Part shown: piece after piece, positions 1 through 64,000 of the stretch
Position numbering within the stretch: the first letter of the stretch is position 1
Layout of the letters: the number at the start of each line of letters is the position of its first letter
Source: Ulota crispa
Lineage: Eukaryota; Streptophyta; Bryopsida; Orthotrichales; Orthotrichaceae
Assembly (NCBI GenBank): GCA_963920765.1
Contig: OY987248.1
Coordinates: 12,496,539-12,560,538, forward strand
Direction of reading: 5' to 3'
DNA length: 64,000 nucleotides
Notes under the pieces: model-generated
What the model was told of the DNA's origin: nothing
What the model saw: the letters and a program-made list of their open reading frames with translations, nothing else
The model's database searches: none
Position numbers and translations under genes: made by a program

Positions 1-245
1 CAAAGTAGCATTAATTGGTGATTGTTTATAAGGTAATTCTCAACAGTGCGTCATGACTAGAACTTCCGCCGGATTACTGAAAAACCAGGTTTTCAATAGT
101 AGGCTTAGAATTAGGATAACCAACCACGTCAGTTATGGTGCTTTCTTAATTATTTTGAAAAGGAGGAAGGCTTCGATTTTGAGAATCTTTGTGGTTTTTA
201 GAATCCTTTTGTCGAGCCTCTCCTCTTATCACAAAAAAACAAACT

Positions 246-286
<41 letters not shown>

Positions 287-1440
287 TAGAGTTGACAAAG
301 TTCTTCTCTAGTTTTTTTAGGCATGACACACGTATCACCAAAGAGTTCTATTTTTCATTAGAAGTTCTAATCTTAATGGCCATTAATGAGTTGGGGTAAA
401 TAAATGCATGGGTAAATAAATGTATAGAAATAAACATTGAATAATTTGTATAAATAGTTGAATAATGTATATTCCCAAATTATGGAAGGAGGTTTGTACA
501 TTGCTTTAGAATTAAATTCTCAATTTTAAAGTAGAATCCGATTCCTTTGTTGAGGTTTATGATCTGTGTATTGGCCCTTCACAATAATGGATTATTCTTG
601 GTTGCAAATGATGTGGGTCTATAAATCACACATGTGATCTTTTTTATGTGGAAAATTACATGTTCTAAATTTGAAAACCTGTGATTATTTAAATCACAAA
701 TCCTAAATATCCAAAATGTCTAGAGTTGATTTCAGTTTCGTTTGACCTTAGCATAAAAGCAGTCATACTACTAAAATCACAATGACCTCTATAATATCAC
801 AATTGATCTCTATAATATCACATGTCCAATCTTTGATATCATCACGCTACTAAAATCATAATAACCTCCATAATATCACATTTTGGTCTTTGTAAATATC
901 ATATCTCTAGTCTTTGTGATATTATCACAAGAATACAATTTGAAAGCTTACTGAAATTTTTATTTTACACTAACATATGAAAATCCTAATGAACACTTGG
1001 CACTTTTATTTGATGCCAAATATTATACCTCTTGCAATATTGTGACAAATGCACAAATTATAAAGCTTCCATAGACCACAAGTCTATGGAAGGCTCTATA
1101 TAGTGCCTTCAAATCCCTTTTCCAATGGAGATGCTCTAAAGTGTGAAAATTGCATTACATTTTTCCTCTTATCATTTATTGTGGAAAACGTCCTCCCTAG
1201 TTGAATAACGTTTTGCATAATGCTCTTGAATTATTGTTATTATTATTATTTTAAAGTTTCCAATGTTATTAAGTGTGGTTAAATTTCCAAAAAAATAATA
1301 GTACCAAATGTTTATTTGTTTGACACAAGGAAAAATGTGAATATAGTAGTTGAGGTGTTAAGTCTAAATTTTTTTTACATTTAGTAATATGTCTAGCCAC
1401 TAGAAAACATTGTGGCAATCACTTTTGGGAGGATCCCAAT
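1..1440. other. AT-rich intergenic DNA, no gene seen
   Basis: No convincing coding frame. A (TA)n microsatellite lies at about 252-281. From about 700 to 960 there are loose repeats of phrases such as 'ctctataatatcaca' and 'tactaaaatcac'; similar wording recurs in the tandem array near 52.9 kb, so this may be a decayed relative. A short perfect hairpin built on 'ttccatagac' lies near 1066-1091. Confidence 0.55.
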
Positions 1441-2314
1441 AGTGGACAGTCGGGTCCATTAATCTTGCGAACTGCAATTTTGAGGTATTTAGTTCTTTTA
1501 ATGAAAAGTGGAGTATAATTGGTACATTTTTGTCCAAAATTTATCATTGCATCCTTACGTAATCCCAATCAAGCATACCAAATTTCAATTTCAAAAAAGC
1601 AAAACTTCATTTTTGGTGAAATTTTAAAGCAAAATTCTATGGTTTTACATGGTGTTTTATTAAAAACAATTGGTGATGAATTTTTGAGAGTTGATTTCAT
1701 GGGTATGAAGGAAACATTCATATGCACATCTTCCATGCTAAAAAATATCTCCTTAAGTGACAAAAATTTGATCAATACAAGATTCAATGAAACTTGTGAT
1801 AGGCCCAAATCTTGTAAAATACATATCTTTATTTTTTAACTAGCTTTCATCAAGTAAACAAGATGTCATGTTCAAAGATACAAACTTAGTCACAATATTT
1901 GAGTCAAACAACAAAATATGATTTTCATAAAATAAAATAAAAATTCAAGATTTGGGCCTATCACAAGTTTCATTGAATCTTTTATTGATCAAATTTTTGT
2001 CACTTAAGGGGGTATTTTTTTAGCATGGAAGATGTGCATATGGATGTTTCCTTTGTACCCATGAAATCAACTCTCAAAAATTCATCACCAATTATTTTTA
2101 ATAAAACACCATGTAAAACCATGGAATTTTGTTTTAAAATTTCACCACAAATGAAGTTTTACTTTTCTGAAATTGAAATTTGGTATGCTTGATTGAGATT
2201 ACGTAAGGATGCAATGATAAATTTTTGGACAAAAATATATCACCCGTACTCCAAATTTCATTAAAAAATATGAATGCCTCAAAACAGCAGACTAATGGAC
2301 CCGACTGGACCGTC
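1441..2314. mobile_element. Foldback MITE-like element, about 870 bp, copy F1
   Basis: The two halves are inverted copies of each other. The left arm (about 1441-1835) reads towards a short AT-rich centre and the right arm (about 1940-2314) is its reverse complement. The outer termini share the phrase GTCGGGTCCATTA, and the arms share phrases around 'agatgtgcatatg' and 'ggatgcaatgata'. Related arms occur near 34.8, 35.7 and 39.1-40.0 kb. Open frames in the arms (for example 1519-1839) are palindrome by-products with no protein likeness. No transposase is visible, so it would depend on a partner element. Confidence 0.75.
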
Positions 2315-2924
2315 GCTATTTGCCAAGTTGGCGGGGAAAATCATTCATTGGTCGCAGCTGACGAGGCGATGTCCCGGCAATGTCCTCACTCCCCAGTTGC
2401 TCCTAGAAGCCACTAGAAGAGTCGTCCGATGATGATTCCACCCAGCCAAATTTATCATTCTTCATCCACGAGTATCACGTTTCATCACAATTTATCATTC
2501 ATCACTCCCGAATATCAGTTCAAACCGACGCAGTTAGATTCACCCCGCCCCCCGATTGGCGAAATGCCCGATAAACCGAGTTGGACAGCCCATACCCCCT
2601 CACCACGCCACCTCAGATTCCCAAGCGGTGACTAATCACAACCATCCACGTCAGCAACTATATGACAACGACCCCGTCGATTCAGCTTGTTCCTTGTCTT
2701 CCAAGGTCCTTTGGCACCGCCAATTCCTGGCCCTACTTGGTTCTTCCTTTTCGCGGTGCTTCAGGGCAGGAATCGCTATCTCGGTTGAGCGCACCATCTG
2801 ATCTCCATTTCGAAGAGCCAATTGCTTGTTTTCGGAGCAAAAATTTGAGGCGTTTGGCTGAAAATTTGAGGCGTTTTGGCTGAAATTTGAGTGCATTTGG
2901 CATTTGAGTCCATTTGGTACGGCT
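2315..2924 (+). promoter_or_regulatory. Upstream region and probable 5' leader of the DNL zinc-ribbon gene
   Basis: This stretch is clearly GC-richer than the foldback element before it and lies directly before the first ATG of the DNL gene. Just before that ATG, at about 2839-2900, a unit of about 21 bp built on 'aaaatttgaggcgtttggct' occurs twice and then decays into a third partial copy. The transcription start is not visible; promoter function is inferred from position. Confidence 0.4.
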
Positions 2925-5441
2925 ATGGCGACTGGAGCGGGATTGTTGCGAGCGGGAACGTGTTGTGTCGGCGTTTCTTGCACGTCATCGTCGTCGTCAT
3001 CGCAGAACCGCGTGAGTGGCTCTCAGAATGTTGCGTTGCCGTCGTATGCGAGGATTGATAGCAGCGGGATGAAGGTCAGGGAAAGGCCAGGGCTGTTGTT
3101 GCGCGGGGAGGAGGTGAAATCGTTGGTGACGACTCCGGTTGTTGCTGGTGCTGCGCCGCGACGGTTCGATGCATTCGAGGAGCCTTCTGCCTCTGGTTCG
3201 TTCGATGCTTTTGCCTCTGCTAATTTCTGAACATTTTTTTGGTTAAATTTAGCTGATATGATTGCTCGATGCTTTTGCCTGTGTTCATTTTTGAAGCTTT
3301 TTTGGTTAAATTTAGCAGATATGATTGCTCGATGTTGTGGTTCTTGGTGATGCATTCCTTTGCTGAAGTCGTTTTAGAGGAGGCATCCTGCTTTTGCTTG
3401 TTTGACCTTTCAGCTTCGAGTGGAAGCAAAGGCTTTTGTCCGATCGTTAAGCATTATTGGCACATCTGTCACTTCTTCTCTTGTTGGAACTGGAGCACAT
3501 AACATGAGACTTGCGATTGGAGGAGAGTGCTAGGTTTCAGGAATGATGCAATCGGACACACTCTTTGTCCGGAAACAAGTGTCTGATGAGAGTATAACTC
3601 TTGGATTTTCAAGAATTTGTTTGAGAAGCCTTGCAACAATTGTTAATGATTGATTTTCACATATTAATAGTCTTGGAAAGACATATCTCAAGTCGAATCC
3701 TGCATTTGTGCCTGGATGAATATAGGTTGCAGAGGGCCGATGTCAAACCCTGCCACAAAATTATGTTTGCAATGGTGTCCAATGTGACCTGTTAGACTGC
3801 TCATTTGTGAAATTGTGCATCTTGTTTATCTACCAGCATGATGATTGGTGCTTGTGCTATTCAGAGCTGTCAAGTGGTGATCTCAAAATTTCCCTACTTT
3901 GTGCACTGTATGAGGTCTTGGCAAGAGCGTGAGCGTGCCGTATTTTGTATTTTTATCGGCGCTATCAATACCACCGCTTCCTAGGTCGTTTCTTGTCTTT
4001 ATTTTTAATATGTGTTTAATCATGCGAAATTTTGAAATCAGACACCCGATTTTCGGGCAGGGAGAGGTGAGTAGGTTTGCTTTGTTTTATGGCTATTGTA
4101 GCGTTCCTTATTGGAAGGATGTTATTTGAAGCATTCTCCTGTGCTTGCTTAACCTTGAGCTCTGTGTGGAGACAGAGGTTTGAGGTTACTTAATGCCGAG
4201 CATCGTTGGAGTTGTACTCATTGCTTTTTTATCCTTGTTGATAGAGTATTTGGTAAATATTGAAGCATTGACGGGGTTTGTTCTTTCAGATTGGGAGACA
4301 GAGGACGATGCTGATAAGGTTGCTCCTGAATCCTGGGGTAAACAAGAAATTTCTCCCGAGGCAGGTGCTATTGTTTTGTCGTCGTCTTCTACATCTCTGC
4401 AGTCGCTATCCAAGGTGAGTTGAATGTTGATATTGTATTTTTCGGTATCATGGCTTGAGCTGCATTTCAGTCAGTTCTTGAAACATATTATAGTCAAAAG
4501 CATTAACCAAAAGTCTATTTTAAAAAAGGAAGTTTAGGCTCTTATGTTCTGTACACTGTATGATGGATCTGGAATTATGTGAACTTGCCTGTAGTAGCAG
4601 AGGTTACTAGCGTTGTAGCCTTTGCAGCAGTTGAAAGAGGACTATGGATAGCACACGTAGAATAAAAAATATCCCGCCTTTTGGGATATTTTTTAGTGAT
4701 GGTAAGGAATTATTATTTGTTGTTAGAACATGCTAACATAGTTAAGGTTTCATTTTCACAGGATGCAGCGATGGGAATTATCTTGCGTGCTGCTGGATCG
4801 ACCGCTGGTTGGACTACGGGATCTGGCTTGGAAGGCCCTGCCTACTCTATGAAAAAGGCTGGAAGCGAAATGCCGAGTCCTATTTTCAGTAAGTCGCCTA
4901 GGCGTCGCATGCGTGTGGCATTTACATGTAACGTATGCGGTCATCGGTCTATTCGAGCCATTAACCCTCACGCCTACACTGACGGCACAGTTTTTGTACA
5001 GGTAAGCATTATTACGTCTTGTTTCTTACCGTGGTAGGTCATGACTTTTCTAATTCAATATCTCTTAAAGTATCTGCTTGTTTGTGCTCGCACTGTAGTA
5101 GTACTTTGCCAATGTTGAGGTGCCCTCCGTTCAGCATTTAAATCTGAACCTGATGAAGCTGGAGTGACTAGAAAACTCTAGTGCGTCCTGCGCCTAGGAT
5201 GTTGCAATTGCTGATTAGCAATTCTTGAGATGGTTGTTCTCACTTTCACGTATAATGTCTGAGTGCATGTGCTCTGAGATTAAAACAATTATTGCCGGTG
5301 ATGCTACAGTGTGAAGGCTGCGATGTGTATCATAAACTGGTCGACAACCTGAAGCTGTTCCACGAATTGAAGGGCCGTATTTACAAAGGTTACGAGTGTT
5401 TTGAAGTTGGGTTCGATCAGTACTACGACTTTCTGGGTTGA
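2925..5441 (+). CDS. DNL-type (Zim17/Hep1-like) zinc-ribbon protein, probably plastid-targeted
   Basis: Four exons: 2925-3195, 4290-4414, 4762-5001, 5310-5441; 255 residues; phases agree at each junction. Exon 1 gives a Ser/Arg-rich, acid-poor N-terminus typical of a plastid transit peptide; exon 2 is acidic (WETEDD). The C-terminal domain has a zinc ribbon with CNVC (C188, C191) and CEGC (C213, C216), then VYHKLVDNLKLFHE containing the family's D-N-L signature (224-226). Zim17/Hep1 proteins keep organellar Hsp70 chaperones soluble, and plants have plastid and mitochondrial forms; that role here is inferred from family. The start is the first ATG of the open frame. The donor of exon 1 (G|GTTCGT) is the least certain junction. 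Convergent with the gene at 7.2-10.9 kb. A coding-like block at 6435-6537 might be an alternative last exon. Confidence 0.88.
3203..3329. repeat. Direct duplication (63-64-bp unit) at the exon 1/intron 1 border of the DNL gene
   Basis: Two near-identical units, 3203-3266 and 3267-3329, each begin cgatgcttttgcct and end tatgattgct; a third start (cgatg) follows. The first unit begins only eight bases after the proposed donor at 3195/3196, so the duplication lies at the start of intron 1. Confidence 0.8.
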
Positions 5442-5686
5442 TACATTCTTGAATGGCTTCACAAGTCTTTGTGAAGTTTATGTGAATATTGTGCAGGAAC
5501 ATAGATTCAGTTTGAATTTGTTAGGGTGCATCTTTCATTTCTCAATTAGCATTCAGAACATTTGATGTTTGTCATATTGCCAGAATATGACAAGAGCATG
5601 CTTTTTAAAAGTAAATATGTTAATAAACCGTCTGTTCAAGGTTACTAGCATAGTAGGATCTTACCCCTTACTGATTGTGCTTGCCA

Positions 5687-6274
5687 TACACTCCCTCTGT
5701 CCTATTATAATGCTCCAAAAAACTTCTCCATGAGGGATTAACTGTATTTTTAGTCATTATACTAGCGACAAATGCATTCTAGAATTAATATACCACCTAA
5801 AAAATATTTGCAAAATCTCAAGTTTTTATGTTTTTGTTTAGACACCCAAATTCCATGCAAAAAGTGCATATTTGTGCATAGTTTGTGAAGATTGCTGGCT
5901 CCTCATTGTTTTTAGTCTTTGTACTACTGACACATGCATTCTAGAATCAATATGCCATCTACCAAATGTGTGTAAAATCTCTAGCTTTGATGTTGCCCTT
6001 TGGACACCCAAATTTCATGCAAAAAGTACCATATTTGTACATGTTGCTAGCTCCTCATTATTGATGATTTAAATATTAGTAGCAACAATGGTACCTTATT
6101 TGGGCAAGGTCAAGCTTGTTAAGAGAGGAATGCTCTTTAATTGCTTAACTTGCCCCCATGAGATCATTGGACATGACAAATGCTTTCTCAACAATTGAAA
6201 TCAGCAAAAGGGAGCTTTTTAGTGGAACAAGAACTATGCCTAATTTGGAGCTTTATATTGGGACAGAGGGAGTA
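5687..6274. mobile_element. Stowaway-like MITE (Tc1/mariner type), copy A1
   Basis: The left end reads TACACTCCCTCTGTCC and the right end ggacagagggagta, an inverted terminal repeat matching the Stowaway-type plant end CTCCCTCYGTCCC. The TA at the edges fits the TA target of Tc1/mariner elements. Inside, a phrase block of about 120-190 bp ('gacacccaaattccatgcaaaaag' in part, with 'gacacatgcattctaga') occurs twice, so this 588-bp copy carries an internal duplication that the 425-bp copy A2 lacks. Copies A2 (6760-7184) and A3 (17463-18056) lie in the opposite orientation. No coding capacity. Confidence 0.88.
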
Positions 6275-6434
6275 TTTTCTTTAAATGATTGTTTCTTGGA
6301 TACACGGCTTATTCCAACTGGTTTTTACTTATGCAAGCTCTTCACCAGTGAAGGCATTCCATTTCTCTTGTTGAATCTATAATGAACTTTGATTTCAATT
6401 ACATTCAGTCACATTCCCGTGAACTATGTTGAAG

Positions 6435-6537
6435 CGCCCAAATTGCTGAGCGGGGAGCAGATGAACTGTACCTATGGTACAACAAGAAAAATGCTCTAGG
6501 CAAGAAGATACCATTGGACGTCACAACAAACGCCAAG
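6435..6537 (+). other. Unassigned coding-like block between two MITEs
   Basis: Bounded by a possible acceptor (ttgaag|CGCCC) and a possible donor (GCCAAG|GTCAGA), this GC-richer block reads in one frame as AERGADELYLWYNKKNALGK followed by KIPLDVTTNAK, which looks protein-like. A second plus-strand frame, entered at the same acceptor or at attcag|TCAC, reads PKLLSGEQMNC and ends at a stop at about 6506. It could be an alternative last exon of the DNL gene, an exon of a lost gene, or chance. I do not recognise the peptide. Confidence 0.3.
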
Positions 6538-6759
6538 GTCAGAACCTTTTACCCTATTCATCTAATTATCCAATCATGTTATATCAAACAAAGCTGATAG
6601 AAACTGATGTAACACACTTTCAAACATAGTTCACTCCTTTGCAAAGGACATTTACAACGGTGTACGTAGAACAAGTGATTTGCAAGGCAATCTTTTAGCA
6701 AATTAGGTTGAATTTCTACTTGTTAAATTTCACATCTAATTAATTGGTAGCTTGGATAC

Positions 6760-7184
6760 TACTCCCTCTGTCCCTCTCTAAAAATTTACAAACTAGACAC
6801 ATTTCTTGTACCACTAAAAAGCTCCCTTTTGCTGATTTTAAATGTTAATAAAGCGTTTGCCATGTCCCATGATCTCATGGGGCGAGTTAAGCAATTAGGG
6901 AGCATTCCTCCCCTAGCAAGCTTGGCCTTGCCCATATGAGGTACCATTGTTGCTACTAATCTATAAATCATCAATAATGAGGAGTTAGCAACATGCACAA
7001 ATATGGAATTTTTTACATGGAATTTGGGTGCCGAAACAGCAACATCAAAGCCGAAGATTTTGCATATGTTTGGTAGGTGGTATATTGATTCTAGAATGGA
7101 TGTGTCACTAGCACAAAAACTAAAAACACAGTTAATCCTTTGCAAGGAAGTTTTTTGGATGTTTTGAGAGGGACAAAGGGAGTA
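6760..7184. mobile_element. Stowaway-like MITE, copy A2, abutting a stop codon
   Basis: Ends TACTCCCTCTGTCCC at left and gggacaaagggagta at right, 425 bp. The inner phrases (ccactaaaaagctcccttttgc, gcatatgtttggtaggtgg) are those of A1 and A3, present once. Its right TA touches the TGA stop (7185-7187) of the minus-strand gene, so it must supply the whole proximal 3' UTR of that gene. Confidence 0.9.
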
Positions 7185-10100
7185 TCAATCTATGACAATT
7201 CCAAGTTGTTTCTTGGACACTTTCTTCTTTCTCTTCTTTTGCTTTGGAGGTACATTAGTATTGGTTTCTTCCGGTGTCAAAATAATCGCAGGAGCTGCAG
7301 GTTTTGGTAGTTTTGGCTCCCTTGCAACTTCCTTAGCAATTTGAGCAGCAACACTAGGAAGCCATTCTTCGCCTCTTTGCCGCTTCAGCTCAGCTACTCG
7401 TTCGTCCTCTTTCTTTCTTGCTAATCCTGCCTTGGCTTGCAACAATTTAGCTGATGCTAGTGCTTTTTCTCTGAACTGTTTAGCTTGCTCTGCTACAGTT
7501 TCACTGTCAACTACTGTGGTTTGAAGACGAATCCATTGCTGCAACCAAAATGAGAAAAGGGAGCACCGTTTTATTCGCTTCTAACAAGATGGACACGATA
7601 CTTTGCATCCAACCCCAGGTAGGAAAGGAATAAACACAAGCGGTTAACCATGAAATTTATCCAAATCGTAATGTTAAATTGTCACATGTCATCCTTATAG
7701 ACATTTTCAAAACCCTACTTAACAACGTCAACCGTATTCTGTACTTAGCTACAGATTGCTGTGATCTAGATACAATTTGATCAATTCTAGTTGTATCATC
7801 TATTCTTAAAACTTGAGCATACAATCTAATGCAAAGTATTTGACAGTAAGTAGCAAGTATAATAACCATGGTTTTAGAATATTTAATTGCTCAAACATGA
7901 AAGATAATTCTTTATTCTAATACTTTGATCTTCAGTTACCAAAACTCCTAAAACTATATGTCACAATTCTCGTGAATTTAAGAAATTTAATTCTTAGAGT
8001 AATAGGTCTTAACATGCTACTATTGCTTTCAACACATTTTCTTGTTTTCTTTTGGGCACGAAAACTTTTATCTAGTTTCAAACCATTAGATTAAATTCTA
8101 CCCTTGGGTCGAGACCATAAGAACAAAATATTGTGATTAATGCCTTTCAGTTGCAAACCTCATCTCTTGGAGCAAAGCCCTATACAAAATGGGGTATTTT
8201 GGGAAATGAAAAGAATACCTCGTTTGAGTCCTCGTCCAATGTCAAACTTGGTCGCATTTGTGGTTTAATCTGTGGGCCACATATTTTCACCTCTACAAGC
8301 ACAACACAATAATAGGTAATTGTATAAGAGAATGTCAATGTACATGATAAATCAAGAAAAATCAATAAAAGAAAACGAATTATACCCAGAATCATCCAAT
8401 TACACCGAAAGCTAATTTTTGGATACAAAAAAACTTAATAAGGTTCAAAATGCAAGTTGAGCAATACTCTGAAACTTTTATGATCCACAAGTGCCAAAGA
8501 GATTCAATTTAAAGCTTTATAAGCTATGTAAGTTCGATTTAGTGCCACACCAAGACAACTCCAGGCAATCTTCAAATCAATATCGCTCTTTGCTTTTAAT
8601 CTATCCATCTATTGAATATGTTTATTTACAAAAATTAAAAAAATTTAAACCAAATGCGCTATTTCAAACTGGTACTTTCAAAAAGCCAACAAATTTGGAC
8701 CCTCCATTCATTCACCCAATCTCATAACTTCAAACTGCAAAATCTTTCAAGTACAATTTCTTTTGGTTTGAGGGAGGAATTGCAACTTGATCTTTACACC
8801 TCATTATCCGAGATTTTGAAATAACATACAGTTTGAAATTGAAGACAGAATTTGGTAAGCTAGTTTCAAGAGATAACAAAAAGTATATGATGATTCGGTC
8901 AATGGAAGTAAATGCTGATACTTAAGCTACACCAGTATTGTATTTAGATTGCCCGACACTAGTTTCTCAACATTTTACTCTATATAAATACTTACTAATA
9001 CTACAGTAATTTTCATCAATCTTTCAACATCTGAGCGTGCCACTGTGAACAATACAAGGTATTCTTCTTGTATTTGGAATAGAATCACCCCTTTACTAAA
9101 ATTGGGATTAACAAAGAAGTTGGAATATAGACCAATGCAATTCTAGTGAGCTATTCCAAATCCAAATTAAAAAAATTGGTAGCAAATGCCAATTATGCTA
9201 CTACGTATATACTATGCCCTATGCTTGTTTAAAGGTTAAAAGGCTTTGAATTACAAAAAAACTGTAGAAAAACAAACTAGCGGCGTTCAAGTCGTAAACC
9301 ATGTGAAATCCTTGTATCTAAAAAGTTGCCTCCAAGTAGCCAAGCAATGAGTCATGAGGTAACTTTCAAGGGTAAGGCAACCTAATTGATAAGGCAACCT
9401 AAATGCACTGCAATATTTAGTGTACATATTAGAGTCTTCTTCTATCACATACATTTATCACATACACAGATTTTTCAAAAAGGTCAAATTAAGGAAATGA
9501 AAACAACAGTCAAAAACGAGAGAAGGCACCAGGTACTCAGGCTGAAAAACGAAAGTCCATACCATGGATCGGCACAACAATTCCAGGAGGAGCTCGTCGA
9601 AAGAGCCGAAGGCCACCGGTGCTTCCAGCTTCATCAACTTGCTCCTCCTTTGTAGGCGGTGAAGGAATGGCAACACCGTCATCTCCAAATGTTTTATCCA
9701 AGTGTTCGTACAAAAGGTCCTGCAACTGTACATGTGTCCCCTCCCAAACCAAGGAACTCAGACTCGATTTTTAATCCTAAACCCTAAAAAACCAAAACGG
9801 TCTAATGAAAAAACCCTAAACGCCTCACAAAGTCTCCATTCCAAAACTCAAATTATGACATTCGCAGAACTTTGTATCTCCGTCAAAATATTATTCTTCA
9901 TCTACTGGAGTCATTTTGATTATAACCAAAATTAAGATAGGAGGCTTTTAATTGGGTTTTAATTGCATTCACTGTCTAGGAACAAGTGACATGTTCCTTC
10001 AAATATCTATCTATTATTGTTATTGATGTTATTGATGAGTTACGTAGGCTTAGCAAATTAGGTTAACTTGCTAAGCCTACTAATTCATCAATAAGGGTAA

Positions 10101-10850
10101 TAGATATTTGAAGGAACATATCACTTGTTCCTAAATAGTGAACGCAATTAGGAACCCAAACGTAATTAGGAACCAAACGCAATTAGAACCCAAATGCAAT
10201 TAGAACCCAAATGCAATTAGAACCCAAATGCAATTAGAACCCAAATGCAATTAGAACCCAAATGCAATTAGAACCCAAATGCAATTAGAACCCAAATGCA
10301 ATTAGAACCCAAATGCAATTAGAACCCAAATGCAATTAGAACCCAAATGCAATTAGAACCCAAATGCAATTAGAACCCAAACGCGATTAGAACCAAACGC
10401 AATTAGAACCCAAACACAATTAGAACCCAAACGCAATTAGAGCCTCCTACCTTATGTAAAATCAAACGACTTACACAACTTTCAAAAAATCAACAAAATG
10501 TTGAATATCCAGAAATCTATGAGATTTTTATTCAATTGTGGATGGATTTTTATTCTCAGCATGTCAAAATGTATGTTTCCTAATGTGATTCCAAACAACA
10601 TCTGATATATTCTTGTCGAAGAAATTTGAAAAAAAAGGCAATCAAGAATGCGTACCCGAGTTTGATAGAGCTTCAATCCGGAATCGTTATCCTTGCCCGC
10701 ATCCTCGTCTGACTTTTTTCGCGTGGCACCAGACTTCCGAAGCGACGTCACTGGCGCAGAGGCGTTCTGAATTACAGCGGACGAATCGATGGCGACGCTC
10801 GCAAACTTGGCCGCATCCAGTTCATCGTCTTCGTCCGATGAAGTTGACAT
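7185..10850 (-). CDS. Unrecognised 261-residue nuclear-type protein with acidic N-terminus and Lys-rich tail
   Basis: Minus strand, four exons in transcript order: 10850-10656, 9725-9563, 8292-8219, 7538-7185; phases agree throughout. Exon 1 begins MSTSSDEDDELDAAKF (acidic, Ser-rich). Exon 2 carries LQDLLYEHLDKTF and GGLRLFRRAPPGIVVP; the acceptor at 9725 could instead be 9719. Exon 3 encodes CGPQIKPQMRPSLTLDED. Exon 4 (residues 145-261) has a charged, probably coiled-coil stretch (ETVAEQAKQFREKALASAK) and ends with KKRKKKVSKKQ, a likely nuclear or nucleolar signal. I see faint likeness in layout to the CUSTOS family (acidic start, a helical segment followed by G-L-R-L-F, basic tail) but would not name it. 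Three telo-boxes (AAACCCTAA) at 9779, 9811 and 11044 hint at a growth or ribosome-biogenesis role. A MITE begins right after the stop, so the original C-terminus may have been longer. Confidence 0.75.
9012..9239. mobile_element. Short TTAA-type MITE, copy C1, in intron 2 of the 261-residue-protein gene
   Basis: It shares phrases such as 'ttcttgtatttggaat', 'aacaaagaagttggaatata' and 'tatatactatgccctat' with the copies at 12743-12973 and 33328-33561 in the same order. The right end gives GTTTAAAGGTTAA; the left end is eroded. About 230 bp, non-coding. Confidence 0.75.
9779..9819. promoter_or_regulatory. Two telo-boxes (AAACCCTAA) near exon 2 of the 261-residue-protein gene
   Basis: Exact AAACCCTAA at 9779-9787 and 9811-9819, just upstream (in transcript sense) of exon 2. 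In plants this motif is known to be frequent near the start of genes for ribosomal and ribosome-biogenesis proteins. The position inside intron 1 could mark an alternative promoter. Function is inference. Confidence 0.35.
9938..10449. mobile_element. Foldback element with an expanded minisatellite arm, in intron 1
   Basis: Ends TAGGAGGCT (9938-9946) and AGCCTCCTA (10441-10449). Between them the left half (ggaacaagtgacatgttcctt, tagatatttgaa) is repeated in reverse complement in the right half, folding around about 10055 ('aggtt|aacttgctaagcctac'). The right arm beyond about 10143 is swollen by a 17-bp tandem repeat that the left arm has only in rudiment ('aattgggttttaattgcatt'). Confidence 0.85.
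10143..10441. repeat. 17-bp minisatellite, about 17 units
   Basis: Unit AATTAGAACCCAAATGC, nearly perfect in the middle (about 12 identical units at 10180-10380) and degenerate at both edges (AAACGCAATTAGGAACCC type). The edge units match the opposite arm of the foldback element, so the array appears to have grown from that arm. Confidence 0.95.
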
Positions 10851-11043
10851 TGCTCTTCTTTCTGAAGAGCAGCTTCGACTTCAATGTCGATGATCTCAGC
10901 CAATTTTCACCTCCACCGATTGCTGGAAGTTTTGACTGTAAAAATACGAGGCCGAAATCCATGAAGCCGAACCATCGGCAGACATTCTTCGAGTTTGGTT
11001 CTTCGAGTCGGAGAAACGGAGAAGCTCCGAGTGGCGCAAGGCT

Positions 11044-11052
11044 TTAGGGTTT
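11044..11052 (-). promoter_or_regulatory. Telo-box upstream of the 261-residue-protein gene
   Basis: AAACCCTAA on the minus strand, about 195 bp upstream of the proposed ATG at 10850, inside the GC-richer stretch 10650-11110 that holds exon 1 and the presumed leader/promoter. Confidence 0.4.
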
Positions 11053-11114
11053 TAGCGGATGCTTTCTGTCTGTCGATATTTTCAGTCGTCGACAGTTTTC
11101 ATCCATTCCTCTCT

Positions 11115-11932
11115 TTAACCCCTAAACGTCCAGAACAGGGTTTTTTTTTAATTTTCTCACCAATGCTTGGGTGGCATTTTTTGAAAATGGTTTGTAGTTT
11201 GCTGACTTCGTTCCTATCTTGGTTGGAGTTGAAGGTGGCCTCAACTTATGGATTTTAGGAGCATCATGGGATTTTTTTGTAAGTAAAAATTATTCATTGG
11301 TCATTTTTTGAAAATATCCTTATAACCATTGCCATTACTTAAGTATTGTATTGAATTGGATTAGCAACACCTCAACAAAATTAAAATGCTTGAATAATTT
11401 TAAAATAATGACATTAGTTTTCAATTTGATAAAGATTTTATGAAAGCCTAGGCTGCAACGCAATTTTCATTATTGTAATTCAGCATTTTTTGAAAAAGTT
11501 CACCCTTTTTTTCCTATAGGCTTGAAGCTAGCCTTTTTTTTTTGAGGCAATTGGGCCTTATATTGTCCAAAAAAAAACACTAGTCCACAAGGACATTTTT
11601 TGTCCTTTGCTTCTAAAAAAGCATGATGTATGGCAAAAAAAAGCAGATTTTCATCTAATTTTTTCCCAAAAGTGATCGTAAACACATGCTCCATCATGGA
11701 AAGCAAAAAATGACTTCATCAAATACACTCATATTTTTAAACAATCTAAATTGTGAGAAGATCCATACTGTCCTTCTTGTAATTTTTGTGAGCTTAGCGT
11801 GTATTGTTAGTTCAGTTTTGCAACTAGCTGGACACTTGTTATACCAATCATAGTTCTGAAATCTTTGAAAACATTGTAGAAGTCACAATAGCAGGCTGGT
11901 CATGGGGATAAGCCTGACGTTTAAGGGCTAAT
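11115..11932. mobile_element. TTAA-family element (piggyBac-like MITE), about 820 bp
   Basis: Left end TTAACCCCTAAACGTCC; right end GACGTTTAAGGGCTAA, its reverse complement with a few changes. The element begins about 265 bp upstream of the minus-strand gene's ATG and so bounds its promoter. AT-rich, homopolymer-rich, non-coding. Confidence 0.55.
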
Positions 11933-12742
11933 GTGAAATTAAAAAGTTTTACTCATCATTTGCATGTGAGTAAGGAGGAAACAAATGACAGAGCCGTGTG
12001 AACAAGTGTGAGTGACATTTATATTCAAATTTGACAATTTCTTTATTTCAATGAGAATAGTGTTTAAGTGTATTTATGTATTTTTTGTATATGATTGAGT
12101 ATGATTTCTAGATAGTACTGATGAGGGTGATTTCAAATACGATATTCTATGTTAGTATTAAATTATTTTTTGAGTTTAAATGATTGTCAACAATCAATTA
12201 ACTATTATATTGTAAACAATCAACTGACTATTAAAGAAATGATTGAATTAGAGTGTTATTGTTGGACAACTCTATTTTGTGAGTGTAAAATAGTAAGTTT
12301 TGAGTGGTGAATCAAGATTCTATGAGCGGAAACCAATTTTGAACTCAAAAACTAAAAACATAGCAAGTTTTTCAAGAGATGAAAGTTTGTAATGCACAAT
12401 TATAGGATCTAGTATGTACACATAATTATAGATGAAATTTAGTTTTTTGATAAAAAAAAATTAGGCTTGCAGCTCAAGGCTCTTAAGTACGCTAGTAGCA
12501 CATTTCTTGGTGTGTTTTTAGTGCTAATCTATGTTCTTTAGTTCTTACATCTTTCCTAATTTATTGTCTTAGCCTAATTCTCGTGTTCTTTTTAATAATA
12601 TGAGATTAGTTCATTTAAACTTCCTTAAAATCTAATTGATCTTATATTGAGTTTTTTTTCTAATTATTTGAGAAGAAGTTTACACCTCTAAGCATCTAGC
12701 ACATTCATAAAAACAAAATAAGGAGAACCTCTACACAACGTT
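11933..12742. other. AT-rich intergenic DNA, nothing recognised
   Basis: No coding frame of weight. The words 'gtcaacaatcaattaactatt' and 'gtaaacaatcaactgactatt' form a small local duplication near 12187-12233. Confidence 0.5.
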
Positions 12743-12973
12743 TTAACTTAGCCCTTAAACATCTAAGCGTGCTGTTGCGACCAATACAATATGAGGTATT
12801 TTTCTTGTATTTGGAATGGATCCACACTTTTACTACATTTGAGATCAACAAAAAAATTGGAATATAAATCAAGACTTTCCTAGTGAACTATTTGAGATCT
12901 TGAAACTTTTTGATGATAGTATATGCCAATTATACGGCAATGTATCTATGCCCTAGGGACACTTAAGTGTTAA
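12743..12973. mobile_element. Short TTAA-type MITE, copy C2
   Basis: Same inner phrases as C1 and C3 (gaccaatacaatatgaggta, tatttggaatggatccacac, tctatgcccta). TTAA at both edges; ends CTTAGCCCTTAAACATC and GGGACACTTAAGTGTTAA are degenerate versions of the CCCTAAA-type terminus. Confidence 0.75.
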
Positions 12974-13785
12974 AAAACACTCCCACAAAGTAGAGTTGCA
13001 AAAATTAGAATTGGAGCTCATAATCAAATCTTCATTGCGTTTTATTTGCCTTTTTTTTACTTAGATTTAATAATCAAATGCTCAAAACTCACAATTACAA
13101 GTACATACATAACAAACCTCAATCACGCCCAAACTATTTGAAACTATGTCTTATACTTAAATTGTTGATATTACCGCTTACTTTAGTGAGTGCAATTCCT
13201 TGAAGCTTCATTGTATAAAGTTCCAATATCAAATGCTATTTTGAAACCTAATTTTTCTTTTGTAATTGTACAGAAATTTTAGTTTTTTATATTTACACAA
13301 GAAACGCTGTGCTTTTTATTAATGAAATATGTTTTTGTCAGTTTACGAAAACAATGATAAGTATAACCAAAGACATCCAACAAATTACAGAATTTACCAA
13401 AGATGAAGAAAACAATATATAGTGGTATTGAATAATTTTAAGAAACCTCTTTATTTATTAATCATGATTTCTTTGGCCATGTCCTTATACCAAACCTTGA
13501 AAATAAATTATCACTATTGAACTAAACTTAACCCTTACAGTACAACCCAAGAAGATGAGTTTTCCTTAGAACCTTTTCCATCTAGTTAATTCCCATTCAA
13601 ATATATAATTGACTGTACTATTTGTAAGATAAGAATGGAAGATAAGAGGTGTTAAAAACTGAAGAGTATAAAAGAAGAAATAGTAGCAGTATTAGAAATA
13701 GAAAATAAATAATTCAAAACACAATTAGGAGGCCTTCAAAGTCACTACAAGTCCACCACCATTCTATTGTCATTCCATTGCCATT
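12974..13785. other. AT-rich intergenic DNA, nothing recognised
   Basis: No coding frame or clear repeat ends. The last 50 bp contain 'ccaccattctattgtcattcc', which reappears after the next element (14702-14755), so that element interrupts a small ccattctatt-type repeat. Confidence 0.5.
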
Positions 13786-14699
13786 TTAACCCTTTGAGGA
13801 CCACGTGGTCATATTTTGGTCGTTAGGAGTGGTTTTTGGCATGTAGGTTGAAATCGCTCAATAATTTGGAATTTGGTCTTGAAGTACGCATGTGATCACA
13901 AGAATTTTGCATCCATCTAAAAAAATAACAATGTAATTGGGTATATGAGTTGATAAATAATGGTGTTTATACAGCATGGCTTCAAAATACATATCCAATT
14001 TTTGTCAAAGATGGATCAAAGCAACAACACAATACATCAAGTATGCAAGAAGAATGTCAAATTTCAATTGCACAATTCTAAAAATTCAAATTGCTTAAGA
14101 AATATGCTTGTATTGTTTTCCTATATGGTAGTAGTATAATTATAGTTTTTGAAGATCTATTAAAATAGTGTTGTCATTTTGGCTTTAGAATTTGTCATCT
14201 TACATTTAAGGTCAATTCTTGATTGTTTTCACCAATTGGATTTTCCAAAATAATTATCAAATTTCTTGTAGAACTATTTTAGGGTAGCAAAGAAAGTGGG
14301 GTTTTTGACCCTTTTTTTCCACTTAGCGACACCTTGTGATTGCTATTTTTGTTTATTTTGTATGAAACTACTCTTGTTGAAAAGGTGGAAAACCCTGCTT
14401 TTTAGAAATGTAAGGCTCTTTCCAATCAAAACTTGCATGAAGCGTTAACATCCAAAACTAAACAAGAATGAAACACAAAAGATTTTCCGCATACGGTTCA
14501 CTCAATCATTATAATAGTTCACCTCCAACGGTAAATTTAGCTGAAATTTTGGTATTTTACAATAAACAAGGTTTACTTCCCATTTATACGGTTGGATTAT
14601 TGAAAATGGATCCATATTTGAGTCAATTCCAAATCTATGCTTACAGCCCCTGTTTTTCAATGGATTCTCTGAAAATGGGTATGGTCGTTAAAGGGTTAA
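13786..14699. mobile_element. TTAA-family element, 914 bp
   Basis: TTAACCCTTTGAGGACCAC at left; GGTCGTTAAAGGGTTAA at right. It splits a short 'accattctatt' repeat that continues on both sides. The frame at 14468-14770 crosses the element end and is not a gene. Confidence 0.65.
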
Positions 14700-16221
14700 T
14701 ACCATTCTATCATCCTACCACCATTCTATTACCCCCACTACCAATTACCACCATTGTATTCTCAGTTTAGAAGAAAAGTGTTTGATTTGAGGTGCTTTCA
14801 AGTTATACAAAGCTGCATAGTGCCAAAAGGATGCCATTGCTGACTGGATGAATATGACATACTCACAAGTACAAAGTACAAAATTTGCACTTGACAAGAG
14901 TTGAAGGGATATGGAGAAGTAATAGACTCTTTAGATTTGAATTCCTTTCGTCTACCTTATTTTTGTTTTAAATTTGTTTGTTTTACATTTGATAAGAATT
15001 ACTAAAGGAATGAATTGTGTGAAGAGGGTTTAAGTGAAAGATCCATCTATTAGTGTCGTGTTGTAATTTTCTATTTAAAATATTGGTAATTTATAATACG
15101 TGAAAATGTTTCATCGCCACATATAATGATATTTTTGGAAATCTTGGAAACAAATTAATACTCATGTTTCTGAAGCGCAACAACCAAAGAAATTAACACT
15201 ACTTTTAACTAGTGATTAAGATAACTTTAATTTTTTACTAAACAAAAGAAGACATTTCCAAGCACACTTTCATTATATATAAAAATCTAATTATGCTTTT
15301 ATAAATAAATCAATTTCTCACAATAATGTGTACTTTGGATTCTAGCGCATAAAAGCTTTATAATCGGTTGTTAATTTGTTATTGCAGTTAACCTCTGTTT
15401 TGCCTTAATTTATGAATTAGCATTTAAAATCAATTATATTTCAAATTTGTTTAAATCAAATAAATGACATGTTTAATAAATTGCAGATTGTTCATTTAAT
15501 TATGGACTTTGTATGTCCTACAAAATTGCTAAATTGGAAGATCTTTTGCATGTAGCTTTAGATATTTTGCATGCATTTTATGGTTTGGATATATGTATCT
15601 CCCAATATTTGCAAGTGTCTTCTGATGTTTTGCAAAGTAGGAAAGCAATGCACTTTTGAGACTATTGCTTGAATTTTGGATAGTCCATAAGTACTTGATC
15701 ATGGTGTATTAATATACTATATACAAGAATAAGAATTACATTTTAAGCAAAAATTGGGTATTACCAATTCATGAAAGCTTATTCAATCTCTACATATGAT
15801 TGATATACAAGGACTTATAGGGATTATCACATCATAAAATTCAAAAGTGTATCCATAATAACATCACATGAAATTTCACATATGTAAGCATCATATTCAT
15901 AAGTTTATAATTCATGATCAACATTTTTATGTCTAATTATAATTTGTTACAAATGTAAAATGCATCATGACATATGGGAAAACATGATAACATTGAACAT
16001 TTTTAAAATGGAAACATTTGCATTTGAATGATCACATCCATTATTTAATGTCTACAACTCTACAAGGTCTATTGGACAACAACTTTTCATTCGTGTTCAT
16101 CTTAAACAGTTGTAGATGGTGGGATTGGTGGCTTGGACAATTGTATATTGTGATTTCTCTTTTTGTTTGCTTTTGTTGAGCTTTGTTTCTATCAGTTTAA
16201 AACATTTTGTTTGAACATTTA
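14700..16221. other. AT-rich intergenic DNA, nothing recognised
   Basis: No convincing coding frame, RNA gene or paired repeat ends. Confidence 0.5.
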
Positions 16222-16471
16222 AACACTATTTTTTGATAAATTGGGAAAACGATACATCTTGGGACTTTTGAATTTTACATTTTTGAGAGTATTTTGATGA
16301 TTTAAACTTCAGAGTGAATTTTATGATGATTTTTTCAAGATCTTCCATCAACGATGTAGGATCTTGAAGGAGTTAAGTAAAACTCACTTTAAATTGTTAA
16401 AACATTCTCACAAATGCAAAATTCAAAAGTCCCAAAATGTATCTTTTTCTCAATTTATTAAATATGGTGTT
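16222..16471. mobile_element. Palindromic MITE, family J copy J1
   Basis: Left 'aacactattttttgataaa' plus 'ttgggaaaa'; right 'ctcaatttattaaatatggtgtt'. The arms match over much of their length (gggacttttgaattttacat against its reverse complement), folding at about 16345. The family terminus is AACGCCATATTCATTAAATT followed by GGGAAAA. Confidence 0.75.
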
Positions 16472-16595
16472 ACTTTGTTCACTGACATTTGTTTTGACGT
16501 TTCTTTGATCATTCAATGTGCTTGATACTTGATACTTAATAGCAAAAATATAAACTATCTTGTGTTTTTATATATTAGTGTTTCTAGAACAAGTA

Positions 16596-16873
16596 AACGC
16601 CATATTCATTAAACTGGGAAAACCAGATTCTCAAGTTGTACTTCACCTTAAACCTAGTGTTTCTCTTTAAAATGTTTAAAACGCCAAATTCAAAAGTATC
16701 AAATTTGGTCTGAGCAACTGAGATATTGTCCCTTGCAAATTCCTCTTCTCAAGTGAGGATGCGTGTACCCAAAAAAATGCTCTTGAAACCTAAAGCTTGG
16801 TTTAAGGTGATCACCTTAAACCTAGTGTATTCCCAAAATGGGTGTTTCTTCCCAAATGAACAAATATGGTGTT
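16596..16873. mobile_element. Palindromic MITE, family J copy J2
   Basis: Starts AACGCCATATTCATTAAACT and ends with the reverse form 'aacaaatatggtgtt'. The inner phrases 'caccttaaacctagtgt' occur in both orientations. Closely related to J4 in the HD-Zip intron (both hold 'caaattcaaaagtatca'-like and 'ctgagc' phrases). Confidence 0.7.
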
Positions 16874-17242
16874 AGTAATGAATGGTTGAACGCAGTAAGA
16901 TTCTTTGCATTTAGTTGTTGTTGGATTTACGCTAAGTATACAGTATGCATTCATTCTTCCTTAGTGGCAACTGGCAAATTAGTTTGGTATTTGCTTGAAC
17001 TCAATAAGGTCAAAAGTAAGTAATTTTTAAGAAAATGTCATATTCAATTACGTCATTTTGAACAACACATTTTCAATAATAATTTATGCACACCACAATT
17101 GTTGCTTTGAGCAAGATTTGTCTGTCACATAGACAAATTTGTCTGTCCACTCTTGTTTTTAGGGTATTTTTAGGATTTTTGACCTAAAAAAGGAAAAATT
17201 AAACTACTATTTATTAGTTTTTACTTTTTACTATGTGATAGG

Positions 17243-17400
17243 AACTTGTTATTTATTAAATTGGGAAGAAAGTGATAATTTGGAACTTTTGGATTTTATG
17301 TTTTTTTAAGAGTATTTAACATATACTCTTTAAAAAAAAACCCCCAAAAATCCCAAGTTAATGAGTTATTACTTTTTCCCAATTTAATAAATAATGCGTT
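17243..17400. mobile_element. Palindromic MITE, family J copy J3
   Basis: 158 bp; left 'aacttgttatttattaaatt' then gggaa, right 'ttcccaatttaataaataatgcgtt', fold centre near 17325. Confidence 0.65.
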
Positions 17401-17462
17401 TATTAGTTTATGGTTTTACATGTTTTAACTTCATGTTGGCAACCATGAGTGTCACTAACACG

Positions 17463-18056
17463 TACTCCCTCTGTCCCAATATAAAACTCCAAATTAGGCA
17501 GAGTTCTTGTCCCACTAAAAAGCTCCCTTTTGCTAATTTCAATAGCTGAATTTTTTTTTGTCATGTCCAATGATCTCATGGGGGCAAGTTAAGCAATTAA
17601 AGAGCATTCCTCTCCTAACAAGCTTGGCCTTGCCCGGCATATGAGGTGCCATTGTTGCTACTAATCTTTAAATCATCAGTAATGAGGAGCTAGCAACATG
17701 TACAAACTACAAATATAGTACTTTTTGCATGGAATTTGGGTGCCCAAACAACAACATCAAAGTTGGAGATTTTGCACTAATTTGGTAGATGGTATATTGA
17801 TTCTAAAACACATGTGTCAATAGTAAAAAGACTAAAACAATGAGGAGCCAGCAGCCTTCACAAACTATGCACAATTATGGTACTTTTTGCATGGAATTTG
17901 GGTATCTAAATGACAACATAAAAACTTGAGATTTTAAAGATATATGGTAGGTGGTATATTGATTCTAGAATGCATTTGTCACTAGCATAATGACTAAAAT
18001 ACAGTTAATCCCTCATAGAGAAATTTTTGGAGCTTTATAATGGGACAGAGGGAGTA
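17463..18056. mobile_element. Stowaway-like MITE, copy A3
   Basis: TACTCCCTCTGTCCCA at left and tgggacagagggagta at right, perfect 16-bp inverted ends including TA. 594 bp with the same internal duplication as A1 ('gtgcccaaacaacaacatc' block repeated as 'gtatctaaatgacaacat'). Reverse orientation relative to A1. Confidence 0.92.
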
Positions 18057-18586
18057 CAAAGTAAGTGTTTTTTTATCATTTTTTGAAATCAATTGTGAAT
18101 TGACTACATTGAAAATTGGATGGACATGAGCTCAATTAGACACTTTGGGCGGACAGACGGGCGGATAAACAAGCGGTCCTATGTAATAACCGTGATGCCC
18201 ACAACCCACATTTCTTGAATTTGAGTGATGAGATATCCAAAATCATCATGTAATGATGTAAGTATGTAACTAGATGTTGAACAGTATGAGTAATGCATAC
18301 CAATTCTTTTGTAAAAATAATTGTTTTTAAAACATCTACGGTTAAAACTTTGACGGTTTGACTTTGACCATTCACTAAAATACCACATTCTATAACTATT
18401 TGAATTGCTTTCATACTTGCCAACAACATGGAAAATTAATATTTTGGCGGTTGGAATAATTGCATGGGAATGATTACAAAGAAGAACCATACCCTAGAGG
18501 AAAAAGCGGCAGTTTTGGGTGTCCTACACTCCTACACCTTACAATGACCATGCCTAACGGAACACCAATCATGACAGTTGGGGTTG
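18057..18586. other. Intergenic DNA, nothing recognised
   Basis: Overlapping open frames on the minus strand (18136-18490) lack composition or likeness suggesting a protein. The sequence becomes GC-richer towards 18.6 kb. Confidence 0.4.
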
Positions 18587-18975
18587 TTAAAACCAACTGA
18601 CAACTCTGCGGAAATCACTAACTTCGTTAGAGCGCCGCTTTTCCTCATCCAAAGCATGAAGAAAAACACCACCAAGCGCACACTTGCGGTCATTCCAAGC
18701 TTCTTTTTTTTTTGCTACTGAGTTGTCTCTACGAGCCGAGGGGCCATGAACTGGCGGGCGGGTGAGCAAGTCCTTCGAGATCTCAGCGATGGAGATGCCT
18801 GAGCACATTTTTCTTGAACTGAAGCTAGGGCTGTGACAAATCTAGCTGAGTTGCTGGGGATTCGGAGATCCACGTTGGAAATCAGTCCGGCTTTGTAGAG
18901 TATTAGAGTTCCATTGGCCCGGAACTGGAGAGATGGAGGTTTCATGTGGCTCTCCTTGGACATCGTGACCACCAT
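18587..18975 (-). pseudogene. Two overlapping coding-like frames, possible decayed or spliced gene
   Basis: Minus strand. A first frame (18975-18715) starts MVVTMSKESHMKPPSLQF with clustered ATGs and continues LYKAGLISNVDLRIPSNSAR, then ends just before a run of ten A. A second frame (from about 18808 to the stop at 18587) reads EISKDLLTRPPV, then KKKEAWNDRKCALGGVF and HALDEEKRRSNEVSDF. Both look protein-like and GC-rich beside AT-rich surroundings, and the stronger half of each lies where the other is weaker. They could be one gene with a frame slip near the A-runs, two exons, or a chance GC-rich stretch. No family recognised. Confidence 0.35.
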
Positions 18976-20026
18976 ACCGGTACTGTAGTGTAGTGGGAGT
19001 GGGATTAGCCTAAAGGACTAAGCGGATTATGCGGATTATGTGGATTATGCGGTTTGATCTGCGCCCATGCTCGATTCCAGCTCATTCGTAAACATGCTAA
19101 TAAAAGCGCCGGGTTTGATTGAATGTCTAATTTTCAGGTCTAAATTTTGACCAATACAGTACATGCATGCAGAGTAGCTCATTTATGTCAAAGACGTGTA
19201 CATAGTTATAGTGTCACATCACAGTTTGGCTGAGTGACTCTCGTTCACAGCGATGCACCAGCTGAAACTTTAACGCGTTGAGAATTCAATTTCAACAGAC
19301 AAAGTCCTACGCTAGTAGTAGTAGTACTACTGTGGCCAAGCATCAATCATACTTCCGAAATGTTACAACGTACTATCATACCTAGGGACTAGATCGACCA
19401 GCTCATGTACAAATAGATATCTCGATCTAGCCTGCCAGCATGGCAGTGATGGACTGGTGGCGCATGCATGCATGAATGAATGAATGATGAACCAGGTTCA
19501 ATACCAGCTACCAGAAACATTTAATTTTATCGATACATTTGCTAGTAGTATACATAAAAACATTCTGCATGAGTAAGAGTTGGACTAATTATACCCCTGG
19601 GTGGTGGATGAGTGAGCCAGCATCATCGAGTAATACTAACAACCAGCTAGCTAGACACTAGACAGCTATAATTGCAAAAAAAAAGGGCAGCCAGGCTCCT
19701 CTTTGGCTAGAGAATGTCATAATAATTAAAAGTCCGCTAGATTGAACTAGAAGAAAAAAAACCGAGTAACGATTGCTGCAGATGAGTAATTCTAGCTAGA
19801 ACTAGATGCCTACGTTGAACGTCCACCACCAAGAAAAATGTACTGCATGCAATGAAGCCGACGACTGTCATAAGGCATGACCCCCAACCACTGATATTTA
19901 ATTCTTGTCGTTTGTTGAGATGTTAAGGTCGTCTGCTCGACATTGGCGATGCTGCAACAACACAACAAAGTCGGTGGGCAGGCGATCGATCGCATTCTCT
20001 AGCGCCGGGACGACATGTAACTATGT
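18976..20026. other. Intergenic DNA 3' of the HD-Zip gene
   Basis: Less AT-rich than the repeats. Holds small simple repeats: three near-copies of 'gcggattatg' at about 19020-19050, (AGT)n near 19312-19330, and 'gcatgcatgcatgaatgaat' near 19461-19485. No gene recognised; part is probably the 3' UTR of the HD-Zip gene. Confidence 0.45.
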
Positions 20027-22069
20027 TCATGAGTTGCGCAACTTTTTACACGAGTTGCAGAGCGACATCTGGAGCAGAGGCCCACTGCTGTGCTGCGCCA
20101 GTTGCCGGCTGTCGTAACCCATCCTCTCAGTCTGCATCACAACAACTCATGTCAATAAGCGCTTTCACCACCTTGAACCTCACATTCCAGAAAACGGCAA
20201 TTTTAATAAAACGTGACAGGTGCAGTTTCGTAAGAAGCAACGCCATATTCATTGAATTGGGAAAATATTGGGTACCATTTTGTACCTCACCGTAATCCAA
20301 AATAGCCACCTTAAACCAGATTCAAAGTATCAGATTCAATCTGAGCCACTAAGATTTTTCCCCTCGCAAATCGGATTAAGGTGACCACCTTAATCCTTCA
20401 AAAATCCCACTCTGTAAGCTTTTTCCCAATTTAACTTGTCAAGCTTAGCCTGACAAAGAATTCTTCAATATACGCCAGTCCAAGTTTTCAAAGCTACAAG
20501 CACTTGATCGCCACAATCTGAAGCAATGAATCACGCCATTTTATAGAACGTGACCATATTAAGGTAGGTATACCCATTTTCGACCCTCTACTCAATTCCG
20601 TCATTATGTGCCCGTTGTGATCATATTAGACCTGAAATGATCACCCTAGGTACATAGTGACGGATTTGGGTAGAGGGTTAGGAATGGGTATGCTTACCTT
20701 GGTGATGAAATTCTAGATTACGATTGCACTCTGACTCATCGCTAATCGATATCTAGTAACTGTGTACATTCCTGGACGAGAAGTTCTTCATTACTAAACG
20801 AGTAAACGGCCACCAAGACGGAAAATCGATGATAGATAGTGAATCTGTGAATGGTTAAGTTCGAATGTGAACTCGCGTTACTTGCTGATGAGCAGGTATG
20901 AGGCTATGAGCGTGGTAGATAAAAGCATGGGAAAAGAGAACTTCAAAGTTGCGAAAGGGTCAGTGCGACAGGAGAATGATCGTCTGAGACTGGTTGGTTG
21001 GAGAAGTTTGGAATGGGTTACATACCTGGATGAGGTAGCTGAGATGGTGATTCTCTACGATGAGGTCCTGGCAGCGCTGCCGAAGCACCTCGCAGTCGGA
21101 CTCGTTGCGCCTGGCTTTGCCACGTGCTCGCCGGTTCTGGAACCAGACCTCCACTTGGCGAGGTTGCACACCCAACTCCATCGCCAGCGTGCTCTTCTGG
21201 TGCGCGTTCGGTCGCTGCAGCCTCTCGAACGTGTCCTCCAGCACGCGCAGCTGCGCTTTTGTGAACCTTAACTTCTGACTGGATCCTGCATCATCACAAT
21301 ATTTAAAGCAACACAAAAGTTCTCAGTATCCGTTTCTTATGCAATTCCCTGTGTTAGAAACTCTCGGTTGTCAAACCAACCTTCAAACTAAGACATATGT
21401 ACACATCACTTGCTGAAAACGAAAGCTTCACAAGTGGCTAAAGAGCCTAAAGTTGAGATTCGGAGGGCAATGTGTGAGACTCGCAGGGAAAGACATGCAG
21501 ATTTGCCATTACAGGAAATCCTGGTGCTTGCGGCGTTGCAGATGAGATGATCTAGGACGAATTATCAACAGGTCAATCCCCACCCTAAAAATCCTAGTAC
21601 TTGCATTCTGATGTACGAAGTAGAACCACCTACAACAACAAAACTATACTCGTGTTGTACTTGGCAGATGTAACAGGTTAACATTCATTCCAAGGACTTG
21701 ACTGTACAGGAAACCCAAGGACTCCTTAGAATTATTTGCTTCACATTTGGAGAGTATGTTAAGTAGAGTAATTATACCCTCGTCATCGTCATCGTACTCT
21801 CCACTGGCATCGCTGGATCGGCCAGGAAACACCGATCGCAGCATCTCCCGCTGCTCCGCCAGTGTCAGTGCACTGGATAGTGAAGATTCATCGCAATCGC
21901 AACTCCCCATGTTGCCTGACGAGTATTCCTGTAATGACAACCCAGAATCGCCACTGGTAAAATTCAGAAACTTTCGATCTACAATCACGTCTCTGTCTAC
22001 TCTCTGTAAGTTATTTGGCCAGAAAGTCTGAACTGAATCTGAAATCCATGCATTCTCCAGTGTATGCAT
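20027..22069 (-). CDS. Class II homeodomain-leucine zipper (HD-Zip II) transcription factor
   Basis: Minus strand, three exons: 22069-21778, 21285-21026, 20131-20027; 218 residues; donors G|GTATAA and CAG|GTATGT, phases consistent. Exon 1 is an acidic N-terminus with a short LxL motif (GLSLQ, 43-47) where class II members carry an LxLxL repression motif, ending EYDDDDE. Exon 2 holds the homeodomain (about 102-161; FTKAQLRVLEDTFERL, then RQVEVWFQNRRAR at 140-152) followed without gap by the zipper with leucines 165, 172, 179; the join NESDCEVLRQRCQDL matches the class II pattern TEVDCE-L. Exon 3 ends LCNSCKKLRNS, the counterpart of the class II CPSCE redox motif. Class II proteins bind CAATNATTG-type sites as dimers and mostly repress. 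The start is the first in-frame ATG; an in-frame stop lies near 22153. The helix-3 flank RGKARR and the short zipper are divergent. Confidence 0.85.
20239..20440. mobile_element. Family J MITE, copy J4, in intron 2 of the HD-Zip gene
   Basis: Starts AACGCCATATTCATTGAATT then gggaaaa and ends 'tttttcccaatttaactt'. Inverted inner words 'caccttaaacc' and 'ggattaaggtgaccacctta'. Lies wholly in the intron 20132-21025. Confidence 0.65.
20555..20704. mobile_element. Short palindromic MITE (hairpin) in intron 2 of the HD-Zip gene
   Basis: Arms of about 55 bp: left 'ggtaggtatacccattttcg', 'accctctactcaattccgtc'; right 'gacggatttgggtagagggt', 'atgggtatgcttacctt'. The loop is near 20630. No coding capacity. 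Confidence 0.7.
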
Positions 22070-25000
22070 GAACGAGAAGATGCAGAATGATTCCGTGCAT
22101 GTTCTGGTGTGAAATAGGTTCCTCAAAGCATTATGGCAACAGGCTTCCTCCTAACCAGATGAACTGTTTAGCCCTTTCCAAGGCCCAAAACGTTCACGTC
22201 ACCGACAGCGACCGACAGTGATTCTCTTAAAAGAAGCCCGAAGAGAAGATGAATCTGACAATTGTGTTTGGCAAGCAACTTGCTGGATCTGTAAATTAGC
22301 GGCACGCTAACCACGACAGGTCGATGCGTGCAAGACATGGATAGGCAGGCTGAGACGAATTTACACCACCTGAACTTCATGAATGTATCAGTCGACGTCC
22401 GTCTGACTGGGAGGTCAGACCACGTGCACTATATGGATTAAGTAGCGGCACAGCTGAAGGGATTTTAATGAATCACGCTATATTTTATAACCAAAAGTCA
22501 TAATGTAGCGACCTCCGAATTGTAGTACTTGTGAGACAATCATAAGAGACTACAAGCTTAGAACTGATTCCTGAGACGATGAGGGAACTCATTCGTTTTG
22601 TGTTGTTGTTTTCGTGCACCAAAACTGTGCTCTTGAAACTGCCAGTACTACTTCCAGATATTGATGGAACGGTAGGTACCCTTATTCTAATCCTCGTGAT
22701 AAATTAACCGACCTTGAACAATTACTTGCAAATGATTATAATTGTGCCTTTCATGGATTATAATCGTGCCTTTTATGGACTAAATTGGTGATGTTGCAGT
22801 TTTGATGAATAAAGGAACCAGGTGGTTGTCAGAGGGGGAGGGGGCTCACCAGATAGTTCTCGCGTCCTGGGAAATTTGGTCTGCTGTAATAAGGATCGTA
22901 ATTGGAACCCATTTAAGTCAAAATCCCCGCAGCTTGCAGTTCCTGCACTAATCACCATGCGCTGGCAACCCAAGTTGATGGAACGGATTGTCTTCAACTT
23001 GCCTGCTTGAAAATTACCTGCCAAAAACAACCCATCGACAAACATGAGGCTCCCAAGTTAGTACCTCAATGTTGAATCATTCGTCGATATTGATCTCCGT
23101 ATCACCTTAATCTGCGGTTAGTTGAACGTTTCAGAGATTGATTGGAATATAGACCGGTCGACCGGCAACGGAACTCCTCAAACAAGCGTGGCTTCTACCA
23201 AGCTGCACAGGCCACTTCCGGTCGTTTCGACCCTTATCTAGCTAGAAGGTACTCTGAAGAGCTTGTGCAGCAAAACAAAATTGTTCCGAGAAACCATGCT
23301 GCTTAGCCGCGGGAAGCTTGTCAGTCGTCTGACTGGGGGGTATCGAAGTGCACGAGGTCGACTGCGTTTCGGAGTTTTTGTTACAAAATGTCATTGAAGT
23401 TGAATCGTTATCAACGAATTCTGGCTCTCGAACTCAGCCAAATGACAGCACAGGCATCAAATAGTGAAACAATTGCAAAATAAGCGGTAACCGAACACTA
23501 ACTAGTAATTCCCACTCATGCGGCAGTGAAGTGAAGATACTGGCATGGGTCGCGGCGCTGCTGCTCTACACCGGTTTGCCGACCAGGACCGTGTGCCTGT
23601 GTTAGTGCTACCTACCTGTCTGAATCCTCCAAGTGAGCAATGTTATTCACAACGATTGTGTTGGAAAAGGCTAACCTGAAACCGAGTAATTTTTAAGTTC
23701 GATCAGACCACAACATTGCCGTCCAGAACACAATGTATCGCAAATTCCAAATCCGATAATGAGAAACCCGAACCGCAATCTGGTAGCGTAAGATATATCT
23801 ATATGTTGAGTCGTTCACGTACTACTCAACGAAACGGCGATGGGTTTCAACGTTCAAAGTTTAAATGAGCAATACAAGAGCCACAGAATGCTCCAAAGTG
23901 CAAAACCAACTAGTTCAGTAGGGCGAAGTTGTGAAAATCTTTGGCAAGCGTGCAACTCACAACATGCGCACAGCTGAACGTTCTCAACGCTCATACAGAT
24001 TGTGCAATTACCGCTTGACACAGACTGGGGGTCGGAACTTACGTTACGAAAGAGAGCGCAACAAGCTCCTGGTTCTTCCTGAGAAAAACTCTGTAACAAT
24101 TGCAAGTGCCTCAAGGGTAAGCTAGCTAGCAAGCTAGCAAGCAACGCACATCGGCAGTAGGTGAAAGGTTGCTCTCAAGCCAGTGCCCACTACCCCATAC
24201 AGGGAGTAGGAGTAGTAGTAGTAATATTAGTTTGCGAGAGAAACGTCCCATAGCTTCTTATCTAGATAGATCAGAGGAGAAAGGCCCAGTTCTTTCCGCA
24301 GCAGCAGCAGCCAGCAGGAGAGCAGCGAAAGTTGCAATAAGCAATTAATAACAACGTCCCTTTCCGTGGTCGAATCAAAACATCAAGGTGGGGTGTGAAC
24401 TGTGGACCGAAGAAGAAGCTGACAAAACAAAACACAACAAACAAAACAAAAAAACCGGCTCAATTAGGCCTTGGCCTTTGGGGCTTGCGAGTTGGGCTCG
24501 AGCGAAATTCTTACATTGCAATCAAGGGGATCATGACTCATGAGACGCAGGGAATGTGCGCCTGTGAGGGGGACGTCGGTAAAGACAGACAGACGGGTCC
24601 CCCGAGTAGAGGGCACCAATGGGGAACTAGGATGCCTATCCCCAGAGGCAATCAGTGACGTCCACGGTTCATCTCACTTTCGCCACACAATCGACGAGAG
24701 CTCTGGCTCTACTGGATTGGTTTACGCTTAAAAGGCAGCCAAAACGAAGCTCCTACCGCCCCAACCTACTGGTGTCTCCAGACCAGACTCCCCAGCAGCA
24801 AAACTTGTGGGCTACGAAAAAGCAGGCCCCACTGCTTCTGCACCAAAGTAAAGGGAAGAAGAAGATCTTTGCTTGCTTCAGCTGCAGAACACCGGTGACT
24901 TCACACCACTACTACTACAGTTGTTGTTGACAACAAGTATGACCAGCAGATTATATAACCCGCAGCAGCTTTGCACCGACGTGCCTAACTAGGTACCTAA

Positions 25001-26300
25001 TCTCGCAATCACGCTCAGGGGTCAAGCTTAATTAGAATTGAGAACTCATGTAACGTAGGATCAGGCAGCCGGTATTCCACAGGTGGTTGATGTACATGTG
25101 TCCACAAGATAAGCGTGTGATGGAGAAGATTAGGGCGAGGAGGAAGCAAGGGGCAGGAGCACCAGCACCAGCACCAGCACTAGCAGAAGTCAAACTTACC
25201 TGGAGGCAATCAAGGCACAGAGAGCGAGAAAATGGTTTGGCATGGGGGCCCCACCTCGGCGTAGTGAACAGTGCCTGGGAAGGTTGGCTGGGGTGGGGTG
25301 AGGTGAGGTGAGGTGGGGGGTGGAGGGGGGGGGCGCCGCCTTGGGGTGCTGCTACAGCCAAATGTTAAACACTTTCTGTGGAAAAGGCCGGCTGTCTAGA
25401 GTGTAGAGTCTAGAGTGTGCGCTTCCCTTGTTGGCCGGAGGAAGCGGGGTACCGGGAGAGAAAGGGGGGAAGTGCCGCGGGACCCAAGTCACCAAGTCAC
25501 CCAACTGTAATCAATCCCTTTTACTACAGCCTCTGATCAATCTTCTTCACTCATGGCTGGCTTTTACTGCGCTTTTTAATTCTCCTAATCTCCCCTGGTA
25601 CCTTGCCGGATTGCCCTATGATTACCCCTATTTATGTTCCGTTCCTGCAGCCCCGTGAATCTCACAAAGTTACTTCAATGCGCGTGATTGATTGGTCTTT
25701 CTGGACTGCGTAACAACAACAACAACAACGGTCATGCTTGTAAATCTTGCTCTACAGTACTCACTCAGTCTAACCCCTCAACAAAAGACTTACAAGTGTT
25801 TTCTACCTTGCTTGCTTTCTAGCTAACTAGCTAGCTAGCGAGCCACCGGTCAATCATGTTGTGGCAAGTTTCGTAACCTGGCTCGTCGGTCATTGGCTTC
25901 TGTAGCATGGGACGGTCAAGCTTGGAATTGAGCATTAAAAATCAATGATCAGGGGGACGGTGGTTTTTAACATAAGTGACACCATACAGACCTGGAATGA
26001 ATTTGTTATTAATTGGGTCATCGACCTTTCACGCTAGACTACAGTCCCTGGGCATTCAAAGTGTTCACAAGATGTCAAATCATGTGGCAACTTAGTTCGA
26101 CAGGTGGCATTGATGAGTTGAAATCCAAGTCAAGCCCAGCCTAGAAAAAGGCAGGAAAAAAGCAAAGAAAAAGGGAACGAGCAAATTTGTGCGTTGTGAA
26201 AGTACATAAATGATAACCATAAAAGCAAGGGCCGGTGTAGCGATCCCTACTATCTCTCAGCCCGATTCTAAATCAGTTGCCTTGCTCGCTTGGTCTACTC
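22070..26300 (-). promoter_or_regulatory. GC-richer unique region upstream of the HD-Zip gene
   Basis: About 4 kb without the repeat families seen elsewhere, noticeably GC-richer, presumed to hold the leader and promoter of the minus-strand HD-Zip gene and perhaps non-coding exons. Many short frames (such as 22773-23045 and 23854-24144) lack protein likeness. Simple repeats: 'caccagcaccagcaccagca' near 25159 and (AAC)n near 25710. No second gene is recognised. Confidence 0.35.
22421..22426. promoter_or_regulatory. G-box (CACGTG)
   Basis: Palindromic CACGTG about 350 bp upstream of the HD-Zip ATG, in the context accacgtgcac. G-boxes bind bHLH and bZIP factors; angiosperm HD-Zip II genes are known shade-response targets of phytochrome-interacting bHLH factors. 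One hexamer is weak evidence. Confidence 0.3.
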
Positions 26301-27784
26301 ACTAGTGTGGGCCACACTAAGTTTTAACCATGATGAAGTTTGAAGCTTTGGCAAAAGTATATTATTCATTTGTATGTTTTTATGATGGTTATTCTGGAAC
26401 GAATGATACGTACTCTTTGAGTTCATAATCTTATTTTGAAAGTGACGAAATACCTTATAGAATTATCATCTGGAATCTGGTATCAAGATTCACTGAGTCG
26501 TCAGGACTCAGGACAGCTCCTTTTACAGTTTTCAATCCACCTCGTAAACAGCTACAATTTGTTTTACTTTTCCTTTTTGGGAAATCTCAAAGTGTTCGAA
26601 GATTTTGGAGCCCAGAGTTTAGTACCTGCCTACCTGGTTTAGTGAATGCAGGAAATTTAAGTGAACCTTTGATTTATTGAGTTTTCCTCATAATGCAGAG
26701 TGTATGGAGTGCGTGAAAGCCACTTGTTTGCCATTGTTGGGTAGCAATTAAGCGTTCAACTCTCTCTGTACTAAATTCTTGCTTTAAGGCCCAAGCCTTT
26801 AGCTTTTGCAGTGGTCTCAAATCTAGGCTTTTACTGTCTTAGCTTTTAAGAATGCTTGGCCTGATCCAGAGCCTTCTCTTTAATTCCATGTTCTTATATT
26901 GCCTTAAAAGTAGGCCCATGCGATGCTCAGGCTCCTTGAAGGCAGGTCCCAAAGAGGAAAGCAAATTCAGAATTATTATTCAAAACCCTCACGAAACGTC
27001 AGCCTCATTTATACTAGATAGATTAGCTTTTCCTTACAAAATTACAGCAAAAAAGTCAGAGATAACGGAGAGATTAAAAAAATCAAAAAAATGCAGGGAT
27101 TCTGTCCAGCTGGATGAATATCTCAATAAACCTCCTTAATGGTGTACGTTGGGACCAGCTTACTGCTTCATCTCTTTCCAGTAACATTTAATTTTACAGC
27201 CATCCACTCATCCAACACTTACTGTATCCAATAATTTACATTTACTCCAAACTTCAAGTTCGTATGTTACAGTTATCCTTCTGATAACCCCTACAGGACA
27301 AAGGAGTCCTTTCTGCGTGTATGTACTCATTTGTCTTTTTCTTGCTTACTTTCGTACCTGTAAAGTTCTAAATTACTTTCCTCATCTAAAAATAGGTCTG
27401 AGAATGTGGAAAGGACTTTCGCCTTTAGGCTTGTGGTTACTCTGTTGCAAAGAGAGAATTAATGCTTCAAAAAGGCCTAGCTATGCCTAATTGACTAAAT
27501 TAGGCCATCTACGATGTTTAGTTGGTTGTAATTTACATTTACCTTGTTCTATTTTTTATCTTTTTCATACAGTGCATGACATTTACAATTAACAACTCCC
27601 GATTCAAGTGGTTAGTCTAAGGCTTTGTCTAAAAAAAGTTATCAAAAATTTGAGTCCACCAAGTTAAAGCTTAGGGTTTGTCCCGCTCAGTGATGGAATT
27701 ATTTTTGAGCTAATGGGTATATGTGTTGTGCTTTAGTGTTTCTTATTTGGCCAATAGTTGTTGGTTATAAGTGTCATGCTCTAT
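26301..27784. other. AT-rich intergenic DNA, nothing recognised
   Basis: A plus-strand frame at 26852-27139 ends KKSEITERLKKSKKCRDSVQ and a few residues more, but has no recognisable likeness or splice partners. No repeat termini seen. Confidence 0.45.
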
Positions 27785-27975
27785 AAGTTGTACAGATCAT
27801 CTCAAGCATTGCACTTCAAATTTGACACTTCAAGTCTTCAATGGGTAACATCTATTTTTGAAGGGCCCTCAAATTTTATTGTCCTCCACCTTTGCACTTT
27901 GAATGTGGCCCTTACATTTCAAGTGTTCCTCATAAATAGTCATTTGACCATTCATCAAGGGGAATATAGGTAAAG
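27785..27975. repeat. Dispersed repeat family H, copy H1
   Basis: Shares 'gcattgcacttcaaatttga', 'catctatttttgaaggg' and 'cataaatagtcatttgacca' in order with 52385-52565, and more loosely with 62395-62545. About 180 bp, termini undefined. Confidence 0.7.
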
Positions 27976-28479
27976 CACACAATGATTGTCACATTGGACT
28001 TCCCGTTTATGTGCTTGTGCGTCTGCCCAAAGTGCCCAATTGAACTCATATACGTCCAATGTAGTCAACTCATAGTTGACTTCAAAAAACAATAAGAAAA
28101 ACTTACATCATACATGTTGGTGACACTCATTGTTGCCAATTTGAAATCAAAACATGGATTTAAAGCCATATCAAGTAGTAAAAATGAAAAATAGTAATTT
28201 GATTCTCCCTTTTCAGATCAAAAACCCTAAAAAAAACCCTAGAATGCAAGAGTAAACAAACATGTCCGTCCGTGCCGTCCGTTTTGTATGTTTGCTTGTC
28301 TTGTCCAACAACCAAGTCTTGCCCAATGTGACAACCATTAAGCACACTAAACTTAGGATGCATATAACCATTATTTTGACACACTATGATGGAGTGCCAT
28401 CTACCATGAGAGTATTTTGAGGGACTTGGAACCAACGGTAATAAATTTGGTTAAATTTAGCAAAATTTCTATTTCAAAT
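27976..28479. other. AT-rich DNA, nothing recognised
   Basis: Contains the phrases 'catgtccgtccgtgccgtcc' and 'aaaaccctaaaaaaaaccct', the latter a loose telomere-like wording without tandem order. No gene. Confidence 0.45.
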
Positions 28480-29640
28480 TTGGTTGCGCCAAAACTTTAT
28501 TGTAAAAACAACAAAGAGAAATATTTTAAAAGTTGCTGAAGTCTCAAAATGCAAAACTACCATTGAGGTGAGGTGCAATTTGACGTGCTGCCTTGTCGCT
28601 CATGGGATGGGACCTTAGATTAAGACAACATGAGTAGCAGTCAATCATATTTGATTTCCCCCCACCTAGCTGTAATGCAAAGTGTAAATGCGCTTTTTAT
28701 CAAATGACTACTTGTAGTTATTGTGTCATGGCAGGGTTTGGCACTTGTATGAATGTACTAAATATTTTTTTAGCTGCTTCTTGACAAAATTGTTAGTGTA
28801 CACTTTGCAAATATTTAGTTTAGCATTATTTACAACTAAGAAAATAAAACAATTACTGAAAATTGATGTTAGACATCACCAATTCACAAAACTAAAGAAT
28901 ATATGAATTAAATTTAAAATTTGCCATTTATAACCTAACTAGTATACAGCACGCTTTGCGCAAGTAGGACGTGCATGAGTAATGCAACATTCAACTTTAC
29001 AAAAAATGGATATTTCACAATCCAGTTGGTCTATAATCTAATCTTGACGTACTACACAAAAAATCAATATCTCTCAATTGGTGTAGAATCTGATTCACAT
29101 GCACCATCATTTTGCTCCTTTTTTGAAACCAACAATACCAATTGCTTTCATCACAATGCTACTCTTTTATATTTTTCTAGGAGGCACTTGGCATTTTATT
29201 GATTTCTAGCACATGGTTGAAGCGTGTTTGATGTTCTATATATGAGGCATCCTTTTTTGTTTCAACTTCCACCAAAAAGTTCTACAAAAATTTGGAAATG
29301 GACATAGTTGTAAGGCACTTGGTGTTCTATATCTTGGGCGTCCTTTGTTGCTTCAACTTACAACAAAAAAGTCTAGAAGGTTATGAAAAAGGGCACACTT
29401 AGGGAAATCCTCCCACTTAGTAAAATAGATAAGTTGTCATGGATGTAGCTAAAAGTTTTTAGAAAAGAAAAAACTTGTAAACAAAATACTAAACTAAATG
29501 AGAAAATATTGCAACATGCCTACTACTAAAATGCAACATGGGTTAGGTTGCAAAAAATTCAACCTACAACCCACATCTTTGGCATGTAAAGATAAAAACA
29601 AAAAATGAAATTAATACGGATGCCTAGAATACTTATCATC
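28480..29640. repeat. Repeat family I, first direct copy (long form)
   Basis: Its two outer parts (about 28480-28935 and 29395-29630) match 29880-30580 and 30585-30760 in the same order and orientation, for example 'gacatcaccaattcacaaaa' and 'aaaatactaaactaaatga'. The middle, 28940-29390, is absent from the second copy and itself holds two variants of a phrase around 'ggcacttggtgttctatat'. Confidence 0.7.
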
Positions 29641-29879
29641 CATACTTGAAGTGTGTTAGACCTTGCTAGAGCATCACCAGAGATACTCTAACACATTAAT
29701 AGCATTTGGAGAGTTTAAAAAATTCTTCAAATAACTTTTTTTGCCAAACACAGAATTGAAGAGAAATTTTCTAAAGTTCACCAGTTTCATCCTCTTACTT
29801 CCAAAAGCCCATGATTTTGATCTCCTTCAAAATTCAATTTTACACAGGTATCAGTGGTAATATTTTTGGCTATATTTTG

Positions 29880-30770
29880 CAAAAAAAAAAAGTTCAACTT
29901 TAATTGTGCTAAAAGTGTATTGTAAAAAAACAAAACAAAAAAAAGCCAAAATCTCAAGATGTCACATTGCTTGTGACTGATGAGGTGTGATTTGAGGTGT
30001 GACCTAGTAGCTAATGAGATCTCAGATCTATACAACTTGAGTAGTTAGGAATCACATCTAATTTTCCCCCACTTTGCATTCAAGCTAGAAGTTGGGTGCC
30101 AATTTGCCCTTCATAGGGTCAAAAGGGTAAAATGTGGGTACTCATTTTGGTCACTTGTGATAGCAATTGCAATTGTCAATCTCATTAGAATTGCAACTTT
30201 ATTGAACCTTGTTGTTTGATGAGTTTCTACCCTATTTGCTTTGCAAAGTAAGAGAATCGGAGACTTGGCATAACATCATTTGTTTACACAAACATTGGCA
30301 ATGTGAGATGAAATCAACTCTTGAAGAACTATTGGTGTTAGAAGCTATCATTTGCATGACAAATTTACTCTTGCTTCCATTTTTGTTGTATTGCCATTGT
30401 AGAGCTATGTATTTTCAATTTGCATTGTTAGTTTACACTTTGCAAATGTCCAAGTTTCGCATGATAACTAACAAATAAAACAACTATAAAAGATTGATTT
30501 TAGACATCACCAATTCACATAGTTGAAGAATATATTAAAAAAAACTTGAAAGTTGCCATTTATATCTCAATAAATTGCAAGACATGTAGCTGAAAGTTTC
30601 TAGCCAAAGAAAATTTTGTAGGCAAAATACTAAACAAAAAGACAAACTATCCCAACTTACGCTCTACAAAATACAAAATAGGTAACAATTTTTTTGATCT
30701 ACAATCCACGATTTTAGCAAGTGAAGGCAAAAATGAAAAATGAATTTAAGAGGGCTTATAGGCATGTTAC
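29880..30770. repeat. Repeat family I, second direct copy (short form)
   Basis: Shares 'aaaatctcaagatgtca', 'gttagacatcacc'-type and 'tttacactttgcaaat' phrases with the first copy, well diverged. It also holds 'ttcccccactttgcattca' matching 'ccccccacctagctgtaatg' in the first copy. No protein. Confidence 0.65.
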
Positions 30771-31269
30771 CTTCAAATTGAGAATTTCACTACTTCGAGA
30801 GTTAGAGTCCTTCGATGCTGTACAAATTGCTAGTTTGAAGCTTAAAATATAGGTCTATTTTGTACCATCGGAAACAATTAAACATAGCATTATCCTTTGC
30901 TTTATCATTACATAAAGGCCACACATCCACTCATCACCAATTCACCACCCAACTCCCCATAATTGAGTAGAGATTGAAAATGATTTTTCTTTAAAATTGA
31001 ATAAAGAGAAGTCAAGTTCATCAACCCTAGACCAAAGCAAACCTATTATATATGATCTTTTTACATTTAGCTTTGGAAACTTATTCACAAATATCAAAAC
31101 CTAGTAACTTAAAGTGGGGTGAAGTAATCATTTGAAGAAATAAGATGTAGAAGTCAGTTCAAGGGCAGTTGGACACAAATGAAAGCTCCTTAATTTGAAA
31201 TCTCTACGCAATGCTCAACTCCGGAATCAAATCATGAATCCATAACACCCACGTGTAATACTTCAAAGT
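30771..31269. other. AT-rich DNA, nothing recognised
   Basis: No coding frame or repeat ends. Confidence 0.45.
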
Positions 31270-31393
31270 ACAAGGAAACCATGGTCGAATGTACAGAAAA
31301 GTTGACAAAAATTGTGTCCTAATCTACATTATACTGTATGTTAGGTCACAATTTTTGTCAACTTTTCTGTACATTCAACCATGGTTTCCTTGT
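31270..31393. other. Near-perfect hairpin, 124 bp
   Basis: Arms of about 47 nt: left from 31270 (acaaggaaaccatggtcgaa...), right ending at 31393 (...ttcaaccatggtttccttgt), differing at one base in the outer 47, then a weaker inner stem (gtgtcctaat / gttaggtcac). A recent inverted duplication, a miniature element, or a small-RNA precursor; the sequence does not decide. Confidence 0.85.
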
Positions 31394-31565
31394 AGTGAAT
31401 TCCACCCAACAATACAACAATCTCTATGTATTTACAAACCTATAAATGATCCTTTAGATTAACCATATTTTATGCGATGAAGTCTACCTAAAATCCATCA
31501 TATTTATAAATTGGAAAAGGAAAATATTTAGTTATTTCATCTCACTAGCTTGTTTATTAGAAAAA

Positions 31566-32051
31566 ATTTGAGCCCTCAAAGAGCCCCTCCAAAGTTTCAA
31601 AAAAGATCCCAATATATGTATTTATTACAACAAACAAATCACTAATCTCATGTTTTCGTCCAATCCTTTGAGTTCAATGCAATTATGAAAGTTACATTGT
31701 TATGCCATCCCAAATTCCCAATTGGACAAAGACGTGGATATAGGAAAATCATAAATTTTATTTTACTCTATTTGTATAGATGAGGGAAGTACTTGGATAG
31801 TGACTAGGGAGTAGGGAGTTCATTTACATATTTTATCAATGCAATGCCATTTGTATTGCTTGAGATTGTGCATGTGGATAAGGTCTGTCATACAAGGACT
31901 AGATTACCATTTTATATACATGCTTTTTGTGAAGAACAATTGCAAAATCATACAAGGCATAGACACTTCACACAAGCTTCTAATATTCCCCCTCTAGGCT
32001 CAATAAATTTTAAGAGAGTCAACAATTAAGGGGCTCTTGGAGGGTTCAAAA
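31566..32051. mobile_element. MITE-like element with GAGCCCTC termini, family D copy D1
   Basis: Left 'gagccctcaaagagcccctc', right 'ggggctcttggagggttcaa', inverted with few changes. About 486 bp. Copy D2 at 40168-40467 has related ends. Confidence 0.6.
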
Positions 32052-33327
32052 CTTACCAAAACTTGGTACTATGAAACTTTCCTCAAATTTTAAATTTTTC
32101 ATTTTCAAAATCCAACCTTCTATTGGCTCACTTTCTATTAGATTTTTATAATAGATAAATTTTAGTTAATTAGGAATTACATCCCTAAAAACTTTCAAGT
32201 ACAAATCTTTTTGGAGAAGGTGAGTTTATTTGATGTTTTATAGGTAATGTCACTTATAGGAGTTATGGTTATGTTAATTTAAGGTTTTAGGTCCAAAAAT
32301 TCTCAAAAATGCTTTGCAATCCCAATTGTTGATATGAAAAAGTAGACAAATTGACTCTCTTCATTCTTTTTCCAAAAATGAGGATCAATTGAATAAAGTC
32401 TTATCTCATGATGTTCAAATAGACATGGTATCTCTTATCCTCTTTTCTCCTTATTCACATTCCATTGAGTCTAAATCATTCTTGTCATTTTAACACATGA
32501 TTTCGTACTTAGGTTTTAACCTAGAAGTTTACAAAATGAAATACTCTGAAGTAACACTTACCCAAAAGAAAACTCCTATTTATCTTTGATTATTTTCCTT
32601 CATTTTTAATATCCTTAATTTTCACCATTGCTACCTTGTGCATTCTACAACAACACTTTGGATTTCCTTTTGAAAATTAGAGTAAATAAAATTATATTCA
32701 AATTTCAATGCAAAAAACTATTCCAAATGGTGATTATTCCTTATAGCATATATAAGCATTTCATTCTTCAAGATTCTATAATTCACTTTTTATATGTCTT
32801 TTTCATCCTTAATTCACTCAATCCCCTTAGAAAAGGACAAAGTAATAAACCTACATGCAAAAGTCCTACCAACTTTTCCTTATCCAAGCCAATGGATTTG
32901 TTTTATTTCACATGTGTATGATATCTATGCAACCAATCCTTTATGTTTAGTGCATATAAACTTGGTACATCACTACAACATTTAATTTCTTGGCAAAAAT
33001 TCACCTAAATCTTACCTCAACACCTCACTAGCGATTGGAACACTAAAAAAACTCCTGAAAAAAATGGATGAATTTGCCAAATCCCTCCTCATGTTTGCAC
33101 TAGATTTGCCAGCTTTTGGATGAAAGCTACTAATATTAGTAGATTTATTGGATGAATATACACACATCCTTGATTTTGTCTAACTCTATCCAAATTTTCC
33201 TTACTTGTTGGCATGGTGGGGTGCATGTTGCTCTACCAAAGAAAAACCAAAAATTAAACCTTGCATTACTACTAAATATTACTTGCCCTAAACTCTTTCT
33301 TGTCAATGTGATTCTTTAATTTCACCT
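32052..33327. other. AT-rich intergenic DNA, nothing recognised
   Basis: Only short chance frames; no gene or repeat termini identified. Confidence 0.5.
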
Positions 33328-33561
33328 TTAACCCTAAAACGACCGAAAGGCCCTTTGCAACCAATACAATACGAGGTATTTTTCTTGTATTTGGAATGGA
33401 TCCACACCTCTACTACATTTGAGACCAACAAAGAAGTTGGAGGATAGATCAATGCAGTTCTAGTGAGCTACATGAGATCCCGAATTAAAATTTCTTATTA
33501 GTAGCAAATGACAATTATACATTAGCGTATATACTATGCCCTATGGTCGTTTAAGGGTTAA
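33328..33561. mobile_element. Short TTAA-type MITE, copy C3
   Basis: TTAACCCTAAAACGACCGAA at left, ATGGTCGTTTAAGGGTTAA at right. The best preserved of the three 230-bp copies. Confidence 0.85.
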
Positions 33562-33832
33562 ATAATAATGATGTCACTTTACACTTAGAAGTAAAATGCA
33601 TTATGGCTCATTAATATCTTTACTTATGTTTAATCAAACTAGGTCTAAAGTCACTATTGTCTAGTTTTCTATTACAAATTATGTTTGCAATGCTTTGCCT
33701 TCTCCATCCTAATTGACAAATATTAGTATTTAATGTAATCTCCTTGTTACATTTTTCTTCATTAATTTAGTTTGATATTTGCCATATTCTCAACACTATC
33801 ACAATTCACAACTCAAGTAGAATTTTAAATAT
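33562..33832. other. AT-rich DNA, nothing recognised
   Basis: No feature. Confidence 0.4.
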
Positions 33833-34025
33833 TAAGGGGTTTCAGGTATCTCCAAAAATACAATGAACAAATGAAAGTGAATAAGTTTTTGTTCACCACG
33901 GTGAATATGCTGTCACAACCTCATGAGGTTGTCATGGCTTGTTCATGGAGTGATTGGCCACAATTTTTAGGAATCTTATTCATGTGAACAAAATCAGTAG
34001 TGAATGGCATATTTGAAACCCCCTA
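33833..34025. mobile_element. Short MITE with hAT-like ends, 193 bp
   Basis: TAAGGGGTTTCAGGTAT at left; the right end reversed reads TAGGGGGTTTCAAATATG. The ends resemble the TAGGGGTGTCAAA-type termini of hAT elements. Inside lies a short palindrome 'caacctcatgaggttg'. Confidence 0.55.
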
Positions 34026-34759
34026 TTGTAGTGCTAATTCACTTACCTAATTCATGACTCCATTCAACTCCTACACCAACCTTTTAATGTTAGCAACTTC
34101 ACATGTATAACTCACATGCCAATAATTCTACTTTTTCACTAGATTAATTCCTATTTCAATCAACCCAATTGATATGTTTTGTATTATGAAATTTAGTCCT
34201 TCATGGTATCATTTATTGTAGCAAAATAGAGATGAGTGTAATTAAATGAAAATGAACAAAAAGTGACTTGTTTTAAAACAAAGGGATTATTTGATTTGAC
34301 ATTATAATTCTCATAAAAACAATAAGCTTAAAGCATTTTGCAATATGCAAATCTCATTTGTAATATATTCCAAATTTTTTAAATAATCACACACTTAATA
34401 ATTGAATCAAATATTATATTACAAGAAGAAATCTATACTATATGATAGACACCCCTAATAGTGTAGTGGAAGATAATCTTCCTTATCGGCTATTTTGATT
34501 TCCAAAAGAAACAAAAAAAACCATCTGCTTCCTCGTTTAAAAGTTATAAACTTCTAATATTTTCTAGCTTCAACTCCAATTCAAATTAACGTACTAATTT
34601 ACATATCTTTTCAAATCCAAATGACAAAACTAACATTGTTTTTCAAAAAAGAGTTTCAAAATAACAATAAAAAAAATCATACTACATCCACTTTCCTTTA
34701 GCATTGTTTTGGACTCTACAACTTTTTTTTATATCTAGGTCATGGTAAATACAAGATCT
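34026..34759. other. AT-rich DNA, nothing recognised
   Basis: No gene or repeat termini recognised. Confidence 0.45.
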
Positions 34760-35065
34760 CGATACACATGAACTTTGAAAATTTTATGTGTTCAAAATCT
34801 AAATATAATTCAAGAAACCATCTCCATAGCATGGAAGTTGTGCGTATGGGTGTTTCCTACATATCTATGGATTCAGATCTCAAAAATTCATCATCAATGT
34901 TTTTCATTCAATTGTCATGTAAAATCATGAATTTCTTACAAAACAATTCACCAAAAATGGAGTTTTGGTTTTTAGGAATTGAAATTTGGTATACTTGCTT
35001 GGTATTGCATAAGGATGCAATGATAAAAATGTTTAACAAAAATAAACTAATTATACTCCATGTTT
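34760..35065. repeat. Single arm of the foldback family, copy F3
   Basis: Matches the right arm of F1 in order ('tctcaaaaattcatcatcaa', 'gaattgaaatttggtatact', 'aaggatgcaatgataaa', 'ctaattatactcc'). Only one arm is present, so it is a fragment. The frame 34768-35070 is an arm artefact. Confidence 0.75.
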
Positions 35066-35559
35066 CATAAAAAAAATTGAATGACTAAAATAGTCAATTC
35101 ATAATCACCATGTACCTCCACTACATAACATTCAATAGCACTTAACAAGCCTACCCTCCCTCCAATTGAAGAGTGTGGAATATTCCACATCCATCAATAG
35201 CTAAGAGGACACTTAGTTGAATTTGTCAAAAAGTTTATGAAAGAGAGGCTCAATTTAGTGCACATACGTTGATGTGGGGCCAGCCATGTCAGAAAATTTA
35301 TTTTATATATATATATATAACTCTCTTTTTTTCATGTCAGAATGAGGTTCGTGGATGATACCTGAAGAGAGGGAAAGGCAGCCTCTCTTGAGGCTACTAA
35401 ATGTTATGTATATAGTACTCTCCCATAAATTTTTGTCACTTTCCTCTGTATTTCAAAAATAGATATTTCTTTGAGAAAATCAAAATTTGTTATTTCATTC
35501 CTACATTGTGACTAAGTTTGTACCTTTTAACAAGATGTTTTGTTTCCTAGGTGAAAATC
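35066..35559. other. AT-rich DNA with a possible short inverted element
   Basis: 'gagaggctcaatttagtgca' near 35254 and 'cagcctctcttgaggctact' near 35379 may be the ends of a small element around a (TA)n stretch at about 35307. No gene. Confidence 0.35.
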
Positions 35560-35905
35560 TAGTTAAAAAATCAAAATACATATTTTACAAAATTTGGGCA
35601 TACCAAAGGTCTCATTGAAATCTTTGCAGATCAAATTTTTGTTACTTAAGAGGGTTCTTTTTAGTGTAGAAGATGTGCATATGGATGTTTCCTACATACT
35701 CTTGCAATCACATCTCAAAATATCATCACCAATATTTTTCAATCAATTATCTTGTAAAGCCATGAATTAAATACAAAATAATAATCCACCAAAAATAGGG
35801 TTTTGATTTTGAAGGATTAAAATTTGGTATGTTTGATTGGGATTACATAAAAATCCAACATCTAAAGTTCAAATCAACAAAATACTAATTATACTCTCTG
35901 CAATG
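35560..35905. repeat. Single arm of the foldback family, copy F4
   Basis: Same orientation as F3: 'gatcaaatttttgttactta', 'agatgtgcatatggatgttt', 'aaaatttggtatgtttgatt'. The tandem placement with F3 suggests two solo arms left from larger copies. Confidence 0.75.
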
Positions 35906-36071
35906 CAAAGTTCTTTGAACTACCAAGGAGAGTGATGAAAATTTATGGGGGAGTACTGTACATGTCGTGTCTTTTATGTCATGAGTCTCACGCATTTTAT
36001 GCGACCTCAATTTCAGACTTGATATGAAAAAAATAATATTAAAGTCAATATTGAGCCCTTTGCCAAACACT

Positions 36072-37012
36072 ATAATCTAGCCTTGGGACCTTTATTTTGT
36101 CAAAAGACACTCAAAACTGCCGTTTCTATGGCAAAGAGGAAAAAAGTTGAAAATTGGTCTTTTTGCATATCTAACCATAGGATCTTGTACTAGATTTGTA
36201 TAAGAAAGTGTAGAAAAAATCTCACAAACTTTGATAGCACAAAATGCAAGATATTTGCGTTTAAAGTGTAAAAAACAAACTTTTTTGCACCTTGCATGAT
36301 TAGACTATTTAACTTTTGAACTTCTTTAACTTCAAATTTTTGCACCACAATGTTTTGAGGTTATTTTTTTATGTTGGAAAATTGAGTTGAGAATCTTCAA
36401 AAAAAATCAAAACAAAAAATACTTAATTTTCATTTTAAAAAATACATTAGGTAGAACAAGGTATGAGATTGAACAAAAACTTAAATTGTTAATAACCCTG
36501 CAATGGAATTGAAATGCAATAATCCCAATGGCAAGATTGTTCTAGAAAGAAAACTTCACCCTTTCTGACAAATTTTTTGGAAAAATGTTAAAATTGCATT
36601 CAAAAGTGAAGTTCATAAGTTATTTTTTCAAGAAGATGCTTGAGGTGCCCAAAAAATAAGATTGTCCATAACTTTCTCATAACTAGTCCAAATGAAATGA
36701 ATCAAAGCTTCAAATGTAGACAAAACTATGAGAAACTAATTAAAAAGAAAATTTAAGTTTTTGTAAAAAAAAATTGTTTGATCCCCATAAATTTTTACTT
36801 ATATCGGCATAACTTTTGCTCTCGGGCATAACTTTTGCTCGGGCATAACATTTGCTCTCGGCAGAAATTGGAATAAAATTTATGTTCCTCGAAAGCTAAT
36901 GTGTTTTTTTATCTTCAATAAAAATTTCAAAAAATCAAGACAAAAATTGAGGCCATAGGTACCTGCCCAAATTCCCATTTATCCCAGGGGACAACAAGAC
37001 TTTACAGGTTAA
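36072..37012. mobile_element. TTAA-family element, 941 bp, eroded left end
   Basis: The body is the same as 59339-60259, in opposite orientation ('gtcaaaagacactcaaaact', 'ggtgcccaaaaaataagatt', 'tcggcataacttttgctc'). Right end CTTTACAGGTTAA; left 'ataatctagccttggga' is a degraded CCCCTAAAG end. Non-coding. Confidence 0.75.
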
Positions 37013-37612
37013 CCTATATGTGATATTCAATGTTTTATTTCCTTGTGAGATACGTAGTTTAAAACTGTACAGTAAAATTATAACTTCTTTTTAATTGATA
37101 AAATTTCTTAAAGTTTTGGATTTTTTCTTCATTTAAAACAAACTTGGGGAAGTTCAGGAAAGAGCTTGGGCATTTAGCGATCAAACATCTATAAAATAAT
37201 TTTTCGACAATAAGATTCTATCATTTTGTAAATTTAATTATCATGCACTCAAAGTGGAGGATTATTACTTACTACTCCCATGTACCAGAGCCACAACAAG
37301 AGTAAAACTTGGTAGGAATTAATATTTTGTGCAATATAGTTTTCGTGGCAACTTTAGTCATGTTCAAGAAAAACCAAAATTTGAACATGTGAGGTGGATA
37401 ATGGAACCGCAAAAGAATCACAAAGTTAAATATAGAAGAAATTGATTTTTTTTCTTCGTTTCTATTTTCTATCCTTACACAAAAACAATGCTTTTTAAAG
37501 GCTTGAAGCAATTAGGGCTATCAAAAGAAAACCTGGCCTCCACATTTAAGTTCTAAGCAACTCTTGGTGTCCATGACTTGGATTCAAAAATTTGCAAAGT
37601 CAAACATGTCAA
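37013..37612. other. AT-rich DNA, nothing recognised
   Basis: No gene or repeat ends recognised. Confidence 0.45.
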
Positions 37613-38288
37613 TTAACCCCTAAGCGTCTTGTTAAGAAAATTCAGCATAACTCCAATATGAACCGATTTGATTTCAAATCCAAGTAAATCTGCAAAATTC
37701 TCACAGGTGAGAATCTCATGTTTTCCAATTTGGGCAACAGTTCAAAATATGGATTTTGGACTTTTGTGTAATCTTTTCTCAAAAAAAAAATTTACTTAAT
37801 GGCCGATCCCATGAGGTTGTGTCTTGCTATACTTGATGGAAAAAAAACTCCACAAATGGAAGAAAACTCCAAAAGATATGGTCACTCAAAGTAGCTAGAT
37901 TTCACTAGCTCCTTACTTTAAAGCTATAAAAACCTTGCCCAAATCAAGAAAAAAAAAGTGACACATCACCAAACTTCTCCATTGTACAACATAAGACATG
38001 AGAGCACCTATTCCATCCGCTCTCTAAGCAGCTCCCTTCATTTGCCCAAAGACATTCTTCTCCTAATTGTTGAAAAAATATATTTTTTCCATATTCCATG
38101 TAGAATCTAAAGCAAAAGAGGTGCATCAAAGAACAACAAGCCAATCAAATTTTTTTATTGAACTAGTAACTCCATTTGGACTTGAATGACAGACCAAAAT
38201 TTGAGCTAAAAATGCCTCTTTTGTATACTTTCACACTTCCAAGCACCCCATGTGGTCAAATTGGGCTCTTTGATCCTTTAGGGGTTAA
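37613..38288. mobile_element. TTAA-family element, 676 bp
   Basis: TTAACCCCTAAGCGTCTTG at left and GATCCTTTAGGGGTTAA at right. The interior is not obviously shared with the 900-bp members. Confidence 0.65.
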
Positions 38289-39078
38289 TGTCCTTGGCAC
38301 TTCTTTCTCATTATACATGAATTGGTCATTCGAATAAACTTCAATTTTGCTTTGGAAGATCACCATGAAATAGATACTTACCAAGTAATTGTCTTCTCCA
38401 TAACAAACAAAGTTTCACCAAAAAATAGGTAACATTCTTCCAAGTATTACAATTTGCTATACAAATAAAATCTATGCCTTGCCTTCTTGTGCAACATAAA
38501 GGCTTAAGTAAAGTATTTGGTACAAAAGTGGTGTCAATGATAATGCTAAGAAAAATGAAGAAGATGTGGATGCAAATTTTGAGGTAATGACTTCATCCTA
38601 ATAAAATCAGTAGGTTGTTCTGTTGATAATAAACCATCTTGCATGTCAATTTCATTGCATTTTTATTCAATTATAATCAATTGTGTCTTTAATGAACTTG
38701 ATTTATTAAAAAAAATTGATAAAATTCTTGAATTTTTCATAAAGCATTGGAAACTTTGAAGAAAATATTATGTGTTTCTAGTAATACCATAGTTTTTATG
38801 GTTAATGAAATATATAAATCGTTCTTAACTTATGCATGAACCAATTTATATTGATGGGAGATTTATGTTCCATTTGTTAATTGGCACTTTGTGAAGCAAG
38901 GGTAGTCATAGTCCTTCAGAAATATTTAATCCATGACAAGCATTCAATATCAAGGTGTAAAAGCTAGTCGAGTATGAATAGTTATTGGAAATGCAAGAGC
39001 TAAATAAATTCAGTAAATTTATATTGTAAATGATCTAAGTACATAATAGTACGAATATGCTTATTAATTGTTTTCTTG
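38289..39078. other. AT-rich DNA, nothing recognised
   Basis: No feature. Confidence 0.45.
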
Positions 39079-39983
39079 TACAGCGGCCTCCAACAAAGAT
39101 TGTCGGGCCAATTTATTACATTGAGAGGTTATGAAAATGAGGTCCATTGGTCTTTTTTTTTCTTGTCTTTTTTATATTTCATTCATACCACAATCCCAAC
39201 TAAGCATATCAAATTTCAACCCCAAAAAATTTAAATTTAGATAAATTGTTTTGTGTCACAAATCATGGTTTTACAAGAAAATTGATTATTAAATATTGAT
39301 GATGAATTTTGGAGATTTGATTGCATGGGTATATAGGTAGCATCCATAAGCACATCCATATGCAAATTTTTCAAGCTAAAAACAACCCCTTAAGTAAAAA
39401 AAATTGATTTTTAAAGGGTTTAGTGTGACCTGTGATATGTCCAAATTTTATAAAATAGATATTTTCTTATGATAATCAAATTTTGCTATTTGACTCATAC
39501 ATTGTAACTAAGTTTGTACCTTTGAACATGCTATTGTGTTTCTTTGGTGAAAAGCAAATTAAAAATTAAAGTATTTATTTTACAAAATTTGGACATATCA
39601 TGGGTCACACTAAACCCTTCAAAGATCAATTTTTTTTACTTAAGGGGTTTTTTTTTAGCTTGGAAGATTTGCATATGGATGTGCGTATGGATGCTACCTA
39701 TATACCCATGCAGTCAAATCTCCAAAATTCATCATCAATGTATATTAATCAATTTTCTTGTAAAACCATGTAAAATCATGATTTGTGACACAAAACAATT
39801 TATCAAAATTTGGATTTGGATTTTTTGGGGTTGAAATTTGGTATGCTTGATTGGGGTTGGAGTATGAATGGAATATAAAATATACAAAAAAAAAGACCAA
39901 TTGACCTCATTTGCATGTTAAAAACATGGCATGACCTCCAATGGAATAAGCTGGCCCAACAATCTTTGTTGGAGGCCGCTGTA
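39079..39983. mobile_element. Foldback element with long terminal repeats, copy F2, 905 bp
   Basis: Ends TACAGCGGCCTCCAACAAAG at left and CTTTGTTGGAGGCCGCTGTA at right are perfect inverses, and the match continues (attgtcgggcca / tggcccaacaat). Long inner arms (39185-39470 and 39570-39860) also pair and belong to the F1 arm family. The TA at each tip fits a TA duplication of a Tc1/mariner or pogo-like mobiliser. No transposase. Confidence 0.88.
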
Positions 39984-40167
39984 CTATAGCAAAACATATT
40001 CTCAATATTGTGTTTTGAATTATAGTTCAATTCTACAATGTTGAGTTCCATGAGCATTGTATCGATTTTGAGTTTTTCTTTTAATTAAAATTTCAATATT
40101 TTAAAACCTAAGCAATCAACAACTAAGTACTTTGAAGCAAATCTATTTGAAACAGATTACCTAATTA

Positions 40168-40467
40168 GAAAAAATCTAAGCCCTCAATAAGGCCCTGAGT
40201 TTCCAAACATGGGAACCTTGGGCCCATTACACCAAACTTTGCATGTGCGCAATCTGACGTGGCACCATTGGTGCCACGTCAAACTGTATTATTTTATTAA
40301 TTTTAAAAAATAAAAATAAAAATAAAAAATAAATTTTTTCTAAGACATTTTCTTTTCTCTTTTTCTTTTTTCTTTTTTTCAAAAATTTAATCTAGCGACT
40401 AGCAAGACTGGTTCCCCACATCGAGAACAAAAATTTTAAGGGCCTTATTGAGGGCTCCAATTTTTGC
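40168..40467. mobile_element. MITE-like element, family D copy D2
   Basis: 'gccctcaataaggccctga' at left and 'taagggccttattgagggct' at right. Inside it is a perfect 27-nt palindrome (40255-40281) of 13-nt arms TGACGTGGCACCA around one base. Confidence 0.7.
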
Positions 40468-40479
40468 ACAAAGTTTGTG

Positions 40480-40652
40480 CACATGTAGAAAAAAAAGGAT
40501 AAATGAGTGATGTGACTAGTTCATAACAATTGCACAACAATTGGACGATTACAAAATGGACTCATTTTGTAATTGTGTAATTGTTGTGTAGTTGTTGTGC
40601 AATTGTTGTGAACTAGTCATGTGCAGTCGTTTATTCCCGTTTTTCTACTAGT
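40480..40652. mobile_element. CACTA-like hairpin MITE, eroded copy
   Basis: Left CACATGTAGAAAAAAAGG, right end reversed reads ACTAGTAGAAAAACGGG, folding through 'caattgcacaacaattgg' and 'cacaacaactacacaacaa'-type arms. Same architecture as 45719-45912. Confidence 0.6.
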
Positions 40653-43199
40653 CAAGAATGATTCTTGAATTTTACATAGATGGGTGTATTTTCAATAAAA
40701 AAGGCTTTCCTTTCATTGTATACCAACTTAGCTAATGATTTCTTCAATTGTCAAATTGATAGTTTATACAATCTCAAAGTATCTACATTTTTTTTTATAA
40801 GAAGATAAATAGAAAAGAAGTTAATATATTTTTGATTTTGAAAAAATCCCAATTTGATACAAGTTGAAATCATTGTTAAAAGTAATAAAGCTTCAGAACC
40901 TTTGAATGTAGAAGATGTGTAGCTGAGATGATTTTGGAATTATAAGCTTCATCGATACATGAAACAAAATCGAATGTTGCTTATGAAGAAAATTGTATTT
41001 AAAAATTGAACCATTTCTCATTTATGTTTAAAGAGTCTATAACAAAATGCAATAATACCAATCACTAGTATTTTTTTGATAATATAGTCAAAGATATGTG
41101 TATGATTGAAAAAAATTGTATTATCCCTCTTTAAGGATTTATGCTCTTAAGCATGTTTAGCACAAAACTAACAAAGTCAAATCATCCCATAGCTTAGTAG
41201 ACTTGACAAATTCAAAGTTAACTAGTAGGTAGAAAATCATATCAGAAGTCATTTTACTTAAGATTACCACTATGATGCTTGAAATTTTAATCAACATTCT
41301 TGATTCTATTTTTTTCAAACTATTGTTCCATAGTCTTAACAAAATCATCAATTATTTTATGCTTATAAAATTGTTATCTTAAAAATGCACCTTTGTGTAT
41401 TGACCTTACCATTGTCTTCTATGGAAATCTACACTCTCTTATTGGAAGAAATCAACTACAAGTTGACCAACATTTGTGATTCAAAGTATCCTCTAAGCAA
41501 TGAATTTCATGTAGATTAGTTAATATCAATTACTTTGATTATGGATCTCTAAAAGCAAACTACAAGCTTCAAAATTTATGAATAAATTGTTCATTTTCTT
41601 TAAAAAATAAACATATAAATAGAAACTTATAAAAGAAAAAGAAAAGAAAAGAAATAATGTGAGAATTAGCAATCATTATTTTGCTTGGTGGACAACCAAT
41701 AATGAAGACTTTAAATGAGAAAATAGACCACAATGAATGGATGATGAAACTAGGGTTGATTAGGTAGGATATAACAACTCAATCAACTTCAACAACAAGT
41801 GAATTGGTGACTTTTTGCCAAACACCTCCTTTCAAATGACCAAAAGCAATAACTCTTAACCACTCAATTACTTGAACGTGCAACCATTTAAACACTTAAA
41901 ACCTATATTTTTATGCTTCTTAAATTATCTTGAACACTATTGCATTTACAACTGCTAATTTCTACCAAACTGCAAAAAAGAAAAACTCTGTAACAAGATT
42001 AGTCTATCTACTTATATCAAAGGTCCAAATCATGCCAATTCAAATATACACCCTTCAAGGTCAAATCAAACAAAAACTGTAAACAAGTTTGTGGCAAACC
42101 TATTAATATATCTAGCTTCTTTTCTTCTTTTCTTCTTTTTTTATTTTTGTCACAAATGGCCAATGTAGCCCAAGAAACTCATTTAAAGTCCATGATTGCC
42201 TCCTTAAGAAATTCATAATATTCAACAAAAACAAAAACAAAAGGAAAAAAATAATCACATAAAAGTATTCATTGACCTTTTCAAAACCCCTCAACTTACA
42301 AGTGACCTTCCAACCTCTACACACAATTGAAGAGGAAATTAGAGGAGAGAGCAACCAAAACAAAAATGAGAAAGAATGTCATAATAAAAATGAAAAAGAG
42401 AAAAAAATGTAAAAGTGAGGATATGAATGGATGCTCTATGCAATTGCAACCTGATCCAAAGCTAGGTTTAATCTATAAGTTCATCTTATATAGTTTACAT
42501 GCATCTATTGATCTTTGCTAATGTTTGTATCTTTATTTTCAAATTCAACTCCATCTCTAACAATTTTATGTCTTTAACTTCACCTTTGTTTTCATCTCCA
42601 TTTACTTCTTTTTTTTTCAATTGAGTTTAACAACAATTCATTTCTATTCTACTCCACATCTTAAACGTTTTGGAAACCAAAATTTAGTCAAATCCTACAA
42701 ACTAACATTAATATCCATTCCTATTCAAATCATTTAGTACGGCATAGCTCAAATTACTTAGTACGGCATGATAGCTCAAATTGTAAACAATCTAAAGGAC
42801 TAAAATCCTCATTTACAATTTGGATGATTTAAAACAGTAAATATTTGCAAGTCTAATGTGCAACCTGTTTTTTTTAGACATATACCATTAGTCAGAATTA
42901 ACACATGAATTTCTTCCTAAATTGTCTTCCTAAATATTCAATATGATGTAGAACCACAAAATTGAGTCAAAACAATACTGTGTATCATGTAGTTCAAAGA
43001 CAGTTCAAATTGTTGGCATTTACAAAAAGCTCCGCATAGTAAGTATATATTGTAATCTTATGTTGAGACTCCTTTGACAAATGATATTGTTTACAAAAAA
43101 ATAAGTACCCCTAGTTTTTGTTTAAATATATTAAACAATAAAATTATTTAGTGATTTATCTGAGAGCAAAATTTGGTCAGATAGAACTTAAAACCCAGC
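40653..43199. other. AT-rich intergenic DNA, nothing convincing
   Basis: About 2.5 kb without a gene. A 25-bp direct duplication around 'tacttagtacggcatgatag' lies near 42731-42782. The frame at 42327-42521 is a run of A-rich lysine codons, not a gene. Confidence 0.5.
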
Positions 43200-44063
43200 T
43201 TAACCTCTAAAGGACTTGATCCATTTTGAAATGGTTAAACTTCATGTTTAAGCTCAATTTTGTCTTTTAAAGTGTGTTCAAACAATAATTTTGTATTTTC
43301 ATTACTTGAAATTATGAATGATATATCACCACAAGAAATCTCAACTTGTTTCATGAAAACTTGTAATTGTTATCATTTTTTTTCAAAAAATGAACACAAA
43401 TAAGTTAAAATTTAAAAAAAAAATCCAAATTACTTGAATTTTTTTCAAGAGGTACAAGGAGCATTAAAGATAAGTGTGAAAAAATTTCAATTGCTTGTTT
43501 TATTTTTTACACCCAAAACAGTCACAACAAAGAATCTAAAGTCAAATTTGACTATCAAACTAAGTTTATCCTTATATTTAATTAATTTATAAAATTTTGA
43601 TATTTTTCCTTGGAAGACACATGCATTTTTTATTTATATATATATTTTTGATAAGCTTGATGGAAAATTCGAATTATTGTGTTTTTTTGAAGCTAAGTGT
43701 AGAAATAAACTCATATTAATTATAATATTTATTAAAAAAATCTATAATTTCTACTATAAATGAATGGTAGAATGAGAAACATAGTTTTGTAATTTAAATT
43801 TTAAATGTATTTGAAGAGTAGAAAAGATGAATGAAAAACACACCATATTGTGTTATTTGGATTTTGACACTTGGAGCTTTCAATGGCAATAACTCTTTTG
43901 ATTTTTGACGTTTTAAAAAAAAGACTAAATGGAGTAAAAAGGAAACTAGTCAAAATTCATTTTTAAACTTGAACCACTTACCAAAATTGGATATTTTGAA
44001 AGTTACAATTAGGGTTGACCAAGGTGCATTCACTTTTTGGATGCACGGACCTTTAAGGGTTGA
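43200..44063. mobile_element. TTAA-family element, about 864 bp
   Basis: TTAACCTCTAAAGGAC at left, GGACCTTTAAGGGTTGA at right. Interior AT-rich. Confidence 0.6.
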
Positions 44064-45017
44064 CACATGATAGGGTGGAACCCAAAATGAGGTAGGATAG
44101 AATTTATTACTTATGCTACACTAGGTTTTTTTTATGAATATGCACCAAAAAAAACATTGTTGACTTTGCAATCTTTACATGTATCTAAATGTTTCTTTAC
44201 AAATTAGAGCCTTTCAACATTCATTTTCAGTATTCGATATTGATTAGATTGTAATGGTTCCTAAAACCAATGTTTGTAAAAATTATTTCTTGTCTAGAAG
44301 GTCTTGAATGTCTTGTATTTGATTTTTTATAAAGATGGTTGTTTTCCATCATTTTGTTAGATGCTAAATCTTAACACACATGCTAGTAAACCAATATTTT
44401 TGGATAAACAACTTAGTTCATCATACAAATCTAAGGTAAATATCAATTGTGAACATTACCTACACATATAAATAATGTATGTATAGAAATAAACATAACA
44501 AAAAATACACTGCAAAGCAAGCTAATCTAAACTTCAAAAAACATTGTCTTCTAAAATTCAAAAGACAATATTTTTGTACTTCAATACATAGAATAGGCCA
44601 AAGAGCTATAGTTATTGTGAAATTAGCAATAAGTGATGCACTTTCCAATTCAAGCCCATTCAGTTCAAATAAGTTGAATAATCTAATATGTGGAAATGTG
44701 AAATTTCCAAAATCCAGGTTCTATAAGACACGCCACAATTATAAACATAATAGTATTAATGACTATAAATTTAAAATCATAAAATATCATTTGATTTTTA
44801 TTTTAATTATTGTATAATGTGAAGAAGTTAGAATGTGACAAATTTATGAACATGTGGGTGCATCAAAAAAGCATCCTTTATGAAAGACATTAGTTCCTGT
44901 TGAATACAATGGTCTCTTTGAAACAAATTTTTGCAAAAAATTTTTTAATACTTTAAAGAGTTAGTGTAAATTTTGTTCTAGAAGAATAATGCAATGATAA
45001 CTTCAAAAAACAGATTA
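44064..45017. other. AT-rich DNA, nothing recognised
   Basis: No gene or repeat termini recognised; overlapping frames at 44460-44817 on both strands lack protein likeness. Confidence 0.45.
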
Positions 45018-45500
45018 CCTGCTAGAACAATCTCACCATTGAGATTATTGTGTTTCGATTCCATTGCAAGGTTATTAACAATGTAAGTTATTACTCAATC
45101 TCAAACCTTCTTCTATTTAATGTTTTTTTAAGAATTAAAATTAAGTATTTTTTGTTTTGGTTTTTTGCCAAAGATTCTCAACTCAATTCTCCACCATAAA
45201 AAAATAAACCTCAAAACTCCATGGTGCAATAATCTTTAGTCAAAAAAGTTCAAAGTCAAATAAACTAGTCGTGCAAGGTGCAAAAACGCCGGTTTTTACA
45301 CTTTAAACGCAAATGTCTTGCAATCTGTGTGGTCAAAGTTTTTAAGTTTTAAATGACACTTTCTTATACAAGTCTAGTATAAGATCTTATGGTCAGATAT
45401 GCAAAAAAACCAATTTTCAAACTTTTTTACTCTTTGCCATCGAAGTGGCAGTTTTGAGTGTCTTTTGACAAAATAAAGGCCATGGTCCTTTAGGGGTTAA
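45018..45500. mobile_element. TTAA-family element, truncated copy
   Basis: The right half of the 59339-60259 type, same orientation: 'ctagaacaatctcacca', 'gtattttttgttttggtttt', 'gtcgtgcaaggtgcaaaaac', ending GGTCCTTTAGGGGTTAA. The left half is missing. Confidence 0.8.
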
Positions 45501-45718
45501 GAAACATGCATGTTTTACATTTGTCAAAACTAAGATTTACGGGTCATTATTTAAATTAAAACCATTGCTATTTGGGGTGAAACATACTTGCATTCTTTGA
45601 ACTACATTTTTTTTATAAGTAAGGGTTGTAAAATTCTATATAAAACAAACACTAACACAAAAGTCTCAGAACATTTTGATGAACAAGTAAAAAATCCATG
45701 TATAAATGGAACATGTAT

Positions 45719-45912
45719 CACTAGAAGAAAAACAAGGATAAATGACTAGGTCACCAAAACTGCCTTGCAACTCCACAACAACTCCACAACATTTGCACAA
45801 CTACAATCTAGTCGTGCAGTTGTTGTGTAGTTGTTTGTGTAATTGCAAGGTAGTTCTAGTGACCTAAATGTTGTGATTTGTGGAGTCGTTTATCCTTGTT
45901 TTTCTTCTAGTG
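45719..45912. mobile_element. CACTA-like hairpin MITE with TAT target duplication
   Basis: Starts CACTAGAAGAAAAACAAGG and ends CCTTGTTTTTCTTCTAGTG, perfect inverses; flanked by TAT at 45716-45718 and 45913-45915. CACTA elements begin CACTA..GAAAA and make 3-bp duplications, so this fits. 194 bp, palindromic, no transposase. Confidence 0.9.
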
Positions 45913-46054
45913 TATGTTTGATAGTGGTTTGTAAGGAGTTGTTTAAGAGTTTTTGGATTTGGTAGTGTTTTAAAAAGAATCTCCAACTAATCATAAGATG
46001 CTTTTGAAGCATCCAATAACACCTGATCTAATACTTATGCGAAAAGAGAGACTT

Positions 46055-47015
46055 TTAACCCCTAAAGGACCAAGGGTGTTTTCTGAGAAAAAATCTCAGA
46101 AATTGGCAAATTTTAGTGCACTGCCCAAAATTGAAATTAAAAACTTTTATTCTCAATTCCAACCATACAAAAGTTTGTCAAAATAATAAATAAATATGTG
46201 CAAAAAAATTCAGCCCATTTGACCACACAGATTGTAAGATTATAATGTTTGAAGTGAGAAAAATAAGTTTTTTTTATTCATGCAAAACAAGGTCAACAGA
46301 CTTTGAGCCTTTTTGGAGTAAAATTTTGGCTCTACTTAAATTTGAGCTTTTTGACCATTCACAAGTATATGATGTTAGGTTCACTCATGAAAAATTTTAC
46401 ATGCAAATATAGAATCTAGCTTATTGTAAATCACCCTGCAATGCAAGGAGGTTAAGTGAATTGGCAATACACTAGTCATTCTTTCATGATTTCTTCTACA
46501 ATGAGGAAGTCTTTTATATGAAATCTAAACGGCAAAAAGTTAAAGACAAATATTTGGAATTAGTGAAAAAAAGTTTCAAGAGATTTGGATTTATAAATTG
46601 AAAGATAATAGGGCTTGAAGTTAGAGGATTTTTTTTTCTTGAAATTACTAGAACACAATTAACAAAGTTTGATTCCCTTCAAAACTTGATGTGGGAGCTC
46701 AATTTTTTTTGTTTTTTGACAATTGTACACCAAATTTTATTGATTACATACTTGCCAAATTTCAAAAGTTGATGAGATTTTTAGCATAAGATTCTCCAAA
46801 GGTGCCCAAGCTGCCCGGGCTGCCCAAATTCTTATAGGCAGCATAACTTTTGAATTAGGTATCCAATTGGGGAAAAAATTACATTTCCACTTAAGGGATA
46901 CATATTTACACCTTGTGTGACAATTTTGAGAACATCCAATAAAAATCAACTCCATATGACCCTACCCGAGTTCTCAAGTGGCTATTGAACAGCCACTTGG
47001 TCCTTTAGGGGTTAA
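46055..47015. mobile_element. TTAA-family element with perfect 20-bp ends, 961 bp
   Basis: TTAACCCCTAAAGGACCAAG at left; the right end is its exact reverse complement, including the TTAA. Its interior shares phrases with the family, such as 'gggcagcccaaattctt'-type words, but has no open frame of weight. Best-defined member in the window. Confidence 0.9.
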
Positions 47016-47887
47016 ATCAAACGCAATATAAATACATAGCGTTTCTTTTCTTTTGCAGTTTTGTAGCCTTATAATTGCCCCATCAATTCTTAGCCTTAAG
47101 ACCTTTATTCATGAAACCATGTCCCAGCATACTCTAACCAAAGAAATCCTTGAGGGTATTCCTAAGACCATGTAAGTAAAAATATTGATTCAAAAAGCAC
47201 CAAGTTTAGATGGCCTCAACTTCTAATGTAACTTCATCCTGAATACACTACGAAGCGTGATATTTTTTGATATTTTTTGATATTTTTTGGTTTGGTCATG
47301 GTAGAGCAAGCCACACCTAGGAATGCAAGCAGGTAAGGGAAAATTGGATAGAATCAACAATGCGTGTCCATTCATCCATAACCTTTATTGATATTAGTAA
47401 TTTTTGTCCAAAATTTGGCAAACCATGTGTTTGCTTAGGAGGGGGTTTGGTAGTTACATTCATTTGTTTAGCCAATCTTTTTAGTGTTATGGTAATTAGT
47501 TTCAATTTGAGATAAGACTTAAGCAAAGAATTACCAAAAGAAAAACAGAAACTTGGTGAGAAAGCTTCATTTTGCAAACAAAAGGAAACAATTTTTATAT
47601 TTTTAAAATGTAAAAACTAACATAATTTATATGGAGCAAGATAACATGAAGTAACAAAGACCTAACAATCATGTAAGTTGTTCATAGTATTTTTCAATAA
47701 GTTGAATTTTTTGTAACAATAAGCAAGAACCTCTTAGGATAAATTTCTAAAAATAGATCAGAGTAACCATTTTCCAAAAAGAAATTAACAAAATTCAAAA
47801 TTGGCAGCAAGACAATTTTTGACGAGAAATTTGATGGTTTATGGTGTCTTGCATTGTAGGAAAGTTAAGGCATTGTGAAAAATCAAT
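47016..47887. other. AT-rich DNA with small repeats
   Basis: Three units of 'gatatttttt' at about 47260-47290. Phrases near 47310-47400 ('aggaatgcaagcaggtaagg', 'tccattcatccataa') recur loosely near 62190-62280. No gene. Confidence 0.45.
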
Positions 47888-48566
47888 TTAACCCCTAAAT
47901 GCCCAATCGACCATTTTTTGGTTGCTGCCCTTTTTGCGGGCTACCCAAGATGAACAAAACATTTCAAAATAAAATAAAATAAATCTTCATTTAGGAAAGC
48001 AAGTCTACTTTTCAACCCAATTTGTATCATGTCAATCCAAGTTAAACTCCATCAAGGAGAATTTTCCAAAGACAAACATGTCAATATTTGCTAGTGTTAC
48101 AAAAATTACTATTTTGGGAGCCTATAATGTTCTCTTCTTCAAAAATATTGCATTTTTGGATTTTGGAGGAGAATGTTTAATTTTACCAATTGTATTAAAT
48201 TTTAAATTCTATGAATATAATTTGTAATTTTGATGAATACTAAATGATAAATGCTTCTAATATTCATTAAATAAGAGTCCAAAACCCTTTTTGAATGTTT
48301 GACCACATGGATAATTACAAAACATCAACATTCTTGTTTTCCCTTTTGAAGCAAACTTCATCAAAGTATGGTTTAATTTTTTGACAAATAAGTCCTTTAG
48401 TGTTGTGTCCACATTGGAGAATATTGAGAGGGAATGAAAACCATTGGGGAAAATCTGTTAGAGGTGGGATTTTTGCCAAAAAATTAAACCATGCATCAAA
48501 GCTACAAAAATATCATTTTATAACGCATCTACGTTTTGCCCTTATCCTTGGGCGTTTAGGGGTTAA
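47888..48566. mobile_element. TTAA-family element, 679 bp
   Basis: TTAACCCCTAAATGCCCAA at left, TTGGGCGTTTAGGGGTTAA at right: inverse ends with one difference over 19 bp. Confidence 0.85.
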
Positions 48567-49479
48567 AGAACTACAAAACTCCGTTTCCCAAGGACATGGA
48601 GGAGAGACCAGAAAACCAAATGTCAGAATGCCACTTGGGAGAAAAAAGGGGAGCAAATACAGAATGCAATTGCGGAGGGGCTATATTTATTTATAATTAT
48701 TAGTATGTAATATGAACTTCCAATCAGAGGGGGTCGAGTTCATTTACAACACTAAATGTAAAAAACTTTTGCACCAACCAGGCTACCAGGCTACCAGCCA
48801 TAGAGGTCCATAAAGGGAGCTCAGAGAATGCAAATGGTTTTATCCGGGGTGCAATCCTTATTTTTGGGGGTTTCCCCTGTTTCTGAATGGTTTCCATTAC
48901 TGAAATGACATTTCGTTGTATGGCCTTGTTTTCATCTTACATAAATCTCAAATAAACGAAAACAATCGTTGATTAGATATTGTATGAATAGATTGATGAA
49001 TTTCAAAGTTTCTCTCACAAGGTGCAAAGAATATTCACCTTATATTTTATTACTATTTTTTTTCACACAATTGAAAGGAAGTTCATTACAATAAATGGTA
49101 AGTAAAATGGTTTAGAGGCAAGAGAGACCACATGAAAAATTAGATAAGGTTGCAAGTAGCTAGCAAAAAGGGAGCCAAAACCACCTATGAACACATCAAA
49201 CTACATCTCAAGCTAGCACAAGATGAATAGTGCAAGCCAAGCACAAAATTTATCATGTGCCAATAAGGATCCATTGAGATTTCCCATTAGTCATGTTAGC
49301 AAATTTAATTAAACATTTTCATTGGTGGCTAGTGACACATGTAAGATTGCATGCAAGTGATAAAATACTACATAAATCATCAATGAGCGTGCATTCATCC
49401 ATTAAACAACTATTAGTAACTTCCATCTAAAAAGTGAGGACCTATTGTTTCTTTGAGAAGGATTTTTTACTATCTTTTT
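48567..49479. other. Intergenic DNA, nothing recognised
   Basis: Includes a less AT-rich stretch at 48570-48900 ('ccaggctaccaggctaccag') without a convincing frame. Confidence 0.4.
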
Positions 49480-49551
49480 GCTTATTCCCTCAAAAGTGGC
49501 ACTTTTTAGTGACTTTCACAAAAAAAAAGGGCTTGGTCGTTTAGGGGTTAT
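49480..49551. mobile_element. TTAA-family right-end fragment
   Basis: 'tcaaaagtggcactttttag', then 'gggcttggtcgtttagggg' and TTA, the same terminal wording as 56640-56712. No matching left end was found. Confidence 0.6.
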
Positions 49552-49638
49552 TGATATGGGATTAAGGTGAAGTACAAAATGGTTCCTCCGTTTATCCCAA
49601 TTTACCTAATATGGTGTTTATGGTCATTTGAAGGAAAC

Positions 49639-50007
49639 AACACAATATTCATTAAATTGGGAAAAAAAATTCCCAAACTGTATTTCACCTAAAACCTCTC
49701 AGGTCAACTAAAACATTTAAGGAGGTCAACTTAAATGTATATGGAGGTCAACTTACACGTAGTTAATGAACTTTGTGTCCAAAATTTCAGAAATGTTGTT
49801 ATTCATGAAACAAATAGGTCTCGTTCTTGGCTTTTTGGTAATAAAGAGTGTATTTCTCAAAGATTCTCAACTTCTTGAATAATAAAGAGCGTATTTTTGG
49901 AAGATATATATTTCATTTCATTAGAAAATAATCAAGTGCACACCTGACAAAAAAAGGGCCAGAATTCCCAAAATGTCCGTTTTTCCCAATTTAATGAATA
50001 TCGTGTT
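49639..50007. mobile_element. Family J MITE, copy J5
   Basis: Left AACACAATATTCATTAAATT then gggaaaa; right 'ttttcccaatttaatgaat' then atcgtgtt, inverse with one difference over 27 bp. A right-end fragment of another copy lies just before it (ending 'ctaatatggtgtt' near 49620). Confidence 0.8.
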
Positions 50008-50029
50008 AAACTCTCTTCCACTAGATAAC

Positions 50030-50510
50030 CACATTGTTGAGGTACTCTTCCAAGTAATGTGCGGGTAGACCTAGCAATTGGGAAATTGCTAGTGGATGCA
50101 AAATAAATGGTTGAGCTGTGATGGTGAAAAAAATTGTTAAATTTTCTAAACAGCCTATAAAATCTAATAGAATAAAAGCATCATTCAAAGCAGGCTTGTG
50201 AAAAAATTAGCTGAAAATGAGAACCCATATGCTCCTAAACTAGATACTAGATAGTTAAGGCTTTCTTGAAAGCAATGTTTTTGATTGAGTTAGCAATTCA
50301 GGCATTGTTAGCCAATTAGAATGCAAAAAAAATTGGTTGAACTTTGACAATATAAGGGAATTAACCGACCAATTTTTTCAAACAAAGTGTAATTTTAATA
50401 TAAATATAGGCAATACCATAAGCATGCTTGTGAAAAAATTAGTTGAATGTGGGGAATGCTAAATGCTCCTATATTAGATAATTACCTTAGGGGTAGTCAC
50501 ATCTTCACCC
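50030..50510. repeat. Repeat family M, two adjacent copies
   Basis: The phrases 'ttgttagccaattagaatgc', 'ggttgaactttgacaatata' and 'catgcttgtgaaaaaattag' occur here and again at 51800-52035. Near 50060-50250 an earlier copy has 'gcaattgggaaattgctagt' and 'caggcttgtgaaaaaattag'. Non-coding. Confidence 0.65.
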
Positions 50511-50522
50511 CATTCTCAAGTT

Positions 50523-51435
50523 TTAACCCTTAAAGCACTCAACACCTTTTTTTTTTGACAATATAACAATTTTGGGCAGCTCACTACCAATGGGTTTTCA
50601 TTTTTTTCTTTGAAATTTTCACACATGATGTGTCCAAGGAGTAGCTTTAAGATCCAACAATTTCATAACTTTTGACTTCATAGTTCAAAAGTTATTGCAT
50701 GATATATATAGTTTTCCTTGCTCGGTGGGCAGCCAATTTTTTTTTTTTAAATTATATTTTTTGAAGTTGGTTTTTTAAATTGATATATACTTGGGAAACT
50801 TTGAATCATTCCATTTTGATCAATGAGATGAAGGTTATGAGGAGATTTTGTTTGCGGGCAGTTATGGATTCTCTACTCTAAAATAAAATTTGAAGTTCAT
50901 TAATTTACTCAATTTTCAATATTTTAGAAGGAAATCAAAACTGAAAGATGTAGATTGTTTATCACAACCATTGGGATTGGAATTTTTCATTTTCATAATT
51001 AAGTTCTTAACAATTTAGTGGTTTGAATCTTTCTCTACTTCTTTTTACTTACTATTGCTTTTTCATGTGTTTCAAAATTCCAAATGATTTGAAAATTTTC
51101 AAGTGTGTATCGAACTTGCTTTGAAGAACAAATCCAAAAATTTACAACCATTTTGGAGGTTTTTTCATACAAACATGACCTTGTGAAGTGCAGTTGCCTG
51201 AATTTTTGTAGAGACAAAAAATGGCTTTTTGTCACTTCATACTCAAATATCTAATAATCTACATGGTGAAAACTCTTGGATTTTTTTTTCACATCTTTTG
51301 ATACTAATGTAGTACAAGATCTTACAGCTACATTTGTCAAAAAAAGTTTTTTTTCTAAAATTTGGTACTTGTACTAGGAATGACAATTTTGGAGCGGTTT
51401 TGGTGAAAAATTAAGCTTAGTGCTTTAGGGGTTAA
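50523..51435. mobile_element. TTAA-family element, 913 bp
   Basis: TTAACCCTTAAAGCACT at left, AGTGCTTTAGGGGTTAA at right. The interior (ttcataattaagttcttaac; tatggattctctactct) matches 60868-61804 in inverted orientation. The immediate flanks are themselves inverse ('cacatcttcaccccattct' / 'agaatggggatgtgac'), so it landed near the centre of a small palindrome. Confidence 0.85.
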
Positions 51436-51799
51436 AGAATGGGGATGTGACACTCTCCTTGATTTGCGGAGGCTCCATTCTTTAAAAATTGAGAAGTTTT
51501 CTTCTTCACCCCTAAAGGAGAAGATTGAATGTAGGTAAGTTTTAGTAAATATAGTTTTATTGATGTGTGTCTCTTTTTCACCTTGCTCTTGTTGCTTACG
51601 CCCTTCTTGCTCTTGTTTCAATGTGAATGCAACTTGCTTTCTTATTGCATCATTGTTTTCTAAGGAAACTCATTCTTGATTCTCCACTGCTTACACAAAG
51701 GGAGTCACACCTTCACATAAAAGTGCTTCCATGAGCCCCTATTTCCACTCCACAACAACTTCTCATTTGTCATAGACATTTCATTCTCAAAGAAAGTGT
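51436..51799. other. Intergenic DNA, nothing recognised
   Basis: No gene. 'tcttcacccctaaaggag' near 51502 resembles a stray family end. Confidence 0.4.
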
Positions 51800-52035
51800 G
51801 ACTACCCCTATTGTTGAGGTGTCCTTTGAGCAATGTGCAAGTAGAACTAACAATTGAGGTCTTGTTAGCCAATCAGAATACAAAAAAACTGGTTGAACTT
51901 TGACGGTACAAGAAAACAAACCGGCCAAATCTTCTAAAAAGTGTATAATTCTATTATAAATACAGGTAATATCAGGAGCAGGCTTGTGAAAAAAGTAGTT
52001 GAAAACGGGGATTGCCAAATATCCAAACATTGGCT
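51800..52035. repeat. Repeat family M, third copy
   Basis: Matches 50280-50480 in order. Carries 'gttagccaatcagaat' and, about 95 bp on, 'tattataaatacagg', the wording of a CCAAT box followed by a TATA-like box; whether it acts as a promoter is unknown. Confidence 0.65.
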
Positions 52036-52384
52036 TCCAAGTACCCAGGTTTAAAAGTGTCAAAATATCAGTGCGTGGAGATTTTTTGCACAACTTTCAA
52101 GGTGAGCAATGGTTATGCAGCATGCTCAGCCATGTAGCCCAATTCTCTCCCAACTCTTGTTCCTAGATTGGGTCCTGTACCGGTCCAGTCCAACTTACGT
52201 ACCGACCATGCTTGGAGTGTGTCGGAATTCCTGGCATGGCCGGTAGGGGCTTATATTCTCCCCTCCCACCGTCATATCATGCATGGCCCATTCCCAAAAG
52301 CCAAGTAAATGGAAAGCAACATGAAGCATCCTTCATGTTGCACCATGCTTTCAAAAGTCATGTATACAGTACTGGTTTCATTGG
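52036..52384. other. Less AT-rich intergenic DNA
   Basis: Frame 52212-52424 (MECVGIPGMAGRGLYSPLPP...) has no recognisable likeness. No repeat identified. Confidence 0.4.
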
Positions 52385-52565
52385 AGCTGTAAAAGCATCT
52401 CCAGCGTTGCACTTCGAACTTTGACACTTCAAGAGATTACACCTATTTTTGAAGGTCTCAAAATTACTTATCCTCCATCTTAGTTCTTGTTTTTCAGATG
52501 TGTCTCATAAATAGTCATTTGACCATTCACCAAGGGAAATGAAGGACAAAGCCTAATAAACTTAG
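52385..52565. repeat. Dispersed repeat family H, copy H2
   Basis: 'gcgttgcacttcgaactttg', 'acctatttttgaaggtctca', 'cataaatagtcatttgacca' as in H1. Confidence 0.7.
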
Positions 52566-52590
52566 GATGAATATTGTTTTATAAGGCCAT

Positions 52591-53312
52591 TAGTGGGTGT
52601 CAAACTTGGCATTTTTCAAGGTTTCTAGATAACTTTGGCCCGATTTTTTGTTAAAGTTATGGGGCGGTGGCTGAACCAAATTCTCCAAAGTTATGACCCT
52701 TGCAAAGTTTCACAAACTACTTGATAAAAATTTGAGTAAGCCTTCATAATTTATGTATGGGATAATGTCACAAAGATTGATGTGTGATACTAAAGAGGGA
52801 GAGTGTGATACTAAAGGAGGGTGTGATATTAAAGAGGAGGATGTGATATTAAAGAGGGAGGGTGTGACATTAAAGAGGTTAGTGCTATTACTAATCATAC
52901 TACTAAAATCTCAATTATCTCAATAATATCACACCCTAACCTATCACACCCTCCCTCTTTAATATAACAACCTCCCTCTTTAATATAACAACCTCCCTCT
53001 TTAATGTCACACCCTCCCTCTTTAATGTCACACCCTCCCTCTTTAGTATCACACCCTCCCTCTTTAGTATCACACCCTCCCTCTTTAGTATCACACCCTC
53101 CCTCTTTAGTGTCACACTCTCCCCCTAGAAGAGAGCTACAAGATCACTTGATAACTTTTATAAAGAGAGGCCATAACTAGTTAGAGTTGTCACCCACCTC
53201 TAGAGGTGGGTGACAAAGTTATCATACTTGATAACTAGCAAAAGTGGTTGAGTTAAGGGGTGGTTGGAGCCAAAGTTATGGGGTGCCAAATGGCTAAGTT
53301 TGACACCCACTA
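52591..53312. mobile_element. hAT-like MITE with internal inverted minisatellites, copy G1
   Basis: TAGTGGGTGTCAAACTTGGC at left; right end reversed reads TAGTGGGTGTCAAACTTAGC. The termini resemble the plant hAT end TAGGGGTGTCAAA. It directly abuts G2, so no target duplication can be read. The interior holds the 21-bp arrays listed separately. Confidence 0.75.
52781..53125. repeat. Two inverted arrays of a 21-bp minisatellite
   Basis: Right array (52944-53125): eight units of CACCCTCCCTCTTTAGTATCA type plus a partial one. Left array (52781-52880): four to five units of the reverse complement. About 60 bp of AT-rich spacer lies between. Unit variants (TAATATAA, TAATGTCA, TAGTATCA) run in blocks, showing stepwise local amplification. 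Confidence 0.92.
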
Positions 53313-53313
53313 T

Positions 53314-53796
53314 TAGGGGGTGTGTCAATCCTTTGATTTTTAGATAACTTTATCTTGAAACTCACACACACTTATGGTTGCTCATATAGCAACACACAGA
53401 GTTGTCAACCCTCACACAACTTCACAAACCACTTGATAATTGTGGTCGCTTCCACCAGATAACTCCTCCTTTTCTCTATTCCATCATCTTGCTCTCCAAT
53501 CCACAAGCAATCATGCCCTACTCATCACAATGCAGCGCACATTTATTAAGCAAGTTCATTAAGGAGGCGCTTCCCTACGCGCTTGTCAACAAGCAGTTTT
53601 TAGACTAAGTCACCTTGCTAGAAGAGAAGGACCCCTACGCACCTAATAACTTTTTGTAAAAATGAACAATAACTTGTTTGAATTATGGGGCACCTCCCAA
53701 GTGCATGATAGAGTTGTCAAACAAAGTCATCAAGTTATGGGGTGAAGTCACTCACAATTATTAGGCAAAAAAAAACTCCAAGGTTTGACACCCCTA
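53314..53796. mobile_element. hAT-like MITE, copy G2
   Basis: TAGGGGGTGTGTCAATCCTT at left; right end reversed reads TAGGGGTGTCAAACCTTGG. Inner words 'agataactt' and 'acttgataa' are shared with G1. No protein. Confidence 0.65.
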
Positions 53797-53836
53797 TTGC
53801 TTCCATACTTTAGGATGGAATGCCACAAGAGGGTTT

Positions 53837-54547
53837 TTAACCCAAGAACTCCGAGGGCGCCACTCAGTGGCACTTGAACTAATGAGAAACCACTTTTCAT
53901 TCATATTTTGTTGATGTTGGGTTATGAGGAGTTTTTGGTTGAATTTGTAGTTTTGTTAGTGTTTCTCTTTATGTAAATGAGAAGTTAGTAAAAAAATGGA
54001 TCACAAAATATGATATTTTAGTGAATTTTGGGAAATTGTTGCTCCTTCCTCTAAATCTGAAATTTCTCCGTAAAAATGATATTTTTTGAATTTAAGCCCA
54101 ACTAACAAAATGAAGGTCATCTACTCTAGTTTCTACTCCAGTTTGAATTTTGGAAAATTTCCTAATATTGAATATTTTATTGCAATTTGAACTTTAAATG
54201 TATTTTCAATGTCTATAATCATCTAATTATAAAATGACATGGAAATTGAGTTTATACCATGATGTTTGTCATTGTAATACACACACATGGTGAAATTTTC
54301 AAATTTTTTGAAATGATTTTCTATTTGATGTGATTTTTCTTCATTTTTTCTTCAAAAATTCTTAAAAAAAACAACATTGCACAAATTAGTTCTATTTTTA
54401 TTGTGAAGTATAGAAGACATGTAGTTTCATCCCTAAAAAATAAATTTAAAATTTTTCATTCAAATCTAGCAGCCAAATGACAACAAATTAAGTGATAAGC
54501 ACTAAAGATGAAAAACAATGGTTGTAGATCCATCACTTAGGGGTTAA
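53837..54547. mobile_element. TTAA-family element, 711 bp, divergent left end
   Basis: Left TTAACCCAAGAACTCCGAGG, right ATCACTTAGGGGTTAA. Only the first seven or eight bases pair well, so this boundary is less secure. Confidence 0.45.
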
Positions 54548-55139
54548 GGGCCATCATCCATGCTTCAAGTGTGTTAAACCATAGGAGGACAACTTTGGAA
54601 ATGTTCTAAAACTTAATAGATTTGTATTTCTTAGTTGAGTATCTTTCTCTTTTTCTCATATCCTTTTCACAAAGAGAAATATTTTAGTTTTGCACTTCGG
54701 TTTCCAATGATGGTTTCTTGTTGATTTCCTTTATTTCTCAAGCACCTTGCTAGGTGCGCAAATCTTTGTTAAATCTTTTCTCCTACAAAAACGTAAAATT
54801 GTGTGAGAGTTTTCCATTCTCTCTTGCAGAACGTCTTGATTTTTTTTATTTTTCAGATGAGTGCTAGTGCTAACGTAGGAAATCTCTTTCTGTATGTTAT
54901 ACTTTTTTATGAGTGGGTCAATAAAAGGGTTGGAGAATAATAAATGTTACTAAAGTACATATATAGGTTCTAGTGAATATGATAAATGTACTGTACAACA
55001 ATTAAAGAGCAAAAGCCTATCCAATTTTGTACTTAACTTGCTAACTTTTTGTTTTTTTCGCAAGTTTTGTCATTGTCTTTATTTGTTTTGACACTAGCAA
55101 CCATAAAGCAAACGTGATGAGCAAAATGAACGGGCTAAA
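54548..55139. other. AT-rich DNA, nothing recognised
   Basis: No gene or repeat ends. Confidence 0.4.
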
Positions 55140-56944
55140 CTACTTGTTTGAAATTTAATTATAAGATTTTCCCCTAGAACTATGGGAGGTGCTTGTGGGA
55201 AAAAATCAGCTCACTCTAGATGTACACAAGTGAGATATTGACATCTGAAGTGAAAAATAAAAATAAAATCCCTGCTACCCAAAAATTTCAAAAGCCTTTA
55301 ACCACTCTTAAAAAAAATTGCTTTAGGCAAAGTTGAGGTTTATTTTCTCCATGTAGAAGACCAAGTTAGGTAATTGTGAGAGAATTTTCACATGAATTGG
55401 AAGTGTGAATCATACTTTGTAAAATCTTGCAATGCCGTAAGGTCATGAAATTTGCATATACACTAGGCAAAATTGAAGGGTTTATGTAAAATTCAGAAAT
55501 TCAAATTACTTGGATCTGAATGGTTAAAACCCAAAGAATCTAAGTCTACTACAACTTGGAAAAAAAGAAGTCAGAAAACAAATATACAAAGAGCTCAAAA
55601 AAGTAAAGCACCAAATTTTACATAAGATAAGAGGAATGGAGGTTTGGGACTCCAATATCTACTTGCAAACTAATACCTCTCACTCATCAATCAAAATTGA
55701 ATGATTCAAAGCTTTCCACATAATATAAAATCTAAAGAACCAATTTCAGAATTTTAGTTTTTAAACCCCTAAAGGCCCAAGTGGTCCCTTGGGGGCCAAG
55801 TGGGGTTTTGTGCATGGACCTACATCTAAACTACTTTATGTGATTTTCTGAAAATTTTATAGAATATGGGGAATTCAAAGATCTACGTGGGCATCTAATT
55901 CTTTCTTCATTCTGACGTTTATTGAAGAAGTTTGCATGAATAACTAAAAAATAGGGGAGAAATGGGCAGCCCCAAAACAAAGTTTGTGTTTTATTAAATA
56001 AAATTTTAAAATTGGTTCTTTTTATTTATATATATGTGGGAGGCTTTGAATCATTCAATTCCAATTGATAAGATGAAAGTTATGAGAAGTTTTGGTTTGC
56101 GGGTAGGTATGGGACTCCCAAACCTCCATTTCTTTTGGCCCTTGTAAATTTTGGTACTTTACTTTTTTGAGCTCTTTGTGTATTTTTTACTTTTTTTTTT
56201 CCCAAGTTGTGGTAGACTAAGACTCCTTGGTTCTCACCATTTGAATCAAAGTAATTCAGACTTCTCAATTTTACATAAATCCTCCAATTCTGCCTAGTTT
56301 ATATGCAAATTTCATGACCTTCTGGCATTGCAAGATTTTACAAAGTATGATTCACACCTCCAATTCATTTGAAAATTCTCCCACACATACCTAACTTGGT
56401 CTTCTACATGGGGAAAAGAAAACCTTAGTTTTGCGTAAAGCAATTTTTTTGATATAGGAGTGGTCAAAGGCTTTTGAATATTTTGGGTAGCAAGGAAATT
56501 ATTATTTTTTCACTTCAAATGTCAAAATCTCACTTTTTTAAATCTAGAATGAGATGATTTTTTTCCCACAAGTACCTCCCATAGTCTAGGGCAACACCTT
56601 ACAGTTGGATTTCTAAAAATAACTTTTTTCCCTACCATTCTACTCATTCCTCCAAAAGTGGCAGTTTTGAGTTACTTTCACAGAAAAAAGGGCTTGGGCC
56701 TTTAGGGGTTGAATGAAATTTTAAAAGAACTTTTTGGCTGCCCTCTCTCCCCCATTTTCAAGAAATTCATGCACATCTTCTTCAATAAATGTTGGAATAA
56801 AGAAAAAAATAGATGCCCACATAGATTTTTGAATTCCCCACCTTCAACTAAAATTTCAAAAAATTACACAAAGTAACTTAGCTGTAGGAATATGCCCAAA
56901 ATCCCGTTTGTTCCTTGAGGAGATAATGGTCCTTTGGGGATTAA
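55140..56944. mobile_element. TTAA-family element (outer), interrupted by a second member
   Basis: Two pieces, about 55140-55760 and 56713-56944, are collinear with 60950-61804: 'atgattcaaagctttccaca' and 'ctaaagaaccaatttcag' before the break, then 'gaactttttggctgccc' and 'tttgaattccccaccttca' after it, ending CCTTTGGGGATTAA. The left terminus is missing. Confidence 0.85.
55761..56712. mobile_element. TTAA-family element (inner, nested, inverted), 952 bp
   Basis: Ends CCCCTAAAGGCCCAAG and CTTGGGCCTTTAGGGG, perfect inverses over 16 bp, flanked by TTAA at left and TTGA at right. It reads opposite to the element it interrupts ('ttggtcttctacatgggg' here against 'ctccatgtagaagaccaagt' in the outer one). 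Confidence 0.9.
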
Positions 56945-58159
56945 ATGCAGGCATAACTATAACTCAAAAATCATAATTATTGAAATTCTTGGAAGCAATC
57001 ACTAGACTTCACTATTGTACAAAAATATGCACACTTGTTTTTGGGTGATATGCAAATACATACATAATGACAAAAACACTGAAAGTATCAAAATGTATTG
57101 TTTTTTCCAATTTACTTATTGAGGCTATGATAGCCGCAACCTCAATGTAAGGTGGCAATACCATATCGTAGTTTACACTTACAATGTTGGTGGAAAATTA
57201 ATATGACTAGAAAATCAATGTGGTTGAAGATGATACGGAGGAAATTTTGAGTGATCGGAGAAAATAAGGATAGTTGTAATGAATGCAGGCCACGTTGGCT
57301 AGTATTTGCCACAAAAAATTGTTTTGTAGTAAATTTCGTACCAATTTGTAGTAGGAGGTAGAATTGATATTGTTTGGATTGATGTTACTCAATATAAACC
57401 AATCGTAAGTGACTATGTCAAGTAACAACATTCCAGTAGTCTTCCCAAATATGTTGCATCAATTTGGGCATCCAAAATCTATAAATTAGCTTTTCACATA
57501 CATGTTTGCATTGTTGTGTATTTCTAGACCAATGTGCATCTCCACAATGTACTCATGCTAGTCAAAAACTTCTCAAAATAGTGTGGGCTACTATGTTTTT
57601 GCTATAAAAACAAGTAATTAGTGTGGCCCACATTTTGTGTGAAAGTTATTGTAGTAACAAGTGTTGGATGGTAGAATAATTTCATTTTAAGTTAGAGCTT
57701 TATAATGCTTTCTATGTAGGAAGGCCAATTGATGAAAACAATTGTTTTTGCAAAACCAATCATTCAAATAAGATCTTAGGTGTCTATATTTGTTTTGGAA
57801 TTAGTTTTTCTGTGTGTTTCCTTTCCTTCACCTTCTTTGTGACTAAACTTTTTTGAAGGCATAAAGACTTTAAATTGCCTTATTTGAATCTCAAATCAAT
57901 TTGTACATAAGTAATCTCAATCAAAATCCAATTTCTACACATGTTTATGATATTCATGTATGTTTGGAGTACCATAATGTGTAAACAAGGCATAGAAGAA
58001 CTCTAGCCATAATAAATGTAAGATTTTAGGTGCTATTAAAATTGTGTATGCTTAAACATTCAACTATATCTATTAAGTAACATACTAAAATATAGATTAG
58101 CACATGGCATTAAAATGGGCCTTTTAAAACTTAAAAAGAAGTAGATGCATTTACCTACT
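56945..58159. other. AT-rich DNA, nothing recognised
   Basis: A short hairpin 'ttgaggctatgatagccgca' plus 'acctcaatg' near 57118-57147. No gene. Confidence 0.45.
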
Positions 58160-59087
58160 TTAACCCCTAAAGGCCTTTGACTATGTTTCACCTAACAACA
58201 CTAGAAACTAGTCATTTTGATAGTAAAGGCAAAAAAATTGAGGATGAAATCTTGGTGCAATTATAGGATTTCATAGCAAACTACTTTATTATGTTGTAGT
58301 AAAAAGATGAAATAAATCTATTGCATTGATTGTAAAAATATAGGGCTTGAAGTGAGAAATAGTTTATTTTGGGAGGGGGCATTCAAATTCTAGCAACTTT
58401 AAGTGGGAGAGGTTTTTGCACCAATAAATTCCACAATTTTGATTGTAAATTTTTTAACCTAAGCCTATAATTGAGCCGGTCATATGCTCAAAAAATTTAA
58501 TAACATTTGGATTGGGGATCACATACTAAAAATTTGGAATCAAAATTAGCTTCAAGAAGAGTCTTGTACAAAGTTTTTTTTCAACAACATGTAACTTCCA
58601 CAAACAATCATCTTTTCAAAATGTGCAAGGTGGAGCTTCAAATTTTAGATAACTTCAAAGGAAAGAACAAATTAAAGGAAATTGGCCAAAAACGGTAGCT
58701 TTGACAAGCTTGATTAACATAGGGCCACTTTCAACAAAGGAGAAGTAACTGGCACTAGTAAAAACAATTGCCTTTAGGGAATGAGGTTGGGTTAGAAAAG
58801 GCAAGGAAATATCTTTACCCCTCAACCTTTGGGCAAGACTCCAAAATTTCAGGTGTAGTATAAACAAATTATGCATCTGTTGCCCCTCAAACACAAAAAC
58901 AACACACTCCATCATAATTTTTTTCTACAAATCAAAATGGTTTGAAAATTATTGCTTTGAAAAACTACTCCTTGGACACACATCCTCTAGTTTTTTGTGA
59001 AAATGTATTTATTATTTTACAAGCATTAGCTTGTTCAAAATTGCAATGTTGGCAAAAAAGATTGTTGCTTGGGCCTTTAGGAATTAA
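58160..59087. mobile_element. TTAA-family element, 928 bp
   Basis: TTAACCCCTAAAGGCCTTTG at left, TTGGGCCTTTAGGAATTAA at right. Frames on both strands near 58655-59211 are not protein-like. Confidence 0.75.
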
Positions 59088-59338
59088 ACTAGCCAATTCA
59101 GAAGTGTCATGGTGTCTTTCGTTGAGAATCTTCAAAAATAAAAAATACTTCATGAACATGATAGGTTATTTGAACCCAATATCTAAATATCTAGTATATG
59201 CCATCCAATAGATTTTTTTGCAAGATTCCATTATGTTACTTTGTTAGGCAAGCCAAGACCTCTAAAAACCTTGACAAAGTTCAAAAACATTTAATGATAT
59301 TATCTGATTGAAATTTTAAAAGAAAGGTCTACATTTTA

Positions 59339-60259
59339 TTGACCTCTATAGCCATGTCATACCCTTGAGGGAAAAATGGGATTTTGGGCAAGTACCTACA
59401 GCCTTGATTTTTATCCTACTTAAAAAAAAAAAGATAGAAAAACACATTAGCTTTTGGGGAATATAACTTTTATTCCAATCTATGCCTCAGAGCAAAAGTT
59501 ATGCCCATATAAGCAAATATTTATGGAGATTATACTTTTTTCTTACAATAACTTGAATTTATTTATTTATTAATTTATTTATTTTCTCATAGGTTATAGT
59601 TTTATCTACATCTGAAGCTTTGATTCATTCCATTTGGACTAGTTATGAGAAAGTTATGGACAATCTTGTTTTTCAAGCAATTCAAGCATCTTCTTGAAAA
59701 AATAACTTATAAACTTCATTTTTGAATGCCAGTTTAACATTATTTTTTAATTGTTGAAAAGGGTGAAGTTTGCTATCTAGAACAATCTTGCCATTGGGAT
59801 TACACTGTTTTAGTTCTATTGTAGGTTTATTAAAAATTTAAGTTTTTGTTCAATCTCATACCTTCTTCTAGCTAATGTATTTTTTAAGAATGAAAACTAA
59901 GTATTTTTTGTTTTGGCTTTTTTCCAAAGATTCTCAACTCAACTTCCCACCTTAAAAAAACAAAATTTCAAACTTTATGGTGCAAAAATTTGAAGTTAAA
60001 AAAGTTCAAAGTCAAATGATCTAGTCATGCAAGGTGCAAAAAAGTTTGTTTTTTACACTTTAGATACAAAATATCTTACAATCTAGGCGGTCAAAGGTTT
60101 TGATTTTTTTTTCCCACATTCTAATACTAGTCTAGTACAAGATCCTACACTTAGATGTGCAAAAAGACCAATTTTCAAATTTTTTCACTCTTTGCAATAG
60201 AAATGGCAATTTTGAGTGTCTTTTTGACAAAATAATGGCCCTCGGGCTTTAGGGGTTAA
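59339..60259. mobile_element. TTAA-family element, 921 bp
   Basis: Left TTGACCTCTATAGCC (degraded), right CGGGCTTTAGGGGTTAA. Nearly full-length partner, in inverse orientation, of 36072-37012; the right half also equals 45018-45500. Confidence 0.8.
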
Positions 60260-60867
60260 AATCAATTCTTCAAATATCATAATTAGACTCTTACCCTCAA
60301 GGGACTACTGTAGTAAATACAATCACAATGGATTCAAAGTTGCAAGGCCTTACAAATATAATGTGGGCTTTAAAAAGGAGTGCCTCACTCGTGCCTCACT
60401 ATAAGTGGTCCAAAGGTGATTTTTCTAATTAATGCAAGGCTAGCTTCCATCTTTCCCCAAATCTCCTATTTCCCTTTCTATGTATTGACCTAACATGGAA
60501 GAACTCCATTTTCCTGCTAGTGAGAAAAAAAGTAAAATTTGGCCCCCTTTTGTGTAGCTGGTCATTTTTATCCCAACTTAACTACGAAATAAAATAATTT
60601 AGGGTCTTTTAAATCATATACATGAATTCAAAATTTTCAAGTTTAACTAATTGTGGTAAAAAATTAAATTCAAACGTTTTCTTCTATAAAAGAATTCTGC
60701 ATTTTTTCATCCCCAAGTCCACTTGAACGAGAAGAAGGGATTTGGGAAAGCTGAATGCACGTACTTAGATACTAATAAAACCACATCTTAATTGTTTCTA
60801 ATGTCAGGCTACAAAAAGCCATGAGAAATCAAGATTTTCCCCAAGAATTAGAATCCCCTTGTCCTTC
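60260..60867. other. Intergenic DNA, nothing recognised
   Basis: No gene or clear repeat ends. Confidence 0.4.
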
Positions 60868-61804
60868 TTAGCCCCTAAAGCACTGAGCCATTTTTTCTGT
60901 GAAAATCACTCAAAACTGCCACTTTTGGGGGTTAGTAAGAAGGTAATTTTTTTAAAAAATTTGGGAAATTCAACCGTAGGATCTTGCCCTGGATTGGATT
61001 AGGTACTTGTGAAAAAAAAAAATCATGTCATTCCAGATGGACATGAGTGAGATATTTACATCTAAAGTGAAAAGAAAAGTTCTTTTTCATGCTGCTGCAA
61101 AATTTCAGAAGCCTTTGACCATTCTTACATGAAAATAATTGCTCTACGCAACTTTGCGCTTCATTTTTCCCATGTGGGAGATCAAGTTAGGTATGTGTGG
61201 GAGAATTTTCAAATCAATTGGAACTACACAGCACATGGGAAAAATCAGTAAGTAAAAAGAAGTAGAGAATGAGTCAAATCACTAAATTGTGAAGAATTTA
61301 AATATTGAAATGAAAATTGCAAATCCTAATGGTCAAATGTTGTGATAAACAATCTACTTCCTTTGGTTTAAATTTTTTCCATAATATTGAAAATTGAGTA
61401 AAATAAAGGACTTCAAAGTTTATTTTAGAGTAGAGAATCCATAACTACTCGCAAACAAAAACTCTTCATAACTTTGATCTCATTGATTGAAATTGAATGG
61501 TTCAAAGCTGATCACCTATAAAAAAAATCTAAAGAACCAATTTCAAATTTTAATTTAAAAAAATAATAATATTTAAAGAAGTTTTTGGGCTGTCCAAGTG
61601 GGTAGTCCTCCCCAACCTTTTAGAAATTCTAGCGTAACTTCTTCAATAATTGTCAAAATGAGGAAAAAATTAGATGCCCGCGTAGATCTTTGAATTCTCC
61701 ACTTTCAATAAAAATTTCAGAAAATCACACAAAGTAGCTTATCCAAAGGTACATGCCCAAACTCCCACTTGTCCCCGAGGGGACAGCAGTCCCTTACGGG
61801 TTAG
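60868..61804. mobile_element. TTAA-family element, 937 bp, with TTAG at both edges
   Basis: Left TTAGCCCCTAAAGCACTGAG, right CAGTCCCTTACGGGTTAG. The same body as the nested pair at 55.1-56.9 kb and 50523-51435. Both edges have TTAG in place of TTAA, which would be a target-site variant or parallel mutation. Confidence 0.8.
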
Positions 61805-62394
61805 AGAGGAGGTTTGGTTATTTCATCCAATTCTTCACCTTCTATATTATAGAGTCATGGTAATGAGTGTCAAATGAAGTAAAGAATTTGGTAAAAGCAA
61901 AATAAAAACAACTGGCCAAAAAGGATACTATTGTACCCGGGTAGGTTGGTGGGGTCCCCAAGCCATCACCATGTGCCAAATTGGATGGCTGTTTCCCAAA
62001 AGAAAGTAGCCCACTTTAGCTTTAGTTTTAAAGCCATCATAAAAGGCCGGCAGCTGAAAATAGTGTTCTGCCAGTGATTAATGGATTGATTGGATAGCTT
62101 TTGGATTCAATCATTAAACACTATCCCGTGATAAAGTAAGCCCCGGAAACCTTTTGGGACTCTCCATTGATCCAACGACACGCGCCCATGAATGCAGGCA
62201 GGTGAGGCAGATTATGGATGGTTCCGTCCAACGAGAATCATTCATCCATGGAAACAACTATTATTAATCACCTAAAAATTTTCCTCCAGTTTTTTAGTGC
62301 TAGGACTGTGTCAAGATGACGTCATACTTTAACAGAATTAAAAGAAGGCGTAGTCACATTAAAAACAAGCGAAGAGAATCCACACTCTTACTGG
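61805..62394. other. Less AT-rich intergenic DNA
   Basis: Possible short inverted phrases 'ctgaaaatagtgttctgcca' and 'attaaacactatcccgtg'. No gene recognised. Confidence 0.4.
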
Positions 62395-62545
62395 CTGAAT
62401 TTGAGGCGTTAAAAGTTTACATCTATTTTTAAATAATTCTCAAAAAAAATTGTTTCCCACCCCACCCATGCTTACTAAGTGTGCCCCATAAGTAGTCAAT
62501 TGGTCAATCATTAAGTGGGATATAGGATAAAGCTCCCAAACTTAC
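62395..62545. repeat. Dispersed repeat family H, copy H3
   Basis: 'catctatttttaaataattc' and 'cataagtagtcaattggtca' in the order seen in H1 and H2; the most diverged copy. Confidence 0.5.
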
Positions 62546-63636
62546 AACAAATATATCAAATAGTGCATTTAGGTTGCCTTAATCTTTGAGTGTTCATGTC
62601 ATATTCATCAAAATTAGGGTTTTTGGAGACCAACAACTTTGATGCATTGTATCTTAGTCAATTGGATGATTCACAAAAAGTGACCATTGAAAATAGTGGA
62701 ATACCTACTTAGAAAATGGCTTGCAAAGTTTGGGATCTATTGACCATGGGAGATGGGAGATGGGAGATTATAACATTTGATCAAACAAAATGTGATGACA
62801 AAATCTCATTTTTTGGTAGGTAGTTGCTATTTGATGATTTTTACAAAATTTCACAAGCCCATGGTTCATCTTAAATTTTGTGAGCAGCAAGATTAAATGT
62901 GAATGCACATACTTGTAAATTTTTGAAGATTGCACTTCTTCTTATGTCAAGTTTTAGGGCTTCAAATCACTATTGCACGGAAAATAGTGACCAACATAGT
63001 CGGTGACGATTGCCATAATAAGGGTCTAGAACATGTGAACCCTTGCCAACAACTTTCCCACTACCGCAAAGCACACACAAGGAAGCTTGCAAGGGATATT
63101 GACCAATCACAACTTGTAAAACGCTACTTGCCACCACGTCTCGTATGGTGTTTCACCCAATCAAATCTCTTGCAATACTTGTACAACATTTGGCTTTCCT
63201 CACCATTACTCCATTAGCATGGACAACTTGAATGCCTTCATAGTTGTGATTTATAGTAAGATCAAAAAAGTAGATCTGGTACCTTAAATAGGCATTTGAA
63301 ATTTCCAACAACAGTATATTGTTGCTCGGGAGCTCAAGGGTTAACAATTAGGTTGCCTTACCTTGGCAAACTTACCTCATGATTTGCCTGTGACCACCTA
63401 GAGTTGCATTTAACTCTTTATATGTTGTAGTAATTCTTGATTATGTGTAAAGTTTCAACTTCCTTGCTCCAGGATTTTAGCGCTTGTTGTTGTGCCCAAC
63501 CTCTAATTGCTTCCTCCATTGTTTATTACAACAATTACTAACGAAAGTTACTATAATCTTGGTAAATTTTTGAATATAGTGAGATATTGATAAATTAGTA
63601 TGGAGCAACCTAAAAGCACTATTTGGTGTAGTGATT
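62546..63636. other. Intergenic DNA with a weak open frame
   Basis: The frame 62930-63217 (containing RKIVTNIVGDDCHNKGLEHV) is the only protein-like stretch in the last 4 kb; no family or splice partners are recognised. 'gagctcaagggttaac' near 63331-63344 may be a stray TTAA-family end. Confidence 0.35.
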
Positions 63637-63884
63637 TTAACCCCTGAGCGCCAGCCCAAATTCATGATGTGTTGGACCTCATTGCAAACAATTTGGCATT
63701 GCAAGTTCAAAAACAACATCTAGAAGAGTTAGTCGTTGATATTGCACAAGGTTTAGGATCCATAGATGTATGAAATATTTGGTAAGCATTCATTACATGG
63801 ATCAAAAGATTATAATAGTCAAAGTCAACAAATTGTTGAATATAGAGAGGCTAGATTTGGGGCGTTAGGGCACTCAGGGGTTAA
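63637..63884. mobile_element. Short TTAA-family element, 248 bp
   Basis: TTAACCCCTGAGCGCC at left, GGGCACTCAGGGGTTAA at right, with TTAA at both edges. The interior is unlike the 230-bp C copies. Confidence 0.85.
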
Positions 63885-64000
63885 GAACCATTACTCAACT
63901 AGTTAAGTTTGAATGTTATGAGAATATTTGAAGAGTTTGGAGCCCTTATCACCCAAGTATGGTAAGCGCCAAACCCTCAACCTCATTGCCTAAGGTCCAA

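Follow-up and report, generated by a model that had tools for sequence, protein, structure and literature searches.

Short elements with common ends in the window

The window (the entire 64,000-nucleotide stretch of Ulota crispa DNA analysed) contains 46 matches to the terminal sequence TTAACCCCTAAA with at most two mismatches, versus 10.7 expected (sd 3.25; none of 100 shuffles reached 46). Nine distinct end pairs were detected (both ends together with at most three mismatches, spacing 150–1150 bp); the listing has ten rows, one of which represents an element repeated in a second register. Only two of the nine pairs, 46055–47015 and 47888–48566, carry exact TTAACCCCTAAA at both ends. Four additional pairs have weaker ends (12748–12973, 59339–60259, 60868–61804, 63637–63884), and a fourteenth copy (~36086–37012) was identified by the right end together with the body; between 36050 and 36110, no left end within three mismatches was found. 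Counting nine pairs, four weaker-ended pairs and one copy recognised by its body, the at least fourteen paired copies claimed by the first-pass annotation are a fair count if degenerate ends are allowed; position 13786, also listed there, was seen as a single end (three mismatches). Further single ends locate at 45500, 49551, 54547 and 56944. The copies belong to several subfamilies (~230–250, 680 and 820–960 bp) and not to a single one. Their inverted repeat of ~12–20 bp, CCCCTAAA...TTTAGGGG, starts with CCC as do piggyBac termini, and no stop-to-stop frame of at least 130 aa is present inside them.

The 961-bp non-autonomous type copy (46055–47015) is flanked by TTAA on both sides. Elements of about 680 bp are represented by 47888–48566 (679 bp; left end TTAACCCCTAAATGCCCAA...) and 37613–38288 (676 bp; ends TTAACCCCTAAG and TTAACCCCTAAA). 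Larger elements comprise 11115–11931 (817 bp; ends TTAACCCCTAAACGTC and TTAGCCCTTAAACGTC), 50523–51435 (913 bp; 79 % like L002 across 706 columns), 58160–59087 (928 bp; degenerate right end TTAATTCCTAAA), 59339–60259 (~920 bp; exact at 60259, TTGACCTCTATA at the opposite end), 60868–61804 (~937 bp; 83 % to L006 along its whole length) and 55762–56712 (951 bp), which lies in a nest of inverted copies, resembles L006 in both halves and has the flanks TAAA and TTGA. The ~930-bp element at 36086–37012 has the right end TTAACCTGTAAA, an unrecognisable left end and a body 78 % like 59339–60241 in the opposite direction, and the copy at 45022–45500 terminates on the right in an exact match at 45500 and has a body 81–84 % like 59777–60259 and 36089–36545, and no left end that could be found. 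A smaller family with the end TTAACCCTTAAACGACCATAGGGC includes 33328–33561 (~234 bp; 81 % to 9049–9240, 78 % to 12775–12977) and 12748–12973 (~226 bp, degenerate ends). A 248-bp element (63637–63884) has the ends TTAACCCCTGAG, compared with the right end TTAACCCCTGAGCGCCC of the piggyBac-coding locus L043. The possible 864-bp element at 43200–44063, with both ends degenerate, is the least certain pair.

Abundance and TTAA target sites

Overall, 30,972 exact TTAACCCCTAAA ends were counted in the 275-Mb genome (15,477 on the plus and 15,495 on the minus strand; ~1 per 8.9 kb), as opposed to 77 (41/36) for the reversed-pattern control. For 46055–47015, 1,900 first-look candidates were obtained genome-wide, the best other copy among 40 scored being 93 % identical.

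TTAA exactly precedes 4,746 of 5,668 (84 %) CCCCTAAAGGNCCAAG sites in the genome, and was kept at 28 of 38 left and 32 of 39 right ends in the local data (three loci left out). The search for empty sites yielded 53 joined candidates, not all of which are distinct. Rows for L053 and L055 match their own locus and L061:1501–2513 joins the ends of two different elements; these were left out. Junctions for window element 55762–56712 were too divergent to read, and nothing was added by L049 against itself or by one of each doubled place (window, L046). For L061:140–788, weaker rows, gapped or of low identity, were also observed (L030; second rows in L058 and the window). In three independent insertions (L049, L059, L061:140–788), comparison of filled with empty sites revealed one TTAA becoming two, and no other type of duplication was found in these three comparisons; the TTAA target proposed from the window sequence is thereby supported, with the caveat that the same letters result when an asymmetric element is bordered by a 3-bp duplication of TTA.

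This bears on the alternative that the copies are Tourist-like MITEs of the PIF/Harbinger type, which duplicate 3 bp (TTA/TAA). Tourist elements, too, are short MITEs of plants; they have a T/A target and are mobilised by DDE_Tnp_4 transposases. TTA and TAA are both contained in TTAA, DDE_Tnp_4 transposases are also common in this genome (278 candidates; all 150 scored gave matches), and at one (L027) of 20 DDE_Tnp_4 loci read an end with one mismatch occurs within 1.5 kb. Against this, all four TTAA bases are kept on both sides and empty sites have a single TTAA, no exact end was found within 1.5 kb of any of the 20 loci read (of 150 matches), and these very ends are carried by piggyBac coding elements (below). 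A 3-bp duplication of the PIF/Harbinger type next to an asymmetric element is a formal possibility; nevertheless, the PIF/Harbinger reading is already largely refuted and we regard it as extremely improbable. The first-pass annotation had named an autonomous PIF/Harbinger copy as one refuting result; no copy of this kind with these ends was found in the 1.5-kb flanks of the 20 loci. The 3-bp TAA/TTA duplication attributed to Tourist/PIF-Harbinger elements in a MITE review (PMC10004981) was not found with these ends.

piggyBac coding elements

In total, 527 candidates for the piggyBac transposase domain (PF13843, DDE_Tnp_1_7) were detected in the genome, 116 of which were scored and gave 120 matches (best 1.3e-73). 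Stops occur in 110 of the 120 matches, and no intact full-length gene was demonstrated. Frames of L039 and L045 match PDB 6x67 and 9c0f at 4e-20 to 6e-17; 6x67/6x68 is Trichoplusia ni piggyBac. The PF13843-matching frame of L045 harbours VDEMM, MDNFF and GVDVADQ, which align with both structures, and the aligned Asp positions are presumably the catalytic residues of the DDD domain. The same motifs are present in the L012 frames; L039 has GVNVGDQ where L045 has GVDVADQ. A C-terminal cysteine-rich domain is typical of piggyBac transposases; by eye, tails rich in Cys were seen in the L045 and L012 frames, that of L045 giving no piggyBac-related Pfam match. The coding sequence is spread over several frames, including in L045 an upstream frame of 464 aa without a Pfam match.

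A longer coding copy with the same ends, for which the first-pass annotation had suggested looking, was found twice: C5:10867266–10873011 (5.7 kb) has a PF13843 match and two exact ends, and C2:36777758–36782973 (5.2 kb) has a PF13843 match, an exact left end and a right end with one mismatch. A second C2 coding copy (L045), 99 % identical to the latter, has an exact right end; in one of the two C2 copies the left end is cut by 17 bp. As their right flanks differ, homology stops at the element end and the pair is read as two insertions; a single inverted segmental duplication was rejected on the same grounds.

The elements carrying piggyBac genes measure 5.0–5.7 kb and their ends begin TTAA-CCC (in one case TTAA-CTC). 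At 11 of 17 coding loci (two of them, L009 and L018, being one family), a TTAACCC end facing right is present on the downstream side of the domain, with a single wrong-facing hit across all 17; at the other six no TTAACCC end was present in the stretch read (1.5–2.7 kb, depending on locus). Exactly TTAACCCCTAAA occurs at only three of the 17, and an exact CCCCTAAA end was absent from the 1.5-kb flanks of 10 piggyBac loci. Longer stretches revealed ends 1.4–2.5 kb beyond the domain in the downstream direction; those left ends that were found lie 2.1–2.5 kb upstream of it. In the L009/L018 family (L062, L063), the piggyBac element is complete at 5.03 kb and its ends are different ones (TTAACCCCTCATCGCC, TTAACCCTTCATTGCC). 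At ~1 exact end per 8.9 kb, the end of a neighbouring MITE could pass for the boundary of a coding element; for the two complete elements this concern is partly answered, since the stretches read contain no partner end close by and since homologous derivatives with internal deletions occur.

Such internal-deletion derivatives were recognised in all three short copies read, which align to the first 138–318 and the last 557–699 bases of the C2 element. Window copies and piggyBac-coding loci have 28–59 terminal bp in common: 46055–47015 resembles the right end of the C2 element at 93 % in its first 28 bp, and 47888–48566 resembles the left end of that element at 86 % in its first 35 bp. Apart from the start of a MITE next to L040, the first piggyBac loci contained nothing that matches the window MITE bodies. 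No coding element was found to carry both ends of the commonest window type (GGACCAAG/GGCCCAAG), the match in L011 being restricted to the right end.

This last point leaves some room for the view that GG-type copies such as 46055–47015 were moved by an undescribed TTAA-specific transposase, piggyBac having mobilised the TGCCCAAGG-type alone. None of the coding elements found is GG-type at both ends, and comparison with coding elements gave no match to the bodies of the window's GG-type copies. In L011, however, a GG-type right end lies 1.94 kb downstream of a piggyBac domain and has 57–59 bp in common with window copies, and GG-type and TGCC-type ends have 28 bp in common at 93 %. A separate transposase for the GG-type is considered very unlikely. 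Similarity to the L011 end extends over the terminal 58 bp (78 %) of the single right end ATAACCCCTAAACGACCAAG at 49461–49551, the right 57 bp (84 %) of 55762–56712, 59 bp (78 %) at 60201–60259 of the 59339–60259 copy and 59 bp (80 %) at the left-coordinate end of 60868–61804. Ends to the left of L011 (L083:1817–2742) were considered as part of its coding element and rejected; they are those of a 961-bp-type MITE.

Sola3-type elements also generate TTAA duplications, and this TTAA preference alone would favour them. Yet elements with these ends encode DDE_Tnp_1_7 proteins matching piggyBac and piggyBat, leaving Sola3 a close to negligible probability.

Origin of the copies and relation to known elements

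The window copies are short, non-coding, of high copy number and have ends in common with a coding element, as is characteristic of MITEs. Given the TTAA duplication, the coding elements with the same ends, the deletion derivatives and the common terminal bases, they are, judged from sequence, very probably MITEs of the piggyBac superfamily derived from TTAA-inserting piggyBac elements. The earlier supposition of a piggyBac-type transposase is supported by the TTAA duplication and by PF13843 coding elements bounded by these ends. The piggyBac transposase genes of the genome sit inside 5.0–5.7 kb elements with TTAA-CCC-type ends, internal deletion of which produces derivatives of ~1 kb or less retaining the ends; in the proposed mechanism, the transposase would then bind these ends, excise the element and insert it at TTAA with duplication of TTAA. 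Excision by piggyBac is footprint-free. Binding, excision and mobilisation in trans of the window copies are inferred, as is the transposase that would have moved each window subfamily.

With piggyBac (PDB 6x67/6x68) and piggyBat (9c0f), the moss elements have in common the TTAA target, CCC-starting ends and a DDE_Tnp_1_7 domain with aligned Asp; they differ in their land-plant host, in sequence similarity that is only distant, and in a coding sequence in several frames with the 464-aa upstream frame of L045. Insect TTAA MITEs (Helicoverpa) are similarly short, non-coding and of a TTAA-target superfamily, whereas here the host is a plant and 30,972 exact 12-bp ends occur in 275 Mb. Elements of the piggyBac superfamily are known mainly from animals, fungi and protists, and piggyBac genes bounded by MITE ends are therefore unusual in a plant. 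The kind of element is thus known, the host unexpected and the copy number very high. Intact beetle piggyBac elements measure 2.1–3.5 kb, compared with 5.0–5.7 kb in the moss, and CCCT is the most prevalent start of beetle termini (PMC12732532).

No description of piggyBac in mosses was found among the top-ranked matches in the open-licence literature; in the sections available of a Niphotrichum paper, the word occurs only as expression piggybacking (PMC10619864). The C-fern genome is credited with 1,230 PiggyBac annotations amounting to 0.00 % of the assembly (PMC6890710). Since the MITE review includes PiggyBac among angiosperm MITE superfamilies (PMC10004981), plant piggyBac MITEs as a category are not new in print, and PiggyBac is named among plant superfamilies in a further paper (PMC10794571).

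A land-plant genome with 527 piggyBac candidates (116 scored), several end families and 30,972 exact ends would enlarge the superfamily both in scale and in its range of hosts, and would offer plant-adapted ends and transposases for testing. It would also show that filing TTAA MITEs under PIF/Harbinger by default is unwarranted in plant annotation. More tentatively, and with somewhat less than even confidence, a native and highly diversified lineage of piggyBac may reside in land plants, or at least in the lineage of this moss. Consisting of 5–6 kb elements that probably contain introns and an additional frame upstream, it would be the source of tens of thousands of MITEs and a major DNA transposon of the genome, possibly after horizontal acquisition.

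If the 30,972 exact ends correspond to ~15,000 copies of ~0.9 kb, these would make up an estimated 5 %, roughly, of the genome. The 961-bp burst looks old, as its copies deviate by 5–9 % from their consensus; some movement was more recent, the two C2 coding copies being 99 % identical with different right flanks.

Paired copies in the window and in the genome

With at most two mismatches, TTAACCCCTAAA has 46 matches in the window versus 10.7 expected. Inward-facing ends (at most three mismatches summed over both ends, spacing 150–1150 bp) form nine distinct pairs; the ends of four further pairs are weaker, and a copy known by its body brings the total to 14, in agreement with the first-pass annotation, which had claimed at least 14 paired copies. 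Both ends are exact in only two copies, 46055–47015 (961 bp) and 47888–48566 (679 bp). The window copies constitute several subfamilies of about 230–250, 680 and 820–960 bp; bodies are common to some copies, others being alike in little beyond their ends, and stop-to-stop frames of at least 130 codons were not detected in any. The terminal repeat includes CCCTAAA, the plant telomere unit, which is taken as a coincidence. Members of the smaller, 230-bp family locate at 9049–9240, 12748–12973 and 33328–33561 and possess ends such as TTAACCCTTAAACGACCATAGGGC, similar to those found to the right, 3' of two piggyBac-coding loci (L039 and L013), where the end reads TTAACCCTTTARYGACCATGG.

The window (C7:12496539–12560538) is part of a genome of 274.8 Mb in 157 contigs, in which exact copies of the 12-mer number 15,477 and 15,495 on the two strands, versus 41 and 36 for the control, the 12-mer read backwards. 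The 961-bp element yielded 1,900 first-look candidates genome-wide. Among the 40 scored, 38 matches cover positions 1–961, the remaining two cover 8–961 and 1–951, and the closest copy besides the window's own is 93 % identical. Sixteen copies, the window's among them, share 86–94 % identity pairwise and 91–95 % with their majority sequence, a star-like divergence suggesting that they may originate from a single old burst.

Target site

In local sequence (three loci left out), 28 of 38 occurrences of CCCCTAAA have TTAA on their left and 32 of 39 occurrences of TTTAGGGG have it on their right. Genome-wide, 4,746 (84 %) of the 5,668 CCCCTAAAGGNCCAAG sites have TTAA just before them. For the comparison of filled with empty sites proposed in the first-pass annotation, the flanks of 53 candidate copies were joined at one TTAA and compared with all sequence collected, which revealed readable empty relatives for three independent insertions (L049, L059 and L061:140–788). 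L049 is inserted within another copy of the 961-bp family; the empty site reads TAG-TTAA-CAAAG in three displayed uninterrupted relatives (L055, L003, L058) and ACACAA-TTAA-CAAAG in the window copy. In the comparison of L059 with L063 (79 % over 212 columns), the empty relative reads GAA-TTAA-CTACAATTTATC. L061:140–788 is related to L058 (81 % over 142) and to window 16426–16267 (77 % over 164), and AT-TTAA-A is present in all three. In each comparison, two TTAA in the filled site correspond to one in the empty site. Since all four bases are conserved on both sides, a 4-bp TTAA duplication is the natural reading, even though a 3-bp duplication beside an asymmetric element gives identical letters.

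piggyBac-coding elements and their derivatives

A genome search with PF13843 (DDE_Tnp_1_7), the piggyBac catalytic domain, yielded 527 candidates, 116 of which were scored, and 120 matches (best 1.3e-73); stops are present in 110 of these 120 stretches. Transposase frames were read between stops. With open frames of four loci (L045, L039, L040 and L041), PF13843 gives E-values of 1e-25 to 8e-60. The frames of L039 and L045 have no PDB matches up to E 0.1 besides 6x67, T. ni piggyBac, and 9c0f, piggyBat (E 4e-20 to 6e-17). The L045 aspartates of VDEMM, MDNFF and GVDVADQ align with the presumed catalytic positions of piggyBac.

A correctly facing TTAACCC end is located 3' of the domain in 11 of 17 coding loci (L009 and L018 representing one family), with a single wrong-facing match across all 17; the other six have no such end 3' of the domain within the 1.7–2.7 kb read. 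Exact TTAACCCCTAAA lies 3' of the domain in three of the 17 (L011, L012 and L045). PIF/Harbinger transposases, to which the window copies might alternatively be assigned, are also abundant (278 candidates, 150 scored), and one of 20 such loci read has a one-mismatch end within 1.5 kb; an exact end within this distance, however, was found in none of the 20.

Longer transposase-coding copies with the same ends, for which the first-pass annotation had proposed a search, were found, and the coding elements with both ends number two, on C5 and C2. The former (C5:10867266–10873011, minus strand, 5,746 bp; loci L070, L012 and L071) is bounded by TTAACCCCTAAATGCC on both sides and harbours the domain and a cysteine-rich tail in adjoining frames of 368 and 155 aa. 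The latter (C2:36777758–36782973, minus strand, 5,216 bp; L066 and L084) possesses TTAACCCCTAAATGCCC at its left and TTAACTCCTAAATGCCC at its right end. A second C2 copy (C2:36762722–36767953, plus strand) is without the first 17 bp and has its right end exact; over the 4,954 bp compared, identity amounts to 99 %. To the right of the element, the flanks of the two C2 copies are different; their likeness thus ends at the element boundary, and they are read as two insertions, one probably fairly recent. A recent local jump may account for the pair, about 10 kb apart and in opposite orientation. Inside the C2 element, a Gln/Glu/Arg-rich open frame of 464 aa (L045:284–1678) lies 5' of the piggyBac domain and has no Pfam match at E 0.01. 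Two further loci, L062 and L063, are 90 % identical copies, in different surroundings, of a piggyBac element that measures 5.03 kb and has TTAACCCCTCATCGCC and TTAACCCTTCATTGCC as its ends. They illustrate the layout: between the domain and the right end lie ~1.36 kb, and between the domain and the left end 2.5 kb.

When 4,954 bp from the C2 element served as query (40 of 1,882 candidates scored), 34 further places were found whose matches, at 80–87 % identity, reach within two bases of its 3' end or closer, one of them being the C5 element. Three of the other 33 were read completely; TTAACCCCTAAATGC stands at either end of these short copies (0.92–1.06 kb), and all three align to the first 138–318 (72–81 %) and last 557–699 bases (83–87 %) of the C2 element. 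All three derive from a piggyBac element by internal deletion, which shows that these ends and the transposase gene form one unit.

The window copies are likewise related to coding loci by their ends. Over its first 28 bp, 46055–47015 resembles the right end of the C2 coding element (93 %), and over its first 35 bp, 47888–48566 resembles the left end of that element (86 %). Five further ends (45500, 49551, 56712, 60259 and 60868) resemble over 57–59 bp (78–84 %) an end of L011, located 1.94 kb 3' of a piggyBac domain on the same chromosome as the window. No coding element with both ends of the commonest (GG) type was found among the coding loci read, so that a piggyBac-coding element is the putative, inferred source of the GG-type window copies.

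The host was assessed from plastid sequence. Contig C157, which carries psaA and psaB, encodes a PsaA whose top-scoring PDB entries are 8htu (1733 bits; by visual count about nine differences in 750 residues) and 6l35 (1713 bits), both from the moss Physcomitrium, ahead of the following entries with 1698 and 1651 bits. This points to a land plant, most likely a moss.

Structurally, the elements are typical MITEs of the piggyBac superfamily; their host and scale are unusual. A 2025 paper terms plant piggyBac occasional, giving red algae (PMC12732532), PiggyBac already appears among the angiosperm MITE superfamilies in a MITE review (PMC10004981), and the matches listed from the open-licence literature contain no description of piggyBac in mosses.

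Other repeats in the window

A long hairpin-like element at 39078–39984 consists of nested inverted arms, 85–92 % complementary over ~900 bp; related sequence is present at 1479–2283 and 34827–35919. At 52782–53126, units of ~21 bp and of the GGAGGGTGTGATATTAAAGAG type form an array in which they are arranged both in tandem and inverted. A repeat that reaches ~600 bp and itself contains sub-repeats occurs at 5690–6274, 6760–7184 and 17463–18056 (78–88 % alike) and was also detected in four loci (L055, L078, L079 and L083).
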